A DNA stretch of 64,000 nt from Echinarachnius parma. Lineage: Eukaryota > Echinodermata > Echinoidea > Clypeasteroida > Echinarachniidae. The notes under the pieces are model-generated. The model saw nothing but the letters and a program-made list of their open reading frames with translations. It was not told where the DNA came from and made no database searches. Below, in pieces: positions 1-64,000 of the stretch; the first letter of the stretch is position 1, and each line of letters begins with the position of its first letter. The stretch is taken from the NCBI GenBank assembly GCA_037951105.1, contig JBAMJV010000883.1:21001-85000 (forward strand), given 5' to 3'. Both the position numbers and the translations under genes were made by a program.

Positions 1-269
1 TTTGTGTGATGCATGGTCCCCTTTAAAAAGATACAAATTACTTGTTTTCCTCGTGGCCCTGACTGGCAAGTCAAAATCAAGATTTCTCAAATGTTACATT
101 GTACCTGTAGCATGAAACGTGAATCAGGTGGCCCAAACAAATAAAATCATGAAAAAGTCTTGTTTTGGTAACTAGTCTATAGCTGAATTTTAGTGGTCCA
201 AAGCTGATTTGTCATGATCCAGGGCAGACTTTCAGTGGCCGTGGGCCAGCGGGCTAATTTCGAGCCCTG
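1..269. mobile_element. MITE G relative, right part
   Basis: GTGGCCCAAAC, AGTGGTCCAAAG, and GTGGGCCAGCGGGCTAATTTCGAGCCCTG at 241-269 match the right end of family G. The left end may lie outside the window. Confidence 0.4.
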
Positions 270-1649
270 GCTAGGCAAATATCGGTCTAAATATTACAAA
301 CAAATGTAAATGCACCCCACAAAGTCTACATGTACCCCACAAAGTCTACATGTACATTCCTATGAGCCTGTCGACTGGAATAGACCTGTATGTCTAATTA
401 AACACATATATATGTCTGGTATCAGGTGAATCATATATGTTTATTTATTTAGAGTTGTGATCATAACCACTTCTACAAATAATTAACTTTGATTTGTAGA
501 GGTAAATATATACATGTAGCGTACATTTTTGTCAAAATAGTTCAAAACTTTTAAATAAATGGTGTTTAATACTGTTCATTAAATTGTGTTTGTATGGTGC
601 ACATGTACATGTTTGTGGAAGGCAATGATGTTTTTTATAGAGAACTTCCTTTTTAATTTAAATAATACAGCCTGCAATGAAGGCACCTGAGAGAAATTCC
701 TTTCCTAACCCCCCTTTAAAAAAAAAAATCAACAGTACTTAGTTCTCAGGTACATATTGTAATTTGAGTTTCAAGAGCATTTCATTCCTAAATAAATATT
801 GGGCAAAATGGGATGGATCGATTTCTAACATTTAAATTTGCCAGTTACCGCAGTACTGCAGTACTAGCGAATATACGTTGTTCATGTTCATGTACCGTGT
901 AGAAGCAATGCTATGCATCTACATGTAAGGGAGTTTTTCTTTCATTCACAGTTTAGCCGCATACATTAGGATACTTGAGTCTTGAATATTGCATGTGCAC
1001 ATAATACCCCCTATTCTGCAGTCGATTGTAGCAACAACTCGGTGAGCCACAAGCGTTCAGAAGTTTTTAACCCCTTAAGATGCTGCCGCGGGGAGAGGAA
1101 TCTCGGTGAATCATCGCAATTTCCATTTTTCCATCTCCAATTCGGTGTTGAGTGTTCCGGGACGATTTGTAATGTTTTTTCCCCCTAGTAGTTTCCAGGG
1201 GCTGTTATTGCATCTGATACCTTATACTTATTACAATCGATTCCCTTCTTGCGTTTGTTCGTTCGTTCGTTCGTTCGGCCCCGAACGTCTGTGTTCCGCT
1301 ATCCTCTCGGAATTATTACAGCTTTGTCGGGCAAATGAGAGAGACCTAGTACACTTACTTAGTAGCGGTGGTGAGTGATCAATGTATTAAAGGCTTCCAT
1401 CCATCGTTCATTGTATTGCACCCGCTTCAGCTCACGTTAAATTGGCCAAGTGATTCATTTGATGGTTTTAATGGAGAAGAGGAAATTTGGTTTAAGTGGG
1501 GAAAAAAAGGAGGAAAACTCTGGAAATATTGTGGGTCTTAGGCTGCAATGATGAGGAGATTGAATGGTTGAATGGGACTCGGGCAGTGCACTCTGCGAAA
1601 TGAAATATTTGTGGACGGCATCGATTGGATGCGTTTGATGAGATGGTTG
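270..1649. other. No recognised gene or clear repeat
   Basis: AT-rich DNA with TACATGTA-type words. A short GC-richer stretch lies near 1080-1160, and (CGTT)n occurs at 1259-1276. The 60-90-aa frames here lack splice sites or gene-like composition. Confidence 0.5.
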
Positions 1650-2620
1650 ATGACAGGGTTTGACCCCCCAGGGGTGGGGTACCCTTTACCTGCACAAAGG
1701 AAGGGGGATGGGGGCATTGATGACTGGGGCTCGAAATGAATGGAAACTGGGGACATCTGAATTCAGTTTCATCAAAATTAACGAGTTAATTTATTTCTAG
1801 CCTACAACTACAAGACTACTCAAAATTAATACTGCGTACACACAAAGCTGACATTGTGTATGGCGTACTTTGTCCTGCCCCAGGGTGGGGTGCCGTCTAC
1901 CCATACAAATGACAGGGTGGGGCATTGATAGCTAGGGCTCAACATGAATGGAAACTGCATCTAAATTCAGTTTCATGCCTTCAAGTGTACTCAAAATTAG
2001 AACAGCTTTAAAGTACATGTTTGTATACATACAAAGCTGACATTGTGTATAGTAATACATACACATATAGCATACTTTGACCCGAGGGGTGGGACCCCTC
2101 ACCACCACCAAGGAAGGGGATGACATTTGGACTTGAAATGAGAGGAAACTGCAATTTATATTTGGTTTCATTAAAAATTAATGAACTAATGTGAAGACTA
2201 TATATATTCTAAATTAGAACAGCTACATGTAGGTATACATACAAAACTTAAAATGTGTACATGTACATTGTATGTATGGCATACTTTAACCCTAGAGGTG
2301 GGGTATCCTATATCCACACAACGGATGATGGGGGGAGGGGGGGGGGGCATGATGGCTAGGGTTGGCAATGAATGGAAACTGCATCTAAATTAATTTTCAT
2401 CAAAAATAAACAAGTTACTTTTGTAGACTACAAGACTAATGAGAATGAGAACAGCTAACATACAAAGCTGACATTGTGTATATGGCATACTTTAACCCTG
2501 GGGGGGGGGGGGGGGGGTACCCTGTCCCCTTACCCACACAAAGAGTGACGCCGGGGCTCAAAATTAATGGAAAGTGGGAACTGCAGAAATACGTACATGC
2601 AATGTACATGGTAAGTATGA
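1650..2620. repeat. Tandem array, about 205-bp unit, about 4.6 copies
   Basis: Each unit carries GGGGTGGGGTACCC-like DNA, CACACAAAGG, GGGGCATTGATGGCTAGGG, GAATGGAAACTGCATCTAAATT, and ACATACAAAGCTGACATTG. The CATACTTT(G/A)ACCC landmark recurs near 1868, 2078, 2279 and 2486. G-runs have expanded in two units (2336-2347, 2500-2517). Short frames here are repeat-derived. Confidence 0.85.
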
Positions 2621-3296
2621 AGGTGCATCAATTAAACATGGTGACAAAAAAATCAAATGTTATTCCTTTTCCGGTGTATTTATTTACAGGATACTCACAT
2701 TGGTGATCTTTTTTAACATTAATATTAGGGTACTTGAGTGACTTGACATAATATGTTGGAAATGAAATAAACTAAACTGAAACTGAACTGAATATATATC
2801 ACAGTTTTTTATTTTTTAGATGCAAACTGGAAATGCAAACTGGAAGTAACTTGTTTTGAAATGTTAAAAACAGAAAAATACAATCTGTTGAAGCCTGAAT
2901 ACCCATCGTACACATTACATGCGTACGATGGTTGATGTCACTCGATGAGTAGAGTAATTTTCCTTAATTACAGTCCCTAAATTAACGTCAAACGGCAAAA
3001 CGTTTCCACAGATATTGCAATGAATGTTCGTCGACATGTATGACATAAAAATGTATGTTCGGTTCAGATATTTTGAGCTACAAAGTGCATGGAGAATGGT
3101 TCAGTAACCATGTACCGCGGGTGAAGCATCTGGAATTTTGACTTATCGGCACAGATGTGGAAAAAATCAACATCGGTTCCAATCAAGCCGTTGCGTAGTC
3201 GAGCATGTTATGATGATGCAAGGGATGGCTGGAAGTTCAGTACCACAGATCTATGTGTGTGTGTAAGTGTGCCGCGCATCTCATTAAACTATGATG

Positions 3297-3600
3297 TAAG
3301 GCTCAAAATAAGCACTGGCCCACTGGCCTGGGGCCACCAAAAATGAGCTTTGGTCCACCTGATGCTTAATATTACTTGTCCTAATGGTTTGCCAAATATA
3401 GCAATACTTTTTTGCTGTTTTGGCCCGGGGTCACCAAATGTTCGCTTTGTGCAACCTGAGTTTTGTTGATGCTCAATATGGCTTGCCCGAATGGGAGACC
3501 AGATATAACAGACTTTTTAATGGTTTTCTTTGTTTGGGGGCCACCAAATTCAGATCTGGGGCCACTAAAATGAGAAGCTTGATGTTTTATTTAGGTCTTT
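3297..3600. mobile_element. MITE G relative, degraded
   Basis: Repeated words GCCCACTGGCCTGGGGCCACC, GGCCCGGGGTCACC and GGGGCCACTAAAATGAG mark a degenerate copy. The open frames here are repeat-derived. Confidence 0.4.
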
Positions 3601-4029
3601 CTGAAGTTCTGCTACTAGGGTTAACAAAGGCCAAAGCTCTAACTAGAACTTGCATCCATGGACAATTGTCACAGCAATAGAAGAACCAGACGACGTACTC
3701 AATTGCTGCCGGTGGAAATGAAATTACAAATTGCCTCAATTTGTACGGGGCATAAAATGCCATCTTGTGTGGATATGCAGATTAATTTTGTTGGGTATTA
3801 TCCTTCTTATGAAGCACTTTTTACTGCTAATTGTAACATCCATTTGTACCAATTTAGCTTCACGCATAATTGAACATGACGTTCAGTAGAGCATGTACTA
3901 CTGTATTAGAGTCTACAATCATTGCCCGTTTTGTTGCGTCGATGCAGTTTGTTTAGGATGTGGAATATTGGGGTTAGTTTTTGCAAAAATTATTTGTATT
4001 TAAACAAGTACGATTTAAGGTTCTGTTAT

Positions 4030-5690
4030 TTGTGAACCTGCACTAGCCTACCCTAGTTGCATTGTGCATTCTTGGGATATCATTGATATTTCACACTGTA
4101 TTTCAGTAGAAATACAAAAAATAATCAGAGCAGAAAACAATGTCATTGGTGAACAATTTAAAGGGAACTAGTAACTTTGTTGACATGTGCAAAAAGTGAT
4201 GAATGGTTGATGCAATGTATATTGTTGTTATCTTATATGTCCACAGGGTATTGTGTGAAAATGTCAAGTCAAATGGACATTGTATGGCCAAGTAATGAGT
4301 GAAAATGCAAAGTGATATTCAGTAACTCACTGCACTCACTTTGTACACGGAAGAAAAACTCGCCCGGATTTTTTCTTATCTGAATACTTCAATCATACAT
4401 ATCTTTGTAACGAAAGGGAAATTTGAAAAACCGAAACCGGTCCCATGATTTTATTGTTAATACGAATACAACAAGGTATAAGGGAACCGCTAGAATTAAA
4501 AATTTATTTTGAGGATTTGGACAATGTTACTAAGTCCCTTTAAGTGCATTGTGTGTCTCTAAGGATAGCATTGACATTGCAGTTTGAAATTGCCAGTTTG
4601 ATTGCTGTACTTCACTGGAATGCCAACAATAAACAGAGTAGTAGAAACTACCCCCAGGCCCTTAGCGTCCCCTGCTAGGAATAGGAGTGCCCCCCCCCCC
4701 CTTCACCAGAATTAAAGGGATCCCATATAAGGGAGCTAGTACAACTCCTTGAGTCTATAGTCTAGACAATACTTGGTCATGGCTAGTATTAAAAAAAACA
4801 GAGTGGTGTCCCTCCCACCTCTGAGAAAACAATGATATTGGTGTACAATTTTAATAAGTGCATGCATTTTTAGCAGTGTACTTCGCTAGAATGCCAACAA
4901 TATCAGCAGTGTAGTTGAAACTACCCCAGGCTCTCTCCATCCCCTGCTATTGCTTGGAATAGGATTGGTCCCCCTTCCTTCAAATCTAGAGGGCAGATTG
5001 GCTGTGGTTCTAGACTAAAATGAGCATATAATTTGAAACAAGTGAAAACAATTAAAATCATGACCAATGCATAGTTTTAGTGCATACATACTGTGTTTCT
5101 CATGATACATTGACATTGCACACTGAACTTCTATGGAATGCCAACAATAACAACAGCATATGTGTAGTGTACACTACCCCATGCTCTTTGCTTCCTGTGC
5201 TATATCCCCCTTCACTTAATTAAATTGGTAGTTTTGTTGACTGTTGTGCATTTAGACTTTAAACATTATGAAATAATGATGGTGGCAATAATTCTAAACA
5301 AAAGAAACATCCCTATCAATGCACAATTTGAGTGCATTGCTCAGGATACCATTGACATTGCACGCTGAACTTCTATGGCATGCCAACAATAACAACAGCA
5401 TACAGTGTAGTGTACACTACCTCATGCTCTTTGCTTCCCGTGCTATGTCCCCCTTCACTTAAATTAAATTTGTAGTTTTGCTGACAGTTGTGCATTTAGA
5501 CTAAAAATATGAATATCCATGGTGGTGGCCATAATTTAAAAAAATATATATATCCCTGTCATTGCACAATTTGTGCGCATTGCTCAGGATACCATTGACA
5601 TTGCACGCTGAACTTCTATGGAATGCCAACAATAACAACAGCATACAGTGTAGTGGGAACTACCCCAGGCTCTCTGTGTCCCTAGCGTGT
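4030..5690. repeat. Tandem array, about 240-bp unit, interrupted by MITE K copy 1
   Basis: Units contain ATACCATTGACATTGCACGC, TGAACTTCTATGGAATGCC, AACAATAACAACAGCATACA and CCCCCTTCACTTAAATT. Starts fall near 4566, 5100, 5345 and 5590, with more diverged units around 4080 and 4860. Confidence 0.82.
4158..4543 (+). mobile_element. TTAA MITE K, copy 1
   Basis: Starts TTAAAGGGAACTAGTAACTT and ends GTTACTAAGTCCCTTTAA. The termini are imperfect inverted repeats of about 22 bp with TTAA on both sides. It interrupts a tandem array whose neighbouring unit carries the uninterrupted sequence near 4850, so insertion at TTAA is directly supported. No coding capacity. Confidence 0.88.
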
Positions 5691-5999
5691 GAGTAGCGAG
5701 TAGTAGGACAATTTCCCTTTCATTTTATGGAAACTAATTGTTTTCACACTCGGTACAGCATGTCCAGAGAGTTGAATGATCCCAGGATTTTATCTGTAGG
5801 GACTTATGATTGTACATGGTATGGCATTGACATATGTTATCATTGTTATGTACATCTTTGTCTATTTTGTGGAAGTTCCTCTATGCAGGGAAAAGGGAAA
5901 TAAATTATGTTTTAATCTGAATACTGCAAAATGCAAAATGACGAATGTCGTGTACAGGAGCTATATATATGTCAATCAGAAAGGAAGTTGTCAGTAGTC

Positions 6000-6470
6000 C
6001 ATCTCTCATTATATTTCCCCACCCCTTTTGTAGGAGTGTCACAAAGTATCCATTATCACACTGAATTATAATGCACTTCATCATTTTATTGGTAGCTACC
6101 ATCTTTCCCTTTGACTATGTACAGTGTATATCAGGAGTTTTCTTCCAAACAAAAGCTGTCCCTTGAAATTGAATACCCCAAAATGATACATATTCAGTTC
6201 GGACAAACCATTCACTCACACTTATGTTTCTCCACCCGTATATTGTAGGATTGTCCCCAAAATCCTTCAGGCTTCAGCACACTGAATAATGGACACTTCA
6301 TCATTTTATGGTAGCTACCATCTTTCCTATTCACACATGCATCCGAAGTTTTCTTTCCAAACAAAAGGTGCCCCCTAAATACCCCTCGTAGTCCATTGTC
6401 GGTTTGTGAAGCCCCTTTTCCCACACCACAAAAGCAGGCTAGACACAGCTGAGTACTTAGTGTATGATTC
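6000..6470. repeat. Tandem duplication, about 215-bp unit, two copies
   Basis: CTTCATCATTTTATTGGTAG / CTACCATCTTTCCC and TTTTCTTCCAAACAAAAG recur about 215 bp apart (6073 and 6297). Confidence 0.8.
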
Positions 6471-6544
6471 ATTGGCCATTCATCATTTCATTTGCATCAC
6501 AATACTTGCGTATAATGGAATTACCTCCGTTTTCAAAACTTAAT

Positions 6545-6770
6545 GGCCCGGTCAGATATCAACGGATAGCGGAAACGTATGCCCAACGAATAGACAATTT
6601 GCAAAATTAAATTATCCGGTGATGAAAGTCGTCTCCATTGCTTCATGTACAAAACATAGAACAATGTACATCACCGGACAAGGAACGGACAAGAAACGTA
6701 TAGAACGGATGGAAAATTTAGCTCTCCGTTTGACATTCGTTTTCGCAATCCGTTGATATGTGACCGGACT
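6545..6770. mobile_element. MITE M, intact copy (GGCCCGGTCA ends)
   Basis: GGCCCGGTCAGATATCAACG and CGTTGATATGTGACCGGAC form inverted ends of about 30 bp, extending to GGATAGCG / CGCAATCC. The interior repeats AACGGA/CCGTT words. Confidence 0.7.
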
Positions 6771-7926
6771 ATTTGGTTCCTGCTGTTTTTCTAGTTTGTC
6801 AAATCTTATTCATCTTTTCGGTTGCACCATAATACACATGGATTCAGTGAATTCTCCTCTTGTTTGTCTGTTTCCATTCATGCCATTTGCCCCGTTTGTC
6901 ACCTTATTCATCCTATTGTGTATTCCGTGATCTACCAAAACTAGTTCAGACATGTTCTCTTGACTTGAATATAATTCTTGTTTTCAGGCTATTAATTGGG
7001 AAAATAGTGATTGTGGGACAGCGTGATTGGGAACCAAGTATCAGATGCGATACTTATTAACCCCACCTACGCTTCTTGCATTTTTTGGCAGTATTGGTCA
7101 AAATAAACTTTCCACCCTAAGTTAAGGTTTGTCTGCAGTAATCCAGGATTTGTACACAGAATATGGATTACTGCAGATTACTGCAGTAATGTGGATAGTT
7201 TATTTTGACTGTATTATACTGTATATATTTATATCTTTATTTATGATTGATGATTATGGCATTATTGGTCCCACTGTTCAAGTTCCCATCTTGAACATGT
7301 AATGGTTGACCAAGTAATATTGGATGTGATCTGCATTAGACTCCTATGTCCAAATAAAGGAAGGAGACCTATGAGCTATATATGGACTGCATTACAAGGG
7401 ACATCCAATGTGAAACTAGGGACTTGTAGACATTAATGATGGGTAAAGATTCATGGCGTTGCATTGTGAACTCGATCTCTACTAGTAGTAGTAGATAATC
7501 TCTAGAGGCAAATGGAATGTTTGTTATTTCAAGAAATATTCATACATGACATTATGTGTATGTACCATATGTATTGCATTATGGTCATTAGATCAATCAC
7601 AGAGCTATTAATATACGACTGTCTTCCAAAGGAAGCTATTTGAATTACCCGATATCCTGTGTATGGGATGAAATTAATTTTAGGAAATAGTGACCCCGGG
7701 ATATCATGATGTGGAATTGAGAATCAGATCCTAATTACTGTAAAAGTTTTCAAATATGTTATGTAATGTAACCCTCTGCAGTTTTGTTCAAATTGCATGT
7801 CAGTTTAGTAAAAAAGTGGAATAACAAAAACTAACTTACTTACCATCAGTTTTGTTTGTATTGTGCTTTCATATTTAAAGAACATGTTTATCATCTTTTC
7901 AAACAACCAAATAGTCTGTGAGACAA
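6771..7926. other. No recognised feature
   Basis: AT-rich DNA with no long repeat, splice-bounded exon or RNA gene that I can see. Confidence 0.5.
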
Positions 7927-8046
7927 GGGCCCGGTTGCAGAAAGAGATGCAATCGATTGTAAATTACAATTAATTGCAAGTCAGAAAATTTGCCTGATTC
8001 ACCCATCAGATTTGCGCATTTAGAACACTCTTTGTGCAACGGGGCC
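7927..8046. mobile_element. Palindromic MITE L, copy with degraded right arm
   Basis: The left arm (GGGCCCGGTTGCAGAAAGAG, CAATCGATTG, CAATTAATTG) matches the copy at 22207. The right arm keeps only CTCTTTGTGCAACGGGGCC. Confidence 0.7.
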
Positions 8047-8489
8047 TAAGAGTTTTAGTGTGTAACACTGACACATTTCCACAATCTATCATTTATACTC
8101 AAAATTGGAACAAATATTATTTGTTTATTATTATTTAATGTAATGATTAGCCATAATGTTCCAGATATTTTCAAGGATAGGTGAATGAATTTGTATCTGT
8201 TCTTTAGTTACTTCAAATATTCTATTGTTGTTGACCTTTTACTTCAATACCAATGCACTTGGAATGGATCATTTCAATTTCTGTGGGAGGGAGGGAGGGA
8301 GGGGTTGAGGGGTATCGATGTGAAATGAAATGGCAAGTGTCAAATGCCCATTGGAGATGGACATGTAATAATGTACGATGTAAACATTAAGTAGTGTAGA
8401 GAGGGTAGACCCAAAAGTGTGGGATCTAAGATTTCAATCAAATAATATGAATGGTGTTTGAGAATGCATTTCCCATTTTGATTTTACTC

Positions 8490-8580
8490 TAAGGAGGGGG
8501 GGGGGGGGGGGTGGGGGCATTGTAAAAGGGTGTTCCTATTACCTCCTCCCCCCCCCCCCCCCCCCCCCCCCCCTGCTACT
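8490..8580. repeat. G-run and C-run pair
   Basis: A run of about 18 G with one T near 8493-8516, then about 26 C (8548-8573) only 30 bp later. They are complementary and could form a hairpin. Run lengths are prone to assembly error. Confidence 0.7.
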
Positions 8581-8822
8581 TAGCTACAATGTAGCCATTG
8601 TGAATACTGCCCTATTTCATTATGGATTCAGGTCATGTAATTTTTTTTTCTCTAAGATAGTCGAGATCAGATGACTGATAAGTGCACATTTGCTCATGAC
8701 TCATGAATGAATTACGATACTTCAGTTTAATATCCTTTGAAGAATTTGCTACAAATGTAAATTATGTACACATTCCACAAAAGTTGAAATATGCTCTGCA
8801 GTTATAGTCCATTGTACTTAAC

Positions 8823-9205
8823 TTAAAGGGATAGATCTAGTAACTTTGTTCACATGTGCAAAAAGTGACGAGTGGTTGATACAATGTATATTATTGTCAT
8901 CTGATATGTCCACTGGGTGTTGTGTGAAAATTTGAAGTTAAATGGACGTTATTTGGCCGAGTAATGAGCAAAAATGCAAAGTGATATTCACTAACTCATT
9001 GCACTCACTTTGTACACGGTTTTGGCGATCCAGTGGATTATTTGACATCTGAACACTTTGATCGTAAATATCTTTTTAACAAAAGGGAAATTTGAAAAAC
9101 CAAAACCTGTCCCATGCGTTAATATGAATACAACAAGGTATGAGGGAACCGCTAGAATTCTAATTGGATTTTGAGGATTTGGACAATGTTACTAAGTCCC
9201 TTTAA
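8823..9205 (+). mobile_element. TTAA MITE K, copy 2
   Basis: Full-length copy with TTAAAGGG and CCCTTTAA ends. Its left end has a 4-base insertion (GATAGATCTAG). The interior follows copies 1 and 3 closely. Confidence 0.85.
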
Positions 9206-9359
9206 TTGATTTTGAATGTTCGGTGTTAGACAATATTTTTAAAATAACTCAAAAGCATTACAGTGGTACAGAACTATTAAACCTGAAGTTTATTTACTAA
9301 TCATCTTCAATCAAGCCCCAAGGGTATTGTTACAAGACTAGATTTCTTGATTTTAATGT

Positions 9360-9780
9360 AAGTATGGGACAATGAACTTCTATCAACAGTAGTGACTCAT
9401 GCTACAATGTACTTAATACACATACATGTGTGCATTTATTCTTTCCTCACCTATCCTACACGTACTTGTATGTACAGTACATGTTGTGGTCAGTACTGGT
9501 CAAGACAGATGGTCATTTCGCATTTACAACCGAGTTCTTATTTAAGAATCTGACCATTCCAGGAGCAAGTCTATACAGTACACTATGTTGTCCTGTCTTG
9601 GTTAATGGGGGTACTGACGGTATCATAGTATGGGACAATGAACTTCTATCAACAGTCGTGACTCATTCTAGAGCTACTTATCCACATGTGTGCATTTCTT
9701 CTCTCTACACCTACCCTACTAATACTATTTGTAGTACATCTTGTGGTCACTGGTCAGTAGGCCTACTGTGGTCATCAAGA
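9360..9780. repeat. Tandem duplication, about 268-bp unit
   Basis: GTATGGGACAATGAACTTCT and ATCAACAGTAGTGACTCAT recur at about 9362 and 9629, followed by CACATGTGTGCATTT and CACCTACCCTACTA in both. The 117-aa frame here runs across the repeat and is not convincing as a gene. Confidence 0.78.
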
Positions 9781-10069
9781 TAAATGCCCCTTTTCACATA
9801 CTTGTTCAATACCCAGGCCCGTAAGTGGGCATTTAAAAAAAAACCTCCTTCTTACCACTCCTATGTAGTCTTTATAGAGATGGATTTAATTTTAGATGTG
9901 AAATTGGTATATTAGTTTGATTGAAAGTCAAGATTGACCACAATAATCAAGATAAAAACAATGTGTGCAAGAAAAAGTTTGTCCATTTTCAGAAAGACTG
10001 TTTCGGAATTTATACAGAAACAGTCCAATTTAGAGAGGCTCTTGACCTCTGGAAAATTGCTTCATTTTG

Positions 10070-10850
10070 AATGTTAAAGGGTGTGTGTTTGAATTCTGAC
10101 AGTGATTGGGAGTCAGAAATGGTCTGATCCTAGATGCAGAGAAGGTTCTGACCTCTGTTTCAGAAATTGTCATTTTGAAAGGGTGTGTGTTTGAATGACC
10201 ATTGATGGGAAGCTAGGGATTGATCCCTGGAATAAATATTAAAGATTAGAAGTGTCCACAAATGGTCAAGATTAGCCTCTTAGCTGTTCATGAAGGTGTA
10301 AAAGGGTGTGACATAGTGTTAATTTAAATGACCATATATTAGGAGCCAGGGATTGACCCCTATTATCAAGATTAGAAGCATCCAGAAATGTCTGGACAAT
10401 GTAAATTTGGAGAGGGTACTAACATCTGTCTTAAAAGTCCCTTGATTTCAAGCTGTAGGTTTCAAGCTGTAGATGTAGGTGTGAAAGGATGTTACATACA
10501 TGTTCATGTGAATGACCACTGATTGGGAGCTAAGGATTGACCCCTAGAATCAAGATAAGAAGCCTCCAGAAATGTATGGAGAGGGTACTAACATCTGTCT
10601 CAAAAGATGCTTGATTTTAAGCTTTACACGTATGTGTGAAAGGTTGTTACATACATGTATACATGTTCATGTGAATGACCATTGATTTAAAGTCAGGGAT
10701 TGACCCCTAGAATCAAGATTAGAAGTACCCAGAAACTGCCTTCGGCTCTTAGCTTTACACAATCTTGGTAGGTGTGAAAGGATGTTACATACATGTTCAT
10801 GTGAATGACCACTGATTGGGAGCCAAGGATTGACCCCTAGTAGGCACATG
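10070..10850. repeat. Irregular tandem array (100-180-bp units)
   Basis: GTGAATGACCACTGATTGGG, GGATTGACCCCTAGAATCAA and GTGTGAAAGGATGTTACATA recur about six times between 10090 and 10830. A stray unit occurs at 11185-11275, beyond the tetranucleotide block. Confidence 0.75.
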
Positions 10851-10914
10851 CATGCAAGTATGCATGGGCAGGGAGTTTCCAAGGATTAGATGGCATTAGG
10901 TGGTATGGTTGCTT

Positions 10915-11158
10915 CGTTTGTTCATTCATTCATTTATCCATTCATTCGTTCGTTCAGTCAGTCAGTTAGTCAGTCATTAATTCATTCGTTCGTTCGTCTG
11001 TCCGTCCGTCCGTCCGTCCGTCCGTCCGTCCATCCATCCATCCATCCATCCATCCATCCATCCATCCATCCATCCATCCATCCATCCATCCATCCATCCA
11101 TCCATCCATCCATCCATCCATCCATCCATCCATCCATCCATCCATTCACTCATTATTA
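10915..11158. repeat. Tetranucleotide microsatellite, mainly (TCCA)n
   Basis: A gradient of related tetramers: TTCA, CGTT, CAGT, CGTT, CGTC, then about 29 copies of TCCA (11028-11144) and ATTC. The 89-aa frame reading (IHPS)n is only this repeat. Confidence 0.9.
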
Positions 11159-11334
11159 AATATTGTATTAAAACAGTCTTAATTTAGATGTGAAAGGGTG
11201 TGTGTGTTTGAATTCTGACCATTGCTTTTTGAGCCAGAGATTGACCCTTGGAATCAAGATTAGAAGGCAGGCATGCATGCAAGTATGCGCTATTAGCATT
11301 TGACGGCATTAGATGGTGTGGGTGCTCATCCATA

Positions 11335-11366
11335 TTTCATTCATTCATTCATTCATTCATTCATTG
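11335..11366. repeat. (ATTC)n microsatellite
   Basis: About seven copies of the tetramer ATTC. Confidence 0.9.
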
Positions 11367-11720
11367 ATGGGACAGCCTAGCTGGACAGAGTCGTGACTTG
11401 AGTTGAGGAATTGATCGGTTTACTAAGAAGTAGCGGAGAGGAACGGAATGGTGAGATAAAACCTGTTGTAAGGTTTCTTGTGCATAACGCGGCTAATGCT
11501 GTACATCGGGGGGGTATGAAGTGGAAAGTGTAATCTACTAATGCTGTTTGTACGTTCATTTGATGTATTAGACAGTGTCACACCCAATTTTCCAGACTGG
11601 AAAGTTACTTCTGGTCCCATATTCATGAAAGTCTGCTAGCTTAGTTTCATGCTAAGTCTATTTCTGATGATATGGCTAAGACAAAGCATGTAACACATGA
11701 TCCTGTAGTTATTAAGTATG

Positions 11721-11991
11721 CAGGGCTCGACACTAGCACTTGCCCTATTGCCCGGGGCAAGTAAAAATTGATGTCGGGCAAGTACAATTTCATAAATGGC
11801 CTAGCTTGGTTGACCTATCGGGCAACTAAATTATTGGTCAAATATGAGAGCATAATGTAATTTGTTAGGTTTATATCTCATCTAGAAGTAAGCAGGCAAG
11901 TAAACTTTCTGTTCGGACAGGTAAAATGTGAAAAGTTATGACTTTACTTGCCCGAAAGGGCCAGTAAGGAAAAAGTTAGTGTGGAGGCTTG
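11721..11991. mobile_element. MITE F, copy 1 (CAGGGCTCGACACTAGC ends)
   Basis: The left end CAGGGCTCGACACTAGC is matched by a degraded right end (GTTAGTGTGGAGGCTTG). The flanks are AAGTATG and AAGTAGG, a 7-bp near-duplication. Subterminal CTTGCCC / GGGCAAGTA words recur at both ends. Confidence 0.72.
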
Positions 11992-12530
11992 AAGTAGGGT
12001 TAACTCAGTAGGTACCTTATTAAATGCTAACCCAGATAACCTAGTTAGAAACCAGGAAAATTGTCTGTTGCTCACTAAACTGTATGATCTCAAATGGACT
12101 TAGTATGTACAAGCTAGCTGGGTATTATAAATATGGGCCCTGGTGTCCAGGCCACTTTGGTGGCATATGGCATGAGAACTTAATGTACATGTAGTTAATG
12201 CATGAATTAGCTTCTGTTGTAAACAAGACTTCTGTGCAGATGATATACGACCTTCCTGATTGGATCGGCTGTCATCACATGACCTTTCTTGTTGCATCGT
12301 CAAGTTTATTTGTGGACTAGCCTCATACCTGGCTGCTCTCAGCATACATCACTCGATCTCTGCATCTGGCCGTGATCTAGCCGTGGCCTTGGTATTTAGC
12401 AGTGGAGTAGCTAATTGCTCGAACAAAGAGGGGCTCACCCCCCCCCCCTCCCCCTCTTCCACATACACACATACCCCTTCTCTAAGTTTTTGCTGCGAGT
12501 CAGATAATAAATACAAAAATTAACACACAC

Positions 12531-13762
12531 TAAGCCTGGGTCGGAACGGACGGAATACCGGAATCCGTCCGGTGCGTGCGTGTTCCGGTTTTGTTTTCTC
12601 CATTCCGGTATTCCGATGAAACAATGTAATACATAAAGAATATCTTAATAATATCATTATATCATGTATGTTTTATTAAATCTTACCAATCATAAATGAG
12701 AAGGTCTTGGACATTTTCGTGAAGCATTTATTAGTGTTCCGTGAATGGCGATTCTCGTACTCTATCTATAATACTGTACTAATGAGTTTCGCATAGAGCT
12801 GAATACTGTATAAGTCTGTGGTTACGCATTGTCTGTAGTGCGCTCCGTATCTGAAACTACTGCCATAGACCATGTAGACGGCATCGCAGCCCGCGGTGCC
12901 GCTGACAAGCACATGCAAACATATGGGTGTTTGAGTCAAGCACGAAAGTCGAAGAGTATTGATATTAGAGCGCAGGGAGAAAGCGTACGATGAATACGTG
13001 CGCGCGTTTATGCACCGATATTTAGTCTCAATGGATGTTGCATTTATAGCATATTTTATGTACGCACAGTACTGAGAAATGGACAAAACGGGCGCGAGTA
13101 TGATGTAGATATTCCGCCATCTTGAGGTTATGTCAATTCTTTTATTTGATATCGGTGGATACTAGCGATCACATGGTGCGATTCACCGATCTATATTAGA
13201 ATGGATTGGTAAAATATAGGGACAATGTACGCGCTATTGGTCCTAACAGTAGGAGTTTAGAAAGTAAATTTGCCGCCATGTTGAGTTTATGCAACATTCT
13301 TTTATTTTATGTCGGTGGATATAAGCACATGCACGTGTTGTTAGTGTTGACTTATTCGTGTCGTTGTACTAGCTTCAGTTCATGCAGGTCCGAGCGAGTT
13401 AGAAAATGTTCGAGATATAATCAGCGCATTTTTTGTTGTTGCTGTTTTTGCAGGTAATTGTTCTCGTATTTATTTTAAAAGCCATACAAACATGTAAGTA
13501 AAATAAGAGATCGTAATGATCTTACATTTTCGTTCCTTTTCGGCACTTTTTAAGAGTGCAACTTGCAAGGTCAAGGCAGTTGAGTTGGCCTGTCTCGCAG
13601 CGCGGGGCCTGCCTGCGCTGCCGAAACTATGGCAGACCTTCTAGTGCATGTTCGTTCCGTATCATTCATTGGCAGGTTTTTTTTTTATCGGAATACCGGA
13701 TTCCGACCGGCACAACACCGGCGGATTCCGGAACAAAAAAATTCCGACATGACTCAGGCTTA
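12531..13762. mobile_element. 1.2-kb DNA transposon A (TAAGCCTG ends)
   Basis: TAAGCCTGGGTCGGAA at the left is matched by the complement of TAAGCCTGAGTCATGTCGGAA at the right. ACACACAC lies directly outside both ends (12523-12530, 13763-13770) and may be an 8-bp target duplication, although it is low complexity. The subterminal regions repeat CGGAATACCGG / CCGGAATCCG words. A direct repeat of about 50 bp starts at about 13111 and again at about 13273. The core at 13339-13428 matches element B. No transposase is seen. Confidence 0.75.
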
Positions 13763-13990
13763 ACACACACCTAACACATGCCAGTATAATCAGAAATTTA
13801 TTGCCCTGAAACAAAAAATCATAAACAAAATTCATTACAATCTTCAATTTTGTCTTTTTTCTGATATTTTGTCGATTCCAATGAATGAGGTGAAGATTCA
13901 ATTACACTCAACTATTAGATTTCTTACCCACTTAGTTCAAGTTGAGATTAGCACGAGTCAGAATATTCCTTTTCTTACATAAAGTGGCAG

Positions 13991-14552
13991 TTAAAGGGAT
14001 AGTTGAGTTTTGGTAGAGAGGGCGCTAGACTACTTTTTTTTTTTGTGAGGTAATGAAAAACTGAGTGTAAAATTTGAAAGAGCATAATATTTAAATAATA
14101 AAATCATCTTTGTTTGATCAAAATCGGTTCAGAGACGGCTGAAATATCCATAAATATAACAATTTGTAATAAACCCGGGCCCCGGGTTTATTAGAGAATT
14201 TTGAACCAGCCGTTAAAAATTCAAAAAAATGCTTCCTCTTTTCAAAAAGTTACAAAATAGGTATTTCAATAGTTGTTGGTTATTTCTCTATCCAATCACT
14301 ATTTCAACAAAGCATCACATGCACAATATTTTATTCAAAATGGTTGAAACCGATGAGTGTTTAGAGAGCGCCCTCTTACGTTTTAACGGCTCTTTTTGAA
14401 TGATAACATGATCTTTACTACGTCATTTGTAATTTTGTGTTCCTTTCTAGTTATAACTATTAGTTTGTAATGTAATGATGCAGGTTTTGGTTACTAAAAT
14501 TCAGTTTCACCAAAACTGTACTCTCCTTACCAGAACTCAACTATCCCTTTAA
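13991..14552. mobile_element. TTAA MITE J, copy 1 (562 bp)
   Basis: TTAAAGGGATAGTTGAGTTTTGG at the left and CAGAACTCAACTATCCCTTTAA at the right, with TTAA on both sides. Inside is a near-perfect palindrome around a CCCGGG core flanked by AATAAA/TTTATT (14169-14193). No coding frame. Confidence 0.82.
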
Positions 14553-14559
14553 ATGAAGT

Positions 14560-14766
14560 AGAAGTTTTATTTGCCCCTATTGGGCGACCAAAATTTGAGA
14601 GTCAATATGGGGCCTATATTTTTTATCCTAGCAGAATCTTCTTCAGATTCAAACTGACGAAAGTATAAAAAGACCATAAAGACAGTAAAAATGAAATTGT
14701 ATTACATTTTACCGTCCTGACATCAATTGCCCCTTTTCAATGGGCAAGCGCTAGTGTCCACCCCTG
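14560..14766. mobile_element. MITE F-related fragment
   Basis: TTGCCCC...GGGCGACC words at the left and GGGCAAGCGCTAGTGTCCACCCCTG at the right resemble the end of family F. The left terminus is not clear; it starts next to the TTAA element ending at 14552. Confidence 0.45.
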
Positions 14767-15529
14767 CCTACCACCACGTTTACTTGTATTTTCAGCCGTT
14801 TAGTACATTTTGAGTCTTAGCTCCTCCTCCGAACATCATGGGAAATCTTGCCCCCCTCTCTTTGCCCCCATGTCTGGATTGCCCCTGGGTACGCCCTTAT
14901 AGTATTTAATGCCAGACTGTGATCTGTCAATCCCCCTGGCTCCCACACACCCACACCCTGATACAACATTCCTGCAAAGTCGCCAGCGAGTCTGCACAAT
15001 GATGCGCCAAAGAAATGTAGTCATTCATTTGGAGACTCACCTTTTATTCTTCTTCTTCATGACTATTTTACACTGTTGTTGACTAGTAAAGTAAACATTT
15101 CTATTTGTTTCTTTTGCAAACAAAAATGGTATTAGGCTACACGTTGCATTTATTTATTTCAATTGAATAATTGACATGTATCTTAATTTCAACTATTTAA
15201 AACAAAGCTTAAATCTTGACAACCTGAACACTTGTAAGATTTGCCCAACTAAGTGAAAGTATTATGTAAGCTACTTTCCTATATCCTCAAAGTGTATTGA
15301 TTTGGGAGAGATCATATGGAACAGCTAGTCAATATACTGTACATACATGTATGTAACATATAACTAAGTCCTTCAATACTAATAGGTTTGAATAATGAGT
15401 TATTTTGTTATCTATGAGTACAATGAACATAATCAGTATGCTTTTCATTTATTTAAGCCTTCTCCTCTCATAAGTATGTAAAGACAATTTGATTTGGAAT
15501 AGCATGCATTCTCTATATAACCCTGGTTG

Positions 15530-16095
15530 ATGTTTTTTTTTTCTGGATGGGTTAAAGAGCCAAGAACTGATGTGAAATTGTGTTTTTTTTCCTGTATTCT
15601 CACTTTCACTCTCTTCTCTCGTATTGACATATTCAAGAGAATTCGATTTTGGTATATCATGCTTTATCCGTACTCCATAGACCCCATGATCAAGTATGTT
15701 CTTGATGGGTTAAGGGCCAAGAACTGACTGTTAAATTGTGTGTTATTTCCTCTACTCTCCTCTCTTTCTCTCTTCTCTTGTATTAACATATTCAAGAGAA
15801 TCCAATTTTGGTATAACATGCTTTATCTATACTCCATAGACCCCATGATCAAGTATGTTCTTGTCTTCTTGATGGGTTAAGTGCCAAAAACTGACTGTTA
15901 AATTGTGTGTTAAATATCCCCCTCTCTCCCCCTCTCCTCCAGCTCACTCTCTCTACATGTATATCTCTCTATTAACTTGTTCAAGAGAATTTGATTTGGT
16001 ATTAAACATGCTTTATCCATAGACCCCATGATCGAGTATTTTCTTGATGGGTTAAGAGCGAAAAAACTGACTGTGAAATTTTGTGTTAAATATCC
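15530..16095. repeat. Tandem array, about 168-bp unit, about 3.3 copies
   Basis: TTGATGGGTTAAGGGCCAAG and AACTGACTGTTAAATTGTGT recur at about 15540, 15702, 15870 and 16043, each followed by a pyrimidine-rich stretch and CCATAGACCCCATGATCAAG. Confidence 0.85.
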
Positions 16096-16339
16096 TGTTC
16101 ATTCTCTCAATCTCACACTTCTACTCTTTCTCTACGTTCTTTGGACACCTCATCCATCTGTATTCAGGGCAGCGTTGTGTTGTATTTCAGTAACCCGAGA
16201 GATGGATGGATGAATTTTTGGATGATAATAGGGGTGTAGCAGGGACCATCTTGGGCATGGGGGCATTTAGGGGAGTGGTGGTATTGGGAGGGGCGGGGGA
16301 AGGGTTTAGGTTAAAGGCAAAGAGGGAGCTAAGTGTGCG

Positions 16340-16545
16340 TTTGTTTATATTTCTGTGTGTGTTTTTGTGTGTGTGTTTATTTGTTCAATATGTTTGTGAG
16401 GCAAAGAGGGAGCTAAGTGTATGTTTGTGTGTGTATGTGTGTGTGTGTGTGGGGGGGGGGTTGTGTCTGTGTGTGTGTGTTTGTTTGTATGTATGTGTCT
16501 TTTGTGTGCGTTTGTGTTTGTTTGTGTTGGTTGGGACAATATGTA
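16340..16545. repeat. TG-rich low-complexity DNA
   Basis: (TG)n and TTTG runs with two copies of GGCAAAGAGGGAGCTAAGTG (16316, 16400) and a G-run near 16452. The 139-aa V/C-rich frame is an artefact of this composition. Confidence 0.85.
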
Positions 16546-17324
16546 TACATTATGTGCCCAAAATACATGTTATTGAACATTATGTGTTTCTTCATTTACC
16601 CATATTTTCCCAAGAAGAGGCTTGAAGCTTTCAGAGGGGTGTAATTTCACCCCCTTTACCCCCTTAGCTGCATGCATGCATTGCCCCTGGATGGAAAAGA
16701 AAAGTGAGAAAGCCTTTTCTTCGGTGCACTGTATCTCATTTTGTATTCTGGTCAGGTCATTGTGATTGTAGGCATACAAAAGGAGAATTTTCAATTCAAT
16801 TCGGCCATGCTAACTAGAGCCCCTCTACTTGTTGATATATGTTTTGAGAACTCAAGGTACAATCTTAAATGCATTTTATTTAGGCCTACTTTACAAGTAG
16901 ATGTAGAAAACAAAATGGGCCAAAGAAGGCAGAGTTGTATTTACCATGGAGTAAATACAATCAGTGGCCACCTAAATAAATGATTTAGGCTGTAATTCAT
17001 ATGCCAGCAAGAACGAATATTACACCGAGATTGACATACATACATGTACATAGATCTGTTGTTTGGATGTATGTAAACATTTAATAATGGGAGAAATATT
17101 CCAGCAAGAACAAGTATTACTGTGAGATCGATCATTGACATCGATATCTCCTCTTCCTTAACCAATGCTCTAATTATCCGGATGTTTTACCCATCCTCAG
17201 TCCTCACTACAATTCCCTTGGTATTATCTATTATTTTGGTTTCTATTGTATGGTAGCTCATATACATCTTCAGTCCAGATAATTATTACATTTTTTCTGC
17301 TCAGGGTTGGTGCCACATTTCTGC

Positions 17325-18070
17325 TCGGATGTAAGATGAGTGTACTCTGCAGAGCTCATTTGGTCTCGCAGTGAAAAGATAATGTTCTCGTTTGAGATCC
17401 GAGATAATTTGGGAGATATGCAGTACATGTATTTGAACTTGGTTGCAGTAGTCTTCGCTTACATTGTAATGGGGGTAATATTTAAAGGGATAGTACAGTT
17501 TCGGTCATAACATGTAGGATGTAAGATGAGTGTACTCTGCATAGCTCATTTGGTCTCGCAGTGAAAAGATGTCGTTTGAGATCCGAGATAATTTGGGAGA
17601 TATCTTCTATGTACATGTATTTGAACTTGGTGAAATAAAGAGATCTATATCTAGATGCAGTAGTCTCCTCTTAATGGGGTAATATTTAAAGGGATAGTAC
17701 ACTTTTGATCATAACATTGGGATGAGTGTACTCTGCAGAGCTCATTTGGTCTTGCAGTGAAAGATAATGTTCTCGTTTGAGATCCGAGATAATTTGAGAG
17801 ATACTATACATGTATTTGAACTTGGTGAAGTATCAAAGTTCTGCATCTAGATGCATTAGTCTCTGCTTAATGTGGTAACCTTTAAAGGGATAGTACAGTT
17901 TATAACATTGGGATGTATTAGATGAGTTTACTCTGCACAGCTCATTTGGTCTTGGAGGGAAAGATAATGTTCTTGTTTGAGATCTGAGATAATTTGGGCG
18001 ATAAACATGTATTTGAACTTGGTGAAATATCATAGACCTACATCTAGATACAGTAGTCTCTGCTTAATGG
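17325..18070. repeat. Tandem array, 190-200-bp unit, four copies
   Basis: GAGTGTACTCTGCAGAGCTC / ATTTGGTCTCGCAGTGAAAA recurs with CTCATT at 17355, 17545, 17741 and 17941 (spacings 190, 196 and 200). Units after the first end with TTTAAAGGGATAGTACA, the same terminus as the TTAA MITEs, so a MITE end is part of the amplified unit. Confidence 0.87.
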
Positions 18071-18659
18071 GATAAAATCTAAAGGTGCCCATGTGTTAAT
18101 GGGGTAGGATTTGACCAAATATATTTTATGTTTCTTTCATCACTTAATTTGGACCCCTCTGAAAAACAGCTTGTAGCTGACAAGGGCAATCCATGATCCA
18201 TCCTATGAGTGGAGAATAAATAATAATTGGATACAACTGTTAAAGGGATAAAATAAACCTTGCAAAATCCTTATTTATACATGTAGGTTAGGTATACTAT
18301 ATAATAATATGATTTGTTTATCTACATAAATTGTCTAGCTCAGCATTAATCAATGTTAATCAAACATGTTTTGGGCTAATTAATCTTTATCAAGTGAAAA
18401 TGTGGATGAATGAAACATTGGCAGTAATAATACATTGTATACAACTTTTTTTAAACTTGCAAGCTGAAAACGCCTCAAAAATTGCAACTTGTGTTCAGAA
18501 GAATCATTGGCAGGGGTGTGATCTATAGCTCTGTCGGATAAAAAGAATGATTTATTACTCTGTGAATTTGTATTTATTTTTCTGAAGGTGTACAATGTAC
18601 ATTTGATTGATTTGATTGTAGGTTATAGCTTTCTGTAATTTAAATTTTGTAGAATGTAC

Positions 18660-18780
18660 AATTGTGTTTGTGTGTGTGTGTGAGTGTGTGTGTGTGTGCA
18701 TATATGCATGTATTTTATAGTCAGTGACTGTTTGTGTGGGTATGTATGTGTGCGTGTATACATGCATACGTGTTTACATA
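18660..18780. repeat. (TG)n microsatellite
   Basis: TG-rich run with GTATG/GCATG interruptions. Confidence 0.8.
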
Positions 18781-19239
18781 TTATTGTACGTTTGTTCCCG
18801 AGGGTACAAGTACTGCACATGTGTATCAGTATAATACGGCGTGTGTATTTATGCGAGTGAGTAGTTTATAATGCTAGTGAACGTTCCACATGTACACTGC
18901 CTGTGTGTACACACTTGTGTGTGTTGCTTTTGGTGCGTAGTGCTCGCGACGGCGTGTATATTTATAAACATGCAAATGCATCCCAATTTCCATTCCATTC
19001 ACATCTGCGGAGAGAGCGAGCGAGCAAGCTCCAGAGAGAACTAAGGGAGGAGGAGCACATTACCATAGCCATCCGTGAAATTTGATTGTGAAAAGTGAGC
19101 GGTAGATAGTTCCCTATTATGCCGAACCTCCCCTAGGAGGAAACAATCTGTGCGCCGAGATGCGGTGTTAACTCTTTCACAGGGAAGATACAAGTACATT
19201 GGGAAATATACAACCGTATGTGGCACTTGCAGTGTTTAA

Positions 19240-19660
19240 CAGAATTAATATTGCAGAATTGGATTGTGATGGTACGTGTATTTGTGTATGTGTTGCCAAT
19301 TTGGAGCACCAGCATTGTAAGAGTTAATTGCTACTGAGCACATTTTTATTTAATTTTCCTTAAATTTTAACTCTTCAAATATATGCCAACTGAGATGGAG
19401 TGCTAGTTATTGCAGTATTGTCCCATGATGGTACATTGTGTGCGTTGCCAATTTCCAGCGCCAGCATTGTAAAAGTTAATTGCTACTGTTTTCCTTAAAT
19501 TTTAACTAGAGCTTCAAGTTCAAATTTATGCCAGTGAGGATAGTGCAATCTATTGCACTTATTGTTCTGCGATGGTACATGGATGTGTTGCCAATTTGAA
19601 GCAGCAGTACTCAAAGAGTTAACTGCCACCGATGTCTCCTTGTTTCACTCTCCAAAGTTA
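19240..19660. repeat. Tandem array, about 150-bp unit, three copies
   Basis: GATGGTACATTGTGTGCGTT, GCCAATTTCCAGCGCCAGCA and AAGAGTTAATTGCTACTG recur at about 19267, 19427 and 19570. Confidence 0.8.
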
Positions 19661-20111
19661 GCTCATAAAATGCCACACAAGGAGTTCATATTGCAGCTCC
19701 TTTGGCTTTGCAGTGGCCTTAAATTTGCAGTTTGTACACATATTTCCATCTGACGTACGTTGTGAAGTGGGCACTCTAGGAGTCTAACTGTTAATTATGG
19801 TGCTGAGCTGTTTTTGTGTATTCATATTCGCGTGCCATGCATAACTGGAACATCGACTGGGATTTTAATATTGGATTCTAAGCGAGTGCATACATACATT
19901 CATAGACTGTACATGTACGGGAGGGAGCAAAGATTTTTTCCTTTCCTTCTTCAGTCTCGGATGATTCCTTCTCTGCAAATAAGGTTAGCTGACCTAATTA
20001 TTTTTTCTAGATCTTTTTGTTCTTAAAATTGACATGATTGCTGATTGCAACCATTGATAATCCGCCATAATGGCAGAAATTTTGCTACACTTTATATTCT
20101 TCTTATAAATA

Positions 20112-20168
20112 ATCAAAAATGAATAACGCTATCAAAAATGAATAACGCTATCAAACATGAATAACGCT
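20112..20168. repeat. Three 19-bp tandem copies
   Basis: ATCAAAAATGAATAACGCT repeated three times with a single mismatch in the third copy. Confidence 0.9.
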
Positions 20169-20439
20169 AGTCTCGTCCTCTGAATGGGTTTTAAACTGAC
20201 GCCCGCTTTTTGGTGACAGGTTTTCTGTTTTTCAAAATAACTGTACGATAGCTGCACTATACTTGTATATAGTATGATACATACATGTAGTCACTAGTCA
20301 GTTGAGAAAGAGAAACGCATCAACTTACATTTTGTGAGATGAGATAATCATGTGTTATGGATTTCTAATGTATTTCTGAACTTATAAATAATTGTTATAT
20401 GAAAATTTTACCATGCATACAGAAAGCTCTGACATACAA

Positions 20440-20677
20440 CAAACCTCCACACTAACTTTTGTTAGGGCATGTAAAATGTAAAATCATGCATTTTTACATT
20501 TTACATGCCCTTTTATTTCTAGATGAGATAATACACATGAAAATACACTTTTCTCTCTTAATAGTTGAACAACTATTTAGTTGCCCGATCTGGCAAGCAA
20601 ACAAGACAATTTATGACATTTTACTTGCCCGACATCAATATTTACTTGCCCCGGGCATGTGCTAGTGTCGAGCCCTG
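20440..20677. mobile_element. MITE F, copy 2 (opposite orientation)
   Basis: The right end GCTAGTGTCGAGCCCTG is the complement of copy 1's left end; the left end CAAACCTCCACACTAAC matches the degraded type. The flanks are CATACAA and CGTACAA (7 bp, one mismatch). It contains a 19-bp-stem hairpin at 20465-20510. Confidence 0.72.
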
Positions 20678-20679
20678 CG

Positions 20680-20820
20680 TACAAGATAATATGCAGAACT
20701 AAATTTAGCTCAAAATCAACTTGTAATACAAGATAATATGCAGAACTAAATTTAGCTCAAAATCAACTTGTAATACAAGATAATATGCAGAACTAAATTT
20801 AGCTCAAAATCAACTTGTAA
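20680..20820. repeat. Three identical 47-bp tandem copies
   Basis: Units starting at 20680, 20727 and 20774 (TACAAGATAATATGCAGAAC...) appear identical, so the duplication is recent or the assembly is affected. A single diverged unit with the same downstream DNA lies at about 40955-41020. Confidence 0.88.
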
Positions 20821-20928
20821 CGCCCTTCTGGCTCTCACCCTATGACATGCAAACAACAACCTGAGGAATGCAGGGAATTTGGGTGTTCTGTCAAATCTCC
20901 CATGTACAGAATTACATGTAACCAGGGA

Positions 20929-21113
20929 CTGTGGCGTAGCTACGGGGCGGCATGGGGGCAAGTCCCGCCCCCCCCCCAATAATTTGCCCATAACAATAGA
21001 AAACATAGGAGGAAATCTGTATACAAATAAAGAATTATACATTTTATGTGTGCCCCCCCCCCCTCCCATTCACGTGCCCCCTCCCCAATCAGTTCTACCC
21101 TGCTATGCCACTC
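20929..21113. mobile_element. GTGGCGTAGC-type MITE with C-runs
   Basis: CTGTGGCGTAGCTACGGGGC at the left and CTGCTATGCCACT at the right are inverted. Long C-runs lie inside both ends. Isolated GGCGTAGC ends next to homopolymer G also occur near 29511, 32691, 59379 and 63934. Confidence 0.55.
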
Positions 21114-21129
21114 GCCAGGGAGGTAGGTA

Positions 21130-21900
21130 GCAGTGTGTTATTTCAAGTTATTTCCAGATTTTGACCCGAGCCTGGTGAAAAGGTCAATTGAGGTCAAAGC
21201 AAACACAGTGTTTAGTTCAATGGTGGGGAGATGGGGAACTGAGGGGAAATTTATATTGGGCTTTGGAGTTTTGTTGCATTGCTGTATTGTGAAGCGTGAC
21301 TTTCGAGTTTTAGCAAAACAAATGGTTGTTCGTTTTTGTTTGCTGTTCTGGTCATGAATAAAGAGAAACCTTGTACTATGTGTACCTTACAGGTTTGCAT
21401 CCAATTTGGCATTGTGTTAAAAATGATAATACAAATATATTGTATACTTGCAACAGAAAAAAAACAAACATTGTACATGATGTGGATGTTGCCTAGTGTC
21501 AAACATTAGCAACCCGAGGAATGCATTCATTACATTGAATGTGTGCTTGCTGTCAAAATTTCCCTTGTTACCAGATTAACAGTGGGTAATTTGCATACTA
21601 GTTGACCCAAGTTCCAAGCTCGGGTCAAAAGGTGTTAAAAATGATAAACAAAATATATTGTACTGTACTTGCAGTTGCAACAAGTGTGACGTGGATGCTT
21701 TCTAGTGTCGACCATTAGCAACCCGAGGAATACATTCATTGAATATGCGTTTGCTTTCAAAATCTCCCTTGTTACCAGATAGACAGTGTGTAATTTGCAG
21801 TAGTTGACATGAGTCCCAAGTCGGGTCAAAAGGTCAATTGAGGTCAAAGTGGTCACATTGTTTATATCCTGGTACATGATTTGGGTGTTGGGAAAGAGGA
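21130..21900. repeat. Tandem array, about 210-bp unit, about three copies
   Basis: AGCAACCCGAGGAATGCATT, CCCTTGTTACCAGATTAACA and CGGGTCAAAAGGTCAATTGA recur (about 21510 and 21717, with partial copies near 20855 and 21165). Confidence 0.75.
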
Positions 21901-22206
21901 ACTTATGGCAGGATTTTGTTGTCAAATTACTTCTTTAGGTGTGACAGACTTTGGGCAAATAATTAATTGTTTTCCCTTTTTTCTCTATTCAGATTTGTTT
22001 TTAACCTGTTCTGAAAGACTTAATTTATCTTTGTTATGAAATTTCATAGCAATGCATGAAAATATGCAAAGTAATTCTAATTTTAAAACATGCCTTGATA
22101 ACACTTTCTGTAAAATTCAGCGTGCAAATAAGTATTATACAATCAGGGCTCTCCAAGTATTTTCTTAATATTTGAGAGATGTCTTACATGTAGATCAGGG
22201 GCTTCA

Positions 22207-22372
22207 GGGCCCCGTTGCAGAAAGAGATACAATCGATTGTACGTTACAATTAATTGTAAGTCAGATCATGTGTTCCAAACGCGCAAATTTCATTGGTTGA
22301 AACACTCAAATTTTCTGACTTACAATTAATTGTAACTTACAATCGATTGTATCTCTTTCTGCAATGGGGCCC
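22207..22372. mobile_element. Palindromic MITE L, intact copy (arms of about 60 bp)
   Basis: GGGCCCCGTTGCAGAAAGAG at the left and its near-exact complement at the right. The arms also contain TACAATCGATTGTA (22228-22241) and TTACAATTAATTGTAA (22244-22259), each a perfect palindrome. The whole 166 bp can fold into one long hairpin. Confidence 0.8.
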
Positions 22373-22675
22373 ATGTGGTACATACTACAGGGAAGAGCAT
22401 ACTGACTGTATTGTCACTGTCAGGAATATTGATGCTGCGTGTCAATGTGCGCTCATTGTGGATAGAGCATTTGAATGTATGCCCTGTGTAGCGTGATGTC
22501 TGTCAAATTGAGCAGTAAAATGGAGCAATAAAATGGATGTACAGTACATGTATGCAAACAAAGCCCTAGGAGTACAGATAGTTGTTTACAAGGGGAGATG
22601 GGTGGGATTATATAATTCTTCTATGAGGATGTGGAAGCACTGTGTACTGATGGAAGAAATGCTTGTGTGGAAATG

Positions 22676-23082
22676 CATACCTGCCAACCAGTCCGATTTT
22701 GACGTATTTGTTCCGATTTTTTCATTAGAAGAGGGTGAAAAATTGGAACAGTACGATTTTTAAGTTGGGGAAAAAAAAATTCAGATTTTTAAAAATATTT
22801 TTTAAATTTATTTATTTATTTTTAATTTTTTTTCCCCCTTCAAAAAGTAAATATGCATGTGCATAAAGATCTATACACACATACATAAGCCAAAATATTC
22901 ATGATCTTTATCATTGAAATATTGCTCATTCAGTGTGGTCATATGTTAAAAAATAAGGCTAAGATAGCTTCTAGAAACCTAGAGCTGGACCCCGGCTGCA
23001 AAGGACTTCACGCTTCCCACTCGTGATGTGCGCTTTGCTCACATCAGAGTAAGATTTTCATTTTCAAATGTTGGCAGGTATG
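22676..23082. mobile_element. 407-bp MITE E, diverged relative of D (6-bp target duplication)
   Basis: CATACCTGCCAACCAGTCCG at the left and GTTGGCAGGTATG at the right, with GAAATG duplicated at 22670-22675 and 23083-23088. Subterminal TCCGATTTT words and the central A-run, (TTTA)n and CCCCC block (22771-22841) match the plan of element D. Confidence 0.8.
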
Positions 23083-23164
23083 GAAATGCCATGATGTAGT
23101 ATATATCTAGATCATGCAATGTGTTGCTCAGGAGGAGAGGTTTCGAGTGCAATTTTACAATGCT

Positions 23165-23312
23165 AGAAATTAACTTTCTAAGCCTGGTGCATGGCCCAGC
23201 TAATCAGCTAGATCAGATATTTGTCAAGTTTTGCTTGCCCAAGACCAGACAGAATTGAGTGGCCCAAAACAAAGACAATCATAACAAATTCTGTTCATTT
23301 GAGCCCTGCAAT
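23165..23312. mobile_element. MITE G relative, degraded
   Basis: GCATGGCCCAGCTAATCAGC, GTGGCCCAAAAC and TTTGAGCCCTGC repeat the word set and right-end motif of family G. Confidence 0.35.
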
Positions 23313-23377
23313 AAGTACTTGATACCTCTATTCTGACATTGGCATTCATCATGAATCCTTTTTGTTTATTGTACAAA

Positions 23378-23600
23378 TGATGACACACGCGGTACCCCGG
23401 GGTACCGTTGTACCCCGGGGTACCGCGTTGTGTAGCGCCATCTTGTGTCCACTCGAAGCACAACCATAGTGCGTTGTGTATGCAGTGCAGCGCGCGATTG
23501 TATGCACGCTACACCCTGGTACAGCCCTAAAAAATAAATAAATAATTAAACAAAATGGTGGATATTCGTTTGGTACCCCAGGGTACCATTTATGTCATCA
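23378..23600. mobile_element. 223-bp MITE I built on GGTACCCCGGGGTACC
   Basis: TGATGACACACGCGG at the left and CATTTATGTCATCA at the right form the outer inverted repeat. Just inside are the 16-bp perfect palindrome GGTACCCCGGGGTACC (23391-23406), a second near-identical copy (23411-23424) and GGTACCCCAGGGTACC (23572-23587). Confidence 0.7.
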
Positions 23601-25588
23601 CATGTTGATTAGTAATTAAAGTAATCTGTGTTGAGATTTTGTATTGATAAACTTTGTAGACTTTTATTAAAACCTTGTTGCAAAACATTGAACCGTTTTG
23701 TTGCTAAACACTGTCCTGTATTATGTTTTCATGGCATTTAAACTGTAACAACCAAACATTTACTCACCCCTAAGCCCTATGCATAGATCTCCGATTGCTC
23801 TCTAATATGGGGCACTAACTCATCTCGGCGACTCTGATGGCTAAATTAAAGTGATGACTCAGTGTGTTGTTGCATGTGGAGGAAAGGCTGGCATCCTTTC
23901 TCCAATTGATGCTACATGCTGGATTCACATCACATTACATCATCGGAAACCTATAGATGCCTGACTCACCTTGTTACACTGGGCACCTAATTAGATACGA
24001 TATATGAACCATATATTTTCTTTATGGGAAATTTCCATGAATTACAAGATGAATAACTTGTAATAGTCAGAATACATTACATCTTAGCTCGAATTTAATT
24101 ATTTCTCTGTGGCATTATTATACTCAGCCCCTGAATGATTCGCCTTGCTACATTACAGTTGGTATTTAAAGATAAACCATTTTAAATATTCAATGAATTA
24201 CAATGTGAATAGCAGGACTACATACATGTACATGTGTTAAATGTCAATAATGATCAATTTGAATGACAAGATGATATTTATCATTTTGTATTTTCTAAAT
24301 TAATAAAATATTGCATTTTATGTGCAAAACTCAACATTCTACACAGTCATTAGAGAACTTGAATTTAGACCATTATGTTGCATACTAGATCTGTAGATCT
24401 ATAGCTTATACAGAGCTCTCTGTATGGTGCTTGTGTCTTGGTTTTTGTTTCATTGTTTTGATATTGAGGGGATGTCCAGAAGACAATTGATTCAATATAA
24501 TTGCTCGTTTTATGGTCTGATATACATATATATTAGTTTCACTACTAAAAGAGTTCAATACTTCAATTGCTTTATAACAGACAGATGATATAGTACACAG
24601 CAATTTAGTTTGGTGCAATATACATGTTACGGATAATAAACTCTAACTTCTAACGCGGTTTCGTTGATGTGCTTAGCAACCATGAAATGGCCTCTTGTGT
24701 CATGCATCGTTAGATTTGTGCATACTCTGTATGACCTTGAGCAGGAAGTCCTCTGTGCACACTGTTAAGTTATGAAGTCTTTCAACCCCGAAACGTACGG
24801 ATGTGAAATGTGTATTTTCATTGTAATTATTGAAGAAGTTACATGTAGAGACCTTATAACATGTATCCAGTCAAGTGTGTGTACATGTATTGTGTATCGG
24901 ATGGGTAATTGATATTATCATTGTTAAGTGCTTAGACTTTAATAGCCTTAGAGATGATGATCTGGAAAATCATATTACATACTCAGAATAATTGAATTCT
25001 GTTGTCTCGCAATAAAGACATCACTAGCAAGATTGATGATGAATATGAAGTGTGTGCGAATTCTAGTTTTCATTTTCATTTTCGCAGTAAATGTGAAATG
25101 CAGCCCTCCTGAGAATATCACGTTCTCTTTATAATATGGAACAAAAAAACAAAAAAAGCAACGTCTTCGCTAGCACATTCCAAATCTAATGATGGCAAAT
25201 TAGATTTACCCCGAGCAGCATATAAACAGCCAAACACACAGCATGTGATTTCATGTATCATGAAAACGCATTATGGAATACACTCATCTCCAAATTTATG
25301 TTATCACCAGTTAAAGATGGGGTTGGGGTTGCTACACCCCGCAAATTTCCATTTTGAACTAGCCTAGTTTGTTTGTGCCCACTGCATAACACTGAGCCAG
25401 TGTAGGATGTATTACGCACCTGGAGCAAGGCATTCGCAAGATGGCACCGCGCATCTGGTTTATAAATCCGAACCACAAAATGTGTATGAAAAATGTGCAC
25501 AAGGCACACATATTTACTGCACATGTACAAGTCTGCTTCATCATGGTTATTTTTAGGTTTGCAATTGATTCTTAGAATTTATGAATGA
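23601..25588. other. No recognised feature
   Basis: About 2 kb without a visible inverted-repeat element or array. The 90-aa minus-strand frame at 25258-25530 has no identifiable domain. Confidence 0.45.
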
Positions 25589-25974
25589 TTAAAGGGATCT
25601 AGTAACTTTGTTGACATGTGCAAAAAGTGATGAATGGTTGATGCAATGTATATTGTTGTTATCTCATATGTCCACAGGGTATTGTGTGAAAATTTCAAGT
25701 CAAATGGACATTGTATGGCCAAGTAATGAGCGAAAATGCAAAGTGATATTCAGTAACTCACTGCACTCACTTTGTACACGGAAGAAAAACTCGCCCGGAG
25801 TTTTTCTTATCTGAATACTTCAATCATACATATCTTTGTAACGAAAGGGAAATTTGAAAAACCGAAACCTGTCCCATGATTTTATTGTTAATACGAATAA
25901 AACAAGGTATGAGGGAACCGCTAGAATAAAAAAATTATTTTGAGGATTTGGACAATGTTACTAAGTCCCTTTAA
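25589..25974 (+). mobile_element. TTAA MITE K, copy 3
   Basis: Full-length copy close to the family average, with intact TTAA at both ends. The 68-aa frame over it is part of the repeat; similar frames recur in copy 4. Confidence 0.88.
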
Positions 25975-26431
25975 ATTTATGATGAATCAGGCATTTCAGA
26001 TAATACACATACTTCTGTGACCTAATTTCTGACTGAAATTCAAATAGGTATTACTATCAGCTGAAATTCTCAGAAAAGACTATCTATAGATTGATTTAAC
26101 AGTCTGTATGGCACAATGAACTCCAGAAGAGTTTGCCTATCATGCTAAGTGTATTTATTGGTTTGAAATGTCTTCATGCAATGATCACAGATGATAACAT
26201 AATTTCAAGCACATATATATATATAATGAACACGATACTTAGAAAACATGATTAATGAAATGTAATCATATTTGTATAATTTTGTTTATTTGATTTAAAG
26301 ATTAATGAGTTCTATCTGTACCCATTGACCGCAAGGTGAAACATTTACAGCTCATTTGAACATGCTATTTGTAGAAAAATGTACTTTATAAAGTTTAATT
26401 ATTAATTGTTTGTATTTTTTCATTTATACAG
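25975..26431. other. Intron or upstream DNA before the RING exon
   Basis: AT-rich DNA with a short (TA)n near 26216-26225 and a polypyrimidine-poor but usable acceptor at 26431. Since an acceptor precedes the exon, at least one untranslated exon probably lies upstream, but I could not identify it. Confidence 0.4.
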
Positions 26432-26634
26432 GATCAATGATGCGGCGGATAGTCAGGTGATCTAAGGAAGGGACCATCCCATCGCCATGGAGACGGATGC
26501 CACGCAGTGTCCGTCGTGCCACCAGGCGTACGACAAGAGCAAAAAGCGCAAGCTGACGGATGCGTGCGGACACTCGCGCTGCTATTCGTGCATGTTTGCC
26601 ACCGAGTCGTGCCCGATATGTGTAATCTTGAATG
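26432..26634 (+). CDS. First coding exon of a RING-finger protein (5'UTR plus 49 codons; CDS from 26487)
   Basis: The exon opens after a TTTATACAG acceptor and closes at a consensus GTGAGT donor (26635). Translation is placed at the ATG at 26487 because its context is GCCATGG and an in-frame TAA lies 24 bases upstream at 26463, so the frame cannot extend further. The 49 residues hold a compact C3HC4 RING: C8-x2-C11, a basic KSKKRK linker, C27-x-H29, C32-x2-C35 and C42-x2-C45. RING fingers of this class bind zinc and usually recruit a ubiquitin E2, so an E3 ligase role is the natural inference, but substrate and partners are unknown. No signal peptide or membrane segment is present. The exon ends after the first base of a codon (phase 1), matching the exons at 54515 and 56694. 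The exon is GC-rich beside its AT-rich surroundings. The protein family is not recognised. An internal exon of a longer transcript with an untranslated first exon fits the acceptor. Coding status is very likely. Confidence 0.88.
26437..26460 (+). promoter_or_regulatory. Short upstream ORF in the 5'UTR of the RING gene
   Basis: Two adjacent ATGs open a seven-codon frame (MMRRIVR) closed by TGA at 26458, 26 bases before the main ATG at 26487. The uORF ends before the main start, so it could reduce translation or work by reinitiation. The main start has the stronger Kozak context. The regulatory role is inferred; the arrangement is read directly. Confidence 0.5.
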
Positions 26635-26929
26635 GTGAGTTTTGACAATATTTCTTGCTTGTCACATTGTAAAACTTATGTACACCCGTATCTCCACAAA
26701 TTTTCAGGACCTGGAGCCATTTGCCACTGGCATCCCTGCAACTTTTACAGGCTGCCTATTCTAGTTATTGTGATGTCAAACTTTGTACCTTTCTGTCTTC
26801 AAAGTGCTGATGATCGGAATATAATTCAGGGATCACAAGATATAAAAGTTCACAGGTTAGAACTAGAAGGTGTGCCATGACAAAATAGCTTCTCCCCATA
26901 GATCTCTATAACCTTTCCAAGATTGGCAA

Positions 26930-27309
26930 CAAAGTTGACAAAAAGTTGACATGTGCAAAAAGTGATGAAGGGTTGATGCAATGTATATTGTTGTTATCTC
27001 ATATGTCCACAAGGTATTGTGTGAAAATTTCAAGTCAAATGGACATTGCATGGCCAAGTAATGAGCGAAAATTCAAAGTGATATTCACTAACTCACTGCA
27101 CTCACTTTGTACACGGTTTCAAAACTCCGGGGGAGTTTTTCTTATCTGAATACTTCGATCGTACATATCTTTGTAACGAAAGGGAAATTTGAAAAACCGA
27201 AACCGGTCCCATGATTTAATTGTTAATACGAATACAACAAGGTATGAGGGAACCGCTAGAATTAAAATTTTATTTTGAGGATTTGGACAATGTTACTAAG
27301 TTCCTTTAA
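26930..27309 (+). mobile_element. TTAA MITE K, copy 4, left end damaged
   Basis: The interior and right end match the family, but the left end reads AACAAAGTTGACAAAAAGTTGACATG, a small local duplication in place of the terminal AGGGATCTAG. It lies in the first intron of the RING gene. Confidence 0.8.
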
Positions 27310-27512
27310 GGTATAATTCAATTTAGAGAGGTGTGACTTAAAGGTCAAAGGTCTTAATCCAGGAAGATTGATTTTATGATAAAGGAAGACTATTTATAAT
27401 TGTTTTGATTCGTTACTATTCCTTCCTAGCCATCTCCTTCCATAGCCCCTCACCCATTCCACCTCCTGTTCCTACAAAAACATTACTCTGAGAAATCAAA
27501 AATAATAGTACT

Positions 27513-27854
27513 TTAAAGGGACTTAATAACATTGTCCAAATCCTCAAAATACAATTGGAATTCTAGCGGTTCCCTCATACCTTGTTGTATTCGTATAATT
27601 AACAATAAAATCATGGGACAGGTTTCAGTTTTTCAAATTTCGCTTTTGTTAAAACGATATTTACGATTGAAGTTTTCAGATGTTAAATAATCCAACGGAT
27701 CGCGAAAACCGTGTACAAAGTGAGTGCAATGAGTTTGTGAATATCACTTTGCATATGTGCTCATTTCTCAGCCATATAACGTCCATTTGACTTGAAATTT
27801 TCACACAATACCCTGTGGACATATCAGATATTAACATAAATACAGATCCCTTTA
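27513..27854 (-). mobile_element. TTAA MITE K, copy 5, inverted
   Basis: Begins TTAAAGGGACTTAATAACATTG, the right end of the family seen in reverse, and ends AGATCCCTTTAG. About 45 bp near the second end are missing. It is inverted relative to copy 4, only about 200 bp away, so the pair could form an intronic hairpin. Confidence 0.82.
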
Positions 27855-28300
27855 GATCCATTTAAATGTACCATGCCTGCCAGGAATTTACCGTTTGTAA
27901 ATTTAAGATTTTTCCAAGAATTCTTGTTCGAGTTTCAACCTCATTCCACATATATGTTCGTACAGTGTATTTGCACACTCCCACATTATTCGTACATTTC
28001 AATACCAGTGAAACATCACCTGACAGCTTTAATTCATGCAGTATGTAAATGAATCTAGGGAATGTAGGTTAACCTAATTTCTCCTAAATTGCTATATTTC
28101 AAATATCGTATATATACGTTGTACAAAAAAGAGTTCCAACAATTGATGGAAAAAAGGGTACCTTGTGATGTATTACTCTGAGAAATAGAGAATAATAGTC
28201 CCTTGTCTCAGTGCTAGGAATTTTGCATTTGCAAATTTAAGATTTGATGTATTGCTCCGAGAATTCTCGTTGGGGTTTCAATCTCCGCTTATATTTTGAA

Positions 28301-28868
28301 TTAAAGGGGTATTCCGGGCCTGATAAAACCATTCGTTATTTGAATAAGCAGAATAAGAGGCATAATTGGTGAAAATCTGATCAAAATTGGACAAGAAACA
28401 CGGGAGTTATACCTATTTGAACATCATGTAGTAATGAGTGATCGTTTCAAAATTGCCGCCATATACAACATCATTGACGAGCAACTCGCCATGGCTTTAG
28501 TACATGAAAATACACTTATTTCTCATTTTCGTTGCTAAAAATTAAATTTTCTCTGCTTGTTTTCACGAATTCATAGAAGAATATCTATGGGCCAACCTCT
28601 TTGGAATTTGTAAGCTCATAAATTTGCTTTGTTATTAAGAAAATTTAATTTTTGTAAAATGTCCATGTAGAAGTCAAAATGGCTGCAGCTCGCAAGTGAC
28701 GTCATGATCGATAGCAATTGCGAACGATACTAAAAATCGGAGCAAAGTTCATCCTGTCATAACTTTTGTATTGCTCTACCGTTTTGGCTCAGATTTTCGA
28801 TCAGGATTCTTCATATTCACTTCATTTTATAGCAAACATCACATTTCTGGGGTGGAATTCCCCTTTAA
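28301..28868. mobile_element. TTAA MITE (568 bp, TTAAAGGGGTATTCC ends)
   Basis: TTAAAGGGGTATTCCGG at the left is answered by GGTGGAATTCCCCTTTAA at the right, each with TTAA. The interior shows no tandem structure or coding frame. It is a different family from K and J that shares the TTAAAGGG terminus. Confidence 0.78.
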
Positions 28869-29129
28869 GAAATCGCATTGAAGACTATTGATCGGGACAT
28901 GAGGCCAGTGGTTTACAACAGCTTTTGATCAAAAAAGTATCCGACATTTTAAAGTTTTTGTAAGGTGTTTCTTTTTCACAAGTTTCTAATGGAAAAAAAC
29001 CCCAAACAAACAAGAATTTGTTTTAAAAAGAAGTGGAATGTGGCAATTATTAGTATAAATTAGTATAAATATTTGCTATTATTATACTCATTGCACTATA
29101 GACTACATGTACATGTATGTAACCCTGGG

Positions 29130-29306
29130 AGACTTTCAAATCCAAACACTTCAACAACAAAATCTTTAAATAACAAAAGAGAAATGTGGAAAACCCTACC
29201 CCGTTCTGTCTTTCTATTGGTAATACAAAAACAACGAGGAAAGTGAGAACCGCTAGAGTTCTAAGTAACTTTTATGGATTTTGACAATGATACTAGATCC
29301 CTTTAA
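29130..29306 (+). mobile_element. TTAA MITE K, copy 6, right half only
   Basis: Matches the right half (AAACACTTCAA..., GAGAACCGCTAGAGTTCTAA, TACTAGATCCCTTTAA). The left half is missing or unrecognisable. Confidence 0.65.
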
Positions 29307-29504
29307 GGTATTGCTATCTCCAAAATATTGATCGTGCTGTAAAGGGGAAGGACGTAGATCTGAGTAGACTCCGGTACTTCTATGTAGAAAGCATACAATA
29401 TTTAATCATGTTATTATGTAAATGCCAATCACTGGGTAAATCACCAATAGCTTTCTCTAGAAAGTAGACCAAAGAATTGAGTGAACGCATCCCAACATCC
29501 CCTC

Positions 29505-29660
29505 ACTTAGCGGCGTAGCCAGATCGGACTGATGGAGAGGGGGGGGGGGGGGGGGGGGGCACCTAAATGTTTTATTCTATCAAATAGTTTCCCCTTATGG
29601 TTTTTTTTCTTTTAGAAGGGTTTATTTTTTCCCCTTAGGTTTTTTTTTAATTTTTGGGGG
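29505..29660. repeat. GGCGTAGC end followed by a G-run
   Basis: AGCGGCGTAGCCAGATCGG is followed by GGAGAGG and about 22 consecutive G (29539-29560), then T-rich DNA. It looks like one end of the element type at 20929; the other end was not found. Confidence 0.4.
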
Positions 29661-29869
29661 TAATTTGCCAACAAAGTGGCAGGAAGCTATTATATTGGAC
29701 AGTACCGTTAAATGAGTATGTACACCTCCAGAGGAGTGGGTCCTCTGCATGTAAATGATAATTTGAGACTCTGACAAAGAGCGGGCCGAGTCGCGACCGA
29801 CCGCATCGGCAATCAGATTTGTCTGGCGCCAGGCAACACATTTACCGATCAGTTTGTGAGAGGAGAGAG

Positions 29870-30960
29870 CAGACTGGGGCAGAGGCGAGGCGAGGCGAGG
29901 AGAGGCAAGGTGGTAGGGTGACCCTCTCTCTCTCTCTATCTGTCTGAGACTCGACGTCTGTCCGTCTGCCTGCCTGCCTGCCTGTGTCTGCTCAACAACA
30001 AGTTAACAACAACAGCAACAAGCTGTGTAAACTTCAAAACTTTAAAACAGTAGGAGGATTTTTTTTCTTTTTCGGATAACCCTTTGCCTACTGGAATATG
30101 GTTGGCCCTCTCTATAGAGGTCTGCTCTCTCTAGCTTTATCGAAGACTCGACGTCTGCCCCTCTGTCTGCCTGTGTCTGCTCAACAACAAGTTAACAACA
30201 ATAACAACAAGCTGTGTAAACTTGAAAACTTTAAAACAGTTGGAGGAATTTGTTTATTTCGGATAACCCTTTGCCTGCCGGAATCTGGTTGGCCCTCTCT
30301 CTAGCTCTGTCTGAGACTCGACGTCTGTCTGTCTGTCTGCCTGTATCTGCTCAACAACAAGTTAACAACAACAGCAACAAGCTGTGTAAACTTCAAAACT
30401 TTAAAACCAGTAGGAGGAATTTAATGTCTGTTAATCCATTGCCCACCGCAACCTGGTTGGCCCTGTATTGGAAAACAGCGGGGTGATCGTCTATCTAGCT
30501 CTATCTGAGACTCGACGTCTTGTCTGTCTGTCTGCCTGTATCTGCTCTACAACAAGTTAACAACAACAGCAACAGGCTGTGTAAACTTCAAAACTTTAAA
30601 ACCAGTAGGAGGAATTTAATGTCTGTTAATCCATTGCTCACCAGAACCTGGTTGGCCCTGTATTAACTCGATGGGAAAACAGCGGGGTGATCGTCTATCT
30701 AGCTCTATATGAGTCTTGACGTCTTGTCTGTCTGTCTGTCTGCCTGTCTGCCTGCATCTGCTCATCAAAAAGTTAACAGCAACAACAACAACAAGCTGTG
30801 TAAACTTGAACACTTTAAAACAGTACTGTAGGAGGAATTTGTTATAAATGTCTGTTAATCCATTGCCTACAGTAACCTGGTCGGCCTTGTATTTAACTAT
30901 AGATGGGAAAACGGCGGGCGGGGTGACCATCTCTCTAGCTCTATCTGAGACTGAAGTATG
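29870..30960. repeat. Tandem array, 170-205-bp unit, five copies
   Basis: GACTCGACGTCTGTCTGTCT, CAACAACAAGTTAACAACAA and GCTGTGTAAACTTCAAAACT recur with starts near 29948, 30144, 30315, 30509 and 30713. The frames here (up to 121 aa) are repeat-derived. Confidence 0.87.
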
Positions 30961-31407
30961 ACACTTGAGCATAATTATCATGTTGTTCTATAGCATGATA
31001 TTTGTTATATTCCAAAACATTTAACTATTCAATTTAAAATATTGTATTTGTTGATTATTGTCATGTCCAGTATTATTATTTTTGAGGGAACAAAATTGAA
31101 GTAAATCCTGGATGTCCCTTTAATATCACATCACTGTAAATTGACATTATTGCAAATCAGTCTTTTTACTGGGAGAAGTAGGTGATTTGAAATAAGTGCC
31201 AATTTTGTCATGAATGCAAATTGGATACTTATTATAAACTTGTATATTTTTGAGGGCTGCAGACCATTACTAATGTCCCTGAATTAAAGATAAAGGTATT
31301 TCACTTTGTTTGAGGGAGGAAATTACATTTTATTTTGATGCCCCTTTCATCCTAAAACATATAGGAAACTTGACTTTGTTGTTTATATTTTTGTAGGCCT
31401 CTAGTAC

Positions 31408-31752
31408 CAGGGCTCCACACTTACATTTTTTGTCAGTGTCCCGGTCAGGCCAGTGAAAAAATGTCTTCCCCTTTTCTGGTGGCCCAAAATAAAAATCTAC
31501 TGGCCTGAAATGTTTTATTTCATGAGTAAACTTTTTACTTTTCAAAATATCACTATTTCGGGATCGAACATGTGATAATCGATGAAGCATGATATGGAAG
31601 AAAACAAGATTTTTCTAATTTTGTCAATGTCGGGTTAAAAAATCTGCTTGCCCGATCGGGCCACCAAAATATGACTTTTATACATTTTTGCTGGTCCGAA
31701 GTGCAATTTCACTGGCCCTGGGCCAGCGGGCCAGTGCGAGTGTCGAGCCCTG
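31408..31752. mobile_element. MITE G (CAGGGCTCCACAC ends, GGCCAGTG words)
   Basis: CAGGGCTCCACACTTAC at the left and GTGCGAGTGTCGAGCCCTG at the right. The subterminal DNA repeats TGGCCCACTGG-like words. The ends resemble family F while the words differ. The target duplication is unclear. Confidence 0.6.
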
Positions 31753-32282
31753 CCTACATGTATACACAAAAAACATTTTAGGTTCCATGTCTTGTTCCAT
31801 GTGGAATTACCCCCAAAATATGTCAATGGATCATTTTTTAACAATTAACCCATTCAAGACAGAACCTGACAATACTAGCTAAGGTCTATGGAGAATACAT
31901 GTTATAGCCAAATCAATCCATCCTGAACCGGTTTAAGTGCATTATTAGAGGATTTATGAAAAGTTGCTCTCACCATGTAAGTTACCCAAGTAAATGTGTA
32001 AATCAAATTGTTGAACATACATTACAATTATGTGAACATGAACAAAATTGAATGAAATATATCATTCTTCACTTTAATTGATTGATCATTAGTTAATTTG
32101 TTTTGGTATCGGTAGAGAATTTCAAGGAGACTTCCATTAAAGGCGATCATTGGATACAGGATCAACCACCACTCTTCCATTATTAATTGATTATTAATTA
32201 TACTTTCCCCTCTTTAAAGCCTTTATGGCATGTACATACACACGTACATGGTGTACAAGAGAAGAATTTAAAAGTTAATTAG

Positions 32283-32640
32283 TGTAACACTAGCCACCAA
32301 GACAGACACAACCTAGTCAGTGCTTTGTAATAAAGCCATACTTTATTCATAAATATATAGGTTACATCCTAGTAGGTGTTACAGTTTTGAAACGGAAGAC
32401 GACCGAGAGTTAGTTCTGACTGCTCATCTCGCACGCTTGCTCGCTTGCTTGTTAGTACTGCTCATCTAGATAATTATCCCCAGCCTTGTTGGTGTTAAAA
32501 AACCTGGTCCAGTATTAATAATAAGGAACAGGAAGAAAACAAGCGTCGGCGCCAATTAGTCGCTCCCTGAGCGCCGATAGAGGCCGGGGAGTGCGGGGGA
32601 ACACGCGTCTTCGCATCTCAGGTAGCGACGACCGGTTACA
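32283..32640 (-). mobile_element. Possible solo LTR (TGTAAC...GTTACA)
   Basis: Both ends carry the 6-bp inverted TGTAAC/GTTACA typical of Ty3/Gypsy LTRs. On the minus strand a GC-rich promoter-like first half is followed by AATAAA near the end, the usual LTR order. The sequence is much more GC-rich than its surroundings and has no frame. No matching 5-bp target duplication is visible (ATTAG against ATCCG), so it could also be another GC-rich element. Confidence 0.35.
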
Positions 32641-33267
32641 ATCCGACGCCACGCTGCACCTGACACCCTGACACAATTTTGAGTAGGGGCGTAGCGAGAG
32701 CCTACCTAGATGAGGTTATAGAGACAAAATAACAAACAAAAATGTATCTTCTTGACTAAATCTTTCCGCTTTGCAATCTTGCCTGCATTAAAATGACACT
32801 CAGAAATTGACAATGATCTCCTTGAGAATGTATAAGGGGCATTCCATGATAAGGGGGGGGGGGGGGGGGAGGGGGGTAGTTTTGGTTTGGTTTTGACACG
32901 GAAACAAAAATATATCTTTGTGACTTAATCTGTCTGCTTTGCAACCTTGCCTGCATAAAAAATGGCACTTAGAAATTGACAATGAACTAAGGGGGGTATT
33001 TTGGTATATGGGGGCTCTCTTCGTATTTATGGGGGCTAAAATCACCTTGAGGCGAGACTCGAGCCCCTGTGTATGATGGATGATGACAAAGAGAGGGACA
33101 GGATTTGTTGTTGTTGTTGGTACATGTAGTCCTGTCAGTCTTATTTCCCCCCAATATTCATTGCATGGATAGCTTGTGTTAAAATGAATGAAAAAAGGCT
33201 AAAACTTCTTTTTTACATGTATGATTATTACCAAAAGCAAGTCTGTGAGGAAGGGAGGTGGTGATGG

Positions 33268-33269
33268 GC

Positions 33270-33310
<41 letters not shown>

Positions 33311-33335
33311 GTGTTTGGGGGGGGGGGGGGGGTAT
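33268..33335. repeat. (TG)n followed by a G-run
   Basis: About 17 TG dinucleotides, then about 16-18 G from 33316. Confidence 0.85.
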
Positions 33336-33339
33336 GACT

Positions 33340-35104
33340 ATTACCCCCATCCCCCTACTCTCCAGCTCCCCAGCTCTCCACCACAGGAAAGGAAACTGGA
33401 AGTAAAGCGCACTCCTCTAGTTTGTAGGTTTGGCAGAGTCGGAAAGTAGCACACTCATAATGATTGTTTATTGTATTGAATATTCTCATGTAAACCCATT
33501 CAAGATCTAGATCTATTTTCATTTTAAGCAATGATGGAGTGCTCTGATAATTGTGCATACTTATGAAGAACATGTTAACCCTTTGACCACGGGAACCGAG
33601 TGGGTTGTGTACAAAGTCCATAAGGATATCATAAACTCGTTGGGAATGGGTTAAAAGTAAAAAAGTTCACCCTGTGTTGAATTGAACTAGAGCTCTTTTT
33701 TTATTTTAACTGGTTCCTTTTGGCATTTTGGGGCTAAATTACATTGAGCCCCCATGTATTTTTTTCACTGACAAGTTGTACAGTATGTATGTAAATGGAA
33801 TAATTTCTGTGTAAGGGATGTAGCCTTCCACATGGCATGGCATGCTCTCATTAAATTGAGAAATTAATGCACTTCCATCATCATCCTGCATGGGAACTAC
33901 TTTGGTCAGGTTAATAATGTGTACCTCGCTGTCAAATTCCATTTGCCTTGGTCCCTAATTATCTGCTACATGTACATTACCTGTGCAAAGAAGAGTGATT
34001 GGTAGGCATGCATTGTACACGTAGTGGATACAATTAGATGAAGGTATATATAGAGGTATTCCGCTAATCTAATCACGCTACACATGTACTGCATGGACGA
34101 GCTGAAAGCTGAAAGCTTGCACTACACATGATAGATACATGTATGTCATGTCATTTGTCATACATATATTTTTAAATTTTGTATTATTTGTAGTTTTACT
34201 TATTTTTTCCCTGCTTTAGATAGTATACTTTGTACATGAAAATTTTCTATTTATAAGGCCTTACTGTTTTGCATGTGAATATGTTTAAAAACATGTGTTA
34301 TTAGTATGTTTACAAACTTAAGGATATTTAGTTGTTATTTTGTTAACTGGAATAAATACTAAATTTATAGTGCGTTGTGACTTGTGGGTTCTGCATTTTA
34401 TAAGTATCATGTACAGTAGCTCTGTGTTTGATACGTGTCATTTCCATATCCAAGCAGACTAATATATTTAATGTGAATGAAAACCTAGACAAAGAGAATC
34501 GGACAAAGACTGGGATACCGCTGGTAACCACATACTGAGTGTTTCACACCCCCTAGGAGATGAGAGTGAAAGAAGGAACAAATGTGAACGAAAATAAAAA
34601 AGAAAAAATGTGAGTAAAAGAGGGAGAACAAAAAAATGAGTGCCGTTGAGGTACAATGTATTGTTACATGTACTTGGTCCATAACGGAAGAAGTACAATT
34701 TTATTTTCAGGCGGCTTACTTGCATGAAAATATGCACTGCCCTTTGAAAATTGATGTAGACGTTCATTTTTAAACTCTGTGATATTGATAATGTATTGGA
34801 GCTTTACAGTAGTCTCCACTTTATTGGGCAGGCTTTTAGCAGGTATATTTCACCCCTTTAATAGGTTTAAGTGGTGAAAATTTCATTAAGAAACATAAGA
34901 AATGTTTTGTCATATCCTACCATTTAACAAGTGCACTAGCTCTAACTGTGATTAGCAGATCTAATGATCTATAGATGCTATAGGGAGGAGATGTGGGGAA
35001 CTGGAAATTTGAGTGCAGGAAGATACATTTATGCATGTGTACAGCATACGATACAGAGTAGAGCACTGGGAAGTGGGAACATGATTATTGTATCAACACA
35101 GCTG
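33340..35104. other. Intronic DNA, mostly unrecognised
   Basis: Contains a fragment related to the ACCCATTC repeat at about 33570-33655; otherwise no feature is seen. Short frames do not look coding. Confidence 0.4.
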
Positions 35105-35620
35105 CTGCATTTACAAGCACAATAAAGACAACATCTGTGGTGGCTGCTTGAGGGGTTCCTTGGTTACCATGGTAACCATGAAGGTTTAAACCCCATTCTA
35201 CTTCTTCTTCCATTCATCTTCCTTTCCGTGGGAGAAGTACAATACAAGACAAAACCGACACAATCAAGACAGCATCTGTGGCTGAATTGAGAGGGTTCTT
35301 GGTTGCCATGGTAACCGTGAAGGTTGACACCCCATTCTTCTTCCATTCATCTTCTTCCCCGAGGGAGTAGGCTTAGCTCAAGACAATACAATACAATACA
35401 ATACAATGCAATACAATACAATATTTACAATACAATACAATACAATGCAATGCAAGAAAATAAAGACATAATATCAAAGTACAATAAAGACAGCATCTGT
35501 GGTGGCCGAATTGAGTTTGAGAGGTTTCCTCGGTTGCCACGGTAACCATAAAGGTTGAATTGAAACCCCCATTCTCTTTCCATTTATCTTCCTCCTGTGG
35601 GAGAGGGCCTGCCCATTGTT
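35105..35620. repeat. Tandem array of three units, each with an RFX X-box-like palindrome
   Basis: Units share AAAGACAGCATCTGTGG, TTCCTTGGTTACCATGGTAA and CCCCATTCTTCTTCCATTCA. Each carries an intact X-box-type site (GTTACCATGGTAAC at 35163, GTTGCCATGGTAAC at 35302 and GTTGCCACGGTAAC at 35533). Confidence 0.82.
35381..35455. repeat. (ATACA)n pentanucleotide microsatellite
   Basis: About 14 ATACA/ATGCA units, embedded in the middle unit of the surrounding array. Confidence 0.9.
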
Positions 35621-36059
35621 TACGTTCTCGGGGAGCTAGAATAACACAGGGTTCTTGATTGGAATGCTACATACGTGTGAGAGCATTTAATACAGCATCG
35701 ACTTTTATACATTGCTTACTCTCATAACACGAACCTCCTTTTGCACTCCCATTTTCGGAGAAATCAAACAATTCGAAACCGCCTAATGAGATATTATCTT
35801 CTCGTCACAAATTTTGCTAGTGGGTGCTGCCGTAGCACAAAGAAAATAGCCCCTAGTAAGAAACTCCCATACTCACACATGCATGTAACTACCTCATACC
35901 TCAGTAGCAATGGGAGAGTGACCTACTAGAAATCTAAGGGTGCATATTTTCCTTCTCTTTTTGGACCCATACTAAGAATTTTGAAATTGTTGCCTGAACT
36001 TTTCACTTGATAAAGATTAGCCTACAAGGTAGAGAAGGAAGATAAATGCATTCCCCCTT

Positions 36060-36720
36060 TTAACTTTTCATTTGGTATTTTAAGCTGTTTACTATTGGTA
36101 ATTTTCGATTTCATTAACATTATGCTCCGAACAAATTAAAATGGTCTGTGATCATAGACTATCATGATGTTGGTTGTCTGATGTCTTGGTAAGATGTAGA
36201 GTATCTAGTAAAAAAAGTACTCCCTTATTAATGAAGCTTTTAGAAAGAGCTCCCTCGAATTAATATATTGACCCTGTTACTTCCAGAATAAAGGGTCACA
36301 GACGATCATCCCATACATGTACTGTACTGTAGGTCATGTGCTGGTGCTATCTTAGCCAGATGTAGACTTTCTATTTTTGCGATTTTAACAGTTTGAAAAT
36401 TAGCCCCCTATAATAAATTTGCATTTCCTGTTACTTCTATAATGCTGCAGTTTAAGAACGTAGCTCCAAACGAATGGTCTGTAAACACAGTCTGAACATC
36501 ACATAATGGTGTGTGCTATCTTGGTAAGATGTAGAGTAGCTAGTGTTATTTTGATGAAGATTTAAAAAGTAACCCCCTGTAATGGATGATTTTTTCCCCT
36601 GTTATTTCCATTAAACCACCAAAGAATTTAGCTACATTAAGGATGGGGTCTGTAATAAAAGACTGTCATCACATATGTTGTGTGCTATCTTGGTAAGATG
36701 TAGAGTAACTTGTCTGATAT
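36060..36720. repeat. Tandem array, about 168-bp unit, about 3.5 copies
   Basis: TGCTATCTTGGTAAGATGTA / GAGTAGCTAG recurs at about 36185, 36350, 36518 and 36685, with CCTGTTACTTCC and AATGGTCTGTAA in each unit. Confidence 0.83.
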
Positions 36721-36824
36721 TGACAGACCCGGTTATTTATAGGTTTTCCTCTGCTTCTAAGATCTACATCTAGACTTTGCAAATGAAGATGCCATGTCAA
36801 GGCTACCAATCAATATATTCTCCT

Positions 36825-37045
36825 TGTGGCCCAGTTGGGTAAGTAAAATAAAACAACCTCACATATATTTAAAGCCAAACCCCAAATCAAGAGGCCTCCA
36901 ACTTTAAAAGAAGTGCATTAAAAAGTCTACCATAAATTTGTTGCACATTTGGGCAAGTAAAATGAGGCATTCATGACATGTTGGTAGCCCAAAACTGTCT
37001 GTTTATGGCTCTGTGCAAGCAGGCCAGTGCTATACTTGTAAGCCA
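36825..37045. mobile_element. MITE G relative, degraded
   Basis: TTGTGGCCCAGTTGGGTAAG, TAGCCCAAAACTG and GCAGGCCAGTGCTATACTTG resemble the words and end motif of family G. Boundaries are approximate. Confidence 0.35.
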
Positions 37046-39086
37046 CGTTACTGATGTAAGATCGTAAGTCATGATAGATAGAGTACTTACTTGTCAGTTT
37101 ATTGCCCTGAGAAAGGATCTGCTTGATCCGAAAGCTCGGCCTATTTTGACTCCCTCATATCATGATAGAGTATGTTATAAAAGAGCAACTTAGCGTCACA
37201 AAATGGTATGTAAAGTATGTAAATCTGTTATTAAATGGTAATTAATATACAGTACAAGAGACAGAAAGTTTAATAAGCTAAATAAAATAGGAACATTTAA
37301 ATCAGAACTCTGAAAGCGGAAGTAAATGGTGTAATGTATCATCAGCCTTATGATTGTAGAGTGATCAATACATGTAGATGTATTTTCTCCTTTTTATATT
37401 TAAAAATTGAGACCAGGATTGTCACTAACAATAGCAATACAAGCTCCCGTAAAGTGAATTCCCCAGTATTAGCAATATATAAATTAGATTAAATCCCAAG
37501 GATTAAACCACAAAATATCCCTGACCCAAATGTAACCTTTGAATAGGTCACAAATAGACAGAAGAAATATCCTTTTAGTTTGAGTACAAATCAGCGAACT
37601 GTGAACAAAATCATTAACATACTAAAACAGCATGACATTTTGTTTGCTAAGTGAACACTGCAATGGCTTCACTGTGCACTGGGTCTGGGATACAAAAAAC
37701 CCAGTGTTTGTTTAAATAGTTGAGTCACTAGGATCGGCCTTTTGTGTTCGAGATACCGGTAATTTGCGAGGGCCTTGAATTGTGTTACTACCGCACTAAT
37801 TTCAAAATTTTTTTTTTTCACCGCTTAAAGGGAAGATGGATTATGCACTGTACCGTGTGTACATTTTGGGCATGGTTTGATTAAAAAGACTAATTTGATA
37901 AATTTAAATTGTATGGACATCCTATATTATAAACAACATTATTTATTTTTTAAATCTATGTCGTCTGCTATTTCATATATTATTAATATACATATTGAGT
38001 ACACAGTCACACGTATATATAGTATGTGTAGAATGAAAAAACATGTTGACTGATTCATTAACCTACTAAAAGAAAATACATGTTGAATGTAATATGGGCA
38101 TTATTGAAAGGTACTTGCTTTTTTTGGTGGTTTTTTTTCGTGTAGTTTACATGTACATATTTTTTAAATACACACGCACACACACACACACACACATAAA
38201 AGAAAAACATACACGTACAAAGAAAGACAAATCATGCCCACACACATGTCAACATGCATGTACACAATCTCATTCTCAGTGCATTGTTTGTCGTATAAAA
38301 ACATAAACGGACATGAGATATAAAAGGGCGAATGCTAATTTTGCAGCGAGTGTTTGCTCGGGATAACCGATGTTGCCATGATATGAAAGTTCAAGGACAG
38401 TCTAAGATAGGGATACTATGTCCATTTTGTATTTCTATTTGCTGTAGGACGACAAATATTGTATCTTATGGTGAACATGTATTGTCGTCCGCCTACATGA
38501 AGCTCAAGTAGTCTTTGTATTCAGACATCTTTATTAACCACTGAACAAAGGACTTTATATAACTGTAAATAGCAAACAAAATTGGGCTTCTCTAGGAGTC
38601 AGTTTTCTTTGCTCATTTTCCCCTAGATGTTTCAATACTCATTTTTATGTTTATGTTTTTTAAATTGTTGGATTCTTGGTTAACTTTGAAAATTGTGTTA
38701 AAAATATAAAATTTTATAATTGATTATACGGTTTGATTTTAGAGATGAGACCAAAATTATTTCACAGTAAAACATTCGATGGCAAATTTCTAAGCATGCC
38801 TGTATCAGATTGACAATCAACAATTTGTTTTGCATTGAACTTTATAGAGCTCTGTCAAATTAGGGAGCTCTTTTATTATTTTCAGGCGGTCTTTTTGTCA
38901 TCATTTCAGGGGGAAAATGCCCCAGAGCCCCTGTGTATTTGTTTGATGTCCTACATGTAGATGCTCCCCAGGGAAAAAATTAAAAAATTAGTTTTTCTAG
39001 GGCTACTTTTCAAGCTTGCCTGCATGAAAATTTAACTTTGAAAATTTAGTTTGCATTGAACTCTATGCAAATTTATAGGGGCTCCT
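37046..39086. other. Intronic DNA, mostly unrecognised
   Basis: Contains a small self-cleaving-ribozyme-like hairpin (37107-37134) and a CA run; the rest is unremarkable AT-rich DNA. Confidence 0.4.
38165..38200. repeat. (CA)n microsatellite
   Basis: A short CA run within A-rich DNA. Confidence 0.8.
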
Positions 39087-39451
39087 TTAAAGGGATCTAG
39101 TAACTTTGCAAAAAGTGATGAGTGGTTGATACAATGTATGTTATATGTCCACTGGGTGTTGTGTGAAAATTTCAAGTTAAATGGATATTATATGGCCGAG
39201 TAATGAGCAAAAATGCAAAGCGACATTCACAAACTTATTGCACTAACTTTGTACACGGTTCTGACGATCCGTTGGATAATTTGACATCTGAACACTTCAA
39301 TCGAAAATATCTTTTTAACGAAAGGGAAATTTGAAAAACCGAAACCTGTCCCATGCTTTTTTTGTTAATAAGAATACAACAAGGTATGAGGGAACCGCTA
39401 GAATTTCAATTGGATTTTGAGGATTTGAGCAATGTTACTAAGTCCCTTTAA
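39087..39451 (+). mobile_element. TTAA MITE K, copy 7
   Basis: Ends TTAAAGGGATCTAGTAACTT and AAGTCCCTTTAA are intact. A deletion near the left end removes GTTGACATGTG. Confidence 0.85.
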
Positions 39452-39469
39452 GATTTTTTTATTTAATTT

Positions 39470-39500
<31 letters not shown>

Positions 39501-39505
39501 GCGGG
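39470..39505. repeat. T-run and G-run
   Basis: About 10 T, then about 21 G (39480-39501), directly after MITE K copy 7. Confidence 0.8.
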
Positions 39506-41334
39506 GAGGGAGGCTATTTTAGGTATCTTAGAGGCTGAAATTCCCTGAGCCCCTGTGTGTTCTGATCACTGATGCTCCCATACAATGTAGATCAAGCACA
39601 TTGGCATGCCAGCCAAGACAGTCTTGCGCATGACATTTCCTCATCCATCCGGATCCGAATGATGATGAGCGTGGCATATCGTTACACAAAAATCTTATTG
39701 AAGTCCAATAACACGACATGGGCCTTCTATAATTGCATCATTTTCATAGATGGGGTCTGGGGTCACAAACTAGATAACAAGCTTGTCTTTGCTTAACCCT
39801 AGTCCTACCAGATAGTATCGTGCCCATTTGGTTTTTACATGGTATAACAGGTTAAAGCATGGAATGCGTTGATTTAATACCGACTTGGCTAATTTATTGC
39901 GGCCAATACGGCCAGATTAGGCAGGGCTGCATGAGCACTTCGGCAAATGAAATTGAGTAAAAGGCCAATTACATTAACTTAAACTGCCTCTACAAAATAA
40001 AACCAACAACACAGTTATCATCTCATGAAGTCATTATTGCATTCAATAGATATTGCTGCAATATTTTTCAATGCCACCATTACAATTTCCCTCCTCCCCA
40101 TTAAAGGGAATATTTTTACTTTGTTTTCACTTGATCAGACGTATGCACTGTGGATAAAATTCTATTACTTTAATCTGCTATGACCACTGAGTGATACGTA
40201 CAAGTTTATCATTTGCACACTCACTGTCATGTATGGTTGTATACAGTTGAAAATATCCCGAGCATACTTTCAAAATCAATGTGGTAATGTTTTGTTAATA
40301 TAATTTTGCAATAAAAATAGATTCACTTTGGGAATATTTATCAAAAATTAGAGAGCTACATGTAAATTTGGTTTCTACAAGAATTTCTAACTTTAAACAT
40401 GATTATCTGTGAAGCACATAAAGTGACTTGGCGCCCTTCTCTTTCTCAATGGACGAATATATATCTAGGTCAGTGACACAGATTATCTCAGATATCTGAA
40501 GGATGCATCTCGGATGTAAAGTATCAATGAATTCCAGAGAATTAAACAAATGGCTGCACCCAGCTGGATAATTACTTCTTAGATCAGAAGCTTTATAAGT
40601 GATTTCACATTAAAGAGAGTTTGACTATTTCTAGTCTGTTTTTGAAACGATGTTACTTCTTACGGCCCTGTGAAAAGGGTTGTTCATATCATTGTAGAGT
40701 AGAATCTTATGATATCATCGTTTGAGAAAGAGAAGGGCATTATTAAGTTTATGTTTTGTACTTTGTACTGCATGTTCAGCTTATGAGCCTTGTAGTAGCC
40801 AAATTTAGCTCTTCCCCCCCCCCCCCCCCAAAAAAAAAAAATATATAAAAAAAATAAATTAATTTTAAAAAAATAAATAAAAAAATAAAATAAATACAAA
40901 ATTAGACATACAAATTATCTGAAAATTGTGCATCATGTAGAGAAGGCTCTGACTTACAAGATGGCATGCAGAATTCAATTTAGCCCCAAATCGACTTAAC
41001 GCCCATCTCACTCTCACCCGACGAGGACATTCAAGGAAAGAAGTAGAAGCATTAGGGATACCAACTAAACTTTGATTCATAATACTTGAGAATATGTGAG
41101 AACATTTACTTTACATAGCTGAGGTAGAAGTTTACAAGACAGTCATATATGCTAGAAATAGAAAGTTGAGGCAGCAAATGAATTGCGGATGAACTACATG
41201 AAGGTCAGTGACATGAATTATCTCTCACCCTCTCTCTCTCTGAAGAAACATGTTAGCACAGATGTTTCAAGGAATTGCGGACAAGAAAATCTGCACGGCC
41301 TGCACCCAGCTGAGTCAAATACTTCTGTTTTAAA
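39506..41334. other. Intronic DNA, mostly unrecognised
   Basis: Contains a C-run/A-run at 40814-40900 and a single-copy relative of the 47-bp array (about 40955-41020). Confidence 0.4.
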
Positions 41335-41507
41335 GGCCCGGTCACATTTCAGAGGATAGCGTAAACCTATGCCCGACGAATGGAAAATTTGCAAAATCAA
41401 ATTATCCGTTGGCGAAAGTCGTCTCCATTGCTTCATGCACAAAATATTCCGCCGGCTAGACAACATCGCCTGACAAGGAACGGACAAGCAACGCAATATG
41501 AACGGAT
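41335..41507. mobile_element. MITE M, truncated copy
   Basis: GGCCCGGTCACATTTCAGAG and GTCGTCTCCATTGCTTCATG match the left two-thirds of the copy at 6545. The right end is missing. Confidence 0.65.
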
Positions 41508-42099
41508 TGACAAGTTTATTTTCAAGCTCGCCTGTGTGAAAAAAGCACCCTAAATTGGTTTTGCATTAAATTCTATGCAAATGATTAAACAGGGAGTCTT
41601 TTTATGATTTACGGGGGGGGCTCTTTTTGTCATATCGTCAAATTTGCCCGGTGTATTTTTTTTCACTGGAAATAGAAAAGTTCATATCTTCTGTAGATCC
41701 TGTTTGCATTATTAGGGTTTAGACATACATGTATAGTGTTGATCTGTTGCTGTTGGTAGTTTACTTTCAATAACAAAATGATGTTATGGCACATGTATAC
41801 AGTATGTTGCATGTATACCCCAAACATTCAAACATCCACATCCTCATACACTGTATGTCCAGCCACACAAATACACACACAACTTATTCAAATGCGCTTA
41901 ATCCTGCGAAATGATTTGGAATAAATCGTGATGAGAAATAAGTTTTGCATCGATTCACACAAAAACTGCCGATGCATGTGGATGTGTACGTGTATGTATG
42001 TGTGCAATTGCGTTTGTGCATGTGTGTGTTTGTTGGTGTGCATGAGAATTGTGAAATCATAATCCCACAGCTGGGTTCAGGTGACTGCACTTTCATCAT

Positions 42100-42990
42100 A
42101 TATATCTGATCATGTCTTGAGGGCCTTCACAAGACTTACCCTTCTTCTTACACCTTTTAAACTGCACCTTTCACACTGCACTTTCATCATTCGGATCACG
42201 TCCTAAGAGTTCAGACTTCACACCGCTTTGACAAGTCCGAACCCCTCTTTGCACCTTTCACACCACACATTTCACACTGCACTTCCATCATTCGGATCAT
42301 GTCCTAAGAGTTCAGACTTCACGCCGCTTTGACAAGTCCGAACCCCTCTTTGCACCTTTCACACCACACATTTCACACTGCACTTCCATCATATATTCTG
42401 ATCATGTCTTGAGGCCTCTGCAAGACTGATGTCCCTTCTCACACCCTTCACATCGCACTTTTATCTTCAAATATATTCTGACCATGCCTTAAGGGCCTTG
42501 TCAAAACTGATACCCTTCTCATACCTTTCACACTACTCTTCAACCATTCTAATCATGTTTTTAGGCCTTGACAAGACTGATACCCTATTAATACCTTTCA
42601 CTCTGCACATTTCACACTGAAATTTATTCTGATTATGTCTTGAGTCCTTGACAAGACTGATATCCTCTTTGCACCTTTCACACAGCATTTGTATCATACT
42701 GATCATGTTTGAGGCTTCACACCACACTTTCACATTGCACTTTTATCATTCTGATTGTGTGTTGAGGGATATGACAAGATTGATACCCTCTTCACACATT
42801 TCACACTGCACTGTCATCATACTGATCATGTCTAGAGGCTTCGCACAGCACCTTTCACACTTTCCTTAAATATTCTGATCATGTCTTGAGGGCCTTGACA
42901 AGACCAATACCCTTCTTACACCTTTCACACCGCAACTTTCACACTGCACTTTCATCACACATTCTTATCATTGACGCCTTTAGCAAGACT
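42100..42990. repeat. Irregular tandem array, 60-110-bp unit, about 12 copies
   Basis: GATCATGTCTTGAGGGCCTT, ACAAGACTGATACCCTTCT and CACCTTTCACACTGCACTTT recur about twelve times from 42106. Two adjacent units at 42195 and 42296 are nearly identical (CCTAAGAGTTCAGACTTCAC), a recent doublet. Confidence 0.85.
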
Positions 42991-43375
42991 GTAACCTTTA
43001 GCACACTTTGTTTACACTGCAGGTCGATTCTTAAATCAACTGTCTCAACTTGAAACATAATCATACCTTCAAGAAAAATTGACATTTCAATTGAATATTT
43101 CATTGTTCTGAATTTAGTAGAGTGCTCAGTACCAATTGAATAGAAAGCCTAGCTCTCTAGAAGTGATACTGGTTACTGAATATCCTAGCTAGAGGGCTTG
43201 TTTGCAAACACCGGAAACTACCAAGTCCCCAAAGAAGTAGCTCCGTCTGGTCATCTTTTCATTTGCCGGTGGGCAATAGCTAGAATTGATGGTGTATTTA
43301 TATAACTCGTACCACTGTGTATATTAGTTGTATCACATGTATGCATTGGTGTGATTTTTGCGAAATCCTGTTAAC

Positions 43376-43530
43376 CCATTCCCTATTGGAACCTGATGGG
43401 TCCTGTATTAGCCTGTTCCCTTCAAGATTCTGAAATCCCCGTAGACTTTGTACACAGCCCACCAGGGTTTCCTAGGCAAGGGGTTTTAAACTCTATTGGG
43501 GTTGCAAATACTAGTAAGGGAACGGGTTAA
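43376..43530. repeat. Relative of the ACCCATTC repeat
   Basis: AACCCATTCCCTATTGGAAC, TCTGAAATCCCCGTAGAC and TTTGTACACAGCCCACC match the copy at 59770. The right end is GGGAACGGGTTAA. Confidence 0.5.
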
Positions 43531-43610
43531 ATTCTATTCATGAAAATGGGGCAGATTATTTTCCCCATTCAAGTCAAGTAACCATACTTTATTTTGTATA
43601 TATACATTTG

Positions 43611-44009
43611 CAGAGCTGCCAACTAGTACGGATTTTCTGTAATTGGTACGGAAATTGACAACCATTACGGGAGTACGGAATGCCGCTTTAAAAAAAAAAA
43701 AAAAAAAATCGATTTATTTATTTATTTATTTTTTTTTTTCCCCCTTTCCCCCTGGATATATCCGATATCTGTCCGTTTTTTCAATTGGAATCAGCAGGGC
43801 AGTGCCATGTTAGTCGTTTTTTTTTCTTCTTTTTTCGGTTACCCGTTCTGCTAAACGTTTTTGCCGATGACGGTCGGTTAACCGTCGTGTAACCGTTACA
43901 CTAAACTTATAGTTCATAGAGCCGCGTAGGAAATTACTGATTTCTTCCCAAATTACTGATTTTGAGCCTTGAGAGTACTGATTTCATGTTCTAGAGGTTG
44001 GCAGCTCTG
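43611..44009. mobile_element. 400-bp MITE D (CAGAGCTGCCAAC ends, 6-bp target duplication)
   Basis: CAGAGCTGCCAACTAG is matched at the right by CTAGAGGTTGGCAGCTCTG. CATTTG flanks both sides (43605-43610, 44010-44015). The interior has repeated TACGGA / TACTGATTT words and a central A-run followed by (TTTA)n and T/C runs, as in element E. Confidence 0.82.
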
Positions 44010-44203
44010 CATTTGACATCTTAAATGGAGTCCCTAGAAGCCTTCTAAATACAGTAATTTTAAATTGCATATATACCCAAGTGTACAACATGTAGCTCTA
44101 CGATGTATTCCATATTATACAGTGTTGGTCAGCAAGTGACCATTACTAAAGTCCATTTGATGACCACAGAGTGGACGGTCAGTAGCTAAAAATATCCGCA
44201 CAT

Positions 44204-44600
44204 TTAAAGGGACATACGGCTCGTCATTCCTCAAAATCTAAATTATTTTGTGAAGAAGCTGTCTAGAGAAAAACAGTAAATAGAAGAGTTTGTATAGTAT
44301 TCTTTGGTCCAAAATTTGCTCAATTGAGAACAATGAATAAACAAAGGGCTAATAATATGCATTTTTAAAGAAAATATCCAAATTTTAAAATCCAACCTAA
44401 TGTTGACAGTAAGTGCAAACATTGCCACACATTATGTGTAAACTTATATACATCGACAAGATAAAGTAGATCAAATTCAGAATGTTCAAGCTAATCATGT
44501 ATTGTGAATTCATTTTTTTCCTCCCAAGTAATGTAATTCACAAGAACTGGAATCCAAAAATAGCAATCCTGACACAGCGAATTCAATCGTCCCTTTAAAA
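44204..44600. mobile_element. TTAA MITE (about 395 bp, TTAAAGGGACATACGG end)
   Basis: TTAAAGGGACATACGGCTCG at the left and GAATTCAATCGTCCCTTTAA at the right. The inverted repeats are short (about 12 bp) but TTAA is present on both sides. Confidence 0.6.
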
Positions 44601-44866
44601 AAAGAAAAATCCATCACATAACAAGCTCGGTGGATTGAGTGGCACACTGACAATCCATCTCCAGTGCACCCTACCTCACTTGGTGTGTAAAATTGATTTA
44701 GCCTTTCAGAGAAAAACCCATAGGGTATTTGTCTTTGGGTGCATTAGTAACAATGGGGGCAAGCCGTCTATTCGATTCAGGATACACACCATGCTGGTGG
44801 ACTGTTACGTCCATATAGAATGAACTTTTGTTTACTAGTCACTTGACACATGTATGCATGCATCAC

Positions 44867-46123
44867 AGTCAAACCTGTGTATAGTGACCACCTAAGGTAG
44901 AGGCACGGATTTTCCGCGATCGCGGAAAATCGCGGAAAATCGCGGAATTGACCATTTGAAACGGAAAATGAGTTCTCAAACGGAAAATCGCGGAAAACCT
45001 CTTTTTCCTCAAAAATTCATATTTTGTAGTAGAAAACTATCAGAAGAAAACAAATGACAAAAAAGTACAAGAAAGACGATGTCGAATGCAACTTACAACG
45101 ACAAGAAATCCGCTGCGTTTATTATGACAGCCGATCTAGCGCGGTGCGGCGAGTACGGCATACGATCGACGTCGTAGACTAGCTACCCCGGCGCGCCCCG
45201 GCCCCGCAGCTAGCTGCTATCAGTCAGAGCTAGCTGCGCCGTACCATGTCACCCATGTACGTAATATTAATACTGCACATGGATTAAACGATTCTCAAAC
45301 GTTGACATCCAGTCCGCCCTCTATCGGTACAGCCCGCCATATCACTCGTTTACTTTGCGTGCAGGTTATGGGTCTCATTTCTTACGCGAGATATCCATGG
45401 ATATCTCGCGTAAGAAAAAAGACCCGATAAGCTGCACGGAAAGTATACAAGTGAAGTGTTAGTGTTGACTTATTCGTGTCGTTGTACTGATATGATGTAA
45501 GCTTCAGTACACATGCAGGTTCGAGGAGTTAGAAAATGTTCGAGATATAATCAGCGCACACGTGTATAACAATTACTTCCGCGTTCGTTCCGGGGTATAT
45601 ACTACGGCTTTGGTAATGGTACGGAATTCGATTACGACACGACGTCACCACACGCTGATAGTGATACGTATGAAAGCTTGAAGTTGAAGCGAGAGAAAAT
45701 CGGTAAGTTTTCACAATAAATACCTATATTATTGAATAGCCTAACTACTCTCTGGCCTGTCGTAAGTCATTTCTGATATCAGGCATGACACATTCCCCCA
45801 AATTTGGATGATTTGTGGGTGAAAATCATTATTTTACCATACTTATTGAATTTTGTATAGAGTTTGATGGTAAACGGAATTTGCAGTTTTTCACATGTAC
45901 AAAGTCTATGGCAAAACGGAATTTCCGTTTTTCAGGCAGGTAAAAACGGAATTCCCGATTTTCTGAAACGGAAAAGGCCTTTTTTTGAAACGGAAAATCC
46001 GTGCCTCTACTAAGGGATACATTAAAGTGGCCACTGTAGTCAGGTGACCTCTATAGACAGCTTCTATGATATTGTTTTTCTCGATAGGGGGATCACTTTG
46101 GTGGCCACTATTGCAGGTTTTAC
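44867..46123. mobile_element. Host MITE interrupted by element B
   Basis: The left end AGTCAAACCTGTGTATAGTG ACCACC (44867-44891) is answered by the complement at the right (GGTGGCCACTATTGCAGGTTTTACT, 46100-46123). Removing element B and one CTAAGG restores a continuous short MITE of about 140 bp, which dates B as the younger insertion. Confidence 0.65.
44898..46009. mobile_element. 1.1-kb DNA transposon B (TAGAGGCACGG ends, 6-bp target duplication)
   Basis: The ends are near-perfect inverted repeats (TAGAGGCACGGATTTTCCG and its complement). CTAAGG flanks both sides (44892-44897 and 46010-46015). The subterminal DNA is built of repeated GCGGAAAAT / AACGGAAAA words, including a 22-bp perfect palindrome centred at 44919/44920. 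Internally it has a GC-rich stretch (45130-45260), a long hairpin (about 45345-45455) and a core shared with element A (45458-45558). A GTAAGT donor-like site is at 45703. No transposase frame is present, so it is non-autonomous. It is nested in another MITE. Confidence 0.82.
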
Positions 46124-46198
46124 TATATATATTTGAAAATATACTTGTAAATAAACATTATTTTTAATAATAGCATAATTTCTACTGGTTTTCCTAGT

Positions 46199-46535
46199 TT
46201 AAAGGGATAGTTGAGTATTGGTCAAACTTAACTTTAGTAACCAAAACCTGCATCATTACGGTACAAACTAATAGTTATAACTCCACCATGCTCGAGTCAA
46301 AAGCTATACATAATTACAAACGACTAAGTAAAAACCCTGTTATCATTTTTTTTAAAGAGCCGTTACAACTCAAGAGGGCGCTCTCTAAAAACTCATTGGT
46401 TTTAGCCATTTTTTCATACAAAATTGTCCATTTAATGTTTTGTTAAAATAATGATTCAATAGAGATATCATCAACAACTATTTAAAAACCTATTAAGATT
46501 TGTTTAATTTTTCTAAAAAGTCAAAATGTCCTCCG
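46199..46535. mobile_element. TTAA MITE J, copy 2, inverted and truncated
   Basis: TTAAAGGGATAGTTGAGTATTGG followed by about 330 bp matching copy 1 in reverse complement (for example GAGGGCGCTCTCTAAA). The match ends before the central palindrome. Confidence 0.72.
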
Positions 46536-46763
46536 GCCGGTAGACTTATGAATATAATATCTTGAAATCAAATTGTTCAACTATGAGAGCATATGAAAGG
46601 GAATGATTCTCATTTTACATGTTTTATTGAAGGAACTTTCAAATGGAATTAAAACCAACCAATTTAGTGTCAAGGGGCATTTCGGGAAGTACCAATACTG
46701 AAGTGTATCTTTAAGGCCACCAGATTAAGATTTTTGCCCCCTAAAAGTTGAGGAATCTTGTTT

Positions 46764-46845
46764 TACTCGACACTAGCACTTGCCTGATTACCCTGGGCAA
46801 GTTAAAATTGATGTCAGGCATGTCAGTCATGAACAAGTTAGTGTA
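46764..46845. mobile_element. MITE F-related fragment
   Basis: ACTCGACACTAGCACTTGCC and GGGCAAGTTAAAATTGATGTC match the left end of family F, and GTTAGTGTATG closes it about 70 bp later. A strongly shortened copy. Confidence 0.45.
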
Positions 46846-47390
46846 TGAATGAAGAAAAATACTGCTGAAAACTGCTTATCTACTAAAAATCACAAATGAG
46901 ATAAAATGAGAGTCGTATAGAGCCTAGCCTTCAATCCTAGCTGCCTAGATAGTAATCCAATCGTTGCACACCAGTAGAGGCCGGACATTGATATTGATTG
47001 GTCATTGATCACCTCCCTATAGGCTGGTCAGTTGAATGCATTTATGAATGCATCATTGCTCCATTGATTGATTTGCTTTAAACTGTGGCTAATTTCCCCT
47101 TCCCCCATGTCTTATTAGAAATGTCTCCATCCATATGATACACCAGTGGCCAAGCGCGCCACCGTGCATGTGCACATATGATCCTGTATATATACAGTAA
47201 TCGTTTGCGCTCTGTGTCTTTCTGATGAGCATATCATCGCCATAGAGTTGTATATATAACAGCTCTATGTTCATCGCATAAATAATCCACGCTCACAGTT
47301 CATACAAACACATGTTTTGATTGACTCATCAAACAGTTTTACCGTTAACGGAATATACATGTATAGCGCAATAAGGCCATGAAAAATAAA

Positions 47391-48190
47391 TTGTTGGATT
47401 GGCGTAACCCGCCCGACCCTAAAAATACCGCCAACCCTAGAGGTTTTTATCCGATTGCGATTGCGATTGCGATCAATATCGTTATGTATCGTTTATATCG
47501 AAGCGGAAAAATCGCTATCGCCCGAGTATCGCGCTGCATTTGCAATCGATATATTTGCTGGGCTGAAAACCCGGAAGTGTTGCGATATCGCTTTTTCCCC
47601 GCAAAAATACTGTACAGTATAGATGCGTGTAAACTTGTATTTGCCATGGCATAGCGCATATGCACACTGTATTTACTGTTGTTAATGTTTCGCTGTTGAT
47701 ATGCACGGTCGGAAACATGGCGGCGTATACCGTGAAGGTTACGGGGGTGATCAAAGGGAAAACTAAACCTCTTGTCAGTGTCCTCAGATGGTTTGATTTG
47801 GATGCTGTCATCGGAGATTTAACTAAAGAAATCGCTGACAATTGTGAACCTGGACATGCCTTTTTAGTTGAAACAGTCAAAGCATCTAGGGAAGACACTG
47901 GCCAGACACTGGGCCGGCTTTTCAGAAATACTATTGAGTGAAACTGTGTCCGACCTGCGTCCCTCCAGTACCGATGTATGGTGGCGATTAAGTGAGTTAA
48001 GTGACTAAGTGAGTTTGTATGTGTGTGTGTTTGTGTGTATGTTTGTGTGTTTCAGTGTCTGCGTGTGTGTTTGTCACTTTGCGTGTACTTGTGCGAATCC
48101 TGCGGGAAAAAAAAAAGAAAAAGAAAAAAAAGAAGAAAATCCCTACCTACCTACCCTAATTTTTGGTAGCCCGTTACTCCAATCCAACAA
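47391..48190. mobile_element. 800-bp inverted-repeat element H carrying a small ORF
   Basis: The left end TTGTTGGATTGGCGTAAC is answered at the right end by the reverse complement of TTGTTGGATTGGAGTAAC (48173-48190). Just inside the left end is an iterated GCGATT word (GATTGCGATTGCGATTGCG, 47453-47472). A GT-rich stretch and an A-rich run precede the right end. No target duplication could be read cleanly because the flanks are A/T runs. The superfamily is undetermined. Confidence 0.6.
47717..47941 (+). CDS. Hypothetical 74-codon ORF inside an inverted-repeat element
   Basis: The ORF starts MAAYTVKVTGVIKGKT at an AAACATGG Kozak context and ends RLFRNTIE at a TGA. Its composition is unlike repeat-derived frames: mixed charged residues and no runs. 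It has no signal peptide or membrane segment and no domain that I know. It sits within the 47391-48190 element, whose ends are inverted repeats, so it may be a small protein of the element, a captured host exon, or chance. The antisense 127-aa frame over the same DNA looks like a shadow. Confidence 0.4.
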   Translation: MAAYTVKVTGVIKGKTKPLVSVLRWFDLDAVIGDLTKEIADNCEPGHAFLVETVKASREDTGQTLGRLFRNTIE

Positions 48191-48843
48191 TTTTTTTGTT
48201 GTTGGCCTAATGGATTAATAGACCACAGACATTGGAGATCTAGATTGCCATCCAACTCTGTACCCATGAACAAAATCTAGTAGAATGCTTCCAGTGTTGC
48301 TGAAAGTTGTTGCAATGTTCTTTCCCAGCATTCAAAATTAGAAAAGGGCTTCCTTTCTCTTGTCCAATTATAAAACCTGAGGAAATATTAATTGTACAAG
48401 CTAGAGCCTTTGCATGATTGAAAACTCATATAAAGGATCAGATTAATTTACAATTCCTTCAAAATTGTAGGGCTGTCAACATGGCCAATGCATTCATCAA
48501 CGATGTTTACCCAACTTCACATTTGTGTGGGTTTGAACTGTACCTGATGACCATGTATTAAGCGCTTTATAAATGCAAGCTATCATTATTATTATTATTA
48601 TTTCTGTTGAAGGCTGTAAATATAAGCTTTCATAACACAAAAATGAAATAACGGAACAAATTTAATGCCAGGAATTCTCATCATTCATAGGGTTCAATAT
48701 ATAAGTTACTATTTCAAATGTATTTTTTAATTCTTAAAAAATTTGTTTTTATTTACATGTATACATAGTAAATACTGAAGACAAAATGTGTTGGTATAAA
48801 GTATGAAGTATCTTCAGTACAATTAGCACATTGATGTTGTAAG

Positions 48844-50112
48844 TAATGCTGTTATCCGATCCGGGAACGATCCGATTTCCCGGCGATAATCGCTTCTGAG
48901 CCGGATCCGAGACGGATCCGAGAAATAAATTTTCTCGGTAGAAAATATTGGAAGATTTTGCCGACCCATTTTCTCCAGTAATTATTGAAAATGTGTATGT
49001 TTGACAGTCCATTAAGTAGTGTAATTTAAATAAAGAATGGGGGAATCAATATTGTTTACTTTATGAGTGGTTATTTTGGAGAAATTCTTGGTTCATTAAT
49101 TCGTTTCGCAGTCGAAAATTGAACAGGATGCGCAAAGTTGCTAGTCATTTGAACGATATTGCCGACGGAAATGCACACAAAGTTAGGCCGACACTCTCGG
49201 GGAGACTTCAGATGTATATCTGTATGATCGAGCTGATCAGCCAGTGCATTCTAAAAGTGGCTCAAAATACGTATTTTGGTTATTTGCACCATGTTTAAAT
49301 GTTTTGATATTCTACTTACATGATTGCATGGCGTTTAAAAGCTGAACAGAAAAAAACTGAGCCCCAAAGCAATGCAAACAACTACTAAAAAAATCGGTAA
49401 ATAACAACTACATGTATAATACATAACAGATCGCGGATGAATCCGGCGTATGAAACAAAGACCCGTACACGAGCGAATATGCGTGAAACATGCCAGCAGT
49501 GCAGCAGCCCGAAAACTTGCTGCTACCGGTACCGTAACTACTTCAACCTTCCCTCACGAACGTGCTTTGGAAATTTATCGATATATTCAGCCCAGTTTTT
49601 CATTGTTTTGGGGGTATTTTTTAAAATCTGTTCAGCTTTCAAATGCCATGTTATCATGTAAGTAGACTACCAAAATCGTGTTGATCACAAAAAGGCTAAT
49701 TTATAGCCACTTTTTGAAGGCTCTCACCAAGAAGATCGTATTATTGTGATGTTTCCCCGTGACTGGCCGGCTGAGTTCTGTGAATGTGTGGCGCGATGCT
49801 GAACAAACGATCGATTTCTAGGCCCAATTCACTTCGGAAAAAATACTTTTCTTGCGAAACTTAGTTAATTCTGAATAGTCTGTAACTGTTTTTCTGTAAA
49901 GGTTGATATGTGCATGCCTCAAAGCGTCAACATTGTTAATATTATTGGCATATAAAACAAGAAAGATAAGTCTACAACGCTGCATTTTTTTCAGAGCAAA
50001 TTGCAATATTATTTTTTTCCGAGATCCGATCCGATCCGAGAATCTCGTTAGCGATTTTGAATTCTACCGATCCGAGATCGATCCGGGATTTTTTCTTTAC
50101 CTAACAGCATTA
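48844..50112. mobile_element. 1.27-kb foldback hAT-like element C (8-bp target duplication)
   Basis: The ends are TAATGCTGTTA and its complement. GTTGTAAG is duplicated exactly on both sides (48836-48843, 50113-50120). An 8-bp duplication and a YARNG-type terminus fit the hAT superfamily. The subterminal DNA repeats GATCCGAGA/GGATCCGA words at both ends. The middle contains inverted arms (about 49240-49345 against 49620-49720), so much of the element can fold back. The short frames inside show no transposase features. Confidence 0.8.
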
Positions 50113-50630
50113 GTTGTAAGTATGTAGCCTCAAAGTGATAAGTACCAATTCAAACATATGATTGAAGTAATGTACGATATTATATATGCAATACATATGA
50201 AAGTGAAAGATAATTAAGCAGTTACATTGTATGTAGATCATGCATAAGTAGTGCTATTATCTCAATTGTTATACACAATATCATATCTGTATTAATGACA
50301 ATAAGTACTGGTCATAGACAAAGCTGGAGTGTCTCAGAAAGTTTGCATGAATTTTTCCTCAAGAGATTGACTAAAGTATCGATATATTGACATACTGTAT
50401 AGTATAATGTATGCACGCATAAACATACTGAACAACAATTGCCATCTTTTACAGCATTGCCCTTCATTTATTAAATACATTTAATAATGTTCAGTCAAAG
50501 GCTGTGTAATGTGTATCCATGGAGATGATATGAAACCGTACAAAATTATACATCCATCCCATCTATTTAAATAAAGGAAAGAAAGTGATTCAGGAGTGTT
50601 AACTCCTAGCTTGTCAGGGATACAGGCAGC

Positions 50631-51013
50631 TTAAAGGGACTTGGTAACATTGTCCAAATCCTCAAAATAAAATTGTAATTCTAGCGGTTCCAATATACCT
50701 TGTTGTATTCGTATTAACAATAAAATCATGGGACAGGTTTCAGTTTTTTTAATTTCCCATTCGTTAAAAAGATATTTACGATTGAAGTGTTCAGATGTTA
50801 AATAATCCACTGGATCGTCGAAACTGTGTACAAAGTGAGTGCAATGAGTTAGTGAATATCACTTTGCATTTTTGCTCATTACTCGGCCATATAAGGTCCA
50901 TTTAATTTGAAATTTTCACACAACACCCAGTGGACATATCAGATGACAATATACATTGTATCAACCACTCATCAATTTTTGCACATGTCAACAAAGTTAC
51001 TAGATCCCTTTAA
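50631..51013 (-). mobile_element. TTAA MITE K, copy 8, inverted
   Basis: TTAAAGGGACTTGGTAACATTG at the left and ACTAGATCCCTTTAA at the right. Full-length, opposite orientation to copies 1-4. Confidence 0.87.
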
Positions 51014-51409
51014 TAAGGGCAAAACGTTTACAAATCTTGTACAACCGAACAAAGTGTTTTGGCACTCAACGTCTCAAGGAGTAAAGCGTCCCCCATAGCT
51101 ATGCAAGTTTTCCAAACCAATCATTTGAATGGCTTCCCATCTAATGAAAGTCTAGGTATCTTCTTTGAATGAATTAACTATTTGCCATCAGACGACTCAT
51201 TTTTTAATACACATGTGCATGAATACAGATCTATTTTTTCCTGGCAAAAATATATATCTGCCTTGATTTGAGTTGACTAGTAAAAGAAAAGAATGTGTAC
51301 AAGAAATGCAATGTATGTATTATTAGATTTATAGTTGATGAAAATAGTGCAATTTAGGAGCTGCCTGTAATAAATTGGATAAAATAAATGATTAGAAATC
51401 GGTCTTAAT

Positions 51410-51900
51410 TTCAAAATCAGATTTGAATGATGAATTAACTCTAAATGGATAAACTCTCAGAAATTTGCAATACGGAAATCCCTGTTTGAAAAGAACAAAA
51501 ACATGCAAGTAACTCAGGAAGTATAACTGTCATAATTCCATTTGCGGTAAATGTATAATTTTATTATCAGAGCTTAGCGATGATGAAAGGATGCATACAA
51601 AATATTTCCCATATATTTGTTCAGGCCTGTCTGGTATGCCCATAAATACCATGCTATATTCTACAACAGATTAAAAGAATGAATACATAACTCTCAAATT
51701 TATCAGTGGAATTTGCAATACAGAAATCTCATTTATGGAAAAGGACAAAAAAAACGTAATTCAGGAAATAGAACTGTCATAATTCCATTTCTGTGAAATG
51801 TATTTATTATCAGAGCTTAGTGATGGATGCATACAGAATATTTCCCATATTTGTTAAAGCCAGGCTGGTATGCCATAAGTACCATAAGTGCTAGATATTC
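51410..51900. repeat. Tandem duplication, about 249-bp unit
   Basis: AATTTGCAATACGGAAATC, AACTGTCATAATTCCATTT and CAGAGCTTAGCGATGATG recur at about 51461 and 51710. Confidence 0.8.
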
Positions 51901-52832
51901 TGTATGCACATGTATGTATGGGCTTGCGTTCCCTTTGGTCTGCACCAGTTTTGTTGTCCAATGTTAGTACATGATGCCTGAAAATGTAATTTCCCCAACT
52001 CCAACCTTGACCTCCCAACTTGAAACCTAACCCATACCCTAATCCCAACTACTCTGAACCTGAAAAAAATGGAATACTAATCCAAAATCCTAATCTTAAC
52101 TTAAGCTTCTAAATGTAGATTTAGAGCTGGTCGATAAAATTGGATTAGATCAAATGGGTGTAGATAACTGGCAAGCTACCCTTTACTGTATGCTACATGT
52201 CTGCTAGTGCTTGATGTTGACTGGTATGCATGCACATAATTCCTTCAGTCCCCAAGCATCTGCACATAAAGTCACAAACCTTTCAATTTCAATTTCTAAC
52301 CCTCCGATTCGCAGCTCTAAAAAATAATGTACATCCTTTGATCCGTACAAATATTCCACACATACATGTAGCTGTGTGTAATTCGTCTTACATTCACATT
52401 GAGGAGGAGAAAATACAGATCTTGAAATTTCAGGGATTACCTTAATTATGAATATGATTTATATTTTTGAATTATGCAATTATGAAATATGATATCTAAT
52501 TATGTATGCATAACATATGCTTTCAAATGCAATACAAAGCTTGGATGGTTCAATATGATCTCTCCATTCAAAAGGCCTCTTAATGTGTACAAATGAATAT
52601 ATTATATAACATTGTATTTTGCACCGAACACTAGGCATGTTCAAGATTTGCCTGTTGTGTCTGTGAAGTTCAGCTTGCTGGTGATTTACCCTCCATGGGG
52701 TATGAAATATAGTGACAGTTGTATATCTAAAGACAGTTGTATGGTTATGTAGAAATCATAAATTAATCGCTTCCAAGATTTATGAAATATAGCGCCAAGC
52801 TTCCAAGATAACGCGTAAATGAAATACCCGAT

Positions 52833-53207
52833 TTAAAGGGATCTGGTAACATTGTGCAAATTCACAAATCTTAGAACTCTAGTGGTTCTCTCATACCTTG
52901 TTGTATTTGTATCACCAATAGAATCCTGGAACAGGTTTTGTTTTTTGAATTTCACTTTTGTAAAAAAGATTTATGATGCAGATTTTTAAATTATCCACTG
53001 GAAAGTTATAACTGTGTACAAAAGTAAGTGCAATAAGTTTGCAGATATCACTTTGCAGTTTTGCCCAATTCTTGGCCATATAATATCCATTTAACGTGAA
53101 ATTTCACACATTACTCAGTGGACATATCAGATCACAACAATATACATTCTAGCAACCATTCATCACTTTTTGCACATGTATGCAAACAACGTTACAGATC
53201 CCTTTGA
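52833..53207 (-). mobile_element. TTAA MITE K, copy 9, inverted and diverged
   Basis: TTAAAGGGATCTGGTAACATTG at the left and ACAGATCCCTTTGA at the right. More substitutions than other copies, and the right TTAA has become TTGA. Confidence 0.78.
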
Positions 53208-53740
53208 AATCCTGAATGGTCTTTTAATGTTTTTTATTCATATGGCCAATGTACAAAGCAAGGGATGTTGACTACAAACTCACTCTCTGTTTATTGGTTT
53301 TAAAGCGCGCCGATCTTTCAAATTGTCAAAGTTGTACATTTAGAAATCATAATTTGTTAAATCAACCATATAAATTCTTCCAAAATTTAAACAAAAGATC
53401 TTTTAAAAACCTTAATGGTCCTTTAATCTTTTTTATGCATAAATATATGGCCTATGTACAAAGCAAGAGATATCGACTACAAACTCGATCTCCGTTAATT
53501 GGTTTTAAAGCTGGCAGATATTTTGATTGTCAAAGTTATACGATTAGTCATTGTATTGTATTATATATCATCCATATATGATTGCTTTCAATATTTAGAT
53601 GAAAGGTCTTTCAAAAACCTGACTGTTCCTTTCATTTTTGTTTTAATGCATATTGCCAATGTACAAAGCAAGGGATGTTTACTACCAACTCACTCTCGGT
53701 TAATTGGTTTTAAAGCTCGCTGGTCATTCAACCCTCTGGT
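53205..53740. repeat. Tandem array, about 205-bp unit, three copies
   Basis: GTACAAAGCAAGGGATGTTG, ACTACAAACTCACTCTC and TTATTGGTTTTAAAGC recur at about 53250, 53456 and 53660. The 110- and 107-aa frames follow the repeat and have no gene-like features. Confidence 0.83.
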
Positions 53741-54280
53741 GGATCAGATATTACTGCGAGGAAATGGCCATTGTCGATTATTTTTAGATATGCATGTAAA
53801 TATCACTGCGCATCCTGCATAATAAATTGCGTATGATCACTCTGCCCATTGGGTATTACAGCCTGCAACTGTAGCACATGGGGAGCAGTTGAATTTTGTT
53901 GCATTAATTTGATAATGATGTATTCGTAAACATTGAATTGAACAATATTCTAGCAATACACACAGTTTTTCTGCAATAATTTGATAATTTTAAGTCTATA
54001 GATCCTTGAGATGAAATACTTGAAGATCCAAACAAAATGTTATTTGTTGAACTTTTTGAAAATTGGCAATATGTATGAAAAATTGAAAGTGAGGGGTTTT
54101 TGTATTTGCTACATGTCTCTGATTTGATTTACTTCACTAAGTAATAGTAAAATAGATCACACAATTTGTGTGCATGATGAAGATTAATCCTACTATGATT
54201 TCTAATATGAATTATAAAGTATGATCTATATATTTTTGCCAAAATAGTTATGATTGTTTCATTACTTTGTGTGAGCCCAG

Positions 54281-54414
54281 GCAAGGCAAGGAAAGCTGCT
54301 GCAGCAGCACTACCACCACCACCACCACCACCACCACCACCAGTAGTAGAGGAACCTCCACCCACCCCACCCCCCAAACCAAAGGACCTGCCCCACCATT
54401 CATCATCTACCTAA
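54281..54414 (+). pseudogene. Duplicated copy of the polyAla/Pro-rich exon, lacking a donor and ending in TAA
   Basis: This is an upstream tandem duplicate of the exon at 54515-54706. The preceding intron end (TGATTGTTTCATTACTTTGTG...CAG) is also duplicated. Read in the same phase, it gives GKARKAAAAAL, ten prolines from a CCA run, VVEE, then PPPTPPPKPKDLPHHSSST and an in-frame TAA at 54412-54414. The similarity to copy 2 stops exactly where copy 2 goes on to its GTAAGA donor, so this copy has no donor. It may be a dead duplicate or an alternative terminal exon giving a RING protein truncated by about 40 residues relative to the three-exon form. The open frame and intact acceptor keep the second option alive. 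Confidence 0.6.
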
Positions 54415-54514
54415 ACACAAAATGTGTGTTCATAATTGAAATTATTCTTACTGTGAATTGTTATATTTGTTGCCAATTTAGTAATGATTGTTTCATCACT
54501 TTGTATGTGCTCAG

Positions 54515-54545
54515 GCAAGGCAAGGCAAGCAGCAGCTGCAGGTGC

Positions 54546-54600
<55 letters not shown>

Positions 54601-54706
54601 CCACCTCCTCCGCCAGTAGAAGAGGAACGTCCACCCACCCCGCCCCCCAAACCAAAGGACCTGCCCCACCGATCATCATCTACCTCCAGCACAGGTGACG
54701 TCAAAG
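54515..54706 (+). CDS. Internal exon of the RING gene: polyalanine, polyproline and basic-proline segment
   Basis: An acceptor (GTGCTCAG) and a donor (AAAG|GTAAGA at 54707) bracket 192 bases that are phase 1 at both ends. Joined to the RING exon, the frame reads GKARQ, an alanine-rich tract with 13 consecutive GCA alanines, five prolines, VEEER, then PPTPPPKPKDLP and a Ser/Thr-rich tail. The CAG microsatellite is therefore read as GCA (alanine), not glutamine. The PPTPPPKP stretch resembles proline-rich ligands for SH3-type domains, which is inference only. The segment is low complexity and probably disordered. Matching phase with the exons on both sides is the main evidence that it belongs to the same gene; no transcript is available. 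The other frames, which read polySer or polyLeu, do not join the neighbours. Confidence 0.72.
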
Positions 54707-55480
54707 GTAAGACATCACTGATCTAGAGGCTCTAATAAAATGTCTAGATGGGTAAAACCCTTAAAGTGACATCAAAGGTTAGAGGCGACTGATCTAGAGG
54801 CTCTGATAAAATGCCTAGATGGGCATATAAAGTGACATCAAAGGTTAGAGACGACTGATCCAGAGGCTCTAATAAAATGCCTAGATGGGCAAAACCCTTT
54901 AGGAGACATCAAAGGTTAGAGACCACTGATCTAGAGGCCTATTAAAATGTCTAGATAGGTAAGTCCCTGAAAGTGACATCAAACGTAAGACACCGCTAAT
55001 GTAGAGGCTCTAGCAAAATGCCTAGATGGGCAAAACCCTGAAAGTGACATCAAAAATTAGACACCACTGATCTTGAGGCCTATTAAAAATGCGTAGATTG
55101 GTAAGTCCATAAAGTGACATCAGAAGTAAGACACTGGTAATCTAGAGGCTCTAGTTAAATGCCTAGATGGGCAAAACCCTTAAAGTGACATCAAAAGATA
55201 GACACCACTGATCTACATGTAGAGGCTCTGTTACAATGTCTAGATTGGTTATTCCCTAAAGTGATATCACTGGTAACAAACCATTGATCTCTAGATGAAT
55301 ATTTAAATGTCTAGATAAGTAAGTCCCTAAAAGTGACCTCATTGGTAAGAAACGGCTGTTCTAGGGACTCCATTAAAATGTCTAGATAGGTTATTTCCTG
55401 AGGTGACACCAAAGTTATGAAACCACTGATCTAGAGCCTAGAGGCCTGTTTAAATGTCTAGATAGGTCATTCCCAATTCA
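54695..55480 (+). repeat. About 70-bp minisatellite seeded on an exon-intron junction
   Basis: About eleven units of GTGACATCAAAGGTAAGACA, CCACTGATCTAGAGGCTCT and AAAATGTCTAGATGGGTAA. The first unit is the last 12 bases of the exon at 54515-54706 plus its donor. Later copies carry derivatives of the donor, some still GTAAGA (for example at about 54985 and 55349). Confidence 0.83.
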
Positions 55481-55639
55481 TCTCAGTGTGGAGGTATGGT
55501 TGTACCGAGAAACCATATATTCAATTCAACCTTCAAATCATGGACATTTCCAAGCATCACAGTATCATACAAAATGTACCCCTTTGCCATTTAAATTCTG
55601 ACACTATTTATGACTACTGCAAATATTTCAGCACAAACT

Positions 55640-56235
55640 AAACCGAACACAAAAAGTAACTACCCCCCTAATCAACTGCTCATAATTTCATAACCAATAC
55701 TTGTTTCAAGATGTCATCTTACTATAATACTTTTACAGTTGTTATGTACATTTTGTGTGAAAATCAGAGATATTCATCACTTTAGGCTGAATGAGCACAG
55801 ATTAAAGACAAAATGGCCCAATTCAAAAGTCACAAGACATTGCGCATGCCTGTACATTGTTGTGAAACAGCACATGTGACTGAATGCATTGATTATGGTT
55901 TATGAAACAATGCTATTTGATATTCCATCCATTTTTATTTTTGATGGCACATGTGGTTAAATGTATTATTGTCAATTGTAAAACAGTGCATTTTGAAATT
56001 TTCCAATACTCAATAAACTGCAATGATAATATTACTTTGCGAATTTTGAAAAATTACAATTTTCTCTTTAATGTGTGCTTACTCAACCATGGATTAATGG
56101 TTACCTCTTATTTTTACACATTGTTTTCCTAACTACCATAGATATATTTTGACAAGACAACATCTTGACACGATTCTTGGTTATGAAATTATGAGCAATT
56201 GTTAAGGGGGGTAGTTACTTTTTGTGTACGGTTTA
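55640..56235. mobile_element. Intronic inverted-repeat element O (about 600 bp)
   Basis: About 75 bp at the left (AACCGAACACAAAAAGTAAC, TAACTACCCCCC, CTCATAATTTCATAACCA) recur inverted at 56150-56235 with about 85 percent identity by eye. It lies in the intron between the exons at 54515 and 56694, so the transcript could form a long stem. No coding frame or clear target duplication. Confidence 0.7.
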
Positions 56236-56693
56236 TAATGACAACATGTAACATTTGATTCAAATGCCAAAAATATTATTTCGTGGTAACACTTTGACAT
56301 TTCGTCCATGTTTGCTTGGAATTGCCCTCATTTATTGATGACACGATGACTAGCACTGATAGCTTTCTGTACAGGAAAGTCAATTTGTCAGCACATCAAA
56401 TTTGAATTAACCTTGCTTAATACAATCTTCAATTCATTTCCCCTCAAATTGCCATATAAGGATTTAAAGGAAAGTTTGTGCATGCATGTTGACCACCTAC
56501 AGTCACATAAAGTTTTAAGGCGCTGTATATTCACAAGACTACTGGAATTCTGTACCATGGTTGGACTAATTGGGTGCACACTCTATACTGTATTAACAGA
56601 GTTCAGTGTACAAATGAATGTTAAGGATGCCACTGGCAGGTTTGAAAAATAGCCCTCAAAAAGACAATAATATAATTTTCATTTCTTGTGCAG

Positions 56694-56819
56694 GTGTGAA
56701 TGGAGGGTCAGTGGAGGATTTTCCCGACATCAAGCCCCCGCCATCCTTCACTCCAGCTGCTGCCTTGGGCGCCAAAATGGCCGATGCAGAGCCAGCTGCA
56801 AGTGTAGCATCCATACCAG
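56694..56819 (+). CDS. Internal exon of the RING gene: Pro/Ala-rich 42-residue segment
   Basis: The exon follows a TTTCTTGTGCAG acceptor and ends at CCAG|GTAAGT (56820). The 126 bases are phase 1 at both ends. Completed by the single G left over from the preceding exon, it reads GVNGGSVEDFPDIKPPP, SFTPAAALGAKMADAEP and AASVASIP, with no stop. The composition (Pro, Ala, acidic) matches the preceding exon, and coding DNA is locally GC-richer than the flanks. No domain is recognised. The donor phase requires at least one more exon, which I could not find before the end of the window. Confidence 0.78.
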
Positions 56820-56889
56820 GTAAGTCTATCAGGCTTTACGATTTAATCTGTTCATTGTATGAACCTGCAAATTTTGTTAGGTTGATTGT

Positions 56890-57300
56890 TAGGGAGTTTT
56901 CGATTGCAAGAACATGAAAGTCTCTGTACTTGATGATCTTATGATTAGGCCGTATCCCTTCGTTCACTACCCGCCTTCTAGATGAGAATGATGTGGATTT
57001 GACCGATGCGGACATGGAGTGAACGTGGGCCAGGGCCTGAATGTGAGGTTGTCTTGAATGTCGACGTCCAAGAACAAATCTGCCTCACGCTGATTATAAG
57101 AATGGTTTCAATTGCAAGACCGTGATTGTCTCTGTATTTTGATGATGTTACGATAAGGCCCTACCCCCTATGGTCACTCAAAATTCACCACCCGTCCTCT
57201 AGCTGGGAATGCCACCCGATTGGTCAAATCATTGTCGTTCTCATCTAGAGAACTGGGAGTGGACGTTGAGTGAATGTGGGACAGGGCCTCAATGTGAGGT
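56890..57300. repeat. Tandem duplication, about 207-bp unit
   Basis: TTTTCGATTGCAAGAACATG, AAAGTCTCTGTACTTGATGA and TAGGCCGTATCCC at about 56895 recur at about 57103, followed in both by GGCCAGGGCCTGAATGTGAGG-like DNA. Confidence 0.75.
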
Positions 57301-58369
57301 CATCATGTTGTCATCCATGTCTTAGATTTGCAATTAAAAACTCCTTTTAAAATACTAGATCTAGATTTTTGGTTTGGTTAGGCGTGTTCACATGAGAGCA
57401 TATATTTTGGAGCTTGGGGAGAGATATTGGGGAACATGTCCTGGTAACCTCTTGTACCCCCCCCCCCCAACCCTTCTTTTTTCTTCTTTTTTTTCAACAT
57501 TGCCAGGCTTACTTCAAACCCATGTTCCGAGAATACTTGGGCTAGGGTCTATGGAGAATACATGTTATAGCAACATCAATCAGACCCGAATATAGGTTAA
57601 TAGACAATTTGCTGTATGGATATTTATCAATTGCACAAACTTTGGCAGTTTCACTTACAAATTTGTAATACGATCTAGAAATCAAACTAAGAGACATACA
57701 GTGCTGTCATCATTACGGATGTCCTTTCGCAGGTCGTAATGGGTTACTAATGCCCGCAATCAAATTCTCACTCGTGCAATTATGAAGAATTAGTCCCGTA
57801 TGCACAGCGTGGGGCATGGTGGGTAATTTATGAAGGAAATAGGTGGCAATTACTCAAGGAGTCTTACCCATCACAACCAATTACACCGTGGTGAAAATTG
57901 CCTTTTAGATGTACTGTATGTGAGAGTAGAGAAAAGTGAGAACGTTGTATTTTTTTTCTCTCAGAATGTGAGTAATTCTTATTTCAATGAGGATATTGAA
58001 ATGAATTGTCAATATTTGATGGCTTTCTTGATAAAAACAGGAAATGTCGTTATGGCAACCGACTTTAATCTCGGTATCATATCTTGTAAGAGGTTGAAAA
58101 TGATGATAGAGAAGAACATTCCTTCAAGTGTTACTTTTCGTAATAATGTTTTCTTAGTCCCTCTGACCTACATCTGATGTCAATTGAATTGAATTCCAAC
58201 AGAATTGGCTGCACAGCCATTATCATTGCATATCAATGTTGTCTGCAAACAGCTGTAGGGGACGTTGCTAAATTTTGACAACATTCTCAGATGTTATTTT
58301 GCCTTCTATTTCAGAAATGCTTAAATATTTTACAAACAAATTATTCACATGTTTTAAGCAATAACAGAT
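57301..58369. other. No recognised exon after 56819
   Basis: A C-run sits at 57461. The 115-aa frame at 57830-58177 lacks domain features and splice support. The next exon of the RING gene is not recognised here. Confidence 0.4.
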
Positions 58370-58645
58370 TTAAAGGGATTTAGTAACTCTGTTGACATGT
58401 GCAATAAGTGACGAGTCAAACATCTTCATGTTTTTAAAGCAGTAAAAGATATTAAAGGGATTTAGTAACTATGTTGACTTGTGTAATATCTGATGAATGG
58501 TTGATAAAATGTGTATTGTTGTGATCTGATATGTCCACTGAATAATTTGTGCAAATTTCACGTTCAATGGATATTATATGGCCAAGTAATGAGCAAAAAT
58601 GCAAAGTGATATTTGCTAACTCACTGACTTTGTACACAGTTATTA
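58370..58645 (+). mobile_element. TTAA MITE K, copy 10, partial with duplicated left end
   Basis: The left end appears twice (TTAAAGGGATTTAGTAAC at 58370 and 58452) with related sequence between. The match fades after TTTGTACACAG near 58640, so the right half is lost. Confidence 0.7.
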
Positions 58646-58799
58646 CCCATTTTTATTAGCAAACATGATTTGATTTCACATAATACTCATTTTGCATAAT
58701 ATTTACAAGATTATAGATAAGTTTAGAACATGAAACTAACTATGCTCCAACAATTTATAAACTCCTTTATATATTAATAATACATATTTATATATATAT

Positions 58800-59150
58800 T
58801 TGTGTTTATTTCACAAGAGAAAATTATAAATCACCATATTGGCAATAGGAACGTGCAGACATTTCTTGCTGGATTTCCATTTTGTCCAATATGAGTGCTC
58901 TCCATAAAACAGGCAATATGAAACACTGTTTAAATTTATTATGTTCACAACATTCTTACGTACAATTACAAGGTTGTAATAATGTTGACAAGTATAGAAC
59001 ATGAACTCTTTTCTCGTGAATTTCACAAGGGAAAATTAGAAATCACAATATTGGTTAGGAACGTGCAGAACTTTCTCGCTCAATTTTCCTTTTGCCCGAT
59101 ATGAGTGCTCTCCACAAAACATGCATTATGAAACACTGTTTGTTTGCGAG
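58800..59150. repeat. Tandem duplication, about 215-bp unit
   Basis: TCACAAGAGAAAATTATAAA, AGGAACGTGCAGA and ATGAGTGCTCTCCATAAAAC recur at 58811 and 59026. Confidence 0.82.
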
Positions 59151-59474
59151 AAACGTTTTATACATATGTCATTCATTCATTCATGTATGAAATTGGATGG
59201 GTATATTGCCTCCGCGTATTATATATTATATTTCCTTCCTATATTGGGGCTAGCTTCAAGGACGATGGGTGGCACTAGTATGAGTGAATGACCCTAACCC
59301 ATTTGGAGGCAAGCAACTGTGGTATTCAAATCAATACGCTGTGCCATATTTGCCTACAGGCTGTCTAAGTTATAAAGGGGGCGTAGCTTTTGGGGGTGGG
59401 GAAAAGGGTAGGGGGGCAAAATATCCCCTATCCCTCCTTTGTGGGGTCTAAATGTATATTTACCCATGCAGTGC

Positions 59475-59610
59475 CCCCCCCCCCCCCCCCTCATTGTGGG
59501 GAGAATACAAATGTTTTAAAAGACATTTGCAACGCTTTATTTATATTTGGCTCTTGCAGCCCCCATTTCGGGAGATGTTGACCCCCCCCCCCCCCCCCTC
59601 CCCCCTCCAT
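59475..59610. repeat. C-runs near a GGCGTAGC end
   Basis: Runs of about 15 and 16 C at 59476 and 59583. GGGGGCGTAGCTTTTGGGGG at 59376 may be the left end of a GGCGTAGC-type element. Confidence 0.55.
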
Positions 59611-59769
59611 CTTTTCAAATTATGATAATTTGACTTTTTTTATATTGTGCAATATCCACCTAATAAGGTGCTCAAGGCGCATGAGAAAGGAAAGTATATA
59701 TGAAGAAGGTAAAAAAGAAGGAATGAAGAGACAGTATGAAAGATGAAGTGAAGAAAGAATAGTCTACTT

Positions 59770-59950
59770 TACCCATTTGACCTGTTCGTTCCCTTTGAGT
59801 TTCTGAAATCCCCATAGACTTTGTACACAACCCACCCAGTTCCCATAGTCAAGGGGTTATTCAGACTGATTGTTTTTGCCATAACATGCATTCTCCATAG
59901 ACCCAAGCCCGAGTATATACATTATATAGACCAATCTTGAATGGGTTAAA
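59770..59950. repeat. ACCCATTC / GAATGGGTT inverted-end repeat
   Basis: TTTACCCATTTGACC at the left and TTGAATGGGTTAAA at the right, with CCATAGACTTTGTACACA and TTCTCCATAGACCCAAGC inside. Related fragments occur at 31850-31935, 33570-33655, 43376-43530 and 57530-57600. Confidence 0.5.
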
Positions 59951-59999
59951 TATTTTTGCCCCCTATCATTTGGCGCTTGCTGCTCCATAGATGTAACAT

Positions 60000-60680
60000 G
60001 TTTTCACTGCTATCGACTGCCTTTTCAGTTGGTCTGTCAAAATAGCATTAATCTCAATAATTTGCCTATGGCGAGGGAAGCCATCTAGAGTTCACATTAC
60101 TTGATCGTTTCTGCTGACATGAATGTTTTTCAGTGTAATGTTTGTTTTTTATTAGGAAAATGGTTGAATACATGTAGTATTCATGTTGTTAGGACTTACA
60201 TTTGAATACAACATTCCATCAGTATTGGATTGGATATCAGATTGGATGAACAAAGATATGCACATTATTTCTGAGCAATCAATATTTAGGTATTGATGTA
60301 ATTTTTTTAGTATTGATGGTTGACTATTTCCACTGCGATTGATTTTAGCGATGGAGGCCCTATATATCACTGGTACTGGTGACATTACGAAAGTAACTGT
60401 ATATTAAATTTGTGTGGATTTGAATTAAAGAATCTGTACTTCAATATGTGGTTGAAGAGTAAAGTTGTGACTTAAATTAAACATTTAGTCGGTATTGGAG
60501 TATGCAGAGATTGGATGTGGAATACATTAATTCAACCCAATAAGGATTATAGATTCTGTATTGATCAAAGGACTTTATTGATGGTTCTGTTTTCACTGCG
60601 ATTGACTTTGCAATTTTAATTGGTTTGTCAAAGTAGCAGTGATTTTGACCTTGGGCCAGGAAGACTGTATATCATACATT
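60000..60680. repeat. Diverged tandem duplication
   Basis: TTTCACTGCTATCGACTGCC and TTGGTCTGTCAAAATAGCA (60000) resemble TTTCACTGCGATTGACTTTG and TTGGTTTGTCAAAGTAGCA (60590), with an intermediate partial copy near 60330. Confidence 0.6.
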
Positions 60681-61039
60681 TCTATCTGACATTATGCTAT
60701 GCTAAATTTGGCTTATATTTTAATTAGTGCCGAGTTATTCCGTCTCTTTCACGTTTAAACATTGTCTGTAAATTACGTTTTCATAAATTCAAAAAGTTTA
60801 AAACGTTTAGTAAACGTTTTGACTCTGCGCTTATTTATGATGGATAATTTTTTGTTGTACAATCAAAATGGATACAAAGGTTAGGCGGCAAAGGAGGATA
60901 GGAGTACAAATTTGAGAGAACACAAAGACATAATGCATTACATAGACTTTAACAAAGCTGTTGAACAGTTAACGACGACTTATACTGTCATTATGCGGTA
61001 AAGGCGCCATTCGTTACGCTGTGTATTTAATGTCAGTTA

Positions 61040-61330
61040 GGACATCCCGCATCAATCCATCTCTGTCAAAATCGCCTGCTTTGTTAATAGCAACAATAGC
61101 GTGCTCGTTAATTCCACTGTGACTTACTACCCTCTGGAAATTAATTACCAGTATCATATGATGAGTTAAATGTTCTTTGCATCAATAGCATATTATCATT
61201 TTGTCAAATTTAGAATTTGCCCGCTTTGTTAATAACAACTTTAAAAGCGTGCTCATGAACAATCCACTGTGACTTACCACTCACTAGTAAATAATCATAT
61301 TATATGATGAGTAATATAATTATACGTTGC
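61040..61330. repeat. Tandem duplication, about 140-150-bp unit
   Basis: CCTGCTTTGTTAATAGCAAC, AGCGTGCTCGTTAATTCCAC and TATCATATGATGAGTTAA at 61074 recur at about 61220. Confidence 0.78.
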
Positions 61331-61959
61331 AAAACATAATATCTCAATTTTTGTTAATTTGAGACATTTGTGATTTGTGATGTTTATTCATTGTCTAGTT
61401 TGTAATGTTTGACATTTTGAACAAGACTACACTGAATCTGGGAGAGATTGAGGTAGTAAAACAACATTTATCAACAATTATCTGTCTTTCAGCAACATAG
61501 ATGCATAATTCACATCCCTAGTGTGTATACTTCCTGAAATTATGAGTGGGAAATTAGCATCTGAGATGAGTTATTATTAGTTTATGTGTTCAAGGTCAAA
61601 CGTAATAGCTGAGAGCGCTCTGTTTTAACTTTTGGAAGAAGCGTTTCAATTACTCTGTTTTTCTTTCTGAAGGTCGTGGAGTAGGGCCCATTTCATATAA
61701 TCTAAATAATTTCATAACATTGTAGTCACGATGCTGTGTTGTCAAATAATAAAATAACTAGCGGCACTTGCAGAACCCACAGGGTTTCTAGTCTATTATA
61801 TTCTTTAACATCATTTTTAAGGAATGACAATGCCAACCTATATACCAGACTTGAGTCTAAATTTAAAAGAGGAATTTAACCATTTTTCTACAGGAACTTG
61901 ATGCATCCTGTACTAACTCTGTGGGAAATACAAAATATAGTAGTGAACAGGTTAAATAT

Positions 61960-62510
61960 TGATTGCCTTGACTAACTGAGAGGATATTGATGTGAATGAA
62001 ACCGTCTCAATACAGATCCAATAGAATGTGAATGGGGTACTACCAGTTCCATCAAGTCCAATTGCACATCTTGGAATGGACAGGCTGCACTTGCTCGCTC
62101 GCTTATTTTGACATTTTAGGGAAAGGGGAGTAAAATGATGGCCTACTGGGCTTTCTTGGAGATGCTGTGGACATATCAGAGCAGATAAAGCGGTCTAAAT
62201 ACAGATACAGATCTGAAATGTATAAAGGGTACTAACTATCAAGTTCAATTCTACATTAGTGACAGGCTGCACTTGCTCCTGAATTGGTCATTTTAGGGAA
62301 AGAGGAATTACAATATTGGTGCTAGTTGTCTTGAAGTGAGAAGGTATTGGAACAGATGAAAAGTTGGTCTTTATCTCAAATGTGAAAGGGTTTCGGCTAT
62401 ATCAATGCCAATTTTGCATCATGGAACGGACAGGCTGCACTTGCTCCCGAGTTATTTGGCCATTTTAGGGAAAGGGGAATTTAAATGCTAGTGCTACTGT
62501 AGTTGTCTTG
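61960..62510. repeat. Tandem array, about 170-180-bp unit, three copies
   Basis: GACAGGCTGCACTTGCTC at 62079, 62261 and 62429, each followed by CATTTTAGGGAAAGGGGA. Confidence 0.82.
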
Positions 62511-63404
62511 ACGGACTGAAGGGATATTGGCATAGATGGATGACAAACACAAAGAGCATTGCACAAGGCACTGCTGAAGCAGGCATTCAATGCCTTGGCT
62601 TTGGTTTGAGAACTACAGAACACCACACAATGTATTCCAGGCTTTGTACGTACATGTAGGTCACACTGAATGCACAATGTACTGTACCCCAAGCTTTGCT
62701 TGCTAGTACGGAATGGCACCTTTTCGCAGTCCATCGTGGATAATGTGATTTCAAAAGTTTGCAGAGAAACCCAAAGTACCCCAAGAAATCACATGACATC
62801 ACAACAAAAACGTCATGTTTCTACAGCTTGTTGTTCAAATAACCAGCTAGTTTCAAGCTAGTGCTCTTTTTAAAATGTGTTTGGGAAGTAAGTTCATGTG
62901 AAAGATAATATACCACTAAGTTATATAATTTGACTAGAAACTATAGCCCAAGTTTAAATCAATTGTGAAGCGCCACGTATCAGATCGACACCGATTGTTT
63001 ACAATTCCTTATCAGTCAAGTGACAGTATTACCCTGACAGCACGTATTCCATGCACAAGTATTAACACATAACTGATGAAATTGAGCCATAAATCATCAT
63101 CTACTCCTACTAGTGTAGGCTGGCCGACCAATGATAATCAATCAATAACAGTAGCTTTCATGCACTCTACAGCTGCAGCGATAAACAACTGGGGCTTGAT
63201 TGGACTGGTCAATCAACTTTCTGGACTCCCTTGACCATGCAGTAATCAATTTTAGATGAGATGCATTATGAACTTCAGAACCTCCCTAACAGGCCTACAG
63301 GAGTTGCGAACACATACTAATCAGGACTAATGCAAACAAATTAAAATTTGTGTACATTATGTGTACATCTCAGAGCAATGCAACAATCATACAATGTAGT
63401 ACTG

Positions 63405-63560
63405 TAGCTCTTGCTCACTGGCCCAGGGCCACAGAAAATTTGCTTTAGGCTACCGAAATGTTATTATTGCCAAATTCTACTTGTAATAGACAACCAATGT
63501 TTTTATTTGGTTCGGCCCAAAATTTCAGGTCACAATATTTAAGCATAGGGCCTGAGACTT
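63405..63560. mobile_element. MITE G relative, degraded
   Basis: CACTGGCCCAGGGCCACAG and TTCGGCCCAAAATTTCAGGTC repeat the G-family words. No complete ends are visible. Confidence 0.35.
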
Positions 63561-63687
63561 TAATGGCTCTACTTGACCATAAAAAGGAAAGTTTATTATC
63601 TATTTATAATTGCAATATGTCTGGTGCTAGGTCTTCAAAGTTAGAATCCATATGGTATTGAAACAAAATGGTATTAAGAATACACAT

Positions 63688-63765
63688 GTATACTGTACTT
63701 GCAATATAAGCTTCCGATGTATACTGTATACTGTACTTGCAATATAAGCTTCCGAAGCTATATTA
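63688..63765. repeat. Tandem duplication, about 37-bp unit
   Basis: TATACTGTACTTGCAATATA and AGCTTCCGA occur twice in succession. Confidence 0.8.
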
Positions 63766-64000
63766 GCATCAAGAGTGTAAGTCGCTATCCGAGATTCTAA
63801 ATAAATATGGCACTTCACTAGAAGAAGTGGAAATGGGACGTGTTCATTTCCTTCTCTCTATAAACAGGCATCTGCAATTGACATGCAACTGCAAGCTAGC
63901 AGGGTGTTTAGGATGGATCGAAAGGAGGAGGTAGCGGCGTACCTAATGTAGGGGTAGGGGAGAAGGTTCCGCCCCCCATTTTTTTGTATACCTCCCTACA

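Follow-up and report, generated by a model that had tools for sequence, protein, structure and literature searches.

Subterminal CGGA-cored and related words in hAT-type elements of an Echinarachnius parma contig as probable half-sites, sometimes paired head to head

Why do several small transposable elements in this contig carry conspicuous palindromic words near their ends, and what might read them? A preliminary description of the window, that is, the whole stretch of 64,000 nucleotides analysed here, had proposed that many unrelated families iterate perfect palindromes at both ends, each family with a word of its own, owing to dimeric binding or hairpin formation under common selection. 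We examined ten families from this perspective (Table 1).

Table 1. Elements and end features in the window
Feature	Coordinates	Strand	Characteristics
Family A, non-autonomous hAT	12531..13762	+	TIR TAAGCCTGRGTC; 8-bp TSD; CGGA/TCCG words at both ends
A left-end cluster	12542..12612		9 CGGA/TCCG words; CGGAATCCG at 12559
A right-end cluster	13656..13743		8 CGGA/TCCG words; inverted pairs at 13697 and 13722
Family B, non-autonomous hAT-type	44898..46009	+	TIR TAGAGGCACGGATTTTCCG; TSD CTAAGG (6 bp)
B left-end perfect palindrome GATTTTCCGCGATCGCGGAAAATC	44908..44931 (maximal 24 nt)		followed by tandem CGCGGAAAAT
B right-end odd palindrome AAAACGGAATTTCCGTTTT	45913..45931		seen in shuffle test and copies
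Family C, non-autonomous hAT	48844..50112	+	TIR TAATGCTGTTA; TSD GTTGTAAG (8 bp)
Family D, hAT-like	22677..23081	+	TSD GGAAATGC (8 bp); one copy; no palindrome
Family E	43611..44009	+	TSD CATTTG (6 bp); one copy; TACGGA words, no palindrome
F copy 1 (CTTGCCC type at left end)	11721..11991	+	words at element positions 20, 28, 35, 56, 100
F copy 2 (CTTGCCC type)	20440..20677	-	
F copy 3 (CTGGCCC type)	31408..31752	-	CTGGCCC-A-GGGCCAG at same element position as copy 1 palindrome
Family I, 223 bp	23378..23600	+	TIR TGATGACA
Family J, TTAA-flanked, 562 bp	13991..14552	+	internal palindrome 14167-14193
Family L copy	22207..22372		166-bp near-complete inverted repeat
Family L, older copy	7927..8047		right end decayed

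The words of families A, B and C are related to each other and do not differ entirely, contrary to what had been supposed: CGGA ranks first among the 4-mers of the 120-bp ends in all three, with 17 (A), 14 (B) and 13 (C) copies against 0.53 expected, set within CGGAAT in A, (AAA)CGGAAAA in B and CGGATC, at both ends, in C. The count never exceeded nine in 5000 random non-element samples of 2x120 bp, and a window scan for at least five CGGA per 120 bp returned the six A, B and C ends, one microsatellite and one other locus. A and B also have an internal segment in common. When CGGA words lie 0-3 bp apart, convergent pairs outnumber divergent ones by 8 to 1 (p 0.02; 8 of 17, p 0.04), or by 7 to 1 without one B TIR pair (p 0.035; 7 of 16, p 0.08), an excess that is modest and post hoc, as is the constant pair spacing within a family. 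The proposal that iterated words are a property of the family held up, in that copies from the genome have them in common and they are not copy-specific. The queries for these copies contained the left-end words (identity 98-100% in A, 100% in B and 99-100% in C), and left-end conservation therefore holds by construction while the right ends are independent; of 29 copies of B, 28 retain a right-end palindrome with arms of 9.

Target-site duplications place these families more closely. The usual hAT length of 8 bp was found in 19 of the 24 fetched A copies with both ends and in 7/7 such copies of C (the eighth C copy fetched had no detectable right end). B departs from this length, which reportedly is also that of Hermes, with 6 bp in 27 of the 29 copies with both ends, 7 bp in one and no duplication in one. 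Duplications of 5, 6 and 7 bp are described for hAT subgroups in the available text of PMC12730594, where hAT6 denotes those with 6 bp (citing Kapitonov and Jurka 2007). Parents encoding a transposase, which the preliminary description had suggested seeking, came to light for B: three long relatives of about 3.8 kb (L129, L130 and L131) bear B ends, with one base of the left palindrome changed in L131. Six-bp duplications were seen at L130 and L131 but not at L129, the relative that carries the intact frame. This frame, uninterrupted over 596 aa between stop codons (590 when counted from its first Met), contains in Pfam the hAT dimerisation domain Dimer_Tnp_hAT (PF05699; 3.5e-14, cut-off passed) and DUF659 (4.7e-12) and matches Hermes transposase in the PDB (3.3e-4), which links B to a hAT transposase by way of a long relative that shares its ends. 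An N-terminal CxxC...H...H is visible in the frame; C2H2 matches in the Pfam search fell below the cut-off (0.051, 0.24) and zf-BED was not among the matches listed. The CGGBP/hAT-19 DNA-binding group is defined by a zinc-coordinating zf-BED together with the Hermes DNA-binding domain, and hAT6 by a phylogenetic place next to Blackjack and further animal hATs; the B relatives, which collectively combine a 6-bp duplication with a hAT transposase, resemble hAT6 in duplication length and domains. B is best explained as an internally deleted relative of a hAT transposon of about 3.8 kb with 6-bp target duplications. At the 10 of 34 PF05699 places inspected, no A or C tip lay within 2 mismatches, and F tips occurred only singly, in 2 loci. 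A Pfam search of ten window ORFs at E 0.05 returned no families. A and C are placed among the hAT elements by their 8-bp duplications and B by its 6-bp duplications and hAT-encoding relatives, and F probably belongs there too.

Given these findings, we consider it probable that the words iterated in A, B, C and F represent subterminal recognition half-sites, which would be read by the N-terminal (BED/CGGBP-type) zinc finger of a hAT transposase, that their palindromes are half-sites placed head to head, and that B is an internally deleted relative of the 3.8-kb hAT transposon. Such pairs would be CGGA-N-TCCG in A (three pairs), CGGA-NNN-TCCG in B, CGGATCCG in C (at 48902 and 48913) and CTTGCCC-N-GGGCAAG or CTGGCCC-N-GGGCCAG in F, and a multimeric transposase may bind one pair cooperatively through two of its zinc fingers; A, C and F would be moved by enzymes of the kind found in B. 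The half-site reading draws on the fit of the CGG words of A, B and C to hAT/CGGBP fingers: in the available part of PMC8097297, CGG occurs in most CGGBP motifs, all four hAT proteins with a motif have one that matches subterminal regions, and preference varies among relatives, two insect hAT transposons having given AT-rich instead of CGG motifs. The likeness to this group lies in the CGG words, whereas the B transposase is placed by its hAT domains, and long relatives of A and C were not found at the places inspected.

The dimeric binding proposed earlier has a solved hAT precedent in Hermes, whose BED domains, according to the available text of PMC10368747, bind an AAGT/AAGC quasi-palindrome cooperatively in pairs; by analogy it may extend to A, B, C and F, and it does not cover I and L. 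As in our elements, the half-sites of the Hermes left-end STR1-STR2 are short and close to the tip, with one pair in inverted orientation round a central base and further copies, and B shares with Hermes a hAT transposase, whereas the half-site is AAGT in Hermes and CGGA-cored (A, B, C) or GGGCAA/GGGCCA (F) here, and the B palindromes are longer than the Hermes quasi-palindrome. Maize Ac binds subterminal AAACGG, which occurs 7 times in the B ends, and its non-autonomous derivatives may share little besides their ends, as the consulted portion of PMC3260210 has it; Ac has an 8-bp duplication and the TIR C/TAGGGATGAAA, in contrast to 6 bp and TAGAGGCACGG in B. Herves likewise has a short subterminal motif at both ends, C(G/A)ATTCAT, said to ensure specificity, and Kat1 has subterminal TGAATT repeats, the available main texts using the word palindrome in neither case (PMC3143072; "palindrom" 0 times, PMC4763223). 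A literature search with six end sequences found nothing. With its hAT-encoding relatives of B, the clearest family, the case appears to be a further good instance of biology already known, and not a novel system. In addition, a pattern seen by eye becomes a testable system, as B copies with identical left ends, together with long relatives that share these ends and include one uninterrupted frame, would allow the need for inverted pairs to be tested outside Hermes.

Family F, where the flanking duplications of three copies are imperfect at best, might reveal how such words change. Its first copy carries an odd palindrome of 13 nt, TTGCCC-G-GGGCAA (11748-11760). Among 16 ends classed by eye, from a search that left out degenerate tips including the mixed F1 right end, both halves of the proximal pair were T-type in 9, G-type in 5, mixed in none and unclassified in 2 (Fisher p 0.0005, for a table made by eye and with relatedness ignored). 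A common T>G change affects at least 4 of 5 words between F1 and F3 (p 0.003, the sequences being related), the fifth word not following. The word differs between subfamilies at most positions while the geometry is kept. A second pair, TTGCCC-GATC-GGGCAA, is perfectly palindromic in 3 of the 16 ends, and TGGCCC is combined with GGGCAA at this pair in F3 and L128 and at the F1 right end. A reading with a more specific claim is that hAT families in this genome diverge by swapping one half-site word at most positions together with pair geometry fixed (CGGAAT, CGGAAAA and CGGATC on the CGGA core; CTTGCCC versus CTGGCCC in F, one distal half-site left behind), and that, separately, I and L, which by duplication are not hAT, carry tandem pairs of perfect even palindromes whose centres lie 17-18 bp from each other. 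We hold this reading to be possible and rather doubtful, its probability being lowered by the mixed F pairs. F could nevertheless serve as a natural experiment on the joint change of transposase and binding words, which may stop related transposons from mobilising each other. The F and L end patterns had 0 matches in viral_contigs and genome_contigs.

The palindromes of I and L are not accounted for by the hAT half-site explanation. The left end of I holds two GTACCCCGGGGTAC with centres 18 bp apart and the right end a single imperfect one, and 11 of 12 fetched copies are flanked by 2-bp duplications (TA 5, TT 3, TG 2, AA 1; none at the window copy) as opposed to the 8 bp, or 5-7 bp, of hAT elements. 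The L copy at 22207..22372 has two different perfect even palindromes per end, TACAATCGATTGTA at 22228 and 22338 and TTACAATTAATTGTAA at 22244 and 22320, the left centres lying 17 bp apart; with 25 boundary registers tried, none of 32 unique L sites showed an exact duplication of 5-9 bp, which sets L apart from the 5-8 bp of hAT, and at most 4 of 32 a 2-bp one. Palindromes might also arise by mutation, with minor inverted duplications, made by fold-back synthesis or by template switching at hairpins, being common in the genome and copied with the element without function, which we judge unlikely. The window DNA is indeed generally palindrome-rich, outside element ends as well, with 26 even palindromes of arms of at least 7 (low-complexity excluded) against simulated means of 5.4-7.9 (Markov, order 1-3, 20 runs each), and some long palindromes are internal to elements, namely one of 40 nt in B (45378), an inverted duplication with 20-bp arms in F2 (20464-20511) and the perfect, odd-centred 27 nt of J, a CCCGGG-centred word that had been placed near the end of its element and in fact starts 176 bp inside. 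The L palindromes, moreover, decay no more slowly than the rest of the element (p 0.15). Mutation alone does not lead one to expect words that recur at several separate places and at both ends, as in A, B and C, or a proximal F pair that keeps its place while both halves differ alike between subfamilies; all 5 both-sided changes in L kept complementarity, although they are few and may be inherited.

It could also be that striking words were noticed by chance and read selectively, most families having none. The preliminary palindromes proved perfect in B (TTTTCCGCGATCGCGGAAAA at 44910), I (GGTACCCCGGGGTACC at 23391) and L; the A word CCGGAATCCG is not one, although CGGA-A-TCCG within it forms a 4+1+4 palindrome, the C word GATCCGATCC is a direct repeat at 50023/50028, beyond the range covered by that description, and the F 14-mer is not self-complementary. 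In a dinucleotide-shuffle test of 18 elements (36 ends, 60-100 bp each), the longest arm was significant in B (both ends), L (3/4 ends), I (1/2 ends) and one F3 end (p 0.016; F1 0.054), and not in A, C, D, E, J and K, six of the ten families; by number of arms of at least 5, three L ends, I (0.032) and one end of K (0.008) reached significance and B did not (0.42, 0.18). When random segments from outside the elements of the window served as the background, the longest arm gave p<0.0001 for B, 0.013 for I and 0.020 for L2, with 0.084 for F3 and L1 and above 0.2 for all others. In these tests and the 4-mer count, I was taken to end at 23595, which its copies put at 23600, and F copy 2 to start at 20442. 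Three of ten families thus fall below 0.05 against the window background (binomial p 0.012), or 2/9 (p 0.07) leaving out I, which was located by its palindrome. Chance is ruled out for B, I and L, whose longest arm lies above both nulls, and the words of A, B and C are iterated far beyond it; we regard this account as improbable overall. Against the claim of generality it holds: only B, I and L rise above local background, F is marginal and its palindromes are shorter, and A and C have 4-bp half-sites in inverted pairs.

Selection for hairpins or cruciforms, the least probable account and one that our data do not support in general, would agree with the negative single-stranded folding z-scores of all 10 ends folded (below -2 in 7/10; strongest in I, -7.4, the A right end and F3, -3.9) and with the 5/5 complementary L changes, yet inverted words alone would yield negative scores, several palindromes have no loop, and folding does not track palindrome class (A right, -4.2 though it lacks a long palindrome; B, whose arms are the longest, -2.8; C right and L1 -1.2; F1 -1.1). 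In favour of the half-site reading, same-strand words of B were phased near the helical repeat, both at its left end (p 0.0025) and at its right (p 0.045), among 7 word sets in all, an earlier test having covered 9 sets with a coarser grid for its null; in A, C and F such phasing fell short of significance.

Near the ends of the non-autonomous hAT or hAT-type families A, B and C, which were located in the window through terminal inverted repeats (TIRs), target duplications (TSDs) and self-comparison, the iteration of short words is a stronger signal than palindromy. Of all 4-mers, CGGA shows the strongest excess in the 120-bp ends of A, B and C alike, where it occurs 17, 14 and 13 times as opposed to 0.53 expected, and 5000 draws of random paired 120-bp segments yielded a maximum of 9. 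When the window was scanned for CGGA clusters, the six ends of these families were recovered together with a microsatellite and one further repeat (see table). Because CGGA tops the 4-mers in all three families and the clusters are mostly their ends, A, B and C, although unlike by their words, have a common CGGA core, which is extended to CGGAAT, CGGAAAA (often AAACGG) and CGGATC. Inverted pairs spaced 0-3 bp apart number three in A (CGGA-N-TCCG), three in B (CGGA-NNN-TCCG; the identical TIRs hold two) and two in C (CGGATCCG), with one divergent CGGA pair equally close; this convergent-over-divergent bias is modest and was seen post hoc (p 0.02-0.08).

For each DNA query, genome copies were the best 40 of 551-2559 candidates in the 1.2-Gb assembly (14,790 contigs) holding the window, and as such represent the closest copies and no census. 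Both ends of A are present in 24 of 30 fetched copies, 19 of these with an exact 8-bp TSD. The CGGA-A-TCCG pair of its left end is found in 28/30 copies, and at the right end, which lies outside the query, the 33/38 words recur in 23/24 copies and the 58/63 words in 22/24 and 21/24. B has both ends in 29 of 30 copies, with a TSD of exactly 6 bp in 27, of 7 bp in one and none in one. Since its left 123 bp are identical to the query in all 40 listed matches, the left palindrome is conserved by construction (29/29); its counterpart at the right end, which the query did not cover, shows complete arms in 28/29 copies. Seven of eight C copies have both ends, all seven with 8-bp TSDs; the left CGGATCCG at positions 59 and 70 lies inside the query, and the right end carries 4-5 CGGATC words.

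The hAT dimerisation domain matched 34 places in the genome, of which 10 were read, and three of the latter (loci L129, L130 and L131) carry the ends of B. Between 6-bp TSDs, L130 measures 3,813 bp and L131 3,793 bp, and the window copy of B matches the three loci at 83-95% over two end regions and inner parts. The uninterrupted 596-aa frame of L129 contains Dimer_Tnp_hAT and DUF659 above the cut-off and an N-terminal finger match below it, and has the Hermes transposase as its best solved relative; the frame of L130 is split. The subterminal palindromes are present in the long relatives, except that one base is changed in the left palindrome of L131. Based on these sequence comparisons, B is interpreted as having arisen by deletion from a hAT transposon with 6-bp TSDs, a kind named hAT6 in PMC12730594. 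None of the 10 places read out of the 34 showed a long relative of A, C or family F. At another locus, L133, the 3.6 kb at locus positions 754-4372 surround a hAT dimerisation domain and have an 8-bp TSD (GTAAGTAC) and tips CAGGGTTGCC; judging from these features, they are apparently another hAT family.

Two further observations concern the interior of B. Where the window copy has its inverted duplication, the palindrome is longer in at least 23 of 29 other copies; in L129, L130 and L131, AATTGGGGAATTCCCCAATT occurs at roughly the corresponding position. The segment common to A and B, which might be captured filler or a nested insertion, contains a 24-mer that recurs in 28/29 B and 13/24 A copies; a search of L129, L130 and L131 did not find it.

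According to PMC10368747, Hermes, a hAT transposase, has N-terminal BED domains, two of which cooperatively bind an inverted AAGT/AAGC pair with one central base, and the phasing of its sites is called crucial. CGG or CGC words are what DNA-binding domains of the CGGBP type usually prefer, although the preference differs among relatives; four hAT proteins yielded a motif, in each case matching their own subterminal regions, but AT-rich motifs came from two insect hATs (PMC8097297). Maize Ac is described as binding AAACGG (PMC3260210). By analogy with Hermes, CGGBP and Ac, the words of A, B, C and F are putative transposase-binding half-sites, and the palindromes in these families would be such half-sites set head to head. 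Same-strand words of B are spaced close to the helical repeat (p 0.0025 at the left end and 0.045 at the right; best periods 9.5 and 10.5), which is consistent with predicted binding from one face; near-helical spacing was not significant in A, C and F.

For F, nine window ends were compared, as were 16 distinct ends from the window and the fetched sequences, the latter set picked by tip and not by words. The left end of copy F1 and the right end of F3 have words at identical element positions (20, 28, 35, 56 and 100), and in the other ends positions are shifted via indels. Both halves of the proximal pair are CTTGCCC/GGGCAAG-like in 9/16 ends and CTGGCCC/GGGCCAG-like in 5/16, with none mixed and two unclassifiable. 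In 3/16 ends the second pair, TTGCCC-GATC-GGGCAA, forms a perfect palindrome of 16 nt; it is mixed (TGGCCC with GGGCAA) in two G-type (CTGGCCC) ends, F3 and the genome locus L128; the F1 right end is likewise mixed. Because of these three mixed ends, the word is replaced at most positions but not at all of them, and given that the ends are related, the replacement may be a single event.

The preliminary description had proposed palindromic words near the ends of many unrelated MITE families. For B, I and L, the window sequence does have precisely the stated words at the positions given there. The 14-mer of F is not self-complementary as a whole but contains a 13-nt odd-centred palindrome, and the word of A is a full palindrome only over 9 nt within it; that of C is actually a direct repeat, and the palindrome ascribed to an end of J sits internally in the element. 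As palindromes are commoner in the whole window than in Markov simulations, two local tests were chosen. In dinucleotide shuffles of 36 ends, the longest arm was significant at both ends of B, 3/4 ends of L, 1/2 of I and in F3; the ends of A, C, D, E, J and K gave no significant longest arm. The number of arms of at least 5 was significant for L, I and one K end, but not for B. Compared with random non-element DNA of the window, B, I and L2 (one of two L copies) fell below 0.05. Overall, 3/10 families have a palindrome excess, above expectation (p 0.012); leaving out I, which was located via its palindrome, gives 2/9 (p 0.07).

By the tests made, I and L are not hAT: the 223-bp family I (TIR TGATGACA) is flanked by 2-bp duplications in 11/12 copies, and at none of 25 registers is L flanked by an exact duplication of 5-9 bp. 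Clean palindromes number two per end in L and two at the left end in I, with centres 17 (L) and 18 bp (I) apart. In I, 12/12 copies keep the two left palindromes and the imperfect one at the right; the query covered all three. For L, 38 fetched copies and those of the window gave 32 unique sites; all four palindromes are present in the consensus and are intact in 19, 21, 18 and 7 of 32 copies, not significantly better preserved than the remainder (0.052 vs 0.067, p 0.15). Both-sided changes kept complementarity in 5/5 cases, in few copies.

Coordinates of elements and other repeats in the window
Feature	Position	Remark
Family A	12531..13762
Family B	44898..46009
Family C	48844..50112
Segment common to A and B	13339-13428 (A); 45457-45558 (B)	~90-100 bp, 84%
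Inverted duplication in B	45342-45454	113 bp, enclosing perfect 40-nt palindrome
F2, left end	20464-20511	Inverted duplication, 20-bp arms built of F subterminal stretch GGGCATGTAAAATGTAAA
CGGA cluster, microsatellite	11001
CGGA cluster, repeat	6615-6765	Within first member of next pair
Repeat pair	6540-6773; 41330-41516	ACGG/CGGA words, inverted arms; possibly another CGG-word element
Repeat family, about nine copies/64 kb	4157-4546; 8823-9208; 25588-25976; 26945-27310; 27513-27844; 39087-39452; 50630-51013; 52833-53205; 58452-58641	Many with TTAAAGGGA tips
J	13991-14552	Tips resemble those of the nine-copy family
D	22677-23081	TGCCAAC core in TIRs, common with E; TSD 8 bp
E	43611-44009	TGCCAAC core in TIRs, common with D; TSD 6 bp
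Tandem arrays	5096-5682; 15481-16122; 17327-18085; 29916-30952; 42084-42991; 54693-55474	Units roughly 70-250 bp
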